Positions 1-64,000 of a stretch of DNA of 64,000 nt are shown here, one piece after another. The stretch's first letter is position 1. Each line of letters opens with the position of its first letter. Under the pieces are notes generated by a model, which was not told the origin of the DNA, searched no databases, and saw only the letters and a list, made by a program, of their open reading frames with translations. The DNA comes from Levilactobacillus wangkuiensis. GTDB taxonomy: Bacteria > Bacillota > Bacilli > Lactobacillales > Lactobacillaceae. Both the position numbers and the translations under genes were made by a program. The stretch spans positions 62,001 to 126,000 of the forward strand of contig NZ_BOLM01000001.1 of the NCBI RefSeq assembly GCF_016861605.1, read 5' to 3'.

Positions 1-426
1 AAGGACCACGCACTGGACAAACGCTACATTGCGTTGGCGACTGGCCGAATCCCCGTGGATCACCAGCTAATCGACCAGCCGATTGGGCGAGCAGCGGATT
101 CCTTTATCAAACGAACCGTGCGGCCAGATGGGCGGTCGGCTCAGACGGAGTTCTGGGTGCGGGGTCGCTCTCGTTCGGCCACCTTACTAGCCCTCAAGCT
201 CCATACTGGGCGGACCCATCAAATTCGGGTCCATTGCCAGTCGATTGGGCATCCACTAGTGGGGGATTGGTTGTACGGTAAACAAACCAATCCCTGGATT
301 CACCGGCAAGCCTTACACTGCGCGCGTTTGCGCTTCTATCAGCCGTTCCTGGGAAAATGGATCACCTGCTACGCACCACTGCCGGATGACATGGCAGCGG
401 TTATCACTAACGAGCTTATAAACTGA
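1..426 (+). CDS. RluA-family 23S/tRNA pseudouridine synthase, C-terminal part
   Basis: The reading frame is open from base 1, so only the last 141 residues are here and the true start lies upstream. The segment with LKLHTGRTHQIRVH followed by GHPLVGDWLYG is the typical C-terminal part of the RluA/RluD catalytic domain, which isomerises uridine to pseudouridine in rRNA or tRNA. The catalytic Asp (HRLD motif) would be upstream of the window. The gene ends in TGA and is followed 18 bases later by a strong intrinsic terminator, so it closes its transcript. I cannot tell RluD from other RluA-family members from this fragment, so no symbol is given. Confidence 0.85.
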   Translation, partial: KDHALDKRYIALATGRIPVDHQLIDQPIGRAADSFIKRTVRPDGRSAQTEFWVRGRSRSATLLALKLHTGRTHQIRVHCQSIGHPLVGDWLYGKQTNPWIHRQALHCARLRFYQPFLGKWITCYAPLPDDMAAVITNELIN

Positions 427-444
427 ACAATCTAGGTAAAAGGT

Positions 445-476
445 CCCGTCAACGCAGTCTGTTGGCGGGATTTTTG
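445..476 (+). terminator. Intrinsic terminator after the pseudouridine synthase gene
   Basis: CCCGTCAAC (445-453) pairs with GTTGGCGGG (461-469) across a 7-base loop and is followed by a T-rich run. The stem is nine base pairs with two G-T pairs. Confidence 0.85.
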
Positions 477-1257
477 TGTCGATAAATATCCAATTATTGG
501 TGGTTTATACGGGGGTGACTGGTCGTAATTCAACTAGTTAGCAATGAAAACGGTTTCTGAAAGCTGATGACCTGAGGCAGTGTCGGCCGAGCTGAAATAT
601 AAATGGATTAATAGGCCAGTGAATAAAATAGTTAAAATCACGAAGAATATTACTGTTACACATTTGAAAAAGTGTGTGCATGGTAAACTGATTTACGTGA
701 AAAGTTAAGGATTTCTAAACTAAATGCTTGATTTTTGATCGTAAAAATGGCCAATAATCGTTTGCGCATAAATCGTCATATGGACAGTATTTTCATCAAA
801 ATATAATTTTTCAAAACTATGAATATGTTTTTACGATTTTAGAACAGTTAATGGTATAACCCCTGTATTTATCGCACGATAGAATGATAACAATTAGTTA
901 ACACACGCAAAATGCTTGTTTAACGCGATTTATAAACTGAACTAATCAGGAAAAAGTCTGATTAATCAGATATTAGCTCAGTGTTTACAGGTAAAATGTT
1001 GACAAAAAGTTTGATGTGATTGTTTTAACACTTTACTTAGATTTAGCGAAATCTTAGAAATATTGTCAATAAATTTACTTTTAAAACAGTGCGTAGAGTA
1101 AATCTATGCTAGAATAGCAATTGTTAGGGGATGGTTTATAGGGGAGACCCTTTATTAGGGGAATGTGTATAGACCATTCAATGTAAGTTCACTAATTTTT
1201 GGGAAACTCAATCACTAGGAGTAGCGATTGTCACTCATCTATTGCAAGTCAACTTTT
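477..1257. other. AT-rich upstream region of the large surface protein gene
   Basis: About 780 bases with no convincing gene. It is much more AT-rich than its neighbours. It holds a TTGACA at 999-1004 without a good -10 at normal spacing, and a better candidate promoter near 1107-1115. A long AT-rich leader of this kind suggests regulated expression of the surface protein, but no operator can be named. Confidence 0.5.
1107..1115 (+). promoter_or_regulatory. Candidate extended -10 promoter for the surface protein
   Basis: TGC-TAGAAT fits an extended -10 (TGN followed by a TATAAT-like hexamer). The -35 position is poor. The start codon is about 160 bases downstream, which would give a long 5' leader. 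Confidence 0.4.
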
Positions 1258-1273
1258 AAGGAGGACATTAAAA

Positions 1274-4200
1274 GTGAAATTCATGCGGAATAAAGCTTTT
1301 AACGGCGACCCTAAATTGCGGTACAAGATGTACAAGGTAGGGAAGACCTGGGTCTTCGCTGCATTGGCATCCTTTTCGTTATTAGGTGCAGGAACGCTGT
1401 CAGCCAGTGCGGATGCAACGAGCACGGATGACGCAACCAATAGTACTAAAGTCGCCACATCAGCTGCCAGCTTAACGAGTTCGGCGGCGGATCAGCAGGA
1501 ACAGAAGAGCGAATCAACAGCCAGTAGCGCTGGTACGAGCAGCGAGACTAGCGCTGCCAGTTCATCAGCCTCAAGTGCTTCATCTAAAGTGGTAGTTGAA
1601 TCTGCACCGGTTTCCGACGCCAGCAGTTCAGCCGCTTCATCTTCAAGCAACAGTAGTAGTGCCACGACGGCAACCGCCATTAGTGCTGACACGACTAGCA
1701 CAGCGACGTCAACATCAGACGCTGCGAGCATCGCGTCCAGTGCCGCTGCCAACGTTAAGACGGATGTCACGCTGAGTGCCAACGTGACCAAGACGGTTGC
1801 GAAGGTTGCGACGACTAAGAAGTCCGTTGTCACGCCTGTAACTGAAAACGATACCGTGACGGTAGGGACGTCTGATGAGACAAAGGTCGCCACGGATGCT
1901 GACAACGATGCGAGTGCCGCTGCCAGTGCAGCCGCTGCTGCCAAGGCCAGTGCCACGACCGCTAGTAGTTATGCAGCGCTGGTGCCAACGAGTGACGTGA
2001 ATAACGCCTACACGGCAACCAGTAGCTACGCAGCAAAGACGGATACGGCTTCTGAGTTAACCCATTACTACAGCAGTTTAGCTTCTGGTTACAAACAAGC
2101 GGTTGCTGACGGCATGGGCGATTCAGACAGCTTAATGAACAATTATGTGTCCGCCTTGACCGCAGCTAAATCAGCCGCAAGTAACGCAACGTCATACGCT
2201 AACCTGGCTTCCAGTACCGCAGCGATTGCCAAATCAGCCGCCGCTGTCGGTCTGAAAGACATGGTTAGCAGTGCTAATTTGCCAACGTTCTCAGCCGCTG
2301 CCGCAGCTAGCGAAGCAGCCATTGCCGCTGCCACGGCCGCAAGTAGTGCTTACAACGCCACGCAATACGATACCAGTAACGCGGCGGCGGTTGCTGCCTA
2401 CGCAACGGCTAACAGCGCCGCTTCCGATGCAGCCAACGCGTCATCCTTAGCAACGTCCTTGGCCGGTGACGCCCAAGCACAATACAGTGTGGATAATAGT
2501 GCTGCTCTGAGTGGGGACTATGCATCAGCAAGCGACGCGTTGATTTCAGCCAATGACATTTCTAGTCAAGCCCTGGATGCCTACAATGCAGCCAGCACGG
2601 CCAACTCGACCGCCCAATCCGCTGCACTGACGGCAACGTCTCTGGCAGTTAGTGATTCAGCAGTGAAGGCGTCTTCAAGTGCCGTCTTAGCCGCTGGTTA
2701 CGCCAGTTCAGCCAATTCGTTTGCGTCAGAAGCTGGGGGTTACAAAGGGGACCAATCCGCACAATACGCGGAAAGCGCTGCTTCATTCGCCGCTGCCGTC
2801 ACCTCTTCCGCTAACCTGGCCAGTTCGGCTGCTTCAACGGCGGCTGCCGCAACTAGCGCCGCCGATGCTGCCTCATTAGCGCGGGTGGCTAGTTCGGCTG
2901 CTTCCGACGCGGCTTTGAACCTGGAAGGCGCTTCTAGTGCCGCTTCCTTGGCCGCAGCTTATGAAACGGATGCACAAGGTATTGATGAAAATGAAGAAGA
3001 AGATACGAGTGCCATTGGTGGAACGACCAACACGCTGACGAGTTCATCAACAGCGGTGGGCGTGGGCCAGAGCGTTACGTTGACTAATGCTATGACATTA
3101 GGTTCATATGCCTTCCCAGTTCAAATTGGGTCATCATCCTACAAAATTTCTTCGGGCACTTATACTTGGTATGAATCCACTGATGGTAAAAACTGGACAG
3201 TCGCTTCGACTAGTTCGTCCACGTCGACCTCACAGAGTTTTACACCAACTTATACTTCAGCAGGGACCTACTACTACTACTTGAAGGTTAGTGGGACCAA
3301 AAAGGCAACTTACCTTGCTGTAAATAATCATACAGCCAGCTTCTCAACATCTTCCAACGTTATCACGGTTGTCGTTTCTGACGTCAACGGTAATTACACA
3401 GATCAAGCTTCGAGTGCCGCCGCTGCTGCAGATGCGACCGCTGCGTTAGCTTCTTCAATGGCTAGTTCAGCCAATGCGGCTTACGACCTGTTGGCCAGCA
3501 CGACGGATCTTGTTTCTGACGTTACGGTCCAAGATCACGCTAGAAGTGCTGCCGCTTATACAAAGGACACGGCTAGTTATGCAGCGTTAGCCGTGAAGGC
3601 CGCCACTGCCGCAAGTAGTGCAAGTAGTTTGGCAACGTCTTATGAAGCAGAAAATAATTACTCCGCTGCGCAATCCGCAGCACTCGATGCAATCGCTGCA
3701 CAGGCGGATGCTGATTCTTACGGCATCTTGACGACTTCCGCCGCTGCTGATGCGACACTGGCAGTTGCTGATACCTACACGGCCGCTCAAAAGCAAGAAG
3801 CAGCTGGTAAGTATTTGGCCTCCAGTTATGCTGCCGCTGCTGCAGGTGCAGCCAGTCAGGCACTTGATCAGGCCAACATTGCAAACTCCAATGCCGCCGA
3901 TGCAGCTAACGCATTTGCTTCAGCACCGCTGTACCAAGAAGCAGCTTCTGCAGCTAATGCGGCTGCTATCGCTGCCAACACGGATGCGGCAAGCAACGCG
4001 TCGATGGCTGCTGTCAAGGCAAACGAGGCGGCTTCCTATGCGGCAACCGGTAGCTTGGCCGAGGCCTCGACTGCCGCAGCCAACGCTAAAACGTATCTCA
4101 AGTGGACGACCGAAGCTGCTAGTTCCGGTGCCTCTGCCGCTGCTGAAGCAACCAAGATCATCGTGGATGGCCAATCCTCAGCAGTCAGTGTTAATGCGGC

Positions 4201-7200
4201 TTCAACGGCTGTCATTGATGCTGCCGCTGCTACCAGTGCGCAAGCAGCAGGATCCATCGCTGCTTCCTTAGCCGCTACGATGACACAAAATACTAGTCTG
4301 GGTGGTTCTTACACGGCTGCTGCTGCTGCGTACGCACAGGACGCACAGTACGCCGCCGCTGCTGCCGATGCAGCCACCAATGACGCCAACAGTTACATGG
4401 CAGCGGCCTCATCCGCGGTTGCCGCAGGGAGCTTCGCCGCAGCCAGTGAATACTCCACTGCCGCTGATGCAGAACTGGTTTCTGCCAGCCAATTAGCGTC
4501 TGAAGCCACGGTAGCCGCCGCTGCTGCGACTGAGGCCGCTAGCTACGCGGTGCTTTACTCCAATAACCTGGGTAAGTATAAGGGTAAGCCATCAGGGGAC
4601 GCCTTTGTCCTGTTAGGGATGGTTGTCTCCGGTGGATTTACGCAACAGCCAACCGCCGTTACCTCAACCACTTCTGGTAAGACGATTAGCTTAACTTCGA
4701 CTGCTAAAACGGGTCTGGGTGCCATTAACATCAGCCACTCGACGACTTGGTACACGCAGATCAACGGTAAATGGGTAAAACTGAGTGGATCATCAGGTAG
4801 TATCAACGATGCCAGCGGAAAAGAAATTGCCACTTATACGACTAAAGACAACACGCCGTGGTACGCTGGGTTGGCAACCGCTTCCAGTACGCTGACGGTA
4901 ACCACCAATGAAGACTTTACCGGTTCATTGCTGTTCCAGTCAGCCGTTGGGTTCTTGGGAACTAATACGGTAACTGGGGACTTTTACAGTAACTTAGCCC
5001 AGGTCGACGTTTACGACAGTGAAATTGCCGCTACGGGTATCACGATTGCCGGGGATGATTACATTCTGAACGGCTCAGATACGCAAACTGAAGGAGTCTT
5101 CACGGCAACGACTAATCCTGGCAATGCCACTGGGGACATCACTTGGACTAGCAGTGACGAATCCATTGCCACAGTCAGTGCTGATGGGACGGTAACGCCA
5201 ACGTCCGCAACTTCCGCTGGGAAGATTACGATTACAGCGACAATCACTAATGCTGATGGGACTTCATTCTCATCCAGCAAAGATGTGACCGTCGGTAATG
5301 GTTTAGCTGATCATGCGGTTAACGCCGGCGACGATTTGACCTGGTCACCAGAAATGGATACAACAAGTGATGGCACAAAGGTTTCATACCAGTGGTACTA
5401 CTCCGCAACAGCCGGTAGCCAAGGTCAGAAGCTGGATGGACAAACTAGCGAAACCCTGAACTTAACGGGTGCGACGGCTGGTAACCAAGGATACTACACG
5501 CTGGTTGTGACCAGTGGTAGCACAACCATGTCTCTGGGTCAGGCGTACCTGACAGTTAACACGACGCAAACTGATGCGGCTTCATCATCAGCTAGCTTAG
5601 CCGCTGATGCTGCAAACGAAGCTGGTCAATACGCAAGTGTGGCTAACTCCTATGCAGATCTGTCCACGGATTATGCAGTGAAGGGGTCAACGGCTTCTAG
5701 TTACGCTGCTGAAGCTGCAACAGCCGCTTCAACGGCAGCTTCTGCTGCAACCGAGGCTTCATCGGCCGCCGCCGCTGCTTCAACGGCTCACGCAAATGCT
5801 TCATCAGCTGAAGCAGCTAGTGATAACGCTGCGGCATCAAGTTATGCAGCCGAAGCTTCATCAGCCGCCGCTGCTGCTCAGACTGCCAAGGATCACGCTT
5901 CAAGTGCTGCTTCTGACGCACAGTCATACGCAAACATGGCTATTGCAGTGGATACGGATTCAGATAGTGATTCCGATAGCGAAAGTGATTCGGATTCGGA
6001 TAGTGACTCAGACTCCGACAGCGACTCAGACTCCGACAGTGATTCGGATTCGGATAGTGACTCCGACTCCGACAGTGACTCTGACAGCGACAGTGATTCA
6101 GATAGCGACAGCGATTCGGACAGCGACAGTGATTCAGATAGCGACAGCGATTCGGACTCCGACAGCGACTCAGATAGCGACAGCGATTCGGACTCCGACA
6201 GCGACTCAGATAGCGACAGCGACTCCGATTCCGATAGTGATTCTGACAGCGACAGTGATTCCGACTCCGATAGCGATTCGGACTCCGACAGCGATTCAGA
6301 TAGCGACAGTGATTCGGACTCCGACAGTGACTCAGATAGCGACAGCGATTCGGACTCCGATAGTGACTCCGACTCCGACAGTGACTCTGACAGCGACAGT
6401 GATTCAGATAGCGACAGCGATTCGGACTCCGACAGCGATTCAGATAGCGACAGTGACTCCGACTCCGACAGTGATTCCGATTCTGATAGTGACTCAGACT
6501 CCGACAGTGATTCCGACTCCGATAGTGATTCTGACAGCGACAGCGATTCGGACTCCGATAGTGACTCAGATAGCGACAGCGATTCCGACAGCGACTCCGA
6601 TTCCGATAGTGATTCTGATTCCGACAGTGATTCCGACTCTGACAGTGATTCTGACAGCGACAGTGATTCGGACTCCGACAGCGATTCTGATTCTGACAGC
6701 GATTCTGATTCTGACAGTGACTCCGATAGCGACAGCGACTCAGACTCCGACAGCGACTCAGACTCCGACAGCGACTCCGACTCTGACAGCGATTCGGACT
6801 CCGATAGTGACTCCGATAGCGACAGCGACTCCGATTCCGATAGTGATTCTGATTCTGACAGTGATTCAGATAGCGACAGTGATTCCGATTCCGACAGTGA
6901 CTCCGATAGCGACAGTGACTCAGACTCCGACAGCGACTCCGATTCCGACAGCGACAGTGACTCAGACTCCGATAGCGATTCTGATTCCGACAGTGATTCG
7001 GACTCCGACAGCGACTCCGATTCCGATAGTGACTCAGACTCTGACAGTGATTCAGATAGCGACAGCGACTCCGACTCCGATAGCGACTCAGACTCTGACA
7101 GTGACTCAGATAGCGACAGCGATTCAGACTCCGATAGCGATTCTGATTCCGACAGTGACTCAGACAGCGACAGTGATTCCGACAGCGACAGCGATTCGGA

Positions 7201-10200
7201 CTCCGATAGTGACTCTGACAGCGACAGTGATTCTGACTCTGACAGTGACTCCGATTCCGACAGCGATTCGGACTCCGATAGTGACTCGGACAGCGACAGC
7301 GATTCAGATAGCGACAGTGATTCTGACTCCGATAGTGACTCAGACTCTGACAGCGACTCAGACTCCGACAGTGACTCAGACTCCGACAGCGACTCAGATA
7401 GCGACAGTGATTCGGACTCCGACAGTGACTCCGATTCCGACAGTGACTCAGATAGCGACAGTGACTCTGATTCCGATTCCGACAGCGATTCAGATAGCGA
7501 CAGTGATTCTGACTCCGACAGCGATTCAGATAGCGACAGTGACTCAGATTCCGACAGCGACTCAGATTCCGATAGTGATTCAGACTCCGATAGTGATTCA
7601 GATAGCGACAGCGATTCGGACTCCGACAGCGACTCAGATTCCGACAGCGATTCGGACTCCGACAGCGATTCAGATAGCGACAGCGATTCGGACTCTGATA
7701 GCGACTCAGACTCCGACAGCGATTCGGACTCCGACAGTGACTCAGACTCCGATAGCGATTCAGATTCCGATAGTGATTCTGACAGCGACAGTGACTCAGA
7801 CTCCGATAGCGACTCAGACTCCGACAGTGATTCTGATAGCGACAGTGACTCCGATTCCGATAGCGATTCAGACTCCGACAGCGACTCCGACTCCGATAGC
7901 GATTCAGATTCTGACAGCGACAGCGACTCCGATTCCGATAGTGATTCCGACTCTGACAGCGACTCCGATTCCGATAGTGACTCTGACTCCGACAGTGATT
8001 CGGATTCCGACAGTGACTCAGATAGCGATAGCGACTCAGACTCAGACAGCGACAGTGACTCGGACTCCGACAGTGATTCCGATTCCGACAGCGATTCGGA
8101 TTCCGACAGTGACTCTGACAGCGACAGTGATTCCGACTCCGATAGTGACTCCGATTCCGACAGTGACTCAGATAGCGACAGCGACTCAGACTCCGACAGC
8201 GATTCAGATTCCGACAGTGACTCCGACTCTGACAGTGACTCGGACTCCGACAGTGATTCTGACAGCGACAGTGATTCAGACTCCGACAGCGATTCTGATT
8301 CTGACAGTGACTCCGATAGCGACAGCGACTCAGATTCCGACAGCGACTCAGACAGCGACAGCGATTCGGACTCCGATAGTGACTCAGATAGCGACAGTGA
8401 TTCGGACTCCGACAGTGACTCTGACTCCGACAGTGACTCTGACTCCGATAGCGATTCTGATTCTGACAGTGACTCTGACAGCGATTCCGATAGTGATTCA
8501 GATTCCGACAGTGACTCCGATAGCGACAGTGATTCCGACTCCGATAGTGATTCTGACAGCGACAGCGATTCCGACTCCGATAGTGACTCAGATAGCGACA
8601 GCGATTCCGACAGCGACTCCGATTCCGATAGTGATTCAGATTCCGACAGTGATTCCGACTCTGACAGTGACTCAGACTCCGACAGTGATTCTGACAGCGA
8701 CAGTGATTCAGACTCCGACAGCGATTCTGATTCTGACAGCGACTCAGATTCCGACAGCGACTCCGACTCCGACAGTGATTCGGATTCCGACAGTGACTCC
8801 GATTCCGATAGTGATTCAGATTCCGACAGCGACTCAGATAGCGACAGCGACTCCGATTCCGATAGTGACTCAGACTCCGACAGTGACTCCGATAGCGACA
8901 GCGACTCGGACTCTGATAGTGACTCAGATAGCGATAGCGACTCAGATAGCGACAGTGACTCAGATTCCGACAGTGACTCAGATAGCGATAGCGACTCAGA
9001 CTCCGACAGCGATTCTGACTCCGATAGTGACTCGGATTCCGACAGTGATTCCGATTCCGACAGCGATTCTGACAGCGACAGTGATTCAGACTCCGACAGC
9101 GATTCTGATTCTGACAGCGACTCAGATTCCGACAGCGACTCCGACTCCGACAGTGATTCGGATTCCGACAGTGACTCCGATTCCGATAGTGATTCAGATT
9201 CCGACAGCGACTCAGATAGCGACAGCGACTCCGATTCCGATAGTGACTCAGACTCCGACAGTGACTCCGATAGCGACAGCGACTCGGACTCTGATAGTGA
9301 CTCAGATAGCGATAGCGACTCAGATAGCGACAGTGACTCAGATTCCGACAGTGACTCAGATAGCGATAGCGACTCAGACTCCGACAGCGATTCTGACTCC
9401 GATAGTGACTCGGATTCCGACAGTGATTCCGATTCCGACAGCGATTCTGACAGCGACAGTGACTCGGACTCCGACAGTGATTCTGACAGCGACTCAGACT
9501 CCGACAGCGACTCCGATTCCGACAGCGATTCGGATAGCGACAGTGACTCAGATTCCGATAGTGACTCTGACAGCGACAGTGATTCCGACTCCGATAGTGA
9601 CTCCGATTCCGACAGTGACTCAGATAGCGACAGCGACTCAGACTCCGACAGCGATTCGGATTCCGACAGTGACAGCGATTCAGATAGCGATTCTGACAGC
9701 GACAGCGACTCAGACTCCGACAGTGACTCCGACAGCGATAGTGACTCAGATAGCGATAGTGATTCGGACTCCGACAGCGATAGTGACTCAGATAGCGATA
9801 GTGATTCGGACTCTGACAGTGACAGCGATTCAGATAGCGACAGTGATTCCGACTCAGACAGTGACTCAGATAGCGACAGTGATTCCGATTCTGACAGTGA
9901 CTCGGACTCCGATAGTGATTCTGATAGCGATTCTGATTCAGACTCCGACAGTGATTCTGACAGCGATTCTGATTCAGACTCCGACAGTGATTCTGACAGC
10001 GACAGTGATTCCGATTCCGACAGTGACTCCGACTCAGATAGCGATTCTGACAGCGATAGTGATTCCGACTCCGACAGCGACTCAGACTCTGACAGTGATT
10101 CCGACTCCGATAGTGACTCAGATAGCGACAGCGACTCAGACTCCGACAGCGACTCAGACTCCGACAGCGACTCAGACTCCGACAGTGATTCCGACTCCGA

Positions 10201-12655
10201 CAGTGATTCTGATTCCGATAGTGATTCCGACTCCGACAGTGACTCCGACAGCGATTCCGACTCCGATAGTGACTCAGACTCCGACAGCGATTCCGATTCC
10301 GATAGCGACTCCGATTCCGACAGCGACTCCGATTCCGATAGTGATTCTGATTCCGACAGCGACTCAGACTCCGACAGTGACTCTGACAGCGACAGTGACT
10401 CTGACAGCGACAGCGATTCCGACTCCGATAGTGACTCAGACTCCGACAGTGATTCTGACAGCGACAGTGACTCTGACAGCGACAGTGATTCCGATTCCGA
10501 CAGCGATTCGGACTCCGACAGTGACTCAGACAGCGACAGTGACTCCGACTCCGATAGCGACTCAGACTCTGACAGTGACTCAGATTCCGACAGTGACTCC
10601 GACTCCGATAGCGATTCTGATTCAGATTCCGACAGTGACTCAGATTCCGACAGCGACTCAGACTCCGACAGTGATTCAGACTCCGACAGTGACTCAGATA
10701 GCGACAGTGACTCCGATTCCGACAGTGATTCAGACTCCGACAGTGACTCTGACAGCGACAGTGACTCTGACAGCGACAGTGATTCGGATTCCGACAGCGA
10801 TTCGGATTCCGATAGTGACTCAGATAGCGACAGCGATTCCGACAGCGACTCCGATTCCGATAGTGATTCTGATTCCGACAGTGATTCTGATTCCGATAGT
10901 GACTCAGACTCCGACAGTGATTCCGATAGCGACAGCGACTCAGACTCCGACAGCGATTCAGACTCCGACAGCGATTCCGATTCAGATAGCGACTCAGACT
11001 CCGATAGCGATTCAGATTCCGACAGTGATTCTGACAGCGACAGTGATTCCGATAGCGATAGCGACTCAGACTCAGACAGTGACTCAGATAGCGACAGTGA
11101 TTCGGATTCCGACAGTGACTCAGACTCCGACAGCGATTCTGATTCTGACAGTGACTCTGACAGCGACAGTGACTCAGATAGCGACAGTGATTCCGATTCC
11201 GATAGTGATTCCGATTCCGACAGTGATTCCGATTCCGACAGTGACTCAGACTCTGACAGTGACTCAGACTCTGACAGTGACTCAGATTCCGACAGTGATT
11301 CAGACTCCGACAGTGACTCAGACTCTGACAGTGACTCAGACTCCGACAGTGATTCTGACAGCGACAGTGACTCAGACAGCGACAGCGATTCGGATTCCGA
11401 CAGTGATTCCGGTAGCGACAGCGACAGTGATTCGGACTCCGATAGCGATTCAGATTCCGACAGCGATTCCGATAGCGATAGCGACTCTGACAGCGACAGT
11501 GACTCAGATAGCGACAGCGATTCAGACTCCGATAGTGACTCTGACAGCGACAGTGATTCCGATTCCGACAGTGACTCAGACTCCGATAGCGATTCGGACT
11601 CCGACAGTGACTCAGATAGCGACAGTGACTCAGACTCCGACAGCGACTCCGATTCCGACAGTGATTCAGACTCCGACAGCGACTCCGATTCCGATAGTGA
11701 CTCAGACTCTGACAGCGACTCCGATAGCGACAGCGACTCAGATAGCGACAGTGATTCGGACTCCGATAGTGACTCAGATTCCGACAGTGACTCTGACAGC
11801 GATAGTGATTCGGACTCCGATAGTGACTCGGACTCCGATAGCGATTCGGACTCCGACAGCGACTCAGATTCCGACAGTGATTCTGATTCCGACAGTGACT
11901 CAGACTCCGATAGCGATTCTGATTCCGACAGTGACTCTGACAGTGACTCTGACAGCGACAGTGACTCTGACAGCGACAGCGACTCCGATAGCGACTCAGG
12001 TTCTGGCGGTGGTGATGGATCCAACAACGGTGGCGACTCAGACTCCGATAGCGGTTCCGACTCTGACAGCGACGGCGACTCTGATTCTGAAGAAACTGGT
12101 AACGAGGGCGATGCTGGAAATGGTTCCGACTCCGGTAACGGTTCCAATTCTGGCAATGGTTCTGGCTCGGGTTCCGGAAGTGGCTCAGGCTCTGGTTCAG
12201 GTAGCGGTTCTGGCACTGGCTCAGCTTCTGGATCCGGCACTGGCAATGGCGCAACTGGCACAACGACCAACACGGGTTCAGGCACGACGCCGGTTGCAGC
12301 AACGACCTTAAATTACGGTGGCGCTGCAAACACGGCTGCGGGCACTGCACCGATGGCTGAGCTGACTGCTAGCTCACCAGCTACGGTAGCTGATACAGCA
12401 GCAAGTCCAGCGGACAACAGCGACAAGTCTGCCAGTGACAAGTCTGCTACTGATAAATCAGCTAGCGACAAGACGAGTGACAAGTCTGGCACTGCGAATG
12501 GTAGCGCCGCAGACTCAGCGACTGATGGGGATTCCGCAGTTAAATCAGCGGATAGCAACCACACCACGCTCTGGGGAGCAATTGCCGCTGCCATCGCCGC
12601 AGTAACTGGTGGCTCATGGTGGTACTTCGGCAAACGTGGTAAGCACGACAATTAA
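1274..12655 (+). CDS. Giant serine-rich (Ser-Asp repeat) surface protein with KxYKxGKxW signal
   Basis: Secreted adhesin-like protein of about 3,793 residues. GTG at 1274 is chosen because AAGGAGG (1258-1264) lies nine bases upstream; an upstream in-frame TTG lacks this. Residues 18-26 match KxYKxGKxW exactly, the signal variant linked in the family to the accessory SecA2/SecY2 route; cleavage is likely near residue 46. Residues about 50-1560 are Ala/Ser-rich with predicted helical stretches and Ig-like parts, including a Big_2-like domain around residues 1255-1345. Residues 1562-3575 are an almost pure Ser-Asp tract, then a Gly-Ser linker. The C-terminus has one hydrophobic helix and the tail KRGKHDN, but no LPxTG. 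A glycosyltransferase cluster follows, so heavy O-glycosylation is likely (inference). The target is unknown. Confidence 0.9.
5957..11998 (+). repeat. Ser-Asp repeat tract, 6-bp periodic with an 18-bp codon register
   Basis: 6,042 bases encode 1,007 consecutive two-residue units. Only two breaks are seen: a Glu for Asp near 5981 and a Gly for Asp at 11411-11413. The serine codons are ordered: most units read GAY-TCN-GAY-(TCN or AGY)-GAY-AGY, so the real DNA period is 18 bases with occasional slips of 6 or 12. This points to growth by unequal exchange of an 18-base unit. Confidence 0.95.
8687..9442 (+). repeat. Exact 378-bp tandem duplication inside the Ser-Asp tract
   Basis: Bases 8687-9064 and 9065-9442 read identically when compared by eye. 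The unit is 378 bases (21 x 18), adding 126 residues. The flanking tract does not repeat at this period, so the duplication looks recent. Confidence 0.85.
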
Positions 12656-12705
12656 CAAAAAGTAGTGTGACTGATTAAAAAATCTGTCGCACTGCTGATC
12701 AACAA

Positions 12706-12738
12706 AGAGTACGCCTAGAAAATTGGGCGTGCTCTTTT
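12706..12738 (+). terminator. Intrinsic terminator after the surface protein gene
   Basis: AGAGTACGCC (12706-12715) pairs with GGCGTGCTCT (12726-12735), ten base pairs, followed by T residues. A weaker inverted repeat precedes it. The downstream cluster must therefore use its own promoter. Confidence 0.85.
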
Positions 12739-13166
12739 GCTGTCTAAAAAAATTGGATTCGCCAATAAAATAGTTCTCACACAAATCAAAATATGGATAG
12801 TTAAGCGTAAATTAAGCTTCGCGATAAATGCTGCGGTATAATAAAACTTATCATCGCAGTTTGTTCGTAAAGTGAGCAATCAATGCCGCTGAAAATACTG
12901 TTCTAAATCCATAGAAACACTGATATATCGGCACTCCACTTGCCGGACTATCAGTTGATTAATAAATAATGATAAGATAATGTAATTTGAATGAAAAATG
13001 TAAAAAAACAATAGTGCGTATGGTGAAATTGTGTTAACATGAACTTGTACAGAGAATAAACCAAACAAGCTATAATTCAATGATAATTATCTAACTAGGT
13101 AATGGTTATCGCCTTGATCGATTAACCCATTTAGACCCAAAGTAAGTAATAAAGAAGGGGGCTTCC
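12739..13166. other. AT-rich promoter region of the glycosylation cluster
   Basis: About 430 bases with no gene I can support. A consensus TATAAT lies at 13071-13076; the nearest -35-like TTGTAC (13045-13050) is spaced 20 bases, longer than ideal. The ribosome binding site AAGGGGG is at 13155-13161. Confidence 0.45.
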
Positions 13167-14813
13167 TTGCCAATGAAAAAAGCAGTGATCAAAGACTTCA
13201 AAGAGGCCGTGCAGGATTTAGGGAATTTGCAGGACCACGCTACAGGGTTGACGACATTAGCCGTGTCAATTTCAGATCGACGGCATCGTGCCGACGTTCA
13301 ATTCATTCGGGCATCCAGCTTTAATCGTGCTTGGGCCGACGCGGAGAAACTACTAGCGGGGGCACCGCAAGATGGTTGGATCCGGATTGAAGTGGTGCAT
13401 GCCATCCAGCGGTTACCACTGGCGACCGTCCAACAAGAGCTGGTCGAGATGTCGCGCATGAATTACTGGCGCCGGGGCATTAGCTTCGATGAGAATTTTC
13501 ACACGGCACTGCTGGAGATGGAAATCAACGGTCATGAGTTTTTTAAGCCCGGGAAGGATCACAAGATTGGGAAGACCCCCTCAGCCACTTGGATCGACTA
13601 CCCCCATATCAGCAAGTATTTGAAACGGCGAAATGGTTCGCTGGAGATCGACATCGCGCAGGCCCAGCAAGTCTGGGTATTTACCACGTCTGGCATCTTC
13701 AGCGATGGCCAACGTATCTGGCACTTGAATGACAGCGAAACTGGTGAAAAAGGAATTCGCCAATTAGTTAATCCGCGACAAGAGTTACGTGATTATTTGG
13801 TTCAAGGAGAAACCTTCCTGGCTCGGCAAATCAAAGATAGTGGTCAGTTCATTTACGGTTACTATCCCGGGCTCCAGCGAATCCTAAGTAGTTACAACAG
13901 CGTGCGGCATTTCTCATCGATTTACGCACTATTGGAAGCGGTTGAGTTTACCGGCAACGTTGCCGATTTGGCCAAAGTGAAGGATGCTTTACAGTGGGGG
14001 CTGCAAGAATTAACGTTAACGAAGGACGATGCCTTGTTCGCGGTGGAACACCGGAAGCAGGAATCAGATGAAATCAAGCTGGGCGCACAAGCCATGCTGA
14101 TCCTGGCCCTTTGTAAATACCAAGAGGTGGCCCATGATGAGACCTTCTTCCGCCAAGCCCATCAGGCGTTTAACGGGGTCGTGGCCTTTCGCCAAGCATC
14201 CGGTCAGTTCAACCACGTCTTGAACACGGATCTAACCGTTAAAGATGCCTTTCGTATCATCTATTATGAAGGGGAGATCACCTTCGCCCTGGCGCGATTG
14301 TACGAGCTGACCCATGATGAACAGGTGCTGGACGCCGTAAAACAATCCTTAGACTTTATGGTGGCTAACGACTATGGCAGGTACCATGATCACTGGATCT
14401 CATACGCGGTGAACGAGGCGCTGCAGATTTTGCCCGACAACCGGGACTACATGCAGCTGGGATTGAAGAACGTGTACAGTCACTTGGCCTTTATCGAGGC
14501 ACGAGACACCGCTTACCCAACGTTGTTAGAGCTACTGAACGCGGCCGTTAAAATGACCGACATTATCAAGAAGACGGGAAATGCCGATCTACTAGAACCC
14601 TATGACCTGATTCGACTACGGCGGGCCTGGAAAATGCGTGCGGAACATGAATTGGCAACTGGCGCGTTTCAGCCGGAACTGGCGATGTACTTCTACGCAC
14701 CGGCTAAATTTGTGGGGGGCTTTTTCGCCCGACACGACCATTTCCGTACCCGAATCGATGACTGCGAGCATTTCTTATCGGGTCTAATTAACTATTACAA
14801 CAACACTTACTGA
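13167..14813 (+). CDS. Unassigned 548-residue protein with a C-terminal helical toroid-like part
   Basis: First gene of the cluster behind the surface protein. It starts at TTG 13167 or ATG 13173; AAGGGGG sits 5 or 11 bases upstream respectively. No signal peptide or membrane segment is visible, so it is probably cytoplasmic. Residues 1-about 200 are not recognised. From about residue 210 the pattern of repeated helix pairs, with aromatic and Gly-rich turns such as IYGYYPG and YNSVRHFSSIYALLEA, resembles alpha/alpha-toroid (six-hairpin glycosidase-like) proteins; this is a fold impression, not a family match. Its place with glycosyltransferases, nucleotidyltransferases and a Mur ligase/CapA protein suggests a role in making or processing a surface glycan. 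It ends 14 bases before the next gene, so it is co-transcribed. Confidence 0.6.
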   Translation: MPMKKAVIKDFKEAVQDLGNLQDHATGLTTLAVSISDRRHRADVQFIRASSFNRAWADAEKLLAGAPQDGWIRIEVVHAIQRLPLATVQQELVEMSRMNYWRRGISFDENFHTALLEMEINGHEFFKPGKDHKIGKTPSATWIDYPHISKYLKRRNGSLEIDIAQAQQVWVFTTSGIFSDGQRIWHLNDSETGEKGIRQLVNPRQELRDYLVQGETFLARQIKDSGQFIYGYYPGLQRILSSYNSVRHFSSIYALLEAVEFTGNVADLAKVKDALQWGLQELTLTKDDALFAVEHRKQESDEIKLGAQAMLILALCKYQEVAHDETFFRQAHQAFNGVVAFRQASGQFNHVLNTDLTVKDAFRIIYYEGEITFALARLYELTHDEQVLDAVKQSLDFMVANDYGRYHDHWISYAVNEALQILPDNRDYMQLGLKNVYSHLAFIEARDTAYPTLLELLNAAVKMTDIIKKTGNADLLEPYDLIRLRRAWKMRAEHELATGAFQPELAMYFYAPAKFVGGFFARHDHFRTRIDDCEHFLSGLINYYNNTY

Positions 14814-14827
14814 GAGGAGCTGACACG

Positions 14828-15031
14828 ATGGCAGTATTAACCACAGTCTTTGCGTATAAGAAAGTCCAATTTGCAATCCGGATGATGATCTACGTGGTGG
14901 TGGGCGTACTCGTGCTGGTGTTCCGGTGGCGGAACCGCAAGAAAACGCGCAAACGCATGGATGAGCGAACTGAGCATATGATGAAGCACACCAAGAAAAA
15001 CGCTGACGGTAAGTACCCCTGGGAAGAGTAA
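14828..15031 (+). CDS. Small single-span membrane protein, 67 residues
   Basis: ATG start preceded by GAGAGGAG. One hydrophobic segment (about residues 16-33) is followed by a very basic stretch (WRNRKKTRKRMDERTEHMMK) and a polar tail. The positive charge after the helix suggests a cytoplasmic C-terminus. It sits between the 548-residue protein and the first glycosyltransferase with tight spacing on both sides. It may anchor a cytoplasmic complex to the membrane, but no family is recognised. Small accessory Asp4/Asp5-like proteins of secretion loci are a possible comparison; I see no motif that supports it. Confidence 0.65.
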   Translation: MAVLTTVFAYKKVQFAIRMMIYVVVGVLVLVFRWRNRKKTRKRMDERTEHMMKHTKKNADGKYPWEE

Positions 15032-15055
15032 GCAAAAACAGATTGGAGTGGAACG

Positions 15056-16573
15056 ATGTTCTATTTTATTAATGAATACATCTTACAAAAGAATTCGAGC
15101 GTGGAGCACACGGCAATGAACCGTGTGAAGCTGTTTAACCATTACAAACGGCCCGCTAAGATTGTGACCAAGACCTACGACCGGTTGATCCACCAAACCA
15201 TCAAGACGTTTGATGTGGCTGATAATGAAATCGTTAACATGTTTGATTTCTTCCAGAAAGCCACGGATTTAACTACCGAAAAGGTCTTGCACACCGATGA
15301 TTTGAACCTGCCACTGGCGTCCGAAGTGATTGTTGGGGCGAACTTCAGTCAGGTGTTGGAAGGCGACACGCCCACCAGCAACGTCGGCTTCATTCCCGGC
15401 ACCGTGGGCCGGGTCTTCTACCAAGAGTTCTTCGATGGCCAGGGAAACGTCATTGAAACCAACCTCTGGGACTGGCGGGGCTTCAAGTCGGCGACCCAGT
15501 ATTTCGGGCAGAATGGCAAATTGATTCTCCAACGCTACTACACGCCCACCGGCAAGACGACGTTGGAACAATTCTTTGTGCCCGACACCAACGGGAATCC
15601 GTTGACCTCCCGGATGATTCTGAAAGATTACCGGGGTCGTGGCGACCTGTTCTTCCAGAACATCGATGACCTCTTCGTCTTTTTCCTGGCCGAGCTCAGC
15701 AACCAAGACAGCGAGACGACCACCTTTATCAGTGACCGGCCTGGGACTGGGGTACAACCCTTACTGGCACTCAACGACAGTTCCCACAAGTACGTCTACA
15801 TTCCCATCAACCACGCCGTTGACCCGAATGATCCGATTCACGGCAAGCTGGATGGCTTCCTGGAACCAGCCTTTGAGCATTTCAGCCACTTCGATGGGTT
15901 CATTACCCCAACGGAACAACAGGCTGAGCACCTGCGGCAACGTTATGCCCAGGCGCAGGTCACGGCAATTCCAGCCGTAACCACGGTGCCGCTTTCCAAG
16001 GAGCGCGAGGCAGCCGTGGCCCAGATTCAACGGCGGCCACACAGCCTGCTCTACGTCGGACGAATTGCCCCGGACAAACAGATCGAACAACTCTTGCGGA
16101 TGTTTGCGCTGGTTAAGAACCAAATCAAGGATGCGACCTTTGACCTGTACGGCTACGGTGCACCTGAGTTCATGCAACAGATGGCCGGAGTCGTCGCTGA
16201 GCTGAAACTCAACGACAGCGTGTCCTTTAAGGATTATGACCCGCGGATGGCGGACCACTATGACCAGTATCAACTGCTGGTCAACATGTCCTATGCTGAT
16301 GGGGCCCCAATGGCGATGCAAGAAGCTATGGATCACGCGATTCCCGTTATCAGCTACCCATTCAACTATGGGCCAAGCGCGTTCATCAAGGACGGCGTCA
16401 ATGGTTGTCTGATTGACCGCGGCAACTCATTGGCCATGGCCGACAAGATTCGGGAACTCTTCACGGACGACACCAAGCTAGCGGGCTTGAGCCAAGCAGC
16501 CTATGACGATGCTCATCAGAACTGGACGCAACGGAAAGCTTGGAACCGCTGGCAACGCTTATTACAGGCGTAG
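15056..16573 (+). CDS. GtfA/TagE-like glycosyltransferase, first of a pair
   Basis: 505 residues, a GT4-type (GT-B fold) enzyme. The N-terminus (INEYILQKNSSVEHTAMNR) and the C-terminal nucleotide-sugar half (RPHSLLYVGRIAPDKQ) resemble accessory-Sec GtfA and the TagE/Gtf1-Gtf2 proteins of Lactiplantibacillus, which add GlcNAc or glucose to serine-rich proteins or teichoic acids. The usual GT4 signature Glu-x7-Glu appears as Asp415-x7-Glu423 (ADGAPMAMQE), whereas the next gene keeps both Glu. In the GtfA-GtfB system one member is catalytic and the other is a co-activating substrate binder; this protein could be the non-catalytic partner (inference). ATG 15056 has GGAG upstream. It ends 12 bases before its partner. 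Confidence 0.8.
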   Translation: MFYFINEYILQKNSSVEHTAMNRVKLFNHYKRPAKIVTKTYDRLIHQTIKTFDVADNEIVNMFDFFQKATDLTTEKVLHTDDLNLPLASEVIVGANFSQVLEGDTPTSNVGFIPGTVGRVFYQEFFDGQGNVIETNLWDWRGFKSATQYFGQNGKLILQRYYTPTGKTTLEQFFVPDTNGNPLTSRMILKDYRGRGDLFFQNIDDLFVFFLAELSNQDSETTTFISDRPGTGVQPLLALNDSSHKYVYIPINHAVDPNDPIHGKLDGFLEPAFEHFSHFDGFITPTEQQAEHLRQRYAQAQVTAIPAVTTVPLSKEREAAVAQIQRRPHSLLYVGRIAPDKQIEQLLRMFALVKNQIKDATFDLYGYGAPEFMQQMAGVVAELKLNDSVSFKDYDPRMADHYDQYQLLVNMSYADGAPMAMQEAMDHAIPVISYPFNYGPSAFIKDGVNGCLIDRGNSLAMADKIRELFTDDTKLAGLSQAAYDDAHQNWTQRKAWNRWQRLLQA

Positions 16574-16585
16574 GAGGGAGCAGTT

Positions 16586-18118
16586 ATGTATTACTTTTTA
16601 AACGACAATATGCAGTACTCAAAATCAGGGATCGAACACGCTGAGATCAACCGGCTCCACCTCTTTGAGAAGAATGGGGTGCCCGCCAAAATCGTGACAC
16701 GGGTCTTCTCCATGGAACTCTCCAAGATCATCGACCAAGCCGGCATTGATCCAGCCAGATTTGTGAATCTCTTCCAATACTTCTGTGGCAGTTCAGACGT
16801 GCCGATGCAGCGGTTTTCCTTGAATGAATTTTCACTACCAAGCAACACGACCCAGACGCGCAAGGACAATCAGATTCAGGTGTTCGCTCAAGGGAAAATG
16901 TTAATGATCATTTACCTGCGGCAGGGGTCCGATGACATCAGTAACATCCAGTACTTCGACGTGAATGGGCGGACGCTCAAGATGGTCTGGTGGGATGTCC
17001 GGGGCTTCAAGTGTCTTGAACAGCTCTTTGACTGGGACGGCAAAATTGTTCAGGAACAGTACTACGGGCCGGATGGCCTGGTACACATCGAAAAATGTCA
17101 CCTGTTGAACCGGGCTGGCAAGGAACACCTCAGCTGGCGCGTCCTGAACTACCGGAACCGCGACTGGGTCTTCAACGGGATGAACGCCTTGACCCGTTTC
17201 TTCTACGACGAGTTGAACGACAACGACGAGCAGAACGTGTACATCTGTGACCGGACGGTGGAATGTGACTGGGCGCTCTTCAACATGCAGACGCCGGCGT
17301 TCCGGGTCCTGCACCTGCACAACGACCACGTGGCAGATCCTAGCGACATGCTGCATTCACCACTGAACAACAACTACCAAAATGCCCTGATGAACTGGGA
17401 CAAGTGGGACGCCGTGATTTCCTCGACGCCGGAACAATCACAGGACATCGAGGACCGGTTCGGCAAGGCGATTCCGGCCTTTACGATTCCCGTGGGCTTC
17501 GTGACCGACGAGCAGTTGGCGGAGACCCATCAGGCCTTTGATCAGCGCCAGAAGCATTTAGTTGTTCACGTGGCCCGGCTGGCTCCCGAAAAGCAGCAAA
17601 ACCATTCGATTCAGGCCTTTGCCCAGGTTCACCAGAAGTTTCCAGACGCGCGATTGGAGCTCTGGGGGTATGCCAACGGTGACATTGGGAAGACCTTCAA
17701 GCAGGAGGCGGCGGACCTTGGCTTGACCAACGTGGTGAGCTTCAAGGGCTACACGCACGATATTGCGGCCGTTTATGACCGGGCGCAGTTAGGGTTACTG
17801 CCAAGTCGGGCGGAAGGGTTCTCCTTGATGCTGCTGGAAGCCCAGTCACACGGGTTACCAATGGTGGCCAACGACGTGAAGTACGGGCCTAGCGACATCA
17901 TCGACAACAACGTTAGTGGCCGCTTAACGACCGATGGCGACGTGCAGGGCCTGGCAGACGCCATGCTGGATCTGTTGGGCAACCAGGATGAATTGGCGGC
18001 TTACAGTGAGGCCGCCTATGAAAATGCCAAGCGTTACTCTGAGGAGGCGGTGTTTAAGCAGTGGCAAGCCTTGTTGACTTACTTTAAGGAAAAGACTCAG
18101 GCGCAAGTAACCGTTTAA
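16586..18118 (+). CDS. GtfA/TagE-like glycosyltransferase, second of a pair
   Basis: 510 residues, paralogous to the upstream gene (both open with a YFxNxx...EHxxxNRxxLF pattern). The C-terminal domain shows VVHVARLAPEKQ and the intact GT4 signature Glu410-x7-Glu418 (AEGFSLMLLEAQSHG), so it is expected to transfer a hexose or GlcNAc from a nucleotide sugar. The obvious acceptor in this locus is the Ser-rich protein encoded upstream, by analogy with GtfA-GtfB and the Lactiplantibacillus Gtf1-Gtf2 pair. A teichoic acid glucosyltransferase role (TagE) is the main alternative. Start ATG with AGGAGG upstream. No transmembrane segment is seen. Confidence 0.85.
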   Translation: MYYFLNDNMQYSKSGIEHAEINRLHLFEKNGVPAKIVTRVFSMELSKIIDQAGIDPARFVNLFQYFCGSSDVPMQRFSLNEFSLPSNTTQTRKDNQIQVFAQGKMLMIIYLRQGSDDISNIQYFDVNGRTLKMVWWDVRGFKCLEQLFDWDGKIVQEQYYGPDGLVHIEKCHLLNRAGKEHLSWRVLNYRNRDWVFNGMNALTRFFYDELNDNDEQNVYICDRTVECDWALFNMQTPAFRVLHLHNDHVADPSDMLHSPLNNNYQNALMNWDKWDAVISSTPEQSQDIEDRFGKAIPAFTIPVGFVTDEQLAETHQAFDQRQKHLVVHVARLAPEKQQNHSIQAFAQVHQKFPDARLELWGYANGDIGKTFKQEAADLGLTNVVSFKGYTHDIAAVYDRAQLGLLPSRAEGFSLMLLEAQSHGLPMVANDVKYGPSDIIDNNVSGRLTTDGDVQGLADAMLDLLGNQDELAAYSEAAYENAKRYSEEAVFKQWQALLTYFKEKTQAQVTV

Positions 18119-18139
18119 CTTTTTTAGGGGGAGATTGTG

Positions 18140-18535
18140 ATGGATAAAACAACGAGTTTAGTCGTTGATATCGATGGCACCTTGTGTGATTTGAAGACGG
18201 CGGAACAGACCTATTTAGACGTGACACCCAAGGCCAGCATGATTGAGAAAATGCGGGAGTATCAAGCAGCTGGCTATCACATCATCTTGTTCACCTCGCG
18301 ACAAATGCGGACGTACGCGGGAAATCTCGGTAAGATCAACAAGTACACGGCACCCATGACCCAAGAGTGGCTCGCCAAGTACGACGTGCCTTACGACGAG
18401 ATTATTTTCGGTAAGCCGTGGGCGGGTCGTGGTGGCTACTACATTGACGACCGGGCCTTTCGTCCAAGCGAATTGTTAAAGCATTCACCAGAAGAACTGG
18501 CAGATTTGGTTGAAAAGGAGCGTGACATCCATTGA
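18140..18535 (+). CDS. HAD-family capsule-biosynthesis-type phosphatase
   Basis: 131 residues. Motif I is VDIDGTLCD, giving nucleophile Asp and acid/base Asp two residues later; motif II is FTSR; the K and acidic motifs are FGKPW and YIDDRAF. This is a compact HAD phosphatase of the kind found in capsule and surface glycan loci next to nucleotidyltransferase-kinase genes, where it dephosphorylates a small sugar or polyol phosphate. ATG 18140 is preferred over GTG 18137 because AGGGGGAG ends at 18133. Its stop overlaps the start of the next gene by four bases, so the two are translationally coupled and probably act in the same pathway. The substrate is unknown. Confidence 0.75.
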   Translation: MDKTTSLVVDIDGTLCDLKTAEQTYLDVTPKASMIEKMREYQAAGYHIILFTSRQMRTYAGNLGKINKYTAPMTQEWLAKYDVPYDEIIFGKPWAGRGGYYIDDRAFRPSELLKHSPEELADLVEKERDIH

Positions 18536-20175
18536 CTAAAACTTTGTTAATGCTTTCCGCAGCTGAAATCGCGGATGATATGCAGACGACGTTCGGGACG
18601 ATTTATCCAGCCATGATTCCGGTGACGGATGGTCAACGGATCATTGACCGGACCGTGGTCCAGTATCAGGCGGACTATGACTTGTACGTGGCGGTCAGTG
18701 CCAGTGATGATTCGGTCGCCGCCTATATTAAGCAAAAGAGCTTGCCAGTTACCCCCATCAAGGTGGCCAGTGGATTGAACCTGAGTGAAGCCGTTGCCCA
18801 AGCCTTTCACAGCTTACAAACCCAAACGACGGTGGCTGAGTTGACCATCATCTTCGGTGACACGGTGGTCAAGACCCAGAACCGTTCGCGGCCAGATACA
18901 ATCTTCACGCATCCGGTCAGTGATGCCGGTCGGTGGACGACGGTGACCTATGATGACCAGCAGCACGTGGTCTTCGCGGACAAGGTGGTTCAGGATTCAA
19001 CTCAGGCGAACTTTGACGCGGCCGTTGGGGTGTTCAACTTCAGTGCCGGCCAAGAACTGGTTGACCAGTGGCAGGGTGCCAAGTCCTTCTACGAAAACTT
19101 ACGGATCTATGATGAGCAACACCCGTTAACGGTGGCCGAGACCGACCAGTGGTTGGACTTTGGCCACAGTGATAAGTATGTCGAGGCCAAGCAGGTTGAG
19201 GCACGGTTCTTTAACAAGACCAACATTGACTTCAAACGGGGAATCATTCGCAAGGAAAGTACCGACGTGGATAAGTTCTTGGGCGAGGTCAAGTGGTACC
19301 TAAAGTTGCCGAAGCGGCTCTCCTACATTGCGCCGCGAATCTTCGACTACTCGTTGAACTACAACGCACCGTTCGTGGAGATGGAATACTTCTCCTATGA
19401 AAGCCTGCACAACCTCTTTCTCTATGGGAACTTTGAGCTGGGGTTCTGGCGGGAAATCATCGACGAACTCTTCTTCCTGCGGTCAGAAATGAACGACTAC
19501 CAGGTCGAGGTCAACCAGGACGAGTACCGGGCCACGGTCAGTGATATGTACCTGGACAAGACGGTCAACCGGCTGCATCGTCTGATCGATGAGGATGACT
19601 TCTACGCCACGATTGCGGACAAGCCGTTGGTCATCAATGGTGAGACCTATCCCAGCATCAATGAGATCATTGCGGCGTTACCAACGGTTCTCGACCAGAG
19701 TGGCGTGTTAAAGGGCAATACGTTTGCGGTGATTCATGGGGACTTCTGCATGACCAACATTTTGTACGACAACACCAAGCACGTGATGCGGTTGATCGAT
19801 CCGCGAGGCAAGTTTGGCAAGTTCGACATCTATGGGGATGCCAAGTACGACTACGCCAAGCTGATGCACAGCTTCTCCGGCAAGTACGACTGCATCATCT
19901 CGGATATGTTCAACGTGGATGCCGATGAGACTGGGCGGCTGGACTATGGTCTGAACGTCACCGGGAACGAAGAGGCGATTGGGCACTTATTTGAGGAAAA
20001 ATTGCAAGAGCATCTCGGGGATGCCCACGCCTACCAGCAGATTCAGTTGATTGAGTCCTTGCTATTTCTGAGCATGATTCCGTTGCACAAGGACAAGCCG
20101 GAACGGCAAAAGGCTATGTTGGCGGTGGGGGTCACCAAGTTTGCCCCATTTATGGCAAAAGTAATGGAGGGATGA
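18532..20175 (+). CDS. Nucleotidyltransferase-like / APH-type kinase fusion
   Basis: 547 residues. The N-terminal part (to about residue 220) has a sugar-nucleotidyltransferase-like Rossmann pattern, with a possible metal-binding Asp in IIFGDTVV, but lacks the clear GxGTRxxP loop and may be degenerate. The C-terminal part is an aminoglycoside phosphotransferase/choline kinase fold with catalytic loop HGDFCMTN (His402, Asp404) and metal-binding DPRG (Asp423). It may phosphorylate a small sugar or alcohol and activate it to a nucleotide form. It starts at TTG 18532, overlapping the HAD gene, and ends overlapping the next nucleotidyltransferase. The three-gene block HAD - NTase/kinase - NTase looks like one precursor pathway (inference). 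Confidence 0.75.
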   Translation: MTKTLLMLSAAEIADDMQTTFGTIYPAMIPVTDGQRIIDRTVVQYQADYDLYVAVSASDDSVAAYIKQKSLPVTPIKVASGLNLSEAVAQAFHSLQTQTTVAELTIIFGDTVVKTQNRSRPDTIFTHPVSDAGRWTTVTYDDQQHVVFADKVVQDSTQANFDAAVGVFNFSAGQELVDQWQGAKSFYENLRIYDEQHPLTVAETDQWLDFGHSDKYVEAKQVEARFFNKTNIDFKRGIIRKESTDVDKFLGEVKWYLKLPKRLSYIAPRIFDYSLNYNAPFVEMEYFSYESLHNLFLYGNFELGFWREIIDELFFLRSEMNDYQVEVNQDEYRATVSDMYLDKTVNRLHRLIDEDDFYATIADKPLVINGETYPSINEIIAALPTVLDQSGVLKGNTFAVIHGDFCMTNILYDNTKHVMRLIDPRGKFGKFDIYGDAKYDYAKLMHSFSGKYDCIISDMFNVDADETGRLDYGLNVTGNEEAIGHLFEEKLQEHLGDAHAYQQIQLIESLLFLSMIPLHKDKPERQKAMLAVGVTKFAPFMAKVMEG

Positions 20176-20897
20176 AGTTGCAGGTTGTGATTACGATGGC
20201 GGGACAGGGCTCACGCTTTAGAAAGGTGGGTTACACCGTTCCCAAACATGAAATCGAGGTCCGGGGCAAGAGCCTCTTCGAATGGGCTATGCTCTCCTTA
20301 AAGGACTTCGTGAATGAAAAATTTGTCTTCGTTGTGCGGGAAGGCCAGTATCAGCCGGATACTCTTCGTAAGCTGATCCAAAAGGCCGGCATTCACCGTT
20401 ACAAAATCGTGACGGTCGCCGAAGTGACTCGTGGGCAGGCGGCGACCGTGATGGCCGCGGCGTCCGTCTTGAATCCCAAGGATAGTCTGGCGGTCTACAA
20501 CATCGACACCTACGTCTTGCCCGGCCACATTCTGCGGGAAGACTTACGGGACTGCGACGGCAACCTAACGACCTTTACGGCCCCCGGTGACCACTGGTCC
20601 TTCGTAGAACTGGACGACGCGGGCAAGGTCACGGACGTGGTGGAAAAGCGACGCGTCTCAGAGCACGCGTCGGTGGGCTTCTACTACTTCAATACCTTTG
20701 GCGATTTCGTAGAGATTTATCGACACTACGGGGATGCCATTCAGGCGGAGTACGGCGAGGTTTACGTGGCACCAATGTATCACTACCTGCTCAAGCAACA
20801 GGCGAAGATCACCTATACGGACATCCCGTTTAACACGGTGCATGTCCTGGGGACGCCAGAGGAACTGGCGGTGTTTAAGGAGGCAGCAACAGAATGA
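20172..20897 (+). CDS. Sugar nucleotidyltransferase
   Basis: 241 residues of the GlmU/RmlA-type nucleotidyltransferase family. The N-terminus ITMAGQGSRF is the nucleotide-binding loop, followed by KHEIEVRGKSLFEW, and VYNIDTYV carries the Mg-binding Asp. The reaction is expected to be sugar-1-phosphate (or similar phosphate) plus NTP giving an activated nucleotide sugar and pyrophosphate. ATG 20172 overlaps the upstream stop (ATGA) and has GGAGGG ahead of it; the 3' end overlaps the next gene in the same way. Together with the kinase and phosphatase it probably supplies the donor for the neighbouring transferases. The exact sugar cannot be read from sequence. Confidence 0.85.
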   Translation: MKLQVVITMAGQGSRFRKVGYTVPKHEIEVRGKSLFEWAMLSLKDFVNEKFVFVVREGQYQPDTLRKLIQKAGIHRYKIVTVAEVTRGQAATVMAAASVLNPKDSLAVYNIDTYVLPGHILREDLRDCDGNLTTFTAPGDHWSFVELDDAGKVTDVVEKRRVSEHASVGFYYFNTFGDFVEIYRHYGDAIQAEYGEVYVAPMYHYLLKQQAKITYTDIPFNTVHVLGTPEELAVFKEAATE

Positions 20898-22693
20898 GAC
20901 CAGCTGTGTGGGCTGCCGTTTGTGGCGCAGTCAGAGATGAGTTAGATGTGCGGTTGATTTTGGATTACTTACTTCGTTGTCGGCAAGCGGGAACAATTCA
21001 GGGTATCGTCTTCTCCACCTGGGAGGGTGAACTAGAGAAGGAGCCCGGAGTTGCGCAGTTGCTAGCCGATAATGGCGTGACCGTGGTCAAGACCCGGCCA
21101 ATCGACCGTGTAGTGGGGGACATTAAGACAAATGCCGTAAATTATTGGCGACAGGCCACCCAGTTACAGCGTGCTTTGGATGTGATACCAGCTGATGCCA
21201 TTGTTTTGAAGACGCGGACGGATCGAGCCATGCCCGTTACACGGAAGCTGATTGAGATGCTGGCGAACGAAGATCCTTTGCCCTTGGTGGAAGAAAGCAA
21301 GCAACGGCTGAATTTGCCGGCATTTCCGGCGGTGTTCACGCATCAAGTTGCTGCGTTTCGACCACGGACTAATCGTGCGTTTCAATTCACTGATTTTGCC
21401 TTCATGGGGTACAGTCAGGACCTACGGAAAATGTTGCACTTCGAGGTCCCAGAATTTTATTTCTCACGGTATTTAAACGCCAACATGTTATTTTTTATTG
21501 TCACGTTTGTCCGGGACTATCCTATCGTTAAGGACTACGAGCGGCGAATCAAATACGAAGCACTGATTCCTGAATTGGACCGGTACACAGCCGCGGGTGG
21601 TGACCAGTTTCCTGAGTTTCTAAAGCGCTTTTATGCCGTTTATCTAGGAATCTTGGCCACCCATTTCCGGTTAGGAAGTTTGTGGCCGGAGGGGTTGGGT
21701 CCTGTTGACCTACCGGTTGAGTTTACAGACTTTTTCCACGGCACACACAATCGACACTTAAAGCATTCTAACTTAGGCACTTTGATTAATAGTGCTGAGA
21801 TTGTCAACGAGTTTATCGCACAGTCGAGTTTGAACGTGTCAGCGACAACACAGGATGTCTTGCAAGCAATGCATGGAGCAACTGCCGCAACGTTTGAACG
21901 GGCAACACCAACCGAGATTGCGGAGCTGAAGACTTATGCACAGAACACGGACTTTTCTAAGCAAGCTTGGCTCTTGAATACAAAGTCTGTTCAGAAACAG
22001 CAGATCAGTCAATATGCGACTTCAATGGCCTACCATTTTCCAGGGATTTCTGATCAAGAGCAAGCTGAATTATGGGCGGCGTGTGCAAGCGTCGGTACGA
22101 CTGATCGAATTCTTTTGGAATTTTGGTTAGCCCACAATATTGCTCCAGAGGATTCAGCAGCCTTTCTTTCCAGTGGTGCCAAGAATGGGGCGGTATTAAG
22201 CATTTTGATGATGATGCGATTGCTTCGGGCTAATTATTTGGATGAGAATGATGTGGCTGAAACCTTGCGAGTCAATAATACACAGGGGAAACTTAATCGA
22301 CAGCACCGTGGCGGGAATATTCAAATTACCTGCTACGTGTTAAATCGGGTACTGTATCATCAGCAAATTAAGGAACCAATTTCACGAGAATTGGATTTAC
22401 AAGTTGATTATTATCTCCGACGTTACATGACAGGTGAAACTGCAGATGAGGTTAAACTGGCGTTATATCAGCACCCTGACCAGTTGCCACAAATATTTGA
22501 CACCCAAATTGCACGTTCAATTGAGCTGAACAAGCCGATTGTTCATCGGCGGCTGATTGAATTGGCTTTAGAATTGACGGGAAAGCGAAAGTATTGGAGC
22601 TTACTGAAACCGTTATTTACGGATAAGGAGGATGACGTAAAAGGGGTTTATGAATACGCAGTTGCACACGGGTTATTGATTCAAGAGCCATAA
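20894..22693 (+). CDS. WavE-like putative glycan biosynthesis protein, paralogue 1
   Basis: 599 residues. The N-terminal 300 residues resemble the WavE lipopolysaccharide-synthesis family: VCGAVRDELD at the start, then AIVLKTRTDRA, the position where WavE-type glycosyltransferase-like proteins have an R-S/T-D motif. The C-terminal 300 residues are helical and not recognised. ATG 20894 overlaps the stop of the nucleotidyltransferase gene. No signal peptide or membrane span is evident. The gene is more AT-rich than the genes just upstream. Its closest relative in the window is the next gene, with the same N-terminus (AVWAxVCGxxRD) and matched C-terminal segments, so a gene duplication occurred. 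A role in extending the glycan is plausible; the family call is tentative. Confidence 0.6.
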   Translation: MRPAVWAAVCGAVRDELDVRLILDYLLRCRQAGTIQGIVFSTWEGELEKEPGVAQLLADNGVTVVKTRPIDRVVGDIKTNAVNYWRQATQLQRALDVIPADAIVLKTRTDRAMPVTRKLIEMLANEDPLPLVEESKQRLNLPAFPAVFTHQVAAFRPRTNRAFQFTDFAFMGYSQDLRKMLHFEVPEFYFSRYLNANMLFFIVTFVRDYPIVKDYERRIKYEALIPELDRYTAAGGDQFPEFLKRFYAVYLGILATHFRLGSLWPEGLGPVDLPVEFTDFFHGTHNRHLKHSNLGTLINSAEIVNEFIAQSSLNVSATTQDVLQAMHGATAATFERATPTEIAELKTYAQNTDFSKQAWLLNTKSVQKQQISQYATSMAYHFPGISDQEQAELWAACASVGTTDRILLEFWLAHNIAPEDSAAFLSSGAKNGAVLSILMMMRLLRANYLDENDVAETLRVNNTQGKLNRQHRGGNIQITCYVLNRVLYHQQIKEPISRELDLQVDYYLRRYMTGETADEVKLALYQHPDQLPQIFDTQIARSIELNKPIVHRRLIELALELTGKRKYWSLLKPLFTDKEDDVKGVYEYAVAHGLLIQEP

Positions 22694-22716
22694 AATTATT
22701 TTGGGGAGTGAAGAAC

Positions 22717-24558
22717 ATGCGGTCTGTATGGGCAATGGTTTGCGGAACGATTCGCGATCAAGTTGACTTTAGTTTGATGATGGATTATCTACTACGTTGT
22801 CGAGAGCAAGGAATTATTCAAGGAATTGTTGTGAGCACATGGGAAAATGAGTTTGAACAGTTAGGTGATTTACAGCTGAAGCTGGCCTTGAATAATGTCG
22901 CAATTGTGATGTCACCAACTAATGATGCGATGGTCGCTGATATGCATGCCAATTCGGTAAATTATTGGCGTCAAGCAAAGCAGATGCAAGCGGCGTTGGA
23001 TTTAATTCCAACGGATGCCATTGTCATTAAGACGAGGACAGACCGAGCCTTACCCTCAACGAAAAGACTCATTGCCATGTTGGATGAAGCTGACCCATTG
23101 CCATTAGTTGCTGAGCAGGCTGAGGCCAAGCACCTCACTAAGATTCCACGGGTGTTTGATCATCAAATTGCTATTTTTAGAGCAAGAACGGGAAGAATCC
23201 TACAATTCTCCGATTTTGCCTTTATGGGTTATAGCAAAGATATTCGTAAACTCACCAATTTTGATATTGCTGACTTTACTTTCACACGGGGACTTGTGGC
23301 CAACATCCAATTCTTTATTTACCCATTCATTCGTGAATATCCCATTATTCGGGATTACTATCGGGTTATTAATTTCTACCCGTTGTTGAAAGACTTAGCT
23401 ACTTACACAGAACAAGGTGGAACCAAATTTCCTAAGTTCTTGGAACGCTTTTATGCTGTGTACTTTGGTCTGTTAGCCATTCATTTCCGAATTGGAAGTT
23501 TTAAGAGTATTGAAGAGCTTGGCGAAATCAAGTTGCCAATTGAATTTTCTGATTTATTTCATTCGGGACAGGGGAAGCACCTCTATCATGATAGTCTGGG
23601 CGTAACCTTCAATTCACAAGCAGTTTTGGATGACTTCATGGGACAGTCAATGGCGGCTAAGCCGGAGAGAACAGCCGGTCAACATTGGTGGCAAAAAAAG
23701 AAGTCAGCCCCGAATGAACAGCCATTAGTACAACAGACAGCCACAAAACAAGTTTTGACTAATATCCAGCAACTATCACCTGCGATGCTTGACCGTGTGA
23801 CCAATGAAGAATTACTAGATCTTAAAGGATTTGCGGATAATAAGGAATTCTCACCTCACCGTTGGCTACGAATTCAGCGGCCAATACTTGTTGAACAACC
23901 AATGGCATACAAGTCCTCGATTCGGTATAATCTGCCAGGCATTAGTGAAGCGGAGCAGGATAGTCTGTGGCGTGAGTGCGAGGAAAGCACGAGTGCGAAC
24001 CAGGTGCTTTACCGGTACTGGTTACATCACGACATTCAACCAAAGGATTCACCGGCCTACTTGATGAGTACGGCTCGAACTGATAATCGGTTTAGCATTT
24101 TGACCGTAACACGATTGTTGCGTCAGGGATTAGTAAATGCAGATATCCGTGCAGAAATATTACGAATCAATAATTTCTTTGGGAGCTTTCACGTGAGACA
24201 TGGGCAGATGAATGCCGAAATTGCTTGTTACGTATTAGCACGGTATATGTACTTGGTCGAAAGTAATCTTCGAATTCCGGATATGGCAAACGAACAGGTT
24301 CAGTATGCATTTAAACGGTTCCTGCCAGATAAATTTGAAGAATTTAAGGGAATTGTCAAACAGCCTGATAAGTTAGTAGCCTTTTTCGATCGGGCAATTG
24401 CGGAACACCATGGGGCCGCTCGGCAGCGGATTACCGAGATGGCTTTAGAGGTGACGCATCAAAAAAACTATTGGACATTATTGGAAAAGCAATTTAATGG
24501 TCGGTATGAGGGGTATGAATACGCCTACCGTTATGGCATTGAATGGCAGTTGATTTAG
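22717..24558 (+). CDS. WavE-like putative glycan biosynthesis protein, paralogue 2
   Basis: 613 residues from ATG 22717, chosen because GGGGAG (22703-22708) is eight bases upstream and overlaps the alternative GTG at 22708. Strongly similar to the preceding protein throughout: VCGTIRDQVD, NSVNYWRQAKQMQAALD, AIVIKTRTDRALPSTK, and FSDFAFMGYSKDIRK. A basic insert around residues 325-345 (GQHWWQKKKS) is absent from the first copy. The two copies have diverged at many positions, so they likely have distinct substrates or form a heteromer (inference). It is AT-rich relative to the first half of the cluster. The function is inferred only from the WavE resemblance and neighbours. Confidence 0.6.
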   Translation: MRSVWAMVCGTIRDQVDFSLMMDYLLRCREQGIIQGIVVSTWENEFEQLGDLQLKLALNNVAIVMSPTNDAMVADMHANSVNYWRQAKQMQAALDLIPTDAIVIKTRTDRALPSTKRLIAMLDEADPLPLVAEQAEAKHLTKIPRVFDHQIAIFRARTGRILQFSDFAFMGYSKDIRKLTNFDIADFTFTRGLVANIQFFIYPFIREYPIIRDYYRVINFYPLLKDLATYTEQGGTKFPKFLERFYAVYFGLLAIHFRIGSFKSIEELGEIKLPIEFSDLFHSGQGKHLYHDSLGVTFNSQAVLDDFMGQSMAAKPERTAGQHWWQKKKSAPNEQPLVQQTATKQVLTNIQQLSPAMLDRVTNEELLDLKGFADNKEFSPHRWLRIQRPILVEQPMAYKSSIRYNLPGISEAEQDSLWRECEESTSANQVLYRYWLHHDIQPKDSPAYLMSTARTDNRFSILTVTRLLRQGLVNADIRAEILRINNFFGSFHVRHGQMNAEIACYVLARYMYLVESNLRIPDMANEQVQYAFKRFLPDKFEEFKGIVKQPDKLVAFFDRAIAEHHGAARQRITEMALEVTHQKNYWTLLEKQFNGRYEGYEYAYRYGIEWQLI

Positions 24559-24609
24559 AAAGATAAGGACTCTTTCAGGGTAAGGTGCGAATTAGTTGGA
24601 GGGATTTTT

Positions 24610-27600
24610 GTGAAAGCGCTTAGTATGCAAAGAATTAGTGAGATTGTAGGTGGTAAGTGGATTGTTGCCCCCGAGGATACGTCTGAGACGATTCAGCATT
24701 ATGGGCTTTATGCCTCTGAAATTCGTCGCGATATCGGTAAGAAAAATTTATTTTTTGCTGTCTCACTTGAGAATTGGCAGAAGGGGACCATTAATACCGG
24801 GATTTATGCGCATACTTTTCAGGACAATCATTTTAGAGTGAAAAAGTTGGCAGATTATTTAGCCATGGCAATTGTTGAACGTCCGGTTACTGACAGTGAT
24901 GTGCCTCAGCTTCAGGTTGAAGATTCTTATCAGGCGATGGAGAAGCTCCTACACGTGATTGTCCCTGAATATTCAGGGAAGATAGTTGGTGTTACCGGGT
25001 CGGTAGGTAAGAGCACTACCAAGACATTACTCGCCTATTTGTTAAAGAATATGGGACCAACAGCAAGCTCAGTTGGCAACAATAACTCGCGAACGAGTGC
25101 TAAGATTCAGGCACTTAATCATGAGCAAGGAGATTACAATGTCCTCGAACTGGCAGCCATGGCGTTTGAATATAATGAGCCTGATTCCCCTAGAATTGGC
25201 GTGGCAGCAGTCATTCCATTTGATTTGGCCGTGTTAACACAGATAAATGCCGGTCAAAAGGGTTGGGATGCTCGCAAAACTGCTAAAGTTAAGACACGAA
25301 TGGGAGCCGGTTTGAAGCCGGGCGGTGCCTTTCTGGTGAACTCAGCAATTAAAAATTTTGCCGAGACGGCAGAATTTATTCATCAGTATACGAATAATTT
25401 AATCACTTACGGATTTAGTGAAGAGAGTGATTATCAAGGTATCCTGGCAACTGATGGGCAATTAACAGTGTATAAGCAAGGGAAAAAGTTAGCCCAAGTG
25501 GATGCACAAGGTTTAGATGACGGAATGGTATCCGATATGATTGGTGCCTTGGCTGCTTATCACATTTTAGGTGGACAAATGACGCCAGCTATTCTGCAGG
25601 ATTTCGGTGAAAAATGTGCAAAGACAAGTACGCGAATTGTCAGTCACTTTAAAGCGAATGGGTACAAGGTCACAGTCATTGATGACACGCACAACGCCGA
25701 ATTGCTTTCTGTTCAGAATTTCGTCAAATATGCTCAGCAGTATCGTGTTTCTGAGCACACTAAAAAAATCTTTATTGAAGGTCGTGTGATTAACTTAAGA
25801 GGGCTTTCGGTTAAAGTACATTCAGATATCATGCACGTGTTAAATCAAACTGACTTTGACAGCTTCTATACTTATGGGCCTGAGCTAGATTGGGTGGTAC
25901 AGGAAGCTGATTCTTCAAAATTTGCAGGTTACTACACGTCGCCACGAGAAATTACGCGGGCAATCGCGAAAAAGGCTAATCAAAATTTAGTGGTATTTAT
26001 CAAGGGATCCAGTCGGAATAGTTCCATTGATCAGATTGCAACCAGTTTAGTTGATAATTTAGATTATTATGCGAGTGGGGCGGGGTCTTTTGTGACGAGC
26101 ATTAATCAATCCCAGCCAGAAGCCTACATTCGTAATGGTGTTGGTCGCTTACTAATTATTCGGGATATTTTATGGCGGATAGCTAAGGGAAAACTACGAT
26201 TAACTGATTCCATAAAAATTACGAATGAGATGCCAAAAGATCACAGCCGGCTAAAAATTGGCTTGACTAAAGGCCAAGGTATTTCTGTTTTAGACTTGTT
26301 AAGCTTAGCCATAGTTGCCTCCGCACCGGATGTTGTCACGAATTTAGCTGAGTACCTCTACGGTGGCAGCTCCAAGGTGATTGTACAGAAATTAAAGCAG
26401 CAGGCCACGGACCTAGGATTGTCCGACCAAACAGTTACCAACATTACAGGTCGGCCAGGGAAACAACCGCAACGGACGACCCTAAGTGATTTGGAAAAAA
26501 TTGGGGCCGCCTTTACGGAACTCCCTAACGGTGTCTTTAGCTTGCTGAGCACCCAACAGGTGATGTTTAATGGCAAATTCTACCACAAACGTTCACAACT
26601 CTTTAAGACGGGGAAGATTGCAGGATCTGTTTTTAATGATTGGCGCGAACGGTCGGGACTTTACTTCACGCAGGATGCGCGGGGAAAGCAGGCAATTGCC
26701 TTTGTCAATAGTCCACACCAGAGCTACGTTGACGCGGTCGTGGAAGATTGGGTCGATTCACAAACGGATAGTCGCGCTGAGCTTCCCGTGACTGAACCGA
26801 TTAATCTGACATCACCCGTGGTGAATGTTTTGGCGGACACTTACTTTGGTGAAGACTATACGCGGCGGCGAGAAAATCACGGGCAAGAGGATGCCTTGCA
26901 GAAATATGGGTATAGTCATTCTCTAGCTAAGATTGGTAAATTCTTTAGCCCGGATGCCTATAACGTTTTGAACTTTGAAGCCGTCTTTGCTGAGGGCGCG
27001 AGTCCACTAGACAACGTGAAGCCCTTTGTCTTGGATGCAAAGGCTGAACCGACGCTGGCAGAGTTTAAACAGCGACACTTTAACTTAGCCATGCTAGGGA
27101 ACAATCACGCTAATGATTATGGTCCCCAAGCGTTGACCCGGACGTTGGCTGCCTTTAATGAAGCCGGTATGTCCACGGTTGGGGCCGGAAATAATCGGTT
27201 GGATAGTCGCAAATTTATTGCGTTCAACTATGATGGCCACGAGGTTGCCCTCTTCAATGGTTATTGGTATCGGAACCCGGCTTACAATCTGTTTGATTTT
27301 TATGCTAAAGATCAGCAGGCTGGGGTGAACTGCCTGGATACACTGATGATTAACGATATCCAACGGTATAAGCAGGCTAATCCCGACGCCAAGGTGATTG
27401 TTAGTGCTCATTGGGGAACTGACTATGGTGAGATTAAGGCGGCTCAACAGGAGACGGCTCACCGACTGGTCTTGGCGGGGGCAGACCTGATTATTGGCCA
27501 CGGGCCCCATCGGCTACAACCGATTACCTATGTTGGAACAGCACCGGTTCTCTACAGTATTGGTAATGGGGCGTTTAATAATAATGGCGAGTTCAAGAAA

Positions 27601-27813
27601 CGAGATGTACCACCTTACGCAGCCATTGTGCGCCTGAATATTGCGAAGCAAGAACTGTATTGGTGCCCAATCTATGCGGATAATCGTGAAACCTTCTGGC
27701 AACCAGACTTTGTGTCAGACGAAGACTTTGAAACGGTTCGGGCGTTTAATGGTCCGAAGTTTAAGACGACAAGATTAGATGATGGGATTAATGCGGTGGT
27801 TGTGCCGTTTTAA
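24610..27813 (+). CDS. Mur ligase / degenerate DD-peptidase-like / CapA three-part fusion
   Basis: 1,067 residues. Residues about 30-480 are a Mur ligase-like ATP-grasp-independent ligase: P-loop TGSVGKST (Gly130-Ser135), VGNNNSRTS, ELAAMAFE, DDTHNAE and a C-terminal ligase domain. Residues about 490-720 resemble the PBP5/S11 DD-peptidase fold (KGQGISVLDLLSLAIVASA, LAEYLYG, TGRPGKQPQRTT, KTG at 666-668), but no SxxK is visible and the expected SxN reads APD, so catalysis is doubtful. Residues about 738-1067 are a CapA/PGA_cap metallophosphatase-like domain with NFE, LGNNHANDYG, SAHWGTDY and GHGPHRLQP. CapA and Mur-type CapB cooperate in poly-gamma-glutamate synthesis, so ligation of amino acids and export or editing of a polymer is plausible. 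Start GTG with GGAGGG six bases upstream. No signal peptide. Confidence 0.75.
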   Translation: MKALSMQRISEIVGGKWIVAPEDTSETIQHYGLYASEIRRDIGKKNLFFAVSLENWQKGTINTGIYAHTFQDNHFRVKKLADYLAMAIVERPVTDSDVPQLQVEDSYQAMEKLLHVIVPEYSGKIVGVTGSVGKSTTKTLLAYLLKNMGPTASSVGNNNSRTSAKIQALNHEQGDYNVLELAAMAFEYNEPDSPRIGVAAVIPFDLAVLTQINAGQKGWDARKTAKVKTRMGAGLKPGGAFLVNSAIKNFAETAEFIHQYTNNLITYGFSEESDYQGILATDGQLTVYKQGKKLAQVDAQGLDDGMVSDMIGALAAYHILGGQMTPAILQDFGEKCAKTSTRIVSHFKANGYKVTVIDDTHNAELLSVQNFVKYAQQYRVSEHTKKIFIEGRVINLRGLSVKVHSDIMHVLNQTDFDSFYTYGPELDWVVQEADSSKFAGYYTSPREITRAIAKKANQNLVVFIKGSSRNSSIDQIATSLVDNLDYYASGAGSFVTSINQSQPEAYIRNGVGRLLIIRDILWRIAKGKLRLTDSIKITNEMPKDHSRLKIGLTKGQGISVLDLLSLAIVASAPDVVTNLAEYLYGGSSKVIVQKLKQQATDLGLSDQTVTNITGRPGKQPQRTTLSDLEKIGAAFTELPNGVFSLLSTQQVMFNGKFYHKRSQLFKTGKIAGSVFNDWRERSGLYFTQDARGKQAIAFVNSPHQSYVDAVVEDWVDSQTDSRAELPVTEPINLTSPVVNVLADTYFGEDYTRRRENHGQEDALQKYGYSHSLAKIGKFFSPDAYNVLNFEAVFAEGASPLDNVKPFVLDAKAEPTLAEFKQRHFNLAMLGNNHANDYGPQALTRTLAAFNEAGMSTVGAGNNRLDSRKFIAFNYDGHEVALFNGYWYRNPAYNLFDFYAKDQQAGVNCLDTLMINDIQRYKQANPDAKVIVSAHWGTDYGEIKAAQQETAHRLVLAGADLIIGHGPHRLQPITYVGTAPVLYSIGNGAFNNNGEFKKRDVPPYAAIVRLNIAKQELYWCPIYADNRETFWQPDFVSDEDFETVRAFNGPKFKTTRLDDGINAVVVPF

Positions 27814-27843
27814 AATAATTCATGAGAGAGGGGGGAACATCTG

Positions 27844-28716
27844 TTGAAAATAGTTAAACGGGTGACGTTACTCGTCCTCCTAGTGGCCGTTGTCGGTACC
27901 GCCATGTGGGGGATGACCAGGATGTACCGGGCCATGTTCGGCAACAATCACTATTACCAGCGGTCACGCGCGTACACGACGCAGGACAGTCTGTTGAATC
28001 AGAAAATGGTCTCGCGACCCAAGATGGTGCAGCTGACCAACTTAACGCACGGTACGCAGTACACCGGCAACACGAGCCTGGACCAAGCGGCGAAGACCTA
28101 TCGTTACCAGATAGGCAAGGAGAAAATTAGTAACTTTATGGGAACGGATGCGACTCTTCAGCTTTACACGGAGTCCAAGCTCATGACCAAGTCAATGGTG
28201 CAGGATGCGGCGACCTTTTGGAATACCTTAGCGGGTCAAAAAGTTGTGACGGTGGTGACTAGTGCCAAGCAGAGTGACGAGGTCATTCACGACACGAAGA
28301 CCGATGACAAATCACTGGGAGGCCAAACCTATGACCGTCAGGGGATGGTCTTCCACCCGGCCAATTGGAAATCAGCGGGCCTGTCCAGCGCCGAAGAACA
28401 AGATTGGCGCGAAGCCGTTTTGATCCGTGAAATCGGACACGCATTGGGGCTGCCGAGTTTGGGTGGCGGCAAGTTGGGGAATAATGCTTTTGTCCACGGA
28501 AAGATTGGCTCAGAGGTCATGAGCTATTGGTCCGTGGGCAGTGCAGCTCCCGCCATCAACAAGCAGGGGATCAAGAGCACGGCCATGGATGGTGCGGCCT
28601 TGGCGTTAGCCGGATTGAGCTGGAAGCGGCCCCAACGACTAGCCCAATGGGTGTACACGGATCAAACGCCATCCGTGCTGTACCATGATGGCAAGATCAG
28701 TTCCACGTTTAAGTAA
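27844..28716 (+). CDS. Matrixin-like secreted protein lacking two zinc ligands
   Basis: 290 residues with an N-terminal membrane anchor or signal (about residues 7-25), then an extracellular domain. The segment IREIGHALGLPS (Arg195-Ser205) aligns with the matrixin zinc motif HExxHxxGxxH, and VMSYW fits the Met-turn. The first His is Arg (codon CGT at 28426-28428, one change from CAT) and the third is Ser205; only His199 and Glu196 remain. A metzincin with these losses should not bind zinc normally, so this is probably an inactive binding protein or a protein under decay. TTG 27844 follows GAGAGGGGGG. It is placed directly behind the CapA fusion and may be co-transcribed. The reading frame is intact. 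Confidence 0.7.
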   Translation: MKIVKRVTLLVLLVAVVGTAMWGMTRMYRAMFGNNHYYQRSRAYTTQDSLLNQKMVSRPKMVQLTNLTHGTQYTGNTSLDQAAKTYRYQIGKEKISNFMGTDATLQLYTESKLMTKSMVQDAATFWNTLAGQKVVTVVTSAKQSDEVIHDTKTDDKSLGGQTYDRQGMVFHPANWKSAGLSSAEEQDWREAVLIREIGHALGLPSLGGGKLGNNAFVHGKIGSEVMSYWSVGSAAPAINKQGIKSTAMDGAALALAGLSWKRPQRLAQWVYTDQTPSVLYHDGKISSTFK

Positions 28717-28730
28717 GATAGTTTGGGAAA

Positions 28731-28832
28731 GCGGACGAAGCGGGTCGAGCAGCGACCATGAAGATAAACTCCCGAGAAAATGCGGTTTCTCGGTTGAGAT
28801 AAATGCATGCGGCAACTCATGGTCGAAGGGCG
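28731..28832 (+). ncRNA. Candidate structured RNA downstream of the matrixin-like gene
   Basis: CGACCATGA (28753-28761) pairs with TCATGGTCG (28817-28825), enclosing a second hairpin CCGAGAAA / TTTCTCGG (28772-28779 with 28786-28793). Outer bases ACGAA and TTCGT can extend the pairing. An intrinsic terminator follows at 28847. It could be a 3' UTR element, a small RNA or the leader of the next gene; no known family is recognised. Confidence 0.4.
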
Positions 28833-28846
28833 TTCGTGCAAGTAAA

Positions 28847-28890
28847 AACGGCTTTACTGTTTGAAAAATTTCGACAGTAGAGTCGTTTTT
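28847..28890 (+). terminator. Intrinsic terminator after the matrixin-like gene
   Basis: AACGGCTTTACTGT (28847-28860) pairs with ACAGTAGAGTCGTT (28874-28887), 14 base pairs with two G-T pairs, then T residues. Confidence 0.85.
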
Positions 28891-28969
28891 GTTAGGTACG
28901 GGGTTAGTAAAGTGACTGTGAGTTCTGCGTCAATCGACAGGGTGGTTCTTAGCGAGGAGGGAGCCTGAT

Positions 28970-30250
28970 ATGAAGACGATGAAAAAAGTTTTGATTGGAT
29001 TGGGGATTATTTGTGGGATAGCAGCGCTACTAGTCATACAGTCACAACCCAAACGCGCGACGACGCAACAATCATCAGCCGGTAATACGCTAACTATTAA
29101 GCACTATCGCTTTTCAATCAAGGACAGTGGGGCTGGCTACGAAACAGCGATTCCTTTGGCAAACGCCCAAGTTAATATTTATGGCATTAACCGGACGACC
29201 GGTAAGCAGGTATTTTTAAAAGCCACGACAACGAATGCTACTGGGGCGATTAATCACTTGAAATTAAAAGCTAATCGCCGATTTGATCAGGTCAGGCTGA
29301 CGTACTTCTTTGGTAACAAGACTCGCGGCTACGCCATTACCTTAAAGGATGTCCGGTATCAGGTGAGTCACACGCTCACAGTCGGTAAGACACGGACGCT
29401 CAGCTCTCAACGGATTGCGGTGTATCAGACGCCGGCCATTTCTGCGGCCATGTATTATCGGCTTGCTCGGCTAAATAAAACCTACGCGGATGTCTATCGG
29501 AATCAAGCGGCTGCTATTAAGGCGGCGTCACCCTATATTGATACGCATCGGGCAACCCTTAAGCCAATTGATTTAATTTATGACCCAACCTTGACCGATA
29601 GTCAAAGCTCTTTCCACAGTCGTGGCAAACAAGATAACGATGGTGGGGTGATTCGGCGGTCGGTCATCTGCATCAATACCAGCAATCAGACGCAGGAAAC
29701 CATGAATTCGGCGGTCAGCCATGAGTGGGCACACTGGAACATGTGGCGAGTCAACAAGATGTTGGCGGCGGGGAGCTATGCCAGTCATTCTGCTTATAAT
29801 ACCGACCCAGGCGTCAGTTACAAAGAAGGCTGGGCAATTTTCCAGCGCTACCGGTACATGTTTGGGCTAACCCGCGGCTTTCCGTACGATACTATCGTTC
29901 AAAAGAACCCCGCACTGTATGGCAAATCGACCAACAATACAGTTTGGGGAGCACTAAACGATTTATTTGATATCAATTATGGCCAGTACGCGGCGCTCGA
30001 GGATGATCCGTTTGATGTTTATCAGTTGTTTGTGCATGGGGATGATAGCTTAGCCAACAAAGAACTGATCAACGAGGGGCTAATGTATGCCACGCTAGTG
30101 AATAGTCGGGCGACGACTTTCAAGGAGTTCTATCAATACTTGGCGGCCTACGCGGATAAATCCGTCGATAAGACTATCAAGGGTAAATTGGTTCGGGCCA
30201 TGGCAGTAAATGGGATTGATAAGAATGGCAACTTTATGGTCAAAGAGTAA
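28970..30250 (+). CDS. Putative secreted gluzincin-like zinc metalloprotease
   Basis: 426 residues. The N-terminus has a lysine-rich start and one hydrophobic segment (about residues 8-24), giving a secreted or membrane-anchored protein. Residues 45-150 look like a beta-rich domain. The catalytic signature is SHEWAHW (His251, Glu252, His255), and YKEGWAIF supplies a candidate third ligand Glu286 some 31 residues later, the gluzincin spacing style. It should hydrolyse peptide bonds outside the membrane. ATG 28970 has GAGGAGGGAG upstream. It is separated from the preceding matrixin-like gene by a terminator and ends at a bidirectional terminator. The family name is not known to me; metalloprotease activity is inferred from the motif. 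Confidence 0.65.
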   Translation: MKTMKKVLIGLGIICGIAALLVIQSQPKRATTQQSSAGNTLTIKHYRFSIKDSGAGYETAIPLANAQVNIYGINRTTGKQVFLKATTTNATGAINHLKLKANRRFDQVRLTYFFGNKTRGYAITLKDVRYQVSHTLTVGKTRTLSSQRIAVYQTPAISAAMYYRLARLNKTYADVYRNQAAAIKAASPYIDTHRATLKPIDLIYDPTLTDSQSSFHSRGKQDNDGGVIRRSVICINTSNQTQETMNSAVSHEWAHWNMWRVNKMLAAGSYASHSAYNTDPGVSYKEGWAIFQRYRYMFGLTRGFPYDTIVQKNPALYGKSTNNTVWGALNDLFDINYGQYAALEDDPFDVYQLFVHGDDSLANKELINEGLMYATLVNSRATTFKEFYQYLAAYADKSVDKTIKGKLVRAMAVNGIDKNGNFMVKE

Positions 30251-30261
30251 GTTAACGAGAA

Positions 30262-30308
30262 AAAGAGACGGTAGCGGTGAACACTAGGTCCACGACTACT
30301 GTCTCTTT
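30262..30308. terminator. Bidirectional intrinsic terminator between convergent genes
   Basis: AAAGAGACGGTAG (30262-30274) pairs with CTACTGTCTCTTT (30296-30308). T-runs exist on both strands, serving the metalloprotease gene and cutC, which converge here. Confidence 0.85.
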
Positions 30309-30320
30309 GAATGTCACAAG

Positions 30321-30956
30321 CTAAAATTTTAAAACCCGTTGGCCATAAACCAAGTTCACGTGTAAGTCATCCGCAACCTGTTGGGCATCCGCAGCGGTGA
30401 CGTTGGCCGGAACCAACGTCACGCCGTCTGCGTCAGCCAAACGCTTGCTGGCAACCCAGTCGGCTTGGCGGTCATCACTGGCCGTGCCAGCACTCAGGAC
30501 GCGGTCGACACCCTGACTGGCTAACCAGTCTAGTGCCGTGCCCCGGTCTTGGGGACGAATTTCGTCAAAGGCTTGGCCAAATGTCAGCGTCATCCCACCA
30601 GCGGCGGCAATCAACGTGCTGAGCACCTCGACGTCCAGTTGGTGTTGGTCGGTGAGGGCCCCAAAGATGGCGCCGTCCACCCCCAATTGTTGGGCTTCCA
30701 ACAGGTCAGCCTCCATCATCTTGATTTCCACGCCGTTGTAGGGGATGTTGCCACCACGAGGGGCGATGATCAGGTCTAAGGATACCTGGTGTTCATGGGC
30801 GTAACGCACGGCCTCGGCCATGACGCCCTTGCTAACGGTGGTGCCACCCACCGCCAAGTTGTCGGCCAGTGCCACGTGTTTGGCGCCGGCACGAATGGCA
30901 GCGGGGAGGTCAGTATAATTTTCTAGTAACGGTTCAACTAAGAGCAAAATCGTCAT
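30321..30956 (-). CDS. cutC: CutC family protein (copper homeostasis)
   Basis: 211 residues from ATG at 30956 (MTILLLVEPLLENYTDL); an upstream in-frame extension adds non-family sequence. CutC is a TIM-barrel protein, and this copy shows IIAPRGGNIPYNGVEIKMM, GVDGAIFGALT and GVDRVLSAG at the expected strands. CutC has been linked to copper tolerance in enterobacteria and Enterococcus, but its biochemical role is unsettled. The family is usually about 210-250 residues, so the copy is complete. It is a single minus-strand gene between plus-strand units. TATATT-like -10 sequence lies in the AT-rich stretch near 31000 on the minus strand. Confidence 0.85.
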   Translation of the reverse strand: MTILLLVEPLLENYTDLPAAIRAGAKHVALADNLAVGGTTVSKGVMAEAVRYAHEHQVSLDLIIAPRGGNIPYNGVEIKMMEADLLEAQQLGVDGAIFGALTDQHQLDVEVLSTLIAAAGGMTLTFGQAFDEIRPQDRGTALDWLASQGVDRVLSAGTASDDRQADWVASKRLADADGVTLVPANVTAADAQQVADDLHVNLVYGQRVLKF

Positions 30957-31029
30957 CCTTTCTCTGCTTGCTCTGCGCAAGCGGCTAACAGTATGGTACA
31001 ATATATCCACTCTGGTTAAGCGTGCATTC

Positions 31030-31213
31030 GTTCCCGACGGCGGGGCCAAAACGCCCTGCTATGGGGCCGGTTCCAGCCTGGAAAGCGGGCTTCCGCCTCG
31101 ACTTTGTGCCTGAGAAGCGGTCACAAAGGTCGTCCCGTGGGCTAGGTCGCACAAAAACTCCGACCAAGACCACCGACACAGCTGGGCATTTTGCCCCGCC
31201 TCTGGTCACTCAG
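31030..31213 (-). repeat. Structured intergenic repeat, type I copy a
   Basis: Read on the minus strand it begins TGAGTGACCAGAGGCGGG, passes GTGTCG, GGACGACC, a CTTTG hairpin and a CCGGxxCC hairpin, and ends CGTCGGGAACG. The end segments (CAAAACGCCC with GGGCATTTTG) pair to close the element. It lies between cutC and the AI-2E permease gene. Confidence 0.8.
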
Positions 31214-31410
31214 ACTGGCCACTCATTTTTCTGTCCTTGGAGCTGTTTAACAGCTGTCTGGGAACGGTCAGTAACCTGAAAACGTTAGCCAGCTGACTAG
31301 TGGTGACCCTTAATGGGTTTAACCAACAGGGGCTGACCTAATCATCACAGCTAACCAATGAATTACAGCTTAATCTCAAAGCTCATTTAATCATTCAAGG
31401 AGTGACGCAT
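31214..31410. other. Spacer before the AI-2E permease gene
   Basis: About 200 bases with several short direct and inverted repeats (for example GAGCTGTTTAACAGCTG) but no open reading frame or clear promoter. The ribosome binding site AAGGAG is at 31397-31402. Confidence 0.4.
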
Positions 31411-32595
31411 TTGAAATCGGAATCCAAACAACACCGGTCGTGGTTTTGGAGCTGGGTCGTAAACAATCGGCTGGTTTCCATTCTAACAATCACGCTCCTT
31501 ATTTTACTCATTTTATTGGTCCTAAGTAAAGTCCCATGGCTCGCGACGCCGTTTATTTTAGTGGGGCAGATTCTGGGACTGCCCATCATCCTGGCCGGCA
31601 TCGGGTATTATCTGATGAATCCGGTGGTGGATCGGCTGGAAAAGCGGGGGGTTCACCGAAGCTGGTCGATCATTGGCCTCTTCATTATCGTAGAGCTTCT
31701 GCTGGCGTGGGGCGTCGTTAGTCTGATTCCCATGGTCCAACGGCAGACCACGACGCTGATCACCGAGTGGCCACATTACTGGAATCAGCTCACGCGGACT
31801 AGTATGCAGTGGCTCCAGGATGACCGGCTCGACGGGGTACGCAAGCAGTTGGATCAGTTTAACCAACAACTGTCGGACAGTTCGTCGTCCGCCTTGTCCA
31901 GTCTGGCCAAAAATACGGTCAGTTCGGTCGGCGGTATCGTTAGCCGCGTGGTATCGATTGTGGTCGCCATCGTGACGGCGCCGTTCATTTTATTTTATCT
32001 CTTGCGCGACGGGCACCAGTTGCCCGACTATTTAGCCCGCCTGTTACCGGTGAGCCGGCGCAAGTCCGTGGTCACGTTACTGCGGGAAATGAACCGCCAA
32101 GTTAGTAATTACGTGCGGGGCCAGCTGGTCGTGGCATTCATCGTGGCCGTGCTGTTCTACATTGGTTTCCTGATCGTGGGGCTAAAATTTGCGCTACTAT
32201 TGGGCATCGTCGCTGGGGTGCTGAACCTGATTCCTTACCTGGGGTCGTTTCTCGCCATGATTCCAGCGGTGGTGGTCGCGGCGTTTGTGTCCCCATGGAT
32301 GTTGGTGAAGGTCCTGATTGTCTTTATCATTGAGCAAACGTTGGAAGGCCGAATCATTTCGCCACTAGTCCTTGGCAGCTCGCTGAAAATTCATCCGTTA
32401 ACGATTATTTTTATCTTATTGATTGCCGGTAAGGCCTTTGGCGTGGTCGGTGTGGTCCTGGGAATTCCGGGGTACGCCGTCATCCGGGTCGTGGCAACCG
32501 AATTTTTCCATTGGTACCAGACATTTGTCGGCGGCTACGAGGAACCGCAGCCCGTCGTGACAGAAACAGGAGAGAAGCCACATGAAGAAGATTGA
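31411..32595 (+). CDS. AI-2E family permease (TqsA/YdiK-like)
   Basis: 394 residues from TTG 31411, preferred over GTG 31402 because the latter overlaps the AAGGAG site. The protein has hydrophobic spans at about residues 22-42, 45-65 and 80-100, an extracytoplasmic helical segment, and a further cluster of spans from about 190 to 370, including GIVAGVLNLIPYLGSFLAMIP and the FIIEQTLEGRIISP motif typical of the AI-2E/UPF0118 transporter family. Members export autoinducer-2 or act as Na+/H+ antiporters, so the substrate is uncertain. The 3' end overlaps rlmA by 14 bases, indicating translational coupling. Confidence 0.85.
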   Translation: MKSESKQHRSWFWSWVVNNRLVSILTITLLILLILLVLSKVPWLATPFILVGQILGLPIILAGIGYYLMNPVVDRLEKRGVHRSWSIIGLFIIVELLLAWGVVSLIPMVQRQTTTLITEWPHYWNQLTRTSMQWLQDDRLDGVRKQLDQFNQQLSDSSSSALSSLAKNTVSSVGGIVSRVVSIVVAIVTAPFILFYLLRDGHQLPDYLARLLPVSRRKSVVTLLREMNRQVSNYVRGQLVVAFIVAVLFYIGFLIVGLKFALLLGIVAGVLNLIPYLGSFLAMIPAVVVAAFVSPWMLVKVLIVFIIEQTLEGRIISPLVLGSSLKIHPLTIIFILLIAGKAFGVVGVVLGIPGYAVIRVVATEFFHWYQTFVGGYEEPQPVVTETGEKPHEED

Positions 32596-33436
32596 TCAAG
32601 CGGCGACATTTTTAGCCGCGCACACCCAGCTCTTTCGCTGTCCAGTGTGTTTAGCACCCTACGCGACCGTTGAAGGCCACAGTTTAATTTGCCCAAACGG
32701 CCACAACGTTGACCTGTCCAAGAAGGGGACGCTGTACTTTATGCAGCGCGCCGTGGCCAGCGAATATGACAATGACATGTTAGCAGCTCGCCGTCGCATG
32801 CTCCAGGCCGGCCTCTTTGCGGGCATCACGGACGCCTTCGCGGCCAAATTACCCGCCGGTCCCCAGACGATTCTGGATGTCGGCTGTGGTGAGGGAACGC
32901 CGCTCGATGACGTGTTGAAACACCGGAACGGCCAGGATGCCGCGGTCGGCTTTGATTTATCCAAGCCCGGTATCAACCTTGCCACCCAACTGGACAACGA
33001 CGCGTTCTTCTGTGTGGCCGACCTGGCCCAGATGCCATTCGCAGATCACCAGTTTACGGCGATCTTGGACCTGTTTTCGCCATCGGCTTACAACGAGTTC
33101 AACCGGGTACTAGCGCCTGGTGGCAAATTGCTGAAGGTCATTCCTAATCCGGATTACCTGATTGAACTGCGTCAGGCCATCTTCCCGGCCGGCAGTGCGC
33201 ACGCCAGCTATGACAACAGCAACGTGCTGGACCTGTTCCAGAAGCATTATCCTAATGCCACCGTGGAACGGATTCGGTACCAGGTCCCCGTTCCCGCCGA
33301 ACTCTTTGCGGATTTGATGCTGATGACGCCGATGCACTGGGGTGCCGATGAGGCTCGCTTGGCTGAGGTCAAGGCCAATCCGTTCCCAGCTATCACGGTT
33401 GACGTGACCCTGTTAACCGCTGAGGGCGTGAAGTAA
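32582..33436 (+). CDS. rlmA: 23S rRNA (guanine-N1)-methyltransferase RlmA
   Basis: 284 residues. The N-terminal zinc finger FRCPVC...LICPNGHNVD binds rRNA, followed by KKGTLYFM and a Rossmann methyltransferase domain with the SAM motif ILDVGCGEGTPL. The enzyme methylates N1 of a guanine in 23S rRNA helix 35 (G745 or G748 by E. coli numbering). I cannot decide between RlmA-I and the TlrB-like RlmA-II from sequence alone, and Gram-positive members are often the latter. ATG 32582 lies inside the 3' end of the permease gene with GGAGAG just upstream. A probable small RNA gene follows. Confidence 0.9.
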   Translation: MKKIDQAATFLAAHTQLFRCPVCLAPYATVEGHSLICPNGHNVDLSKKGTLYFMQRAVASEYDNDMLAARRRMLQAGLFAGITDAFAAKLPAGPQTILDVGCGEGTPLDDVLKHRNGQDAAVGFDLSKPGINLATQLDNDAFFCVADLAQMPFADHQFTAILDLFSPSAYNEFNRVLAPGGKLLKVIPNPDYLIELRQAIFPAGSAHASYDNSNVLDLFQKHYPNATVERIRYQVPVPAELFADLMLMTPMHWGADEARLAEVKANPFPAITVDVTLLTAEGVK

Positions 33437-33463
33437 AACGTTTAAAAAACCGATAAAAAATGC

Positions 33464-33492
33464 TTGTGAACCTGACAGGACAGTGTTATATT
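33464..33492 (+). promoter_or_regulatory. Promoter of a probable small RNA
   Basis: TTGTGA (33464-33469), 17-base spacer, TATATT (33487-33492). No coding sequence follows on this strand before a terminator. Confidence 0.7.
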
Positions 33493-33498
33493 TATCGA

Positions 33499-33607
33499 TG
33501 AGAAATCGTTTGGCAGTTAACATCAGTGAAAGCTGTTGGTGGCTGACAAGTAGCACTTCACTAAAGTAGTCCCTCGCCGTGCCCACACCGAGGAGCTGCT
33601 TTTTTTC
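33499..33607 (+). ncRNA. Probable small RNA of about 108 nt, family not recognised
   Basis: Lies between a good promoter and an intrinsic terminator, in the gap after rlmA and before a minus-strand gene, so it is not a leader. Inner pairing is possible between AGTGAA and TTCACT (33526-33565 region). The 3' end is a 12-pair hairpin, AGTAGTCCCTCG with CGAGGAGCTGCT, followed by seven T. No start codon with a ribosome binding site is seen. It does not show the SRP, tmRNA, 6S or RNase P hallmarks that I could check by eye. Confidence 0.6.
33565..33607 (+). terminator. Intrinsic terminator of the probable small RNA
   Basis: 33565-33576 pairs with 33589-33600 with one mismatch, then TTTTTT. Confidence 0.8.
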
Positions 33608-33626
33608 TTGCCCTAAAATAACTAGC

Positions 33627-33660
33627 AAATACCCCGAAGATAGTTGCCTTCGGGGTATTT
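33627..33660 (-). terminator. Terminator of LPxTG protein A
   Basis: AAATACCCCGAAG (33627-33639) pairs with CTTCGGGGTATTT (33648-33660). A near-identical hairpin follows the paralogous gene at 35288-35321. Confidence 0.8.
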
Positions 33661-33755
33661 GTGTCGTGACATGGGTTTGGTAAGGGTAAGGCTAGTCGGC
33701 AGGGCGCGCTAATGGTCGACTGACTAGCCTTGAGGTTAGGGGGGAGCGGGGGTCA

Positions 33756-34949
33756 CTAGTGCTTACAATCTCGTAAGCTGAGGAAACTACCGGTCAAGCT
33801 AGCTAACAAGAGGGCGAGTCCGGCGACGAGGATGCCAGCGGATTGGCGATCACCCGTTTGTGGTAAGGTCGTGGACGGATAGGTCGCTGGGGCGTGACCG
33901 GCAGCGGGGGAAGTGGTTGGCGATTGGCCCGTCGCGTGTTGGTTGATGGCTGCGCTGGTTACGGGAGGGTTAGCGTTGCTACTGCCATCGCCAGGAGTGA
34001 TGGTTGCGGTTTGACCACCGGTTTGCGTTCCACCGGTTGGTTTGAGAATTGGCTTCCCAGGCTTGTTGAACGTTGGCTTCGTCGGCTTGCCGGGGACAGT
34101 CACACCAGGGTAGCCGGGATCATCAGGCGTAACGGCTGGACTTTCGGGTTCTGGCACGATTGGCTCAGGCTTAACGGGTGGGTAGGTGACGCCAGGCGTG
34201 GAAGTCCCGGGGATTTCGCCAGCCGGGTTTTCGCCGCCAGGCTTTTCAGTCCCCGGTTCTTCAACGCCGGGTGCTTCAGGCCCACCAGGTTCTTCGGGTC
34301 CAGGCTTTTCGCTGCCAGGTTCTTCAGTCCCAGGTTTTTCGCCACCAGGTTCTTCGGTCCCAGGTTCCTCAACACCAGGTGCTTCAGGTCCACCGGGTTC
34401 TTCAATGCCAGGCACTTCGGGGCCGGGTTCCTCAGGGCCTGGTTCACCGGTTCCGGGTTCTTCGGGGGTGGTCGGTGGGACAACTTCTTCGGGCTGGCCA
34501 GCACCATAGACTTCAACGGAAATGTACCCACTCTTCAGGTAATCGTGCGTCGCAAAGAAATTGGTGAAGGTACAGACGCCGACGTGACTGCCAATGGTAA
34601 CGTCCCATTTGCCAATGATGGCCTTGCCGTCGTAACTGCTCATGTCAAAGGAGCGGGTCCGAGTAATGTTGACGTTCTTAGGAATATAGAAATCCATGGT
34701 GTCACCGGCATTGACCTTTTCGGCTTGGCTGATGGACCAACTGTACTTAACGTTGTAAACCTTGTCTGCGGGTAAGATCGCGGTGTGTGACATGACTTTC
34801 CCACCGGGGACGCTGACAATTTTAGCGTCAGGCTCGCTGGTTCCCTTAGCTGGAATGACCCGCGCATAGGCTTGGGTAGGTGATCCAAATAAAAAGATGA
34901 GTGCTAGGCTGGAGGTAACCAGTAGCGCAAATTTTGTTCTTCGTCGCAT
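33756..34949 (-). CDS. LPxTG-anchored surface protein A with Pro-Gly-Glu stalk
   Basis: 397 residues from ATG at 34949, preceded by AGGAGGAG; longer in-frame starts lack a site. A signal peptide (MRRRTKFALLVTSSLALIFL, cleavage near AYA) is followed by a beta-rich domain of about 110 residues (VNAGDTMDFYIPKNVNITRTRSF...) resembling Ig-like adhesin N-domains. Next come imperfect PGTEEPG/PGxEKPG repeats forming an extended stalk, a Pro/Lys linker, and the sorting signal LPQTGD with hydrophobic tail and a short charged end. Sortase should link it to peptidoglycan. It is one of two tandem paralogues that share upstream and terminator sequences. The ligand is unknown; adhesion is inferred. Confidence 0.85.
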   Translation of the reverse strand: MRRRTKFALLVTSSLALIFLFGSPTQAYARVIPAKGTSEPDAKIVSVPGGKVMSHTAILPADKVYNVKYSWSISQAEKVNAGDTMDFYIPKNVNITRTRSFDMSSYDGKAIIGKWDVTIGSHVGVCTFTNFFATHDYLKSGYISVEVYGAGQPEEVVPPTTPEEPGTGEPGPEEPGPEVPGIEEPGGPEAPGVEEPGTEEPGGEKPGTEEPGSEKPGPEEPGGPEAPGVEEPGTEKPGGENPAGEIPGTSTPGVTYPPVKPEPIVPEPESPAVTPDDPGYPGVTVPGKPTKPTFNKPGKPILKPTGGTQTGGQTATITPGDGSSNANPPVTSAAINQHATGQSPTTSPAAGHAPATYPSTTLPQTGDRQSAGILVAGLALLLASLTGSFLSLRDCKH

Positions 34950-35287
34950 GTTTTCTCCTCCTATCAGACTGAAATATTGCTCCTCTCCGATACCCATAAG
35001 TTAACACGTTTATACGCTGAACATTAGTATCTTGATTGGTTCGTTAAGTGACTCTTAGTTGTCAAATTGTTGATTTAACGGGGATTATGTAGAACAATGG
35101 AGAAGCGTCAGTATGTTTTGGTTGACAAATATGTTTCTGCAATAAAACGATTAGGCATCTGGTGAAAGGGGTGTAAGTGGCCTGTTTCTAGACGCCAACG
35201 ACGTACAAAACAGGTGAAACAGTTTGGCCGATAATATATTGGCCGAGTTAGTCGGCTGAGACTGTCGAAATGGTGAATAAGTCTGAC
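34950..35287 (-). promoter_or_regulatory. Conserved upstream region of LPxTG protein A
   Basis: About 300 non-coding bases matching 36656-36965 upstream of the paralogue. The conservation implies a shared promoter or operator. A TATAAA lies in CGTATAAACGTG on the minus strand (near 35010), without a clear -35. TTGACA occurs near 35065 in this copy but is not kept in the other, so it is unlikely to be essential. Confidence 0.5.
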
Positions 35288-35321
35288 AAAAGCCCCGAAG
35301 ACGGATGCCTTCGGGGCTTTT
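35288..35321 (-). terminator. Terminator of LPxTG protein B
   Basis: AAAAGCCCCGAAG (35288-35300) pairs with CTTCGGGGCTTTT (35309-35321). It may act in both directions. Confidence 0.8.
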
Positions 35322-35416
35322 GTGTGGTGACATGGGTTTGGTAAGATCCAGGCCGATCAGCGGAGCGAGCTAATGGTCGGCGGATTGGCCTGAATCTTAG
35401 GGGGGAGTGGGGGTCA

Positions 35417-36655
35417 TTAATGCTTACGATCCCGTAAGCTGAGGAAACCACCGGTCAGGCTAGCTAACAGGAGGGCGAGTCCGGCAACGATGATGCCAGT
35501 GGATTGGTGATCACCAGTCTGTGGTAGGGTCGAAGATGGATAGGTCGCTGTGGCGTGACCAGTAGCGGGAGTCGTGGTTGGCGATTGTCCCGTTGCGTGG
35601 TTGTTGATGGCCGCGCTGGTTGCGGGCTGACTAGCGGTGCCGCTGCCTTGGCCGCTAGGGGTGATGGCAGCGGTTTGACCACCGGTTTGGGTCGACCCAG
35701 TGGGTTTAGACCCGGTTGGTTTGTGAACCGGCTTGCCGGGTTTGTTGAGCGTCGGCTTGGTTGGTTTGCCGGGAACGGTCACGCTAGGATAGCCGGGATC
35801 TTCAGGCGTAATGACGGGCGTTTCGGGTTCTGGAACGACTGGTCCAGGCTTAACGGGTGGGTAGGTGACGCCAGGTGTGGAAGGCCCGGGCTTTTCGCCG
35901 GCAGGTTCCTCTGGAGCTGGGTCTTCTGGGTTAGGTTCCTCAACCCCAGGTTCTTCGACCCCAGGTGCTTCTGGTTCGCCGGGCTCTTCAGTCCCAGGTT
36001 CTTCAACGCCAGGTTCCTCGACCCCGGGTTCTTCAACCCCAGGTTCCTCAGTTCCAGGTTCTTCGGTTCCAGGCTCTTCAGGGTAAGGTTCTTCGCCAGG
36101 CTCCTCAACCCCGGGCTCCTCAACCCCAGGAACTTCTGGTTCAGGTTCTTCGGTCCCAGGCTCTTCTGGGGTGGTCACTGGTGGTGTCACTTCTTCGGGC
36201 TCACCGGCACCACGGACTTCAAAGGAAATGTAACCTTCCTTAAGGTACTTGTGCGTCGCAAAGAAATTGTTGAAGGTGCAGACGCCGACGTGACTACCGA
36301 TAGTGACGGTTGTTTTACCAACGCTGGCCCTGCCGTCGTAACTGGCCATGTTAAAGGAACGGGTTCGGGTAACGTTGACGTTCTTAGGAATGTAGAAATT
36401 CATGGTGTCGCCAGCGTTGACCTTGACGTTGTCCGCGATAGACCAAAAATATTTAACGTCATAGACGCCGTCCTCAGGTAAGACCGCGGTATGCGACATC
36501 TCTTCTTGACCAGGGTCGGTGAGGATAGTAGCCTCAGGTTCACTGGTTCCCTTAGACGGAACAACACGAGCATAGGCTTTGGTAGGTGATTCAAATAGAA
36601 AGATGAGTGCCAGGCTGGAGGTAACCAGTAGCGCAAATTTTGTTATTCTTCGCAT
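35417..36655 (-). CDS. LPxTG-anchored surface protein B, tandem paralogue of A
   Basis: 412 residues from ATG at 36655 with AGGAGG upstream. Architecture equals protein A: signal peptide ending near AYA, a beta-rich N-domain (VNAGDTMNFYIPKNVNVTRTRSF, SHVGVCTFNNFFATHKYLKEGYIS), a longer stalk rich in PGVEEPG and PGTEEPG, and the sorting signal LPQTGD. The N-domain and C-terminus are close to A, while stalk length differs, as expected from slippage of the 12-21 base units. It is an expected sortase A substrate exposed on the wall. The ligand is unknown. Expression is probably co-regulated with A through the shared upstream block. Confidence 0.85.
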   Translation of the reverse strand: MRRITKFALLVTSSLALIFLFESPTKAYARVVPSKGTSEPEATILTDPGQEEMSHTAVLPEDGVYDVKYFWSIADNVKVNAGDTMNFYIPKNVNVTRTRSFNMASYDGRASVGKTTVTIGSHVGVCTFNNFFATHKYLKEGYISFEVRGAGEPEEVTPPVTTPEEPGTEEPEPEVPGVEEPGVEEPGEEPYPEEPGTEEPGTEEPGVEEPGVEEPGVEEPGTEEPGEPEAPGVEEPGVEEPNPEDPAPEEPAGEKPGPSTPGVTYPPVKPGPVVPEPETPVITPEDPGYPSVTVPGKPTKPTLNKPGKPVHKPTGSKPTGSTQTGGQTAAITPSGQGSGTASQPATSAAINNHATGQSPTTTPATGHATATYPSSTLPQTGDHQSTGIIVAGLALLLASLTGGFLSLRDRKH

Positions 36656-37104
36656 GTTTTTTCCTCCTAACAGGCTGAAATATTGCCCCCTCCGACACCC
36701 ATAAGTTAACACGTTTATACGCTAAACATTAGTATTTTGGTTTGTTCGTTAAGTGACCCTCGGTTGTGTAATTGTTGATTTGATAGGGATTGCGTAGAAT
36801 GATGGAGAAGGGCCGTTATGTTTTGGTTGACAAATATGTTTCTGGGAGAAAATTATTATGTGTATGCTTGAACAGCTGCGAGCGGCTTGATTTAAACGCT
36901 AAACGACATGTAAGACAGGCGAAGTAGTTTAGCCGATAATATACTGAATTTAGACGGCGAATTTTATAATCAAGTTAGCCACTTGAAATTTGCGTACTGA
37001 ATTTAGACAATACCTGGGTAATATTAATTTGTTCATTTGGCGGTGAGGTAGAGAATAAGTCTGACAAGGAATGAATCTGGTAACCGTAAAATTCAAGATC
37101 AATG
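36656..37104 (-). promoter_or_regulatory. Conserved upstream region of LPxTG protein B and unassigned spacer
   Basis: 36656-36965 matches the region upstream of paralogue A. 36966-37104 is spacer without a gene; it contains two copies of ACTGAATTTAGAC (near 36944 and 36996). Confidence 0.5.
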
Positions 37105-37289
37105 TGAGTGACCAGAGGCGGATCAAGGTGACCAGCTGTGTCGATGGTCTTAGCTGAGTGATTTTCTCAGGTTAGACCATGGGACAACCTTTGAGACCGC
37201 TCTTTGGCTCAAAGTTGAGCTGGAAGACCGCCCCTCAGGCTGGAAGCGTTCCCCACAGCAGGGCACCTTGAATCCGCCGCCGGGAACGG
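37105..37289 (+). repeat. Structured intergenic repeat, type I copy b
   Basis: Begins GAGTGACCAGAGGCGGAT and ends ATCCGCCGCCGGGAACG, which pair. Inside are the conserved box CTGTGTCGATGG, a Ser-loop hairpin (GCTGAG/CTCAG), CCATGGGACAACC, hairpin CTTTGAGACCG...GGCTCAAAG, hairpin CTGGAAGACCG...CAGGCTGG, and CCCCACAGCAGGG. This copy gives the clearest sense-orientation view. Confidence 0.85.
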
Positions 37290-37332
37290 AAAAGCAATCG
37301 CGCAATTTTTACGGTTACCAAGCGTTCAGCCC

Positions 37333-37362
37333 TTGTCAAAGACCCGGGGGAATGGCTATAAT
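37333..37362 (+). promoter_or_regulatory. Promoter of trmL
   Basis: TTGTCA (37333-37338), 18-base spacer, TATAAT (37357-37362), 47 bases before the trmL start. Confidence 0.75.
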
Positions 37363-37408
37363 AATGGGACAGAACGAATGTTTGACAACAGAACGGAGAA
37401 GAGAATTT

Positions 37409-37921
37409 ATGAGTAATCACATCGCGTTATTTGAACCCCTGTTTCCCGCCAATACCGGGAACATCGCCCGGACCTGTGCCGGGACCGACACCGTCTTAGA
37501 TTTGATCAAGCCCCTCGGTTTTTCCGTTGACGACGCCCACTTAAAACGGGCTGGCCTGGACTACTGGGACAAGGTCGACGTCCGCTACCATGAGAATCTG
37601 CCAGCGTTTTTAGAAACGATTCCAGACCCCACGCAACTGTACCTGGTTTCCAAGTTTGCGGACCAAGACTACACGGAACCCGATTACAGCGTCAACGAGA
37701 ATGATCACTACTTCTTATTTGGTAAGGAAACGACGGGCTTGCCTGAACCCTTCATGCGCAAGCACGCCGAAAAATGCATCCGGATTCCCCAAGACGACAC
37801 CCATATTCGGGCCCTGAACCTCTCCAACAGTGCGGCCATTGTGATCTACGAAGTCCTGCGTCAACAGGCTTTTCCTAACCTGGAACGGGTCCACACGTAT
37901 CCGCACGACAAATTAAAGTAA
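37409..37921 (+). CDS. trmL: tRNA (cytidine/uridine-34-2'-O)-methyltransferase
   Basis: 170 residues. SPOUT-fold methyltransferase with the N-terminal LFEPLFPANTGNIARTC motif and the trefoil-knot SAM-binding motifs LFGKETTGLP and IRALNLSNSAAIVIYE. It methylates the ribose of the wobble nucleotide in tRNA-Leu isoacceptors. Length and motifs match TrmL/CspR. ATG 37409 follows CGGAGAAGAG; an upstream in-frame extension to 37268 runs through a structured repeat and is rejected. The gene lies 18 bases before ftsK and probably shares its transcript. Confidence 0.9.
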   Translation: MSNHIALFEPLFPANTGNIARTCAGTDTVLDLIKPLGFSVDDAHLKRAGLDYWDKVDVRYHENLPAFLETIPDPTQLYLVSKFADQDYTEPDYSVNENDHYFLFGKETTGLPEPFMRKHAEKCIRIPQDDTHIRALNLSNSAAIVIYEVLRQQAFPNLERVHTYPHDKLK

Positions 37922-37939
37922 GCGAAAGGAGGCAGTCGG

Positions 37940-40285
37940 TTGGCTACCAAACGAAAAACGACCCGGCGTCGCCCAACCACTAAGCGCAAGCCGGCTCGCC
38001 GCAAATCAACAAAGCAACAACCGTTTCCCTATACCGCAAACGTTATTGGCCTGGTCCTGATTGCTTTAGCGGGACTGGGTCTCTTTAACCTCGGGCTCCT
38101 CGGCACGCTGGCCGCCAATCTGGTGCGGCTGGTCGTGGGGGATACCTACGAATTTGGCCTGATTCTGGTGGCCGCGGTGGGAGTCGCACTGACCATCACC
38201 GGCACGTTGCCCCGGATTGCCCGTCACTATTTAATCGGTGGGGGATTGATCTATGGCGGCTGGCTGCTCTGGATGAGCGCCAACCATTTTATTGCCGTCG
38301 ACATTCACAGCCAGTTTTTACCTACGATTTGGCACGCCGGCCTGGCGGACCTGGTCACGGGTGGTCTGACGTCACAGCTGGGCGGTGGCCTAGTTGGCAC
38401 GTTACTCCTGAGTGTGATTGCCTGGCTGATTGCGTTGGTCGGGTCGCAGATTGCGGCCTGGCTGATCATGTTGGGCGGGGTCATCGTCTTCTTCCAGATT
38501 CCCCTGGCCAGCATCGAACACTGGCTCCAGACGGTCTGGTCCACGCTGCGGCACGGCCTACAAGCCAGCGGCACGGCCCTGAAAAATGGGGGCGAACGCG
38601 TCAAGGAGCGGCAGGCCAAACGCAGTGAGCAAAAGCCGACGGTTACCGTCACAACACCTATGGATCCGGACAAGAAGGATTTGCCCGAACCGAAGCCGAA
38701 GCCAACGCCTAAGCCACAACCGGAACCCAGCTATCACATCACGGTGGCTGCGGATGCCTCAAGCAAGAAGCCTGACAAATCGACAACCGACGCGCCAGAG
38801 GATACGGCCGTGGCCGATGCTTTGGCTAGCAGCACGCCGGTCGACCCGAATTATCAGTTACCAACGGCGGACTTGTTGAAGCAGGTGCCACCGACTGATC
38901 AGACCGAAGAAGTTAATGCTATTGATGCCAATACCAAGATTTTGAAGCAAACGCTCGACAGTTTTGGCGTCGATGCCGAAGTGAAAAACGTCAGCCTGGG
39001 GCCGTCCGTGACCGAGTACGAACTGCACCCGGCCATCGGGGTCAAGGTTTCGCGAATCGTGAATTTGGCCGACGACCTGGCCCTAGCCCTGGCCGCTAAG
39101 GGGATTCGGATTCAAGCACCAATCCCTGGGAAGTCCTTGATTGGGATTGAAGTGCCCAACAAGGAAGTCTCCACCGTGGCCTTTCGTGACGTGGTCGAGG
39201 CCCAGCCACCGCACCCCAACAAGCCGTTGGAGGTGCCACTGGGTCGTAACGTGACCGGGGAAGTCGTGACCATGGACCTCACCAAGATGCCGCACCTGCT
39301 GATTGCGGGGGCGACCGGGAGTGGGAAGTCCGTGGCCATCAACGGCATTATTACCAGCATGTTGATGAATGCCCGGCCCGACCAGCTGAAATTGATGCTG
39401 ATCGACCCGAAGAAAGTGGAACTCAGCGTGTACAATGGGATTCCCCATTTGTTAACACCCGTGGTTTCCGAACCGAAGAAGGCTGCGCGGGCCCTGCACA
39501 AGGTCGTGGCCGAAATGGAACGCCGCTACGAACTGTTCTCACAGTTTGGGCAACGGAAAATTTCCGGCTACAACGCCTTCGTGCAGAAGGCCAACGCCGA
39601 GGACGACCAAGCCCGGCCAATGCTGCCGTACATCGTGGTCGTCGTCGATGAATTGGCCGACTTGATGATGACGGTCTCCAGCGAAGTTGAAGATGCCATC
39701 ATCCGGTTAGCCCAAATGGGACGGGCCGCCGGGGTCCACATGATTTTGGCCACGCAACGGCCATCCGTGGACGTCATTACCGGTCTGATCAAGGCCAACG
39801 TGCCATCACGGATTGCCTTTGCCGTGTCCAGTGGGATTGATTCCCGGACGATTTTGGACACGAACGGGGCCGAAAAGCTGTTGGGCCGCGGGGATATGCT
39901 GTATCAACCCGTCGACGCCAACTCGCCGGTCCGAGTCCAGGGGGCCTTTATCCCGGATGAAGACGTGTCTAGCGTGGTTGAATTCATCAAGCAACAACAG
40001 TCTGCGGACTACGATGAAGACATGATGGTCAGCGATGAGGAAATGAAACAGGAAGAAGCTGGCGACAGCGATGATGAGCTGTTTGATGAGGCGCTGAGTT
40101 TCGTGGTCGACCAACAAAAGGCTAGCACCTCACTGTTACAACGGCGCTTCCGGATTGGTTACAACCGAGCCGCCCGCATCATGGATGACTTGGAACAGCG
40201 TGGTTACATTGGGCCACAGGAGGGGAGCAAGCCCCGCCAGGTCTACAAGCAACCGGACAATCCGGACCAATCCAACGACCAATAG
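37940..40285 (+). CDS. ftsK: DNA translocase FtsK/SpoIIIE
   Basis: 781 residues from TTG 37940, with AAAGGAGG seven bases upstream. A very basic N-terminus (residues 1-30) precedes four hydrophobic spans (about 33-175), a Pro/Lys/Asp-rich linker (about 210-290), and the motor: Walker [12 protein letters not shown], Walker [13 protein letters not shown], and [13 protein letters not shown]. The C-terminal gamma winged helix [22 protein letters not shown] reads polar sequences. The protein pumps chromosome DNA through the closing septum and helps resolve dimers. Its placement a few kilobases before the division cluster is not an operon, since a repeat element and hairpins follow. Confidence 0.95.
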
Positions 40286-40301
40286 GTTTTCGCCTTTGGT
40301 T

Positions 40302-40418
40302 TCGCCTTGCCGGGCGGTCAAAAATAGACCGGAACGCGGTGGGCAGGACCGGCCAGGGCCTAAATCCCACGGCTGAGCCTATTTTTGACCGTCCTATCGG
40401 CTGACGCTGGTTTAACCC
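40302..40418 (-). repeat. Structured intergenic repeat, type II copy a (mini form)
   Basis: On the minus strand it begins GGGTTAAACCAGCGTCAGCC, then GGTCAAAAATAGGCTCAGCCGTGGGA, and closes with CCCACCGCGTTCCGGTCTA and TTTTTGACC. Unlike other type II copies only one short inner hairpin (about 20 nt) remains in place of three. It begins 17 bases after the ftsK stop. Confidence 0.75.
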
Positions 40419-40430
40419 AATTGGCCAGTG

Positions 40431-40542
40431 TTGGTCAGGTGGTTGTCGCAGTTATGATAAATTTTAAGCAATCTAGTAAATTGAATGTTGCTCCCTACGG
40501 TGATTTACCAGGATTCCTGGTTGATCGGGTAGGGAGCTTTTT
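40431..40542 (+). ncRNA. Candidate short transcript ending in a strong terminator
   Basis: TTGGTC (40431-40436), 16-base spacer, TATGAT (40453-40458), then about 75 bases ending in GCTCCCTAC (40490-40498) paired with GTAGGGAGC (40529-40537) and a T-run. An inner CCAGG/CCTGG hairpin sits in the loop. No open frame with a ribosome binding site is seen. The hairpin could instead just terminate ftsK read-through. Confidence 0.4.
40490..40542 (+). terminator. Intrinsic terminator downstream of ftsK
   Basis: Nine-base perfect arms with an internal CCAGGATTCCTGG hairpin, followed by TTTTT. Confidence 0.8.
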
Positions 40543-40577
40543 GTAGTTAATTGTTATCGGTTCAATGATGGAAAATC

Positions 40578-40626
40578 AAAAGGAGACACCCGCACACCAG
40601 AGTGGTTGTGTGGACGCCTCCTTTTT
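40578..40626. terminator. Bidirectional hairpin terminator
   Basis: AAAAGGAG (40578-40585) pairs with CTCCTTTT (40618-40625), with inner CACACCA pairing to TGGTTGTG. T-runs exist on both strands. Confidence 0.7.
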
Positions 40627-40775
40627 AGCTTGTGAACAAAGGAATAAGTTAAGTTTCTGACCCAACTTAGGCCAGGAAAGTCCCGGTGTCAAGGGATACA
40701 CAGAACGATTAAAAAATTAATTAATATTCGTTGCGGGTGTCGATGTTTAGACTTGAAATTGGTCACCAAGCGCAG
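40627..40775. other. Spacer without recognisable genes
   Basis: About 150 bases between two hairpin terminators. Nothing beyond AT-rich sequence is seen. Confidence 0.4.
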
Positions 40776-40810
40776 AAAAAAGCCGCCAACATTCGACAGA
40801 ATGTGACGAC
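40776..40810 (-). terminator. Terminator of the DUF4044 gene
   Basis: On the minus strand GTCGTCACATTC pairs with GAATGTTGGCGGC (one bulge, some G-T pairs), followed by six T. It lies nine bases beyond the stop codon. Confidence 0.8.
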
Positions 40811-40818
40811 GACCCGGG

Positions 40819-40941
40819 CTAGCCCATTAATCCTAATGAAGAAATGGCACCAAAGACCAGAGATCCAATGGTTGCGATGATCATGATCCAAACGAAAACG
40901 TTCGTGATTTTTTGAAATGTTGATTTTTTCTTTTTTTCCAT
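40819..40941 (-). CDS. DUF4044 small membrane protein, 40 residues
   Basis: Encoded on the minus strand from ATG at 40941 to TAG at 40819. The protein starts MEKKKKSTFQKITNVF and then has a single hydrophobic span (VWIMIIATIGSLVFGAIS) before SLGLMG. This lysine-rich start and one span match the small DUF4044 family found in Lactobacillaceae near mraZ; the function is not known. A GAGGTGG site lies about 12 bases upstream, and a good terminator follows directly. A longer overlapping frame on the same strand (40763-40978) gives an unlike sequence and is rejected. Confidence 0.85.
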   Translation of the reverse strand: MEKKKKSTFQKITNVFVWIMIIATIGSLVFGAISSLGLMG

Positions 40942-41020
40942 GCGGAAGTAGCCACCTCTTTGCGTCTAGATTACTCAATTAGTTTACCGTGGCAACGTCA
41001 GAATTGCAACCGCCACGCAA

Positions 41021-41087
41021 AAGTTGTCGCGAAAACGTAAAGCTGGACCGTCACGACGGGGAGGACGGCCCGTTTTCACGACAACTT
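41021..41087. repeat. Long inverted repeat
   Basis: AAGTTGTCGCGAAAACG (41021-41037) pairs with CGTTTTCACGACAACTT (41071-41087) with one mismatch; the loop holds GGACCGTC / GACGGCC. It does not have a T-run directly after it, so it is not an ordinary terminator. It is not visibly related to the type I/II repeats. Confidence 0.75.
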
Positions 41088-41209
41088 GTTGCGGATGACA
41101 GGCCATTTTTTTTGCGGAGTGCGGTTGCGTACCCAAGCCACTTGCTCGTGAACGGCGGACGGGGGTCCAGCAAGCAAAGTTTAAGAAGCTTTAACGTTCT
41201 GTCCAGTGA

Positions 41210-41238
41210 TTGCAACGTTCGCTAGAAATCCTTATAAT
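41210..41238 (+). promoter_or_regulatory. Candidate promoter upstream of the DUF3397 gene
   Basis: TTGCAA (41210-41215), 17-base spacer, TATAAT (41233-41238). The likely transcript begins near 41245 with a hairpin (ACGGAA with TTCCGT, inner CGACACGA with TTCGTGTTG) and has a leader of about 510 bases before the DUF3397 gene. Confidence 0.65.
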
Positions 41239-41323
41239 TAAACGGAAGTATTCAAGCACGACACGACCGGTTTCGTGTTGGGACGTTTCCGTTATGGTGA
41301 AATGAAACCGGCGAGTGATTGCC

Positions 41324-41371
41324 GTTCCCGGCGGCAGATTCAAGACGCCGCTGGCCGCTCAGACTTGCGAA
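41324..41371 (-). repeat. Type I repeat remnant: terminal arms only
   Basis: GTTCCCGGCGGCAGATTCAAGA is followed directly by CGCCGCTGGCCGCTCAG, which match the two ends of type I copies (compare 58331-58357 and 58500-58519) with the interior missing. Confidence 0.55.
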
Positions 41372-41511
41372 TCATTTTTCATGGTGGGTGTTCCACCTTT
41401 CAGAATGATACTAGTGAAATGAGTTGGAACGTGACCGTGAGCCATTGTCGGAAGGGTACCAGAAAATACTGCAACGTACATAATGAAACTGTCGTGGACA
41501 CGGGTTGCGAT

Positions 41512-41715
41512 GGGTTAAACACGTGTCAGCCGGAAGGTCGGTGAAAATAGGCTTAGCCGTGGGAATTTTAGCAGCAGGGTCACTGCTGCTAAAATTAGGT
41601 GACTTTAAGACGCGACCTTTGCGGCTTAAAGCAAGGTGGGAGACCGCCCTTTGGCTCCCACCGTCCGCCCACAGCGTTCCGGCCTATTTTCACCGTCCTG
41701 GAGGCGCGGGCTAAG
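41512..41715 (+). repeat. Structured intergenic repeat, type II copy b
   Basis: GGGTTAAAC start, closing stem GGTGAAAATAGGC with GCCTATTTTCACC, GCCGTGGG with CCCACAGC, and three inner hairpins (a TTTTAGCAGC pair, a CTTTAAG/CTTAAAG pair, and GGGAGACCG...GGCTCCC). It ends about 25 bases before the ribosome binding site of the DUF3397 gene. Confidence 0.85.
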
Positions 41716-41755
41716 ACAAGTTAAAACAAGTAAACCAAAAAAAGGGGGAAGTCGC

Positions 41756-42109
41756 ATGACGTTTTGGACCTCGCCGGCGGGGACGCTGGGCATCCTAGTC
41801 ATCGGCTGGCTGTTGATTCGAGGCGTTAAGCGCCTGTTGAAGAAACACTGGCCAGCACAATTGAACACGTGGGACCTGATGGCGCCGATTTTTATCGGCA
41901 CGTCACTCCTTTTGATTCCAGCGGGAGCGGGGCAGATTTTACCGTGGCTGATCATCGGGTGGATGGCCATTGGTATCGTTGTGACACTTTTACAAGCAAT
42001 TCACAACAAAGAGTTACTTTACTCGACCTTTTTCCGAACATTCTGGCGGCTGACGGACCTGTATTGGGTCGTTGGATTTGCCGCTTGTTTTTTAGTGGTT
42101 ATTGGCTAA
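41756..42109 (+). CDS. DUF3397 membrane protein
   Basis: 117 residues from ATG 41756 with AAAGGGGG upstream; the longer frame to 41636 runs into the structured repeat and is rejected. Four hydrophobic segments (about residues 8-22, 38-58, 60-80 and 98-116) mark a small polytopic protein of the DUF3397 family, a Firmicutes group conserved just upstream of mraZ whose function is unknown. Neighbourhood conservation suggests a link to envelope or division, but nothing in the sequence proves it. A strong terminator follows, so it is not in the mraZ transcript. Confidence 0.8.
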   Translation: MTFWTSPAGTLGILVIGWLLIRGVKRLLKKHWPAQLNTWDLMAPIFIGTSLLLIPAGAGQILPWLIIGWMAIGIVVTLLQAIHNKELLYSTFFRTFWRLTDLYWVVGFAACFLVVIG

Positions 42110-42176
42110 ATTAATGCATAAATATTAATTTTTTTGGTTATCGACTCATTTTTAGTAAGCGTTGTAAAACGCGCTA

Positions 42177-42211
42177 GGCCACGGTGAACACTTGTTCGCC
42201 GTGGCCTTTTT
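42177..42211 (+). terminator. Intrinsic terminator between the DUF3397 gene and mraZ
   Basis: GGCCACGGTGAA (42177-42188) pairs with TTCGCCGTGGCC (42195-42206), then six T. Confidence 0.9.
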
Positions 42212-42247
42212 AAGATTTGTGGGGAAATTTATAAAAATTCGGAAACG

Positions 42248-42279
42248 TTGTGGTAGAAAGTGGGGGGGTGTGGTAAACT
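42248..42279 (+). promoter_or_regulatory. mraZ promoter with MraZ operator repeats
   Basis: GTGG occurs at 42250, 42260 and 42270, exactly ten bases apart, like the direct repeats bound by MraZ in other bacteria. The last repeat overlaps an extended -10 (TGG-TAAACT, 42271-42279). MraZ binding here would repress the cluster promoter. Confidence 0.7.
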
Positions 42280-42310
42280 TGGTGATAGTTACAAATGGGA
42301 GTGATTGGCT

Positions 42311-42742
42311 ATGTTTATGGGGGAGTTTGAACATTCTATCGACACCAAAGGCCGGCTGATCATTCCCGCCAAGTTTCGGGAACAATTGGGCGACCAATTT
42401 GTTGTCACCCGAGGTATGGATGGCTGTTTATTCGGTTATCCCATGCCAGAGTGGGGAGCCCTGCAAGAGAAATTGAAAGCCTTGCCAGTTAATCGCAAGG
42501 ATGCCCGGGCCTTTGTCCGGTTTTTCTACTCTGCAGCAACGGAATGCGAGCTCGATAAGCAGGGCCGCATCAACCTTCCCAAATCACTCCGCGACCACGC
42601 AGCGTTAACCAAACAGTGTGTGATTGTCGGGGTAGCGAATCGCTTTGAAATTTGGAGCGCCGACCGGTGGCAGGACTTTTCCACCACGGCAGAAGAAGAC
42701 TTCGACGATATTGCTGAAAATCTCATTGATTTTGGCATGTAA
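42311..42742 (+). CDS. mraZ: Transcriptional regulator MraZ
   Basis: 143 residues, the usual MraZ length, with two AbrB-like half-domains: [25 protein letters not shown] at the start and the second [16 protein letters not shown] repeat near residue 80. MraZ forms ring-like oligomers that bind three or more direct repeats ahead of its own gene and control the dcw cluster. Three GTGG repeats spaced by ten bases lie directly upstream. ATG 42311 follows GGGAGTG; the TTG four codons... earlier at 42305 adds only two residues and has no better site. rsmH follows 22 bases later. Confidence 0.95.
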
Positions 42743-42764
42743 CGTTTAGGAAAGGAGAGTGTTT

Positions 42765-43709
42765 ATGGAAGACTTTCATCACGTAACGGTATTACTCAAA
42801 GAAGCGGTGGCTGGGTTAGCCATTAAGCCAACTGGCATCTACGTTGACTGCACTCTCGGTGGCGGCGGCCATAGCCAGCGCATCCTTGAGCAGTTGACGA
42901 CCGGTCATCTGTACGCATTTGACCAAGATCAGACGGCGATTACCTACAACGAAGAACACTTAAAAAAATATATCGATGAGGGAAAATTAACCTTTATCAA
43001 GAGCAATTTCCGGGATATCCAAGCCCAACTCAATCAGCGGGGAATCACCGCGGTTGACGGCATCTTGTATGACCTGGGAGTCTCTTCTCCCCAATTTGAC
43101 GAGGCGGACCGTGGCTTTAGTTACCAACACGACGCACCGTTAGATATGCGGATGGATCAGAGCCAGAAACTCACGGCCTGGATTGTGGTCAACGAATGGG
43201 CATTTAACGATCTCATGCGGATTTTCCACCGGTATGGCGAAGAAAAATTTGCCAAGCCAATCGCCAGAGCCATTGAACGGCACCGGGCAACCGCCCCAAT
43301 CGATACGACTGGTCAGCTGGTTGAAATCATCAAGGAAGGGATTCCCGCCGCGGCTCGTCGTCACGGGGGCCATCCTGCCAAGAAGGTGTTCCAGGCCATC
43401 CGCATCGCCGTTAACGACGAACTAGGGGCCTTGGAAGACTCCTTGGAACAAGCTGTTTCACTCATGGATCTGAACGGCCGTATCAGCGTCATTACCTTCC
43501 AATCCTTGGAAGACCGGCTGGTCAAGACCATGTTCCGGGAAAAATCCTCGTTGCCTGATTTACCGCAAGGCTTACCCGTGATTCCGGACAACCTACAACC
43601 TGATTTCAAACTAGTCAATCGCAAACCTATTTTGCCGTCTGAAGAAGAACTAGCGGCGAACCACCGCGCACATAGCGCAAAGCTCAGAATTTTAGAAAAA
43701 ATTAAGTAG
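42765..43709 (+). CDS. rsmH: 16S rRNA (cytosine-1402-N4)-methyltransferase
   Basis: 314 residues from ATG 42765, with AAAGGAG seven bases upstream. The SAM-binding motif is [11 protein letters not shown], and [23 protein letters not shown] and PLDMRMD are diagnostic of RsmH (MraW). It methylates N4 of C1402 in the ribosomal P site. It is the second gene of the division cluster, in the normal order mraZ-rsmH-ftsL-pbpB. Length and motifs are complete. Confidence 0.95.
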
Positions 43710-43751
43710 TCTTACCAAATCTATTAATTCGACATAGGAAGATGATTATTT

Positions 43752-44153
43752 ATGGCGCAGAACAATTTAGCTGAAGCGGTTCCCCTTTCGCCGGAACCCC
43801 AACAACGCCCAAACATAGAACAGCCGCAACGTCAGGCCCAGCCCCGAGTTGCCCCTCAAGGCAATCCGAGCAGCCAAAAGTTGCCGATTTCTAAATTCGA
43901 AAAATGCTTGTTAACCGCCTGCGGCCTGGTTTTAGCCGTCATGATGGTTTGTGTTGTGTCATCCAAAATTACCATGACCAACGCGCAACATAACCTGCAA
44001 AGCATCAACAACCGCATCACGACCGTGCAGAACCACAACACGAACGCACAACAACAGATCAATGAGTTGCAGAGTCGTAGTCGGCTTGATAAAATTGCTA
44101 AGAAGCAAGGCTTGATTTTAGAAAATGCCAGAATAAGGAATGTAAACAAATAA
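43752..44153 (+). CDS. ftsL: Cell division protein FtsL
   Basis: 133 residues. A proline- and glutamine-rich cytoplasmic part (residues 1-about 52) precedes one transmembrane segment (CLLTACGLVLAVMMVCVVSS) and an extracytoplasmic coiled coil with heptad-like Leu/Ile spacing (LQSINNRITTVQNHNTNAQQQINELQ). FtsL pairs with DivIC and DivIB to connect FtsZ-ring assembly with septal peptidoglycan synthesis. The identification rests on topology and on position between rsmH and pbpB, as FtsL sequences are poorly conserved. It overlaps pbpB by one base. Confidence 0.9.
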   Translation: MAQNNLAEAVPLSPEPQQRPNIEQPQRQAQPRVAPQGNPSSQKLPISKFEKCLLTACGLVLAVMMVCVVSSKITMTNAQHNLQSINNRITTVQNHNTNAQQQINELQSRSRLDKIAKKQGLILENARIRNVNK

Positions 44154-46312
44154 TGAAAGATTCCCACGAGCGTCAAACGACAAATCAGCAACCCGGCAGA
44201 AACCGCAAGCATTTTGGGCAGTTTCTGTTTTACGCTATCTGCGTGTTGTTTATTTTTGTTGTTTGCCGCTTTTCGTATATCGCGATCGGTAAGAACGTTC
44301 AGAACGTCAATCTGAGTTCTCAGGCGCAAAAACTCTACACCGCCAATGAAACGCTGAAGGCCAAGCGGGGCACGATTTATGATGCCAACGGCCAGGCCAT
44401 CGCCGAGGACACCAGCGTCTACTCACTCTACGTGGTGCTGGACAAACGGCAAAAGGGCGTGGACGGGCAGAAGCTTTACGCCACGAACAAGCCCAAGATT
44501 GCGCGCGTTTTGGCAAAGTACTTACCCATCAGCGAGAAGAAGGCCCTAAAGGCGTTGAACCCCAGCAATCGCAACACGTTCCAAGTTGAATTTGGGACGG
44601 CGGGGCAAAACATTTCGTTGACCACCAAACAGAAGATTCAACAGGCCCATCTTAGCGGGGTCAATTTTATTCAACAGGAAGCCCGGCTGTATCCCAATGG
44701 GATTTTCGCTTCCCATTTAGTGGGACTGGCCGAGTCGAAGACCAACAAGGCGGGGGAGACCACGCTGACCGGAACTATGGGGCTCGAGCAGGCGTTTAAC
44801 AAGCAATTGACCGGGACCAATGGCTCGCAAAAAATCAAGAAGGATATGTACGGCTACCAATTACCGGGAACCAAGCAGAAATCCAAGAAGGCCAAGAACG
44901 GTGATAACGTCTACACGACGCTCGATACCCGGCTTCAGACGCTGTTGGAAACGGAAATGAGCAGCGTGCAAGATCAGGTCAAGGCCAACTCGATGAACGC
45001 GGTCCTGATGAACGCCAAGACGGGCGCGATTCTCGCCGCCACGCAGCGACCAACCTTTAATGCGTCTACCAAGGCGGGACTCAGTCAAATTTGGCGGGAT
45101 ACCCTGGTTCAGGATGCCTACGAACCCGGTTCGACGATGAAGGTCTTCACCATGGCGGCCTCCATTGACAGTGGCAATTACAACGGGAATGCGACCTATC
45201 AATCCGGTAAATATGCCATCGGTAATCAAATTGTGCCCGACTGGAATACGTCCGGTTGGGGAACCATTACCTACGACAAAGGATTCGCCCTGTCTAGTAA
45301 CGTGGCCATGGCGCACCTGGAACAACAGATGGGCGCCAAGACCTGGAAGAAATACATTGACCGTTTCCGGTTTCTGAAGAGCACCCATTCCGGCTTGCCG
45401 GGTGAGTTGTCCGGGAGCATTGCCTTCCAGCGGCCGATTGAACAGGCCGACACGTCCTTTGGCCAAGGGATTCAGGTCACCTTCTTCCAGATGTTACAGG
45501 GGCTGACGGCCATCAGTAACAACGGGAAGATGATGAAGCCTTACGTCATCAGTAAGGTCACCGACCCGAACACCAACAAGACCGTCGCCAAGTACTCGCC
45601 GAAGACCGTGGGTAACCCCATTTCAGCCAAAACGGCTAAAGCGGTTCGGAAACACATGGAAGATGTCGTCTATAAGAGTTATGGTATTGGGGGCGACTAT
45701 AAAATGAGTGGCGAACGGGTCGCTGTCAAGACCGGTACCGCTCAGGTCAGCAACGGGAGCGGGTACTTGTCGGGTGACGACAGCTACCTGTACTCCGTCG
45801 CCGCCATGGTGCCCGCTAGCAATCCCAAGTACGTGATGTACATCACCATGAAGCAGCCGCACTTGGGTAGTAAGACCGCCACGCAGCTGCTGGCGTCGAT
45901 CATGAAGCCAGTCATGGCCCGAGCCCTCCAAGAGGATGCCCAAACGACCAAATCAGCCAGTGCCAAGATGCCCGCCGTGACAGGGAAGTCGACCACCAGC
46001 GCCTCAAGTGCACTGACCAAGGCCGGCGCCACGGTGACCATCCTGGGAACGGGGAGTAAGGTGCTGAGTCAATCCGTCAAGATGGGGACCACGCTCTATA
46101 ATGGGCAACGGGTCTTCCTGAAGACCGGTGGCGCAGTCGCCCTGCCAAGTTTAACCGGCTGGTCCAAGGGTGATGTGGTAAAATTAGCACAGATAGAAGG
46201 ATTGAAACTGACCGTGTCCGGTGACGGGTACGTGACGAAACAAAGCGTGAAGGCTGGCACTAGTGTCGGCTCCGGCGCGGGACTCACGGTCACGTTGAAA
46301 CAAAACAAATAA
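44153..46312 (+). CDS. pbpB: Penicillin-binding protein 2B-type septal transpeptidase
   Basis: 719 residues. One N-terminal membrane span (about residues 22-42) is followed by a dimerisation domain and a transpeptidase domain with active-site motifs STMK (Ser327-Lys330), SSN (381-383) and KTG (526-528). Two PASTA domains (about residues 600-719) bind wall precursors. This is a class B PBP that cross-links septal peptidoglycan with FtsW. All catalytic motifs are intact. It starts at ATG 44153 overlapping the ftsL stop, the expected coupling. It would also be annotated as ftsI. Confidence 0.95.
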   Translation: MKDSHERQTTNQQPGRNRKHFGQFLFYAICVLFIFVVCRFSYIAIGKNVQNVNLSSQAQKLYTANETLKAKRGTIYDANGQAIAEDTSVYSLYVVLDKRQKGVDGQKLYATNKPKIARVLAKYLPISEKKALKALNPSNRNTFQVEFGTAGQNISLTTKQKIQQAHLSGVNFIQQEARLYPNGIFASHLVGLAESKTNKAGETTLTGTMGLEQAFNKQLTGTNGSQKIKKDMYGYQLPGTKQKSKKAKNGDNVYTTLDTRLQTLLETEMSSVQDQVKANSMNAVLMNAKTGAILAATQRPTFNASTKAGLSQIWRDTLVQDAYEPGSTMKVFTMAASIDSGNYNGNATYQSGKYAIGNQIVPDWNTSGWGTITYDKGFALSSNVAMAHLEQQMGAKTWKKYIDRFRFLKSTHSGLPGELSGSIAFQRPIEQADTSFGQGIQVTFFQMLQGLTAISNNGKMMKPYVISKVTDPNTNKTVAKYSPKTVGNPISAKTAKAVRKHMEDVVYKSYGIGGDYKMSGERVAVKTGTAQVSNGSGYLSGDDSYLYSVAAMVPASNPKYVMYITMKQPHLGSKTATQLLASIMKPVMARALQEDAQTTKSASAKMPAVTGKSTTSASSALTKAGATVTILGTGSKVLSQSVKMGTTLYNGQRVFLKTGGAVALPSLTGWSKGDVVKLAQIEGLKLTVSGDGYVTKQSVKAGTSVGSGAGLTVTLKQNK

Positions 46313-46337
46313 AAGAGAATGAGGATTGAGTCGAACA

Positions 46338-47309
46338 ATGATGAATGTGATTTTACCCCTGTTGGGTGGATTTGTAATAACGGCGGCGTTTATGCCGTCA
46401 TTGATCCGGTACTTCCGGGCGCGGCATGAAGGCCAAATGATTCGTGAAGAAGGGCCCACGTGGCACGAAAAGAAATCAGGGACCCCAACCATGGGTGGCC
46501 TGTTATTCATTGTTGCGATTGCAGTGATGACGCTCGCGACGAGCTGGATTGTTGGCCCACACCATGTGCTGTCGACCACGTGGATCTTACTGTTCATCCT
46601 GGTCTTATATGGCGCCTTAGGGGCGTGGGATGACAGCATCAAGCTGTTCCACCGGCAAAATGAAGGCTTAAAGGCCTGGCAAAAACTGCTGGGACAAATC
46701 GTTGGGGCGTTGATCTTATTCTGGGTCTACACCCGCGAACAACTCCCAATGGCCCTGCACGTTCCGGGGATGGGTAACTGGCACATGAGTGGCTGGTACG
46801 CCGTCTTCGTGATTATTTGGTTAGTTGGCTTCAGTAATGCGGTGAACCTGTCAGATGGCCTCGATGGCCTGGTGAGTGGGTTGGCCAGCATTGCCTTTGC
46901 GGCTTACGGAATCGTTGCCTGGAACCAGCACCAACTCAACATCGCTATTTTCTGTTTTGCCGTAGTCGGCAGTCTCCTCGGTTTTCTCATCTTTAATCAC
47001 AAGCCAGCCAAAATCTTCATGGGTGACACCGGGTCATTGGCCTTAGGTGGTGCCTTAGCGGCCGTGTCAATTCTGTTGCATCATGAATTGTCCCTGCTGT
47101 GGATTGGCCTGATCTTTGTGATTGAGACGGCGAGTGTTATTTTGCAAGTTGCCTCATTTAAGCTAACGGGTAAGCGAATTTTCCTGATGAGTCCGATTCA
47201 CCATCACTTCGAAATGAAGGGGTGGAGTGAATGGAAGATTGATTTGACTTTCTGGGGAATTGGGTTGATTACCGCGGTTACTGGCTTGTGGGTCATCTTA
47301 CCAAAGTAG
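46338..47309 (+). CDS. mraY: Phospho-N-acetylmuramoyl-pentapeptide transferase
   Basis: 323 residues from ATG 46338; TTG 46326 is in frame but is adjacent to the GAGGA site and adds sequence not normal for MraY. About ten hydrophobic spans. Family motifs are [25 protein letters not shown] (catalytic Asp cluster), [12 protein letters not shown] and [13 protein letters not shown]. It makes lipid I from UDP-MurNAc-pentapeptide and undecaprenyl phosphate. It is followed by an intrinsic terminator and a repeat array, so it does not run into murD as in most relatives. Confidence 0.95.
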
Positions 47310-47325
47310 AGCTGCGACTGTGGTG

Positions 47326-47361
47326 GGGGCTAACCCGCACGCCGCAGGTTAGCCCCTTTTT
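47326..47361 (+). terminator. Intrinsic terminator after mraY
   Basis: GGGGCTAACC (47326-47335) pairs with GGTTAGCCCC (47347-47356), then five T. It splits the division cluster between mraY and murD. Confidence 0.9.
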
Positions 47362-47400
47362 AGGTCCTCTGGCTGAGGTGTAGTGTTAGGTTACCGCTGC

Positions 47401-47567
47401 GCTGGACAGGTGCTCTCACCCTATGGGGACCGGGCCAAGCCGAAGGGCGGTCTTGGCCCTCGCTTTGAGTCATTGAAAACCACAATGTCTCAAAGTCGTC
47501 CCAGTCTGTAAGGCCGGCAGAAAACGCCGACCAACAGCCTCGACACAGGGTTTCGCACCTGTCCAGC
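47401..47567 (-). repeat. Structured intergenic repeat, type I copy c
   Basis: Perfect 12-base closing arms GCTGGACAGGTG (47401-47412) and CACCTGTCCAGC (47556-47567). On the minus strand it has the GTGTCGAGG box, GGTCGGC/GCCGGCC hairpin, CTGGGACGAC, the CTTTGAGAC hairpin and the GGCCAAGACCG hairpin. Confidence 0.85.
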
Positions 47568-47671
47568 TCCGCTGAAATAGCGGTGCCAGAGAATCTAAAA
47601 ATGGACTACCTGCTTGTTTGGTGTGGTGGGTGTTGGTTAGATTGGCTTAGGGCTGGGATTAAGTTGACTGC

Positions 47672-47838
47672 GCTGGACAGGTGCTCTCACCGTATGGGGA
47701 CCGGGCCAAGCCGAAGGGCGGTCTTGGCCCTCGCTTTGAGCCATTGAAAACCACAATGTTTCAAAGTCGTCCCAGTCTGTAAGGCCGGCAGAAATCGCCG
47801 ACCAACAGCCTCGACACAGGGTTTCGCACCTGTCCAGC
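47672..47838 (-). repeat. Structured intergenic repeat, type I copy d
   Basis: Same 167-base length and closing arms as copy c, with a few substitutions. Second unit of the array. Confidence 0.85.
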
Positions 47839-47944
47839 TCCGCTGAAATGGCGACGGCCAGAGAAACTAAAAACTGGGCTGGCTGCTTGTTTGGTGCGGT
47901 GGGTGTTGGTTAGATTGGCTTAACCCTGAGATTAGGTTGACCGC

Positions 47945-48111
47945 GCTGGACAGGTGCTCTCACCCTGTGGGGACCGGGCCAAGCCGAAAGGCGGTCTTGG
48001 CCCTCGCTTTGAGCCATTGAAAATCACAATGTCTCAAAGTCGTCCCAGTCTGTAAGGCCGGCGGAAAACGCCGACCAACAGCCTCGACACAGGGTTTCGC
48101 ACCTGTCCAGC
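47945..48111 (-). repeat. Structured intergenic repeat, type I copy e
   Basis: Same 167-base length and closing arms as copy c. Third unit of the array. Confidence 0.85.
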
Positions 48112-48358
48112 TCCGCTGAGATAGTGGCGGCCGGAGAATCTAAAAATGGTCTGTCTGCTTGTTTGGTGTGGTGGGTGTTGGTTAGATTGGCTTAGCCCAT
48201 AGAACCTAGACCGGATGGTTTTGCCATCAGGATTGGTTCGGTGCGCCGTATCATTTGCTGGTTAATCCATTTATAGCGGGTAACCAGTCTGCTGCACAGA
48301 AGAGAATTGCTGGCATTGATTGGGCTGAACGACTAGTTTGGTCAACGCACAATCAAGA

Positions 48359-48540
48359 GCCGGAGGCGGACAGGACGGAGACGGCTGTGTCGAGGGTGTT
48401 AGCCGGCGCTTCTTGCCGGCTTACAGCCTGGGACAACCTTTGAGACGTGGTAGTTTCACGGCTCAAAGTTGAGGTGGGAGCCCGCTTCTCAGGCGGGAAC
48501 TGGCCCCACAGCAGGCGTAGTCCTGGCAGCCGCAGGCGGC
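48359..48540 (+). repeat. Structured intergenic repeat, type I copy f
   Basis: Starts GCCGGAGGCGGACAGGAC, carries CTGTGTCGAGG, GCCGGC hairpin, CCTGGGACAACC, the CTTTGAGAC...CTCAAAG hairpin and the GGGAGCCCG hairpin, then CCCCACAGCAGG and GTCCTGGCAGCCGCAGGCGGC. It has the opposite orientation to the array just before it. Confidence 0.85.
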
Positions 48541-48551
48541 AAATTCACCGC

Positions 48552-48599
48552 AATCCGGCCCGAAACAAATCCGGCCCGAAACAAATCCGGTCCGAAACA
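48552..48599. repeat. Three tandem 16-bp units upstream of murD
   Basis: AATCCGGCCCGAAACA occurs twice exactly and once with a C-to-T change, followed by a partial fourth unit (AATCTGG). Confidence 0.9.
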
Positions 48600-48666
48600 A
48601 ATCTGGTTTAACACAATTAAACAAAATTAAAAACATAAGCATAAGAATGGAGAGCGAACGGTTATT

Positions 48667-50046
48667 ATGAAACAAATCACGACGTATCAAAATAAAAAAG
48701 TGTTGGTCCTGGGACTAGCCAAGAGTGGGGTCAATGCAGCGCACCTATTGAAGCGGCTGGGTGCACAGGTCACCGTCAGTGATGTCAAACCGTTGGCTGA
48801 GAATCAGGATGCGCAGGATCTCCAAGCGGCTGGGTTTACCGTAATTACGGGTGAACAGACCGCTGACCTGTTAGATCCGGGTTACGATTACATTGTCAAG
48901 AATCCCGGAATCTTCTACGACGTTCCCGTTGTGCAACGGGCATTGGCAGAAAAAATTCCCGTGATTGGGGAAATGGAATTGGTTGGCGAGGTTGCCGACG
49001 CTGAGTTGGTGGCCGTGACCGGGAGTAACGGGAAGACCACGACGACCACGATGATCCAAAAGATGTTGGACCGCGACCGGAAGACGGGCAAGGCCGTTTA
49101 TGCCGGGAACATTGGCATTCCTGCCAGCAAGGTCGTTCAAGAAGTTACGCCGGACGATACGTTGGTGCTGGAAGTTTCCAGTTTCATGTTAGCCGAAACG
49201 ACTGAATTTCATCCCCACATCGCCGTGCTGACCAATATCTTCTCCAACCATTTGGACTATCACAAGACGCGAGCCAACTATGTAGCTGCCAAGATGAAGA
49301 TCACCGCGAACCAAACGGACAAGGATTACTTCGTCGTAAACTTTGACAACGCAGAGTGGCGTGACCTGAGCCGCAACACGAAGGCGCAAGTCGTCCCATT
49401 CTCCCGAACTGATCAGTCCGAGGATGGCGCTTACGAAAAGGATGGCGTGCTGTACTTTAAGGAAGAAGCCATCATGCCTGCCAGCGAAATCAAGGTTCCT
49501 GGCGACCACAACGTAGAAAACGCGCTGGCGGCCATTGCCGTGGCCAAAATCAAGGGCGTCAGCACCAGTGCCATCGTGGCCGTACTGCGGACCTTTGGTG
49601 GCGTGCGTCACCGGACCCAATACGTGTTAGAGGCCGAGGGTCGTCAATACTACAACGATTCCAAGGCAACCGACATGGAAGCCACTGAGATGGCCTTAAA
49701 GGGCTTCACCGCCCCCGTTGTCTTACTGGCAGGGGGCTTGGACCGCGGTTACACCTTTGAAAAGATGCTGCCAGCCTTCAAGGCCCACGTCAAGGCAATC
49801 GTCTTGTTTGGCCAGACGGCTAATTTGTTAGCTGAAACGGCTAAGCAAGCGGGAATTCCCACCATTAAAATGACCGAAAACGTTGAAACCGCGGTTCCCG
49901 TGGCGTACGATTTAAGTGAACCCGGCGACATCATCCTCTTGTCGCCCGCCAATGCCAGTTGGGATCAATACCCGAACTTTGAGGTCAGAGGTGACCGGTT
50001 TATCAAGGCCGTTGAGCAGTTAACTGGCAAACAGGAGGAAAAATAA
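48667..50046 (+). CDS. murD: UDP-N-acetylmuramoylalanine--D-glutamate ligase
   Basis: 459 residues. N-terminal UDP-binding domain ([17 protein letters not shown]), central ATPase domain with P-loop [10 protein letters not shown], then VLEVSSFML and NHLDYH, and a C-terminal ligase domain with YNDSKATDM. It adds D-Glu to UDP-MurNAc-L-Ala in the cytoplasm. ATG 48667 follows GGAGAGCG. murD is separated from mraY by about 1.36 kb of repeats, so it must have its own promoter, perhaps in the AT-rich stretch 48600-48650; none is clear. It overlaps murG by a single base. Confidence 0.95.
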
Positions 50047-51140
50047 TGCGATTAATGGTATCGGGTGGCGGTACCGGGGGCCACATTTACCCGGCACTGG
50101 CGCTTATCAAGGCGTTAAAGAAACGCGAACCAGATTCAGAGGTCATGTACGTGGGCTCTGAACGGGGCTTGGAGAGCACGATTGTGCCGGCCAAGGGCAT
50201 CCCGTTTCAGGCAACGCGCATCCAAGGTTTCAAGCGTTCCCTGTCCCTAGAAAATTTTAAAACAATCTACTTATTCTTAAAGAGTGTGCACGCCGCTAAG
50301 AAAATGATTCGGCAATTCAAACCGGACGTGGTGGTCGGCACGGGGGGCTACGTCTCCGGTGCCGTGGTTTACGCCGCCGCGCGGTTACACGTACCCACGA
50401 TGATTCACGAACAAAACAGTGTCGTGGGGATTACCAACCGGTTCCTGAGCCGCTACGTGGACCGCATCGCCTACGTCTTTGACGCCGCCCTCGACCAGTT
50501 ACCCGCTAGCAAAATGGTGAAGACCGGGAATCCCCGGGCCCAGGAAGCCGCGGAGGTGGTCAGCCACTTTAGCTGGTCCGAGTACAACTTGCAAGACGAC
50601 GTGCCCACGCTGCTGATTTTCGGGGGCTCCCAAGGGGCGCTCAAGATCAACGCCGCCACGGTCGCTGCGATTCCAACGTTTAACCAGCGCAAGTACCAAG
50701 TGGTCTTCGTGACCGGGCAAAAGCGTTACGACGGCGTCATGGAACAGCTAAAGAACGTCGACGTGGCCGCTAACGTGGTCGTCAAACCGTATATCAGTAA
50801 CATGCCAGAGGTTCTGCCCAAGGTCGCCGCAATCGTCGGCCGGGCCGGCGCAACCAGCCTGGCAGAAATCACGGCTGACGGCATCCCGTCAATCCTGATT
50901 CCCAGTCCTTACGTCACGGCGAACCACCAAACCAAGAACGCGCAATCCCTGGCGTCCGTGGGTGCGGCGGAGATCATCACCGAAGAGAATTTAACCGGCG
51001 AGACCTTAATTAAAAAGGCCGACCAGCTAATGACCGACGATGGCCTACGCCAAGACATGGCCGCAGCGTCTAAGCAATTAGGCGTCCCAGACGCCGCTGA
51101 CCGGGTCTTAGACGTTGTGGAAACTCTGAAGCAGGGCTAA
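50046..51140 (+). CDS. murG: Lipid II synthase (GlcNAc transferase) MurG
   Basis: 364 residues of the GT28 family. The N-terminal membrane-face loop [40 protein letters not shown], and the donor-binding [10 protein letters not shown] and [11 protein letters not shown] are all present. It transfers GlcNAc from UDP-GlcNAc to lipid I at the inner membrane face. ATG 50046 follows CAGGAGG and overlaps the murD stop. It is followed by about 740 bases of repeat-rich DNA instead of the usual direct link to divIB. Confidence 0.95.
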
Positions 51141-51170
51141 ACAAATTAGAAGATAGTCGGTTGAGTATCG

Positions 51171-51230
51171 TTCCCGCCGGTGGGTGTAAGCAGGCCGCTA
51201 TGGGGGAACGGCACCAGCCAAAGGGCGGTC
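51171..51230 (-). repeat. Type I repeat fragment, copy g
   Basis: TTCCCGCCGGTGGGTG, then GCTATGGGGGAACGG and CAGCCAAAGGGCGGTC match one end and the first hairpin of type I. The rest of the element is missing. Confidence 0.6.
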
Positions 51231-51319
51231 ACTAAGACTGACGATATTTTCTAAGTTGACAGTGTGTTAGCCCGATACAATTCTTCAGGTTATCAACGAC
51301 GACAGTCATCAGTTTCATG

Positions 51320-51666
51320 GCTGTTAGGAAAATAACCAGAACAATCAAGCGACACAAGAGTTTAGTCCAGCGCTACATGGACTAAATAACCGTGGGTCAA
51401 ACCCGTGTCAGCCGCAGGGATGACACGTGAAAACTGAGTGACAAGTCTGAGTGACCAGAGGCGGATCAAGACACACAGCTGTGTCGATGGTCTTAGCTGA
51501 GTGATTTTCTCAGCTTAGAGCATGGGACGACCTTTGAGACCGGTTCTCAGGCTAAAAGTTAATGACTGTTAGGAAATGACAAGAGCGACCAGTGACACAA
51601 GAGTTTAGTCCAGCGCTACACGGATTAAACAACTGCGGGTTAAACTCGTGTCAGCCGCAGGGATGG
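51320..51666 (+). repeat. Direct repeat pair flanking a type I fragment
   Basis: 51320-51422 and 51565-51666 share GCGACACAAGAGTTTAGTC-type sequence, CAGCGCTACA and GTGTCAGCCGCAGGGATG. The first copy runs into a truncated type II beginning, the second into a full type II element. A type I fragment lies between them. Confidence 0.75.
51449..51560 (+). repeat. Type I repeat fragment, copy h
   Basis: Starts GAGTGACCAGAGGCGGAT and keeps CTGTGTCGATGG, the GCTGAG hairpin, GCATGGGACGACC and the CTTTGAGACCG hairpin, then breaks off near 51560. It closely matches copy b for this stretch. Confidence 0.75.
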
Positions 51667-51853
51667 TGAAAATGAGCTCAGCCGTGGGAGTTGTCTTAGC
51701 GGTTTACCGCTTAGACAACTGATATCTTTGAAACGCGGTTCTTAGCGGTTCAAAGTAAGCCTGGAGACCGGTCTTTGGCTCCAGGCGTTCGCCCACAGCG
51801 TCACGGCTCAGTTTTCACCATCCCGGAGGCGTTGACAACGACAGGCTTAACCC
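51636..51853 (+). repeat. Structured intergenic repeat, type II copy c
   Basis: Terminal GGGTTAA (51637-51643) with TTAACCC near 51853. Closing stem GATGGTGAAAATGAGC with GCTCAGTTTTCACCATC, GCCGTGGG with CCCACAGC, and three inner hairpins (GTTGTCTTAGCGG pair, CTTTGAAACGC...GTTCAAAG, CCTGGAGACCG...GGCTCCAGG). The ribosome binding site of divIB lies about 15 bases beyond the end. Confidence 0.85.
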
Positions 51854-51880
51854 ACAAGTAAGGACGGGAGGTGGACGGTC

Positions 51881-52738
51881 GTGAAGTTTCGGCTGAACCG
51901 CAACGAGTCAAAACAACAGCGGGCCATGACGCCATGGGAAGAGTACCAAGCCCAGGCGGAGGCCAAGCGCAAACAGGCCAAGACCCCCAAGTGGGTGCAC
52001 AAGGCCAAGCGTATCGGGGACAAGTTGCCCCGGCTCAAGCATCAACGTAACCGAAAACTGATTCGGCGGCTGAGCATCCTACTGACGAGCTTTACCGTGG
52101 TGATCCTGGCGATGGTGTACCTGCTGTCGCCCTTGAGCCATTTTCAAACGGTGCGGGTCACCGGGGCGTCAGCACTCTCGGCCAAACAGGTTCAGCAAGC
52201 GACCCGGGTGCGTCCGGGCGACTCAATCTTTCAGGTTGTCGGGCACGAACACCGCCTGCAGCAAAAAGCAGTGGCGCGTAATTCACGACTTAAGGCCGTT
52301 GACATTACCTTCCGTCAGCCCAACCGGGTCACGGTTCACGTCACTGAGTTTGCCACGGCGGGCTACGTCATGAAGCAAAATCGTTACTATGAGGTCTTGG
52401 AAAATGGTATTGTTAGTCAACAATCGGTTGATCAGCCCAAGAGTGGCACGCCGGTCTACGGCCATTTCAAAAAGGCTAAGGCGCTCCACCAAATGATTTT
52501 GCAGTATGCCAAGCTCGATAGTGAAATTAAACGCAGCATCAGTGAGATTCAAGCATCACCGACCAAGGATAACCCCGACCGGGTTCATTTATTCATGAAC
52601 GACGGCAACGAGGTGTATGCTAGCATCCCTAGTTTCGCCAAGAAAATGGCCTATTATCCAGGCATTGCGGCCAAGCTGAAACAAAAGGGTGTGGTCAATT
52701 TGGAAGTCGGGGCGTACTCGTACCCGTTCAAAAAATAA
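51881..52738 (+). CDS. divIB: Cell division protein DivIB/FtsQ
   Basis: 285 residues from GTG 51881 with GGGAGGTGG upstream. A long basic cytoplasmic region (about 1-68) precedes one membrane span (about 69-90, LLTSFTVVILAMVYLLSPLS), then a POTRA domain (FQTVRVTGASALSAKQVQQATRVRPGDSIFQVV) and the beta domain. DivIB with FtsL and DivIC regulates septal wall synthesis. The family is confirmed by topology and by position before ftsA. A type II repeat ends just before its ribosome binding site and would be in its 5' leader if transcribed from upstream. Confidence 0.9.
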   Translation: MKFRLNRNESKQQRAMTPWEEYQAQAEAKRKQAKTPKWVHKAKRIGDKLPRLKHQRNRKLIRRLSILLTSFTVVILAMVYLLSPLSHFQTVRVTGASALSAKQVQQATRVRPGDSIFQVVGHEHRLQQKAVARNSRLKAVDITFRQPNRVTVHVTEFATAGYVMKQNRYYEVLENGIVSQQSVDQPKSGTPVYGHFKKAKALHQMILQYAKLDSEIKRSISEIQASPTKDNPDRVHLFMNDGNEVYASIPSFAKKMAYYPGIAAKLKQKGVVNLEVGAYSYPFKK

Positions 52739-52779
52739 TTTCATTTTGATTGCATTGTATAAAAAGCGTCAATAAGGCT

Positions 52780-52808
52780 TTTTCAACCCCTAGTAAATGT
52801 GGTAAACT
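52780..52808 (+). promoter_or_regulatory. Candidate promoter of ftsA-ftsZ
   Basis: TTTTCA (52780-52785), 17-base spacer, extended -10 TGG-TAAACT (52800-52808). The 11-mer TGTGGTAAACT is shared with the mraZ promoter region. Confidence 0.6.
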
Positions 52809-52880
52809 GAAAAATAATTAGGAGAAAAAGCGAATTCATGCAGTGTTGATCGATAATTAACTTAGGAGGTTCCTTTTTCT

Positions 52881-54215
52881 ATGGATAATTCAGGGATGTA
52901 CGTTGGTCTCGATATAGGAACCACCTCAATAAAAGTCATTGTTGCTGAGAATGTTAAAGGGCAAATGAACGTTATTGGTGTGGGAAACGAACGTTCGAAT
53001 GGGGTCAGCCGCGGGGTCATCGTGGATATTGACAAAGCAGCTGAAGCCATTCAGCGCGCCGTTCGACAAGCCGAAGAGAAGGCCAGCATCGAGATTCATG
53101 ATGTGATTGTGGGGATTCCCGCAAACTTATTAAAAATTGAACCATGTAGTGGCATGATCGCCATTGACGATCAGTCACGTGAAATTACGGGTCGTGACGT
53201 CCGGAGTGTCTCCGCCGCTGCGCTGATTCAGAGCCTACCGCCAGAACGAGAAGTCGTCGACATTTTAGCCGATGAATTTGTCGTCGACGGGTTTGATGGT
53301 ATCAAGGATCCCCGTGGGATGGTCGGGGTGCGCCTCGAACTTCATGGGACCATCTTTACCGGCCCCAAGACCATTATGCACAATACCCGTAAAGCCGTTG
53401 AACAAGCCGGCTTGAACCTGCGGGGAACGGTCATCAATCCGATGGCTCAAGGCATGATGGTCATGAACGACGGCGAACAAGACTTTGGGACCATCTTGAT
53501 CGATTTGGGGGGTGGCCAAGCCACTGCTGCGGTCATTCATGATCACCAATTGAAGTATATCGACGTGGACCAAGAGGGTGGCCAATTCATCACCAAGGAT
53601 ATTTCCGTGGTCCTGAACACCTCCCTGGATAGTGCGGAGAAGCTGAAGCGCGACTACGGTTACGCGGATTCGACGCAGGCCAGCGATGAAGACGAATTTC
53701 CCGTTGACGTGGTCGGCCAAAGCCAACCCACGCCAATTTCAGAAAAATACTTAGCGGAGATCATTGAGGCCCGTTTGGACCAGATCTTCAAGCGCCTCCG
53801 CGGTAATTTGGATAAGGTGCAAGCCCTTGAATTACCCGGTGGCATCGTGTTAACCGGTGGGGTTGCGGCCTTGCCAGGCATTACGGATCTGGCGACGGAC
53901 GAATTTAACACTAACGTTCGGGTTTACGTGCCAGATCAAATGGGACTGCGTCATCCTTCCTTTACGTTGGCGCTGGCTCTTGTGAAATACTTTGGGGGGC
54001 TGAGTGAGATTGATCTGCTCATCAAGAGTGCTTTGACGGGCTCCACCCAACTAGCCGATGAAACCGACGAGATTCGTCAACGTGAACAGGATGCTGAGAC
54101 CCAACAACAGCAATCTGCTGCGCCACAATCAACTCAGGGTAAGCAAGCGAAACCGAAAAAGAAGAAAAATCGCTCTGAAGGCATTCGAAAGTTCTTCAGC
54201 GACTTCTTCGACTAA
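52881..54215 (+). CDS. ftsA: Cell division protein FtsA
   Basis: 444 residues, actin-like ATPase that ties FtsZ polymers to the membrane. The phosphate-1 loop is [16 protein letters not shown], phosphate-2 is [15 protein letters not shown], and [14 protein letters not shown] is the adenosine motif. The SHS2 (1C) domain lies around residues 85-165. After a Gln-rich linker, the C-terminus [12 protein letters not shown] is the amphipathic membrane-targeting helix. ATG 52881 follows TTAGGAGG. It has its own promoter after divIB and is 22 bases upstream of ftsZ. Confidence 0.95.
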
Positions 54216-54237
54216 CGCGAGATGGAGGAATACACAA

Positions 54238-55512
54238 ATGGAATACTCACTAGATTCAGCACAAAATAATGGGGCCATCATTAAGGTGATTGGTGTCGGC
54301 GGTGGTGGTAACAACGCCGTTAACCGGATGATTGCCGAAGACGTTAAGGGTGTCGAATTTATCGTGGCCAACACGGATGTGCAGGCCCTCGAAGCCTCAA
54401 AGGCCGAAACGAAAATTCAACTCGGGCCGAAACTCACCAAGGGTCTTGGTGCCGGGGCTAACCCAGAAGTTGGGGCCAAAGCTGCCGAAGAAAGCGAAGA
54501 ACAGATCACCGAAGCCTTACAAGGGGCCGACATGGTCTTCGTCACTGCCGGAATGGGCGGGGGTACCGGTAACGGTGCTGCGCCTATCGTGGCTAAAATC
54601 GCCAAAGAGGGCGGTGCGCTGACGGTTGGGGTTGTTACCCGGCCATTCAGTTTTGAAGGCCCACGGCGGGGTCGTTTCGCCGCTGAAGGGGTTGCCGCAA
54701 TGAAGGAGAACGTGGACACGTTGATCGTCATTGCCAACAACCGCTTGTTAGAAATCGTTGACAAGAAGACACCAATGATGGAAGCCTTCCAAGAAGCCGA
54801 CAACGTCTTACGTCAAGGGGTTCAAGGCATCTCTGACTTGATCACGAGCCCTGGCTATGTCAACTTGGACTTTGCTGATGTGAAGACGGTCATGAAGGAC
54901 CAAGGGGCAGCCTTAATGGGTATCGGTTCCGCTAACGGTGAAAACCGCACGGAAGACGCGACCAAGAAGGCGATCTCTTCACCACTGCTGGAAGTGTCTA
55001 TCGATGGGGCCGAACAAGTTCTGTTGAACATCACCGGTGGCCCAGACCTGTCCTTGTTTGAAGCCCAAGCGGCTTCTCAAATCGTGTCCGATGCCGCTAC
55101 TAGCGACGTCAACATCATCTTCGGGACGTCCATTGACGAAGACCTCGGTGATGAAGTTCGGGTCACGGTTATTGCAACTGGAATCGACAAGAAGAAGGAA
55201 GAACGCGAAGCTGCTCAACACAGCCGCGTTGCCCGTCGTGCCGAAACCCAACAACCCCGGAACACGGATTCTCGTAACGATGCCCCTAGCCAGGAGACTG
55301 AAAAGGATCCATTTGGCAACTGGGACATCCGCGAACCCGCGCACCGGCCAGAACCTAAGAGCAGCAACAACACTAGCAGTTCCAACAGTGAATTTGCTGG
55401 CGTTGACAAGCCTGATTTCAACATCTTTAACCCGAGTGAAAATGATACCTCGGCAGCAGATGACAACAAGGGCGAAGACACGCCACCATTCTTCAAGCGG
55501 CGGCGGAAGTAA
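54238..55512 (+). CDS. ftsZ: Cell division GTPase FtsZ
   Basis: 424 residues from ATG 54238 with GATGGAGG upstream; a longer frame through the ftsA end is a shadow. Tubulin-like GTPase with the N-terminal [17 protein letters not shown], the signature loop [14 protein letters not shown] and the [11 protein letters not shown] (T7) motif. It forms the cytokinetic ring. An acidic, Asn/Ser-rich linker (about 320-405) ends in the peptide PPFFKRRRK, the conserved C-terminal site for FtsA and SepF. Everything required for activity is present. Confidence 0.95.
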
Positions 55513-55553
55513 CGTCAATCAGATAGAATTCGTGTTGAGAGGAGTGGCGCACC

Positions 55554-55988
55554 ATGGCGGAGAAGTTTAGTCTCAGCAAATTTTTTGGCATGAACGATGA
55601 ATATGACGAAGACTACGAGGACGACCAAGCAACGGCTCCAGTAGCCCAGTCGAAGCCAACGCCAACCCCCAGTCGACCCTCTGATAGTCGAAAGGTGGTT
55701 GCCATGCGATCTGCAAATACTAGTCATATTGCAATCTGCGAACCGCGAATCTATTCCGATGCAAAGTCGATTGCAAAACAGATTACTAGTGGGGATGCGG
55801 TCATCGTTAATTTTGCTCGGGTGGATGAATCCCAAGCCCAACGCATCGTGGATTTCTTAAATGGAACCGCGTTTGCCGTGGGTGGCGAAATCAAACGGAT
55901 CGGTGAACAGATTTTTCTGTGCACCCCCCACAACTTCGAGGTCAGCGGCGATGTTGCCGCCAACCTCGGGACTCAAGTCACACAATAA
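55554..55988 (+). CDS. sepF: Cell division protein SepF
   Basis: 144 residues. The N-terminus [13 protein letters not shown] can form the membrane-binding amphipathic helix, an acidic and Pro-rich linker follows (about 15-50), and the C-terminal SepF domain has [29 protein letters not shown] and [21 protein letters not shown]. SepF forms rings that bind FtsZ and anchor it to the membrane. GAGAGGAG precedes the start. Its place after ftsZ is typical of Gram-positive bacteria. Confidence 0.95.
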
Positions 55989-56000
55989 AGGAGCAACGCC

Positions 56001-56285
56001 GTGATACAATTTGTCCTTTTGCTATTTAAAGTCTTGAACTGGGCCGTTAGCGCGTACATCCTGTTGATTGTGGTGTATGCCTTGCTCAGTTGGCTCCCTG
56101 GTGGCTATCAGTCAAAATTTGGTCAAATCATTGGCCGACTCGTGGAACCGTTCCTCCACTACTTTGATTTTGTAGCGGTGGGACCACTCGGGTTCGGGCC
56201 AGTGGTGGCCATCATCGTCCTCACATTGGTCCAATATGGACTGTCAGGATTAGAGTCGATGATTCTTAGATTATTATTCACATGA
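56001..56285 (+). CDS. ylmG: YggT/YlmG family membrane protein
   Basis: 94 residues from GTG 56001, with AAAGGAG upstream. Two hydrophobic hairpin segments (about 5-28 and 58-88) and the YggT motifs YALLSWLPGGYQSKFGQIIGRLVEPFL identify the family. It is conserved between sepF and ylmH; its role in division or nucleoid or membrane organisation is not settled. It sits 12 bases after sepF and 18 bases before ylmH, so it is in the same transcript. Confidence 0.9.
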   Translation: MIQFVLLLFKVLNWAVSAYILLIVVYALLSWLPGGYQSKFGQIIGRLVEPFLHYFDFVAVGPLGFGPVVAIIVLTLVQYGLSGLESMILRLLFT

Positions 56286-56303
56286 AAATAGGAGGCGAAG
56301 AAG

Positions 56304-57083
56304 TTGGATGAGAATGTGCTACAGCATTTTCGGCCGGACGAAGCCCCGCTGATTGACGCAATTGGCGGCTGGATTCAACAAGTCCAAGACGAATATCGCC
56401 CCGTTCTCACGCACTTCTTGAACCCCCGGCAAGTGTACATCGCGTCCACGTTGGCCCGGCGAGCAGACATGCACGTCCGGTTCAATGGGGGCCACGAACA
56501 CGCTGAAATGCAGCGGGCACTGTTTTACCCGGATTACTACGAACCAGAACCGAAGGACTTTGAACTGACGGTCCTGCGTGTCGACTATCCCGTAAAATTT
56601 GCCACGCTTCATCACAGTCAGATTCTAGGCACGTTGCTGGGCTCAGGCATTGAGCGTGAAATCCTCGGGGATATTCTCACCGATGGCCTGAACTGGCAGG
56701 TAATCACGGAAAGCAGCATGGCAGATTACCTGTTAGGCCAGGTCGATCACATCGGCCGGGTCAAGGCACGGCTGCAAGAAGAATCTTGGAACAACTTACT
56801 GGTTCCCATGAATGAGTGGGAGACCGAGGGGGCGACGCTGTCGTCACTGCGGTTAGATAACATCGTGGGAACGGGCTTTCATTTGTCCCGGCACCGTGCC
56901 AAGGAACTAATCGAAGGGGGCAAGGTCCGGTTGAACTGGGCCGAGACCTTGAAACCAGATTTCGAACTAGACGTGGCGGACATCGTGTCCGTGCGCGGCT
57001 TTGGCCGGATTCGGCTGGATGAAGTCGTTGGTCGAACGAAGAAGGAAAAAATTCGGGTCACCCTAGCGGTGCTGCAGAAATAG
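56304..57083 (+). CDS. ylmH: YlmH family S4-domain RNA-binding protein
   Basis: 259 residues from TTG 56304 with ATAGGAGG upstream. The C-terminal S4 domain (SSLRLDNIVGTGFHLSRHRAKELIEGGKVRLNW) binds structured RNA. The N-terminal part fits YlmH, which in Bacillus is linked to rescue of stalled 50S subunits. The region HVRFNGGHEHAEMQRALFYPDYYEP is typical. It follows ylmG and precedes divIVA by 19 bases. Confidence 0.9.
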   Translation: MDENVLQHFRPDEAPLIDAIGGWIQQVQDEYRPVLTHFLNPRQVYIASTLARRADMHVRFNGGHEHAEMQRALFYPDYYEPEPKDFELTVLRVDYPVKFATLHHSQILGTLLGSGIEREILGDILTDGLNWQVITESSMADYLLGQVDHIGRVKARLQEESWNNLLVPMNEWETEGATLSSLRLDNIVGTGFHLSRHRAKELIEGGKVRLNWAETLKPDFELDVADIVSVRGFGRIRLDEVVGRTKKEKIRVTLAVLQK

Positions 57084-57102
57084 ATGCGGAGGGAACAGTG
57101 CA

Positions 57103-57810
57103 ATGGTATTAAGTCCATTAGATATTCACAATAAAGAGTTTGGCACAAAGATGCGCGGTTACAACGTTGATGAGGTCAATGATTTCTTGGATCAAGTCAT
57201 CAAGGATTACCAAATCACGTTGAACCACAACAAAGAATTAGAGGAACAACTGGATGCGGCGAACGAGAAACTCAAGTACTTTAACGACTTGAAGGATTCC
57301 CTGAACCAATCCATCTTGGTTGCGCAAGAGGCCGCCGATAAGGTCAAGGCCAACTCCCAAAAGGAATCTGAGATTATCATTCGCGAAGCCCAGAAGCAAA
57401 GCTCCGACATCGTTTCTGAAGCCACGAACAAGGGTAACCAGATCATGAATGAAGCTTCCAAGCGCGCCAAGAAGCTGGCCGTCGAAACCGACGACTTGAA
57501 GAAGAGCACGCGGGTCTTCCGGCAACGGCTACAAGTCATGCTGGAAAGCCAGTTGGAAGTGGTCAAGTCTAACGACTGGGACAGCCTGTTAAAGGAAGGG
57601 TCCATGTCCAGCTACGAAGAAATCAAGAAGGTCGTTGGTGACCGGCTTGACAACGAAGGGCCTCAGGGCGTACACTCAGAAGCATCCCAACCGGTTGAAG
57701 AGACGCCGGTAACGGAAGCCCCTGTGACCGATAGTGGGGACGACAATGGCGAAACCGTTGTGATTTTCCCAGACAACGACCAACCACAGTTTGACAAAGA
57801 TAATAATTAA
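57103..57810 (+). CDS. divIVA: Division-site/polarity protein DivIVA
   Basis: 235 residues. The N-terminal membrane-curvature domain is LSPLDIHNKEFGTKMRGYNVDEVNDFLDQVIKDY, followed by long coiled coil (about 35-165) and an acidic, Thr/Pro-rich tail. DivIVA gathers at negatively curved membranes such as the septum and recruits division and wall proteins. GGAGGG precedes ATG 57103. It ends the division gene run; the isoleucine T-box begins directly after. Confidence 0.95.
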   Translation: MVLSPLDIHNKEFGTKMRGYNVDEVNDFLDQVIKDYQITLNHNKELEEQLDAANEKLKYFNDLKDSLNQSILVAQEAADKVKANSQKESEIIIREAQKQSSDIVSEATNKGNQIMNEASKRAKKLAVETDDLKKSTRVFRQRLQVMLESQLEVVKSNDWDSLLKEGSMSSYEEIKKVVGDRLDNEGPQGVHSEASQPVEETPVTEAPVTDSGDDNGETVVIFPDNDQPQFDKDNN

Positions 57811-57814
57811 GCAC

Positions 57815-58055
57815 TGAGAAAAGAACTGTTCAAAAAGAAGGTACTAGCGAGTTAGCGATGGTGGAAGGCTAACGCCCGCTCTTTTTGTCCGGTATCATTC
57901 CCAAAGCTCCACGGCTGAACTTTTAGTAAGCGGTGGCGTGTACGACACGTTACGTCGTTTGAGGGTGGGTTGCGTTTGCCGTTTTGGCTGCGCGGCTTGC
58001 TAAATTTGGGTGGTACCACGAAAACGACTTCGTCCCTAGCGGCAAGTCGTTTTTT
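57815..58055 (+). promoter_or_regulatory. T-box leader, isoleucine-type, with terminator
   Basis: The T-box sequence GGGTGGTACCACG is at 58008-58020. The Stem I distal part GCGATGGTGGAAGGC is at about 57861, and GGTATCATTCCC near 57890 gives specifier ATC (Ile). The terminator AAAACGACTT / AAGTCGTTTT lies at 58021-58052 and is mutually exclusive with the antiterminator. It senses uncharged tRNA-Ile and should control ileS, but the ileS start is about 885 bases downstream. Confidence 0.85.
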
Positions 58056-58084
58056 GTTTGCTCTTTTCGGTTGGTCGTTGGGGT

Positions 58085-58279
58085 CCGCTCCCGGCGGTGG
58101 TCCTTTGCTCCCCACGCTGTGGGGCCCGCTTCCAGCCTGAGAAGCGGTCTTCCAGCTCGCCTGGAAACCTCGCAAAATACGCGAGTTTCCCAGGTCGTCC
58201 CATGGTCTAACTCGGGTGAGAGACCCCGAGTAAGACCATCGACACAGCGTGGTCCGCAAAACCACCTCTGGTCGCTCAC
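58085..58279 (-). repeat. Structured intergenic repeat, type I copy i
   Basis: Ends CGCTCCCGGCGGTGGT and ACCACCTCTGGTCGCTCA, which partly pair. The minus strand has the GTGTCGATGG box, GGTCTTACTCGGGGTC hairpin, CCATGGGACGACC, and two further hairpins. It begins 30 bases after the T-box terminator. Confidence 0.85.
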
Positions 58280-58330
58280 AACGGCCACCGAAAGGCAAAC
58301 AAACACTTGCTTTTGTACGGGTTTGACTGT

Positions 58331-58519
58331 CGCTCCCGGCGGTGACTTCAAGATACCCTGCTATGGGGACCGCCTGCAGCCAAAGGGCGGGCTTCCGGCT
58401 CGCTTTGAAGCCACGAAAAGCACGTGTCTCCAAAGTCGTCCCATGCTGTAAACGACTAAAGAACAGTCGTTAACACCATCGACACAGCTGGGCATCTTGA
58501 GTCACCTCTGGTCGCTTAG
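58331..58519 (-). repeat. Structured intergenic repeat, type I copy j
   Basis: Ends CGCTCCCGGCGGTGACTTC and GAGTCACCTCTGGTCGCT. Interior has AAGATACCCTGCTATGGGG, hairpins and the box CATCGACACAGCTGGG. Same orientation as copy i. Confidence 0.85.
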
Positions 58520-58609
58520 GTTGGTGTGCCAGTGTTAATTTGTTTTAGTGGCCATCTCACTATTGCCTGTAGTGAGGTCAGTCTCACTGGTCAATTTGAC
58601 CGGTAATTC

Positions 58610-58810
58610 TGGGTTTACAGTCACAACTCGTCTTAGCCGAGAGGGGTGTGAAAATGGACTCAGCCGGTGGATTTCCTGAGGAAACCTCAGGAAATGGCGA
58701 CTTTGAAACTCGGTTCTTAGAGGTTCAAAGCGAGCTTGAAGACCGCACTTTGGCTTCAAGTGTCCTACCACCAGCGTTCCGGTCCATTTTCACGCCCCGG
58801 CAGGCGGAAG
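58610..58810 (+). repeat. Structured intergenic repeat, type II copy d
   Basis: Closing stem GGGTGTGAAAATGGACTC with GGTCCATTTTCACGCCCC, GCCGGTGG with CCACCAGCG, and hairpins TTTCCTGAGG/CCTCAGGAAA, CTTTGAAACTC...GTTCAAAG and CTTGAAGACCG...GGCTTCAAG. The terminal GGGTTTAC is less exact than in other copies. It lies about 115 bases before the ileS ribosome binding site. Confidence 0.85.
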
Positions 58811-58940
58811 GCAAAGACCAGTCGAAGGTTTTAATGCAAAGAGAATTAACGGTCGGGTTGACCGGTGAGCTGAGGTCGGGAAATGACTTGAGCTCACCGG
58901 TTCACCAACCGAGGAACAAATTTTAAGGAGGAAATACGGT

Positions 58941-61754
58941 ATGCGAGTGAAAGACACGCTGAACTTGGGTAAGACCAAGTTTAAGATGCGCGGTAATTTA
59001 CCAGTCAAAGAAGTTGACCGGCAAAAAGCCTGGGCAGACAACAAGATTTACGAAGCCCGTCAAAAGTTAAACGAAGGGAAGCCATCATTTATTTTACATG
59101 ATGGGCCCCCATACGCGAACGGCCCGATTCACATGGGTCATGCGATGAACAAGATTTCTAAGGATATCATGGTGCGTTACAAGTCCATGAATGGGTTCCG
59201 TGCCCCTTACGTTCCCGGCTGGGATACGCATGGTCTGCCAATCGAACAACAATTGACGAAGGCTGGTTACGATCGCAAGAAGATGTCGACCGCTGAGTTC
59301 CGTGACCTCTGTCGCGACTACGCGTTGAAGCAAGTTGACTTACAACGCGATGGGTTCAAACGGCTGGGTGTTTCTGCCGAATGGGACAATCCTTACCTGA
59401 CCTTGAAGCCAGAATTCGAGGCCGCTGAAGTCCGCGTCTTTGGTGAATTTGCCAAGCGTGGGTTGATCTACAAGGGTAAGAAGCCCGTTTACTGGTCATG
59501 GTCATCCGAATCTGCTATGGCTGAAGCCGAAGTGGAATACCACGATGTAACCTCACCATCCGCTTTTTACGACGAAAAGGTCGTTGACGGCAAGGGTGTC
59601 TTGGACGATGACACTTACCTGGTCGTCTGGACCACGACGCCTTGGACGATTCCTGGTTCTGAAGGGATCACCATCGATGCCGGTATCGAATACGCCGTTG
59701 TCCAACCCGCTGGGGAAGACCGGAAATTCGTTTTGGCTAGCGACTTGGTAGCTGAAAATGCCGAACGTTTCGGTTGGGAAGACGTCAAAGTCTTGAAGAC
59801 CGTCATGGGACAAGACATGGACAACATTATTGCCCAACACCCATTCATCGCTGACCGCAAGCTGGTCGTGATGTTAGGCGACTTCGTGACGACTGACTCC
59901 GGGACTGGTCTGGTTCATACCGCGCCAGGTTTAGGGGAAGACGACTTTAACGTTGGTAAGCTCTACAACCTGCCCGTGTTAGTTCCCGTTAACGACCAAG
60001 GGTACATGACCGCCGAAGCCGGCGAAGATTTTGATGGCGTGTTCTACGAAGATGCCAACAAGATTGCCTTGGATAAGTTGAAGGCCAACAACGCCTTACT
60101 GAAGTACATGCCATACGAACACAGTTACCCATTTGATTGGCGGACCAAGAAGCCCGTTATCTTCCGGGCAACGCCACAATGGTTCGCGTCCGTCGATAAG
60201 ATCCGTGACGAGATCTTGGCTTCCTTGCAAGACGTTAAGTTCCAACCAGATTGGGGCAAGCGTCGTTTGGAAAACATGATCAAGGACCGTGGCGACTGGG
60301 TTATCTCCCGTCAACGGGTCTGGGGTGTGCCACTGCCAATCTTCTACGGTGAAGACGGCGAAGCTATCATCACGCCAGAAACGGTCGACCACGTGGCTGA
60401 CTTATTTGGCAAGTATGGGTCCAACATCTGGTTCAAGCGTGAAGCCAAGGATCTCTTGCCTGAAGGCTTTACCAGCGAACACTCACCAAATGGCGAATTC
60501 ACGAAGGAAACCGACATCATGGATGTTTGGTTTGACTCCGGTTCGTCTCACCAGGGTGTGCTGGCCGAACGCGACTACCTGGACTTCCCAGCTGACCTTT
60601 ACCTGGAAGGTTCCGACCAATACCGTGGCTGGTTCAACTCTAGTTTGATCACCAGTGTTGCCGCTACCGGCAAGGCCCCTTACAAGCAGGTCGTTTCGCA
60701 AGGGTTCACGTTGGACAAGGACGGACACAAGATGTCTAAGTCCATCGGGAACACGATTGCACCTAGTGAAATCATCCAGAAGATGGGTGCTGACATCGTG
60801 CGTCTCTGGGTAACCTCCGTGGATACCTCAGCCGACGTGCGGGTCTCAACGGAATCCTTCGTGAAGATTTCCGACAGTTACAAGAAGTTGCGGAACACGA
60901 TGCGTTACCTGTTGGCCAACACCAGCGACTTTGATCCCGAAAAGGATGCGGTCGCCTTTGATCAGCTGACTGCCGTTGACCGGCACATGCTGTATCAACT
61001 GAATGAATTCACCAAGAGCGTCAAGGCCCACTACGACAACTTTGACTTCCTGAACATCTACAAGGAACTCATCAACTTTGTTGTCAGCGACCTGTCTGCG
61101 TTCTACCTCGACTTTGCCAAGGATGTCCTGTACATCGAGGCCGAAGACAGTGCTGCGCGTCGTTCGATGCAGACCGTCTTCTACCAAATTGCCGTGACCT
61201 TGACCAAGTTAATCACGCCAATCCTGCCACACACGGCCGAAGAAATCTGGGGCTTCCTGAAAGAACCAGAAGACTTCGTGCAATTGGCTGAAATGCCCGC
61301 TGTGATGGACATGGATGACGCCGTGGAAGTCGAAGACGACGAACACAAATCCGCTTGGGACCACTTCATGGACCTGCGGAGTCACGTTCTGAAGGCTTTG
61401 GAAGAAGCGCGTGACGCCAAGCTAATTGGGAAGGCCGCTGAAGCCCACCTGGACTTGTACGTGGATGACGCGACCCAGGCCCTCTTGGACAAGCTGAACG
61501 TGAACGTCCAACAAATCCTCTTGGTTTCCGGTTTAGACGTTGCGAAGTTGGATCAAGCCCCAGCTGACGCCTTGAGTTTTGGCAACATGGCCGTTAAGGT
61601 TTCCGCCGCTGCCGGTGAGGTCTGTGACCGTTGTCGGTTGACCAAGGAAGACGTTGGTAGCGATACTGACTATCCACACTTCTGTGCCCGTTGTGCCGCT
61701 ATCGTTCGGGCCAACTACCCTGAAACGGCAACTGAAGGTTTTGAAGAAAAATAA
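58941..61754 (+). CDS. ileS: Isoleucyl-tRNA synthetase
   Basis: 937 residues, class I synthetase charging tRNA-Ile. The HIGH-type motif is [17 protein letters not shown], the editing (CP1) domain includes [14 protein letters not shown], and the KMSKS loop is [10 protein letters not shown]. The C-terminal zinc site is formed by CDRCRL and [13 protein letters not shown] lies just ahead of ATG 58941. It is a bacterial-type (mupirocin-sensitive-like) enzyme by length and zinc tail. Control is expected through the upstream T-box, although three repeats intervene. A strong terminator follows. Confidence 0.97.
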
Positions 61755-61774
61755 GCTTAACCGCTAATTCTAAG

Positions 61775-61815
61775 AGTCCCATCACTGGCATGTCGTCGGT
61801 GATGGGACTTTTTTG
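61775..61815 (+). terminator. Intrinsic terminator after ileS
   Basis: AGTCCCATCAC (61775-61785) pairs with GTGATGGGACT (61799-61809), followed by six T. Confidence 0.9.
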
Positions 61816-61867
61816 GGCTGAAATTTGGCGAACCGAGCGCCGGACCGTGCCGCCTAAGAACCATTGT

Positions 61868-61896
61868 TTGCGGTCGACCGTTCAAGCGAGTATAAT
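61868..61896 (+). promoter_or_regulatory. Promoter of the cold-shock protein gene
   Basis: TTGCGG (61868-61873), 17-base spacer, TATAAT (61891-61896), 27 bases before the start codon. Confidence 0.75.
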
Positions 61897-61922
61897 TTGC
61901 ACTATGTATGGGAGGGAACACG

Positions 61923-62147
61923 ATGTTAACTGGAAAAGTAAAGAGTTACAATGAACAACGCGGTTTTGGCTTCATCACCACGCCCGCAGACGGCGACATC
62001 TTCGTGTACTACACGGCCATCGTCGGGGAAGGGTTCAAAAAGTTAGAAGCTGGTCAAACCGTGCAATTTGTGATTGTTCAAGGCATGCGTGGCCTCCAAG
62101 CGGCAAAGGTAACGCCCGTTGTCACGGGTACTACTGAGGAGGCTTAG
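61923..62147 (+). CDS. Cold-shock domain protein
   Basis: 74 residues from ATG 61923; the in-frame ATG 61908 is rejected because it is joined to the GGAGGG ribosome binding site. It is an OB-fold nucleic-acid chaperone with RNP1 RGFGFIT. RNP2 reads IFVYYTAI where the family normally has VFVHF, replacing the usual His-Phe pair by two Tyr, and the C-terminal half is longer than CspA types. It is therefore a divergent member and no csp letter is assigned. The Nudix gene begins two bases after its stop, so the two share the promoter at 61868. Confidence 0.85.
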   Translation: MLTGKVKSYNEQRGFGFITTPADGDIFVYYTAIVGEGFKKLEAGQTVQFVIVQGMRGLQAAKVTPVVTGTTEEA

Positions 62148-62149
62148 GC

Positions 62150-62692
62150 ATGGACTTAGAAGAGCACGTTGAATCGACCGAGGAACTGTACGACGGTGTG
62201 ATCGTGAAGCTGGAACGTCAGCGGGTCCGCCTACCAAATGGGGATACGGCTTCGAGAGAAATTGTGCGTCACGCGGGTGCCGTGGGTATCTTAGCGCTGA
62301 CGGATGACCATAAAATGATTTTGGAACGGCAATGGCGCGCGCCCATCGCAGCGGCCACGTTGGAAATTCCAGCTGGTAAATTAGACAGCCGGGATGCCGA
62401 CAACGTGGAACACGCGGTGATGCGCGAGCTCAACGAAGAAATTCGTTATCAACCGGGCCAGTTAAAACGGATTACCGGATTTTATTCTAGCGTCGGTTTT
62501 TCTGATGAATACATGACGCTCTTTTTGGCGACTGATTTGAAACCCGTTACGACCGAGTTACCCCGGGACCAAGGGGAAAACTTGGAGCTGTTGACGGTGA
62601 CCAAGGAAGAAGCTCAGGCCATGATTGACAGCGGCGAGATCAGCGACGCGAAGACAATTACGGCCATCTATTACTGGTTATTACAGAAGTAG
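62150..62692 (+). CDS. Nudix hydrolase, ADP-ribose pyrophosphatase type
   Basis: 180 residues. The Nudix helix region PAGKLDSRDADNVEHAVMRELNEE (split here as PAGKLD-SRD and AVMRELNEE) keeps REL-x-EE but has Asp in place of the first Glu and about two extra residues before REL compared with the consensus. ERQWRAPI and GFYSSVGFSDEYMTLFLA downstream are typical of NudF-like ADP-ribose pyrophosphatases, which hydrolyse ADP-ribose to AMP and ribose-5-phosphate. The variant Nudix spacing may be normal for Lactobacillaceae members. It is co-transcribed with the cold-shock gene and a small membrane protein gene. Confidence 0.85.
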   Translation: MDLEEHVESTEELYDGVIVKLERQRVRLPNGDTASREIVRHAGAVGILALTDDHKMILERQWRAPIAAATLEIPAGKLDSRDADNVEHAVMRELNEEIRYQPGQLKRITGFYSSVGFSDEYMTLFLATDLKPVTTELPRDQGENLELLTVTKEEAQAMIDSGEISDAKTITAIYYWLLQK

Positions 62693-62701
62693 GTGACAGC
62701 A

Positions 62702-62992
62702 ATGCGTTCAGACGATGAACAAGATAGTCCCAAGACCCGCGCCGATTACCGACGGGAGCAGGAGCGTGCCGAGCAGGAATTTCAGGAACGCGACCGCAAA
62801 CGGGTACAGGTCGAAAAGGAATACGCGCGCACACACGGTGGCGAAACGCCCAGTGACGACGCGCCTACTGAACAGCGGGTCAATCCCGTGGACAGCAAAC
62901 AGCAACGGCTAGGACGACGGCTCAATTGGGCGATCTTCTGGCTGGTGCTTTTGATTATTGCGGTTTACCTCATCCTCTTCTTCCTCGACTAA
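62702..62992 (+). CDS. Small C-terminally anchored membrane protein
   Basis: 96 residues from ATG 62702, with AGGTGA five bases upstream; GTG 62693 would overlap that site. Residues 1-about 70 are highly charged, helix-prone and rich in Arg/Glu (RADYRREQERAEQEF), and the C-terminus is a single hydrophobic span (WAIFWLVLLIIAVYLILFFLD). It would sit with the charged domain in the cytoplasm. Such a gene is commonly found between the Nudix gene and mtnN in lactobacilli; no function is known to me. It is 9 bases from the Nudix stop. Confidence 0.75.
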   Translation: MRSDDEQDSPKTRADYRREQERAEQEFQERDRKRVQVEKEYARTHGGETPSDDAPTEQRVNPVDSKQQRLGRRLNWAIFWLVLLIIAVYLILFFLD

Positions 62993-63002
62993 GCTTTATC
63001 CT

Positions 63003-63197
63003 GGCGGTAGCCGCCGACGTCAGCTAGGTACTCCGCCTGTGGGGACCGCCGGCAGCCTGAAAAGCGGTCTGCCGGCTTGACTTTGAACCTCACAAAAGAC
63101 GTGAGTTTCAAAGCTCATCCCGTGGTGTAGGCCGGGAAAGAACCCCGGCCAACGCCACCGACACAGGTCTGCGTACCTAGCTGCCTTACGGCTACGG
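63003..63197 (-). repeat. Structured intergenic repeat, type I copy k
   Basis: Outer arms GGCGGTAGCCG with CGGCTACG and CAGCTAGGTAC with GTACCTAGCTG close the element. Interior has CTGTGGGGACCG, hairpin GCCGGCAG...CTGCCGGC, hairpin CTTTGAAC...TTTCAAAG, CATCCCGTGG and the box ACCGACACAG. Confidence 0.85.
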
Positions 63198-63360
63198 TCA
63201 AGGCTAAAGCCACCGGACTTTGGTGGTTGTTTGATTTGGTTGTGTGAGATAAAGTGTGATCGAAGTTAGGTTAACTTGAATGAGGTTGTGTATTTATATG
63301 GAATATACCATCTCACCTTTTAAAAGTTAATGAATAGCAGTGACTCGCAATCACTGATGT
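63198..63360. other. Spacer between two structured repeats
   Basis: About 160 AT-rich bases with no gene or clear promoter. Confidence 0.4.
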
Positions 63361-63573
63361 CGGGTTAAACCGGTGTGAGCCGTGAGGGCAGTGAAAATGG
63401 GCTCAGCCGGGGGATTTTCCAAGGGTTTTACTTGGAAAATGGCGACTTTGAAACACGTTTTTTGTGGTTCAAAGCGAGTCCAGAGACCGCTTTTTGGCTC
63501 TGGACGTCCTGCCCCCAGCGTTCCGGCCCATTTTCACTGCCCGGTAAGGCGCCAGCTACCGCAGCTTAACCCG
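63361..63573 (+). repeat. Structured intergenic repeat, type II copy e
   Basis: Terminal inverted repeat CGGGTTAA (63361-63368) with TTAACCCG (ending 63573). Closing stem GGGCAGTGAAAATGGGC with GCCCATTTTCACTGCCC; hairpins TTTTCCAAG/CTTGGAAAA, CTTTGAAACAC...GTTCAAAG and CCAGAGACCG...GGCTCTGG. This is the most intact type II copy. It ends about 27 bases before the mtnN ribosome binding site. Confidence 0.9.
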
Positions 63574-63615
63574 TAAAGCAATGTAAGACAAAACGAATAG
63601 GAGTGGACACACAAT

Positions 63616-64000
63616 ATGACATTTGGTATTCTCTGCGCCATGGAAGAAGAAATTAAAGAACTGCACGAAGCCCTGGAAAACGCTCAAACCACGAGCATTC
63701 ACGGCTTGGAATTTTACCAAGGCACGATTCACGGACAATCCGTTGTCCTAGTTCGTTCCGGGATTGGTAAAGTTGAAGCTGGTTTGACGACGGCGCTGCT
63801 GATCACCCAATTTGACGTTGATATTGTCATCAACTCGGGTTCAGCTGGGGCCTTGGCGCCCGACCTGAACATCGGTGACGTCGTCGTTTCCACCGAAACG
63901 GCTTACCATGATGCCGATGCCCGGGCCTTTGGCTACGAATACGGGCAATTACCTCAACAGCCAGCGCGGTTTGAAGCGTCCAAAGAATGGGGCGAAAAGA
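63616..64000 (+). CDS. mtnN: 5'-methylthioadenosine/S-adenosylhomocysteine nucleosidase, N-terminal part
   Basis: The frame is open to the window end; 128 residues are visible of about 230. The N-terminus FGILCAMEEEIKELHEAL, RSGIGKVEAGLTTALLI, and INSGSAGAL with the downstream VVVSTETAYHDADARAFGY match the MtnN/Pfs family. The enzyme cleaves the adenine base from methylthioadenosine and S-adenosylhomocysteine, recycling SAM by-products and yielding the AI-2 precursor route with LuxS. AGGAG lies ahead of ATG 63616. A type II repeat ends shortly upstream, placing it in the probable leader. Confidence 0.93.
   Translation, partial: MTFGILCAMEEEIKELHEALENAQTTSIHGLEFYQGTIHGQSVVLVRSGIGKVEAGLTTALLITQFDVDIVINSGSAGALAPDLNIGDVVVSTETAYHDADARAFGYEYGQLPQQPARFEASKEWGEK

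Follow-up and report, generated by a model that had tools for sequence, protein, structure and literature searches.

BOX elements of Streptococcus pneumoniae, a Gram-positive bacterium, are intergenic repeats of modular, structured build and high copy number. They are named in a review of MITEs (PMC10969869), and the bcr1-bcr3 repeats of Bacillus cereus are described as often lying within untranslated regions or intergenic regions of operons (PMC3446304); REPs are short palindromes of 20-40 bp (PMC3733652). A survey of repeats that took in Lactobacillus johnsonii gives 3 clusters for that species (PMC2267715), and no title or abstract opening among the best matches of an open-access literature search named lactobacilli repeats of the kind described here. 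We report a high-copy, three-hairpin and very probably mobile repeat family in lactobacilli, which extends beyond the ~17 copies of the DNA from which it was first noticed.

The window, that is the whole 64,000-nt stretch analysed, carries 17 element matches between 31029 and 63570 in a profile search that counts partial copies, one element contributing two half-matches, and 14 matches to a core covariance model at E ≤ 0.05. A family of about 17 structured repeats had been proposed in a preliminary description, and its number, boxes, hairpin order and end types I and II all agree with what was found. The fold consists of a closing stem and hairpins A, B and C. In our reading, the closing stem of type I is interrupted by hairpin A (GCTGTG-A-GGG...CCC-CACAGC), and type II carries hairpin A inside an unbroken stem (GCCGTGGG/CCCACAGC). 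An additional group, type III (47414, 47686, 47958, 48377 and 63029), shares the core of type I and differs in its arms. The copies are as follows.

31029-31210, minus strand: type I, full (profile; covariance model 116.8 bits, 31052-31189)
37107-37288, plus strand: type I, full, its outer stem longer and unique, GGTAACCGTAAAATT / AATTTTTACGGTTACC (profile; model 134.6 bits)
40290-40417, minus strand: type II outer stem without hairpins A, B and C (two half-matches in the profile search)
41319-41344, minus strand: fragment corresponding to a type I 3' end
41513-41727, plus strand: type II, full (profile; model 58.4 bits)
47414-47557, minus strand: type III, tandem unit 1 (profile; model 108.1 bits)
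47686-47828, minus strand: type III, tandem unit 2 (profile; model 93.7 bits)
47958-48101, minus strand: type III, tandem unit 3 (profile; model 108.1 bits)
48377-48519, plus strand: type III, upstream of a murD-like gene (profile; model 141.2 bits)
51169-51300, minus strand: type I with an internal deletion (profile 27.3 bits)
51450-51561, plus strand: type I, profile match without the 3' part (profile; model 50.1 bits)
51638-51852, plus strand: type II, full, upstream of an ftsQ/divIB-like gene (profile; model 62.0 bits)
58086-58276, minus strand: type I (profile; model 138.7 bits)
58331-58516, minus strand: type I, full (profile; model 140.3 bits)
58625-58823, plus strand: type II, upstream of ileS (profile; model 47.9 bits)
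63029-63173, minus strand: type III (profile; model 124.9 bits)
63363-63570, plus strand: type II, full (profile; model 49.7 bits)

Mechanical ORFs overlap some of these copies. The literal hairpin-B pattern, CTTTGA-N4-TCAAAG with two mismatches, occurs 6 times in the window versus 3.5 expected, and 14 of 100 shuffles reach 6; the pattern stands at chance level because the sequence and loop length of hairpin B vary. The elements were absent from the 20 families listed by a repeat-family search of the whole window, a search that was dominated by an 18-base repeat gene.

The covariance model gave 99 matches in 464 kb of the window's genome, and extrapolation under an even spread puts the genome total at roughly 670 copies. 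Element matches in the profile search cover 18,369 of the 464,000 bases sampled, or about 4% in this one species. Besides its own genome, the element is present in 13 of 17 same-genus relatives and, across the family, in 106 of 397 Lactobacillaceae genomes and 11 of 40 genera; a search of 398 genomes sampled from the class matched the window's own genome alone. As far as tested, the family is restricted to Lactobacillaceae. A match to a known Rfam family had been named beforehand as one finding that would refute the preliminary description, and at gathering score Rfam 15 placed no match on any element of the window, its single match lying outside them. A permissive scan returned PyrR206 at 58357-58413 (16.4 bits versus a gathering score of 46, E 4.2) and, over 14 loci, two tRNAs and six sub-gathering matches; a glutamine-riboswitch match at 1795-1860 of locus L233 (27.5 bits versus 33) may lie on the partner of a pair. 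We take the sub-gathering matches to be chance.

Arms that vary in sequence and keep pairing were noted in the preliminary description, and this claim is borne out by the covariation, which is significant by the measures used. With a core model of 143 positions and 43 pairs, 95.9% of pair cells were paired in 56 Levilactobacillus sequences, a share that dropped to 30.5-48.6% when the structure was slid, and 33 of the 43 pairs had changed on both sides versus 20.1 in shuffles, with 0 of 500 shuffles as high. When 24 sequences that the covariance model had detected in two other genera were aligned independently of it and folded de novo, the same architecture emerged, with 33 of 48 pairs doubly changed, and unpaired positions and loops are conserved across genera. 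Of the 35 resident near-full copies on C1a and C1b taken together (C1b being the window plus the next stretches), 26 could be aligned with an orthologue in one comparison and 27 in another. The 20 low-divergence orthologues contained 12 doubly changed pairs versus 3.0 expected, 11 of which still pair, and single stem changes in resident copies kept the pair in 30 cases and broke it in 21. Divergence over all 27 orthologues was 9.0% for elements versus 9.9% for aligned flanking intergenic DNA, and 4.8% versus 6.9% with both held below 12%; filtering the set by element divergence had given 5.0% versus 8.9%, a difference that nearly vanishes unfiltered. The indication that resident copies evolve more slowly than their flanks is weak. 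That evolution has kept the fold suggests that the folded strand has some job.

G-U pairs outnumbered A-C combinations 87:32 in Levilactobacillus and 35:13 in the 24 sequences of other genera. The Levilactobacillus count leans on few columns (one pair supplies 25 of the 87 and another 14), and the bias becomes 20:11 (p = 0.15) when separate events are scored. Among the 91 near-full of 112 copies compared, the sense strand gave the more stable fold in 35 of 47, 19 of 23 and 18 of 21, and alignment folding by strand in other genera yielded -40.5 versus -29.9 and -55.7 versus -51.7 kcal; element-free intergenic DNA likewise favours its own sense strand, by 3.4 kcal. The view that one defined strand is the folding strand is moderately supported; selection more likely acts on a single strand, with RNA favoured over ssDNA. 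No promoter-like site was found in 57780-58960. A terminator role was rejected, with TTTTT within 15 bases in 0 of 98 3' flanks and within 40 in 5 of 98.

Placement was scored against gene calls that were unannotated longest ORFs, with element-overlapping ORFs of <250 aa removed before inside-gene and nearest-ORF counts. In the DNA sampled from the window's genome 112 copies were scored, and 46 of 73 element-bearing intergenic regions contain a single one. The 3' end points toward the start or the stop of the nearest ORF in 101 of the 112 copies, and toward the nearest ORF in 81 of 96 and 47 of 55 copies sampled from G321, a Lactiplantibacillus genome, and from genome G344 (the count took in 96 of 101 and 55 of 63 elements, and one of the 63 lies inside an ORF). 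Of the adjacent pairs, all 44 sampled in G321 and 18 of 20 in G344 were divergent, and both genomes contain the inverted doublet as a unit; convergent pairs were found in none of the 27 multi-copy regions of the window's genome and in neither G321 nor G344. Single copies between tandem genes comprised 20 sense leaders versus 9 antisense copies facing the 3' end of a gene, and convergent genes flank 11 of the 46 single-copy regions. Sense copies stand shortly upstream of start codons at 41513, 48377, 51638, 58625 and 63363.

Evidence of mobility is clearest in G321, where inverted pairs make units bounded by inverted ends CTAAAGGTTGAAAG and target duplications of 7-9 bp occur at 14 of 24 end pairs, a set that includes alternative pairings of one end, versus 1.0 by chance; in the 14 units with duplications the ends are 506-549 bp apart. 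In G344, 7 of 18 pairs passed a loose, control-free test of target duplication and were left out of the evidence. The arms are paired in the window's genome, but ends with duplications are not above chance there (4 of 112 singles and 1 of 72 clusters versus 2 of 112 random places). Turnover is seen in 11 of 20 element-bearing intergenic regions, which differ from a near relative. At the 51169 site the near relative G337 retains a complete copy, and the copy that it carries at the 58086 site shares 94% identity with the adjacent element at 58331. To the right of the window, a clean difference of ~200 nt at C1b 67303-67516 could be a loss in G337. Alignments of G001 with G008 and of G002 with G016 break at elements, mostly without clean empty sites. 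A longer common element in the window's genome was considered and dropped, the best flank matches being one intergenic sequence seen twice and 74 being left after masking. Among 100 of 207 places in G321 inspected by eye, no two inverted ends were spaced 1-3 kb apart so as to mark an autonomous IS; two inverted end pairs among these 100, at 3.1 and 3.7 kb, enclose another end. The analysis turned up neither a partner transposase nor a parent IS. BLAST at E 1e-5 gave no match in PLSDB plasmids to a type I copy or the G321 unit, and none in INPHARED phages to a type II copy or the G321 unit. A reverse transcriptase search returned two genes.

Our best reading, to which we give a probability of about 0.6, is a non-autonomous element, MITE-like in kind and REPIN-like in shape, whose ancient structured core is selected as a single strand; that the family consists of mobile elements is very probable. 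Among the candidates of the preliminary description, the MITE-like element and the mobile structured RNA are largely supported by turnover, by the inverted ends and duplications in Lactiplantibacillus and by strong covariation. The third, a family of regulatory leaders, is not supported as a general reading in view of the single-copy regions between convergent genes and of 3' ends that face ORF starts or stops. Riboswitch- or attenuator-like leaders controlling the downstream gene would fit the window's sense copies just upstream of start codons and the preponderance of sense copies between tandem genes, but the convergent-gene regions, the extrapolated copy number and copy sets that differ among near relatives make this improbable. 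We give similarly little credence to palindromes kept solely via arm-to-arm correction in replication, with no selection on the fold: arms that vary but pair, a copy that may have overwritten another at 58086 and resident copies whose overall rate of evolution is scarcely below that of their flanks speak for it, but arm correction does not account for unpaired positions and loops being conserved from genus to genus.

A somewhat stronger, still unlikely, alternative is an ssDNA mobile element whose folded strand is read by an HUH-type transposase, as with REPINs and IS200/IS605 ends, and folds for transposition only. Inverted outward pairs, the absence of target duplications in the window's genome and the strand-specific fold are in keeping with it, as is a Y1 transposase in 7 of 12 other element-bearing genomes, in a search that rings in 5 of 14 controls. 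However, Y1, the HUH family searched, gave 0 matches in the window's genome and is absent from 5 of the 12 others, on which ground RAYT/REPIN membership was rejected, and the G321 duplications point to double-strand, DDE-type chemistry. A guide-type, omegaRNA-like RNA belonging to the genome's own TnpB elements is very hard to credit: ten TnpB-domain matches over the cut-off, one partial, are present, but the ~1.5 kb IS shared by the eight TnpB loci examined lacks the core and has ends unlike the element, and core matches lie outside the IS at 3 of the 8 loci and are absent from 5. This candidate was rejected, as the element is not at the TnpB element end at the 8 loci.

Under the preferred reading of a MITE-like, REPIN-shaped element, the ancestral unit would be an inverted pair of three-hairpin cores with a spacer and 3' ends outward, of which single copies may be relics or one-core variants. 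Spread probably proceeds via a transposase in trans, as suggested by the inverted ends and 7-9 bp duplications of one Lactiplantibacillus genome. The core would be conserved because one defined strand folds, and we favour RNA as the form in which it does so. The pair is mirror-symmetric, and read-through from either side would therefore meet a sense copy last, beside the following gene, so that the most likely work of the fold would be to render insertions in untranslated regions harmless or useful; there it may insulate, process or stabilise the transcript. We put this role forward tentatively. Just as tentatively, an ancient RNA domain, made of a closing stem and a three-hairpin junction, may have been housed in Lactobacillaceae mobile elements over a large part of the history of the family. 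It would act as an RNA device indifferent to orientation: whichever side transcription came from, the sense fold would be presented immediately ahead of the next gene to a host factor that is conserved (RNA polymerase, ribosome or RNase), letting hundreds of copies settle beside genes such as ileS, murD and ftsQ.

The family spans at least 11 bacterial genera without an Rfam family reaching gathering score, and the genera that bear it include food and probiotic species. An ordinary MITE would not be expected to retain, in its interior, a covarying multi-hairpin fold across genera, which suggests that this one is read either by the host or by the machinery of mobility. Copies that adjoin apparently essential genes offer naturally occurring insertions with which the effect of structured RNA in untranslated regions can be studied.

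Among known systems, the element shares with BOX a modular, structured, high-copy and intergenic character, and with bcr1-bcr3 its form as a MITE-like intergenic repeat (PMC3446304); the latter have a different host group, and both were compared in sequence through Rfam only. As in REPINs, an inverted doublet replicates, and extragenic clusters and singlets are also found (PMC3116915); however, REPs are tied to a Y1-type RAYT, whereas element-bearing genomes without Y1 transposase exist, and the half-unit here is a multi-hairpin junction with a core of about 143 positions. MITEs as portrayed in the review are likewise short, intergenic and able to fold into stable stem-loops, with inverted ends and direct repeats that are common to the Lactiplantibacillus members (PMC10969869). 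Unlike them, the copies in the window's genome are without target duplications, and the three-hairpin core of the element is complex, shows covariation across genera and often occurs twice, in an inverted pair.

To catalogue the family, we combined self-comparison with profile searches and found 17 element matches, partial ones counted, between positions 31029 and 63570 of the window, while R1, the covariance model of the core, returned 14 elements at E ≤ 0.05. These counts agree with the preliminary description, which had proposed about 17 structured repeats, and its boxes and hairpins were found in the window copies. The arms split the elements into three groups.

Type I: arms AGTGACCAGAGG...CCGGGAACG
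Type II: arms GGGTTAA...TTAACCC, stem GTGAAAATGG
Third group (type III): core as in type I, arms different

Two element sites in the window were noted for their arrangement, and three features of other kinds lie in it.

47386–48198: three tandem units of ~272 nt, each with a type III element, against a single such copy in the near relative G337
40290–40417: outer stem of type II only, all three hairpins being absent; the G337 match at that place is nearly complete
1199–12655 (+): ORF of 3818 aa in which 18-base repeats recur hundreds of times from ~5830 onward, by its look a putative repeat-rich surface protein
33507–33607 (+): 23S-methyl RNA motif (RF01065), 64.4 bits in Rfam
33626–35241 and 35287–36946: 1.6-kb direct duplication, halves 77% identical, each with long minus-strand ORFs, of which 33756–34997 carries a Big_8 domain

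To determine the fold, we aligned 56 core sequences from the host genome (that of the window) and related genomes. RNAalifold gave 35 pairs, 30 of them changed on both sides; once the closing stem was included there were 43 pairs, with 95.9% of cells pairing and 33 pairs doubly changed, and none of 500 shuffles reached the observed value in any of five measures. A second alignment took 24 R1 hits in two other genera and was built without the model; it folded de novo into the same architecture, with 33/48 pairs doubly changed. On our reading, the closing stem GCTGTG/CACAGC, which continues as GGG/CCC beyond hairpin A, accounts for the four C of CCCCACAGC.

G-U outnumbered A-C by 87 to 32 in the 56-core alignment, an excess that leans on a few columns, and by 35 to 13 in the 24 sequences. 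The sense strand also gave the more stable fold in the alignments and in near-full copies (type I, 35/47; type II, 19/23; type III, 18/21), although control intergenic DNA was likewise sense-biased, by 3.4 kcal, and when each change in orthologous copies was scored as an independent event the strand bias was 20:11 (p = 0.15). Taken together, these results favour a single-stranded form of one strand, and RNA and single-stranded DNA fit them alike.

Among 20 orthologues of low divergence, 12 stem pairs were changed on both sides versus 3.0 expected, and 11 of the 12 still pair; single stem changes comprised 30 pair-keeping and 21 pair-breaking ones. Overall rates say little as evidence of constraint: over 27 orthologues, divergence was 9.0% in elements versus 9.9% in the alignable intergenic DNA beside them; it was 5.0% versus 8.9% in the 20 chosen for low element divergence, and 4.8% versus 6.9% with elements and flanks both held below 12%.

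The host genome (3.14 Mb, 56 contigs) probably belongs to Levilactobacillus, judging from its IleRS sequence, whose best segment is 94% identical to the enzymes of L. suantsaiihabitans and L. lindianensis. Within 464 kb of it there were 112 profile matches and 99 R1 matches (14 at E ≤ 0.05 in the window, 85 at E ≤ 0.01 in the rest), which extrapolates to ~670 copies genome-wide given even spread. DNA similarity found matches in 13/17 same-genus relatives and in 0/12 genomes from other families. R1 matched 106/397 Lactobacillaceae genomes, the host included, in 11/40 genera, and among 398 genomes drawn from the class it matched none but the host. A close look at 16 genomes showed more than 100 matches in six, spread over four genera, three of these having at least 150. 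By IleRS, two of the element-bearing genomes group with named genera: Lactiplantibacillus for G321 (L. modestisalitolerans, 89%) and Lacticaseibacillus for G077 (L. zeae, 96%).

After removal of element-overlapping ORFs <250 aa, no ORF of at least 120 aa contained any of the 112 host elements. Median intergenic length was 556 nt with copies versus 69 nt without, and of 73 copy-bearing regions 46 held a single copy and 27 several, with no convergent pair in those 27. The 3′ end faced the nearest ORF in 101/112 host elements, 81/96 in G321 and 47/55 in G344. Neighbouring pairs were divergent in 44/44 cases in a 600-kb sample of G321 (median spacer 85 nt) and in 18/20 in 200 kb of G344 (spacer 237 nt). 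We read the inverted pair with 3′ ends outward as the ancestral unit.

In related species, the region between the genes at 46326 and 48667 (murD-like) and that between 57103 and ileS also hold elements, frequently of a different type; some species have a short spacer there. Compared with G337 (IleRS 99% identical; aligned blocks 85–96%, mostly >90%, repeat-gene blocks set aside), 9 of 20 element-bearing regions had the same set and 11 differed by gain, loss, tandem number or type. One difference was a clean ~200-nt presence/absence, readable as either gain or loss; at 58086, the G337 copy was 94% identical to the host's neighbouring copy, as if one copy had been overwritten by the other.

In G321 the element pair lies inside a unit with CTAAAGGTTGAAAG ends, and duplications of at least 6 bases (7–9 seen) flanked 14/24 end pairs, compared with 1.0 on average and at most 5 in 1000 re-pairings, whereas such duplications were not above chance in the host genome. 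The Lactiplantibacillus members therefore show two marks of a MITE, inverted ends and target duplications; the window copies do not, and are classed only as working like one. Several G321 units sit behind terminator-like T-runs. Two shorter G321 units have the same inverted ends as the longer ones, one of 319 bp with one core (L272, 13117–13435) and one of 201 bp with no core seen by eye (L314, 6871–7071).

As for a mobiliser, Y1 transposase was absent from the host genome and present in 7 of 12 other element-bearing genomes. TnpB had ten matches above cut-off in the host, and a TnpB insertion sequence was rejected as carrier of the core, which was not part of it at the eight loci examined. 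At host loci L213–L220, TnpB genes lie inside ~1.5-kb elements, though the genome has no Y1 transposase match. No insertion sequence with the G321 ends was seen among the 100 places listed of 207.

Elements lie upstream of ileS, murD-like and ftsQ/divIB-like genes, three of them between ileS and its T-box leader (57805–58040, +; 68 bits, below the Rfam gathering score of 93; E 6.5e−15). Since none of 98 3′ flanks had TTTTT within 15 bases of the 3′ end, the elements do not look like terminators, and a consensus scan of 57780–58960 found no promoter-like site. Transcripts would then read through the elements, and mirror symmetry would place a sense fold last before the next gene from whichever side transcription arrives. 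Our best guess, not a result, is that this arrangement helps an insertion to be tolerated.

No Rfam family reached its gathering score on the elements, and no such elements are named in the titles and abstract openings of the open-access papers among the matches listed. The kind, a small mobile structured repeat, is already known; what makes this variant new is its conserved core of several hairpins, together with its paired layout and its spread across the family.
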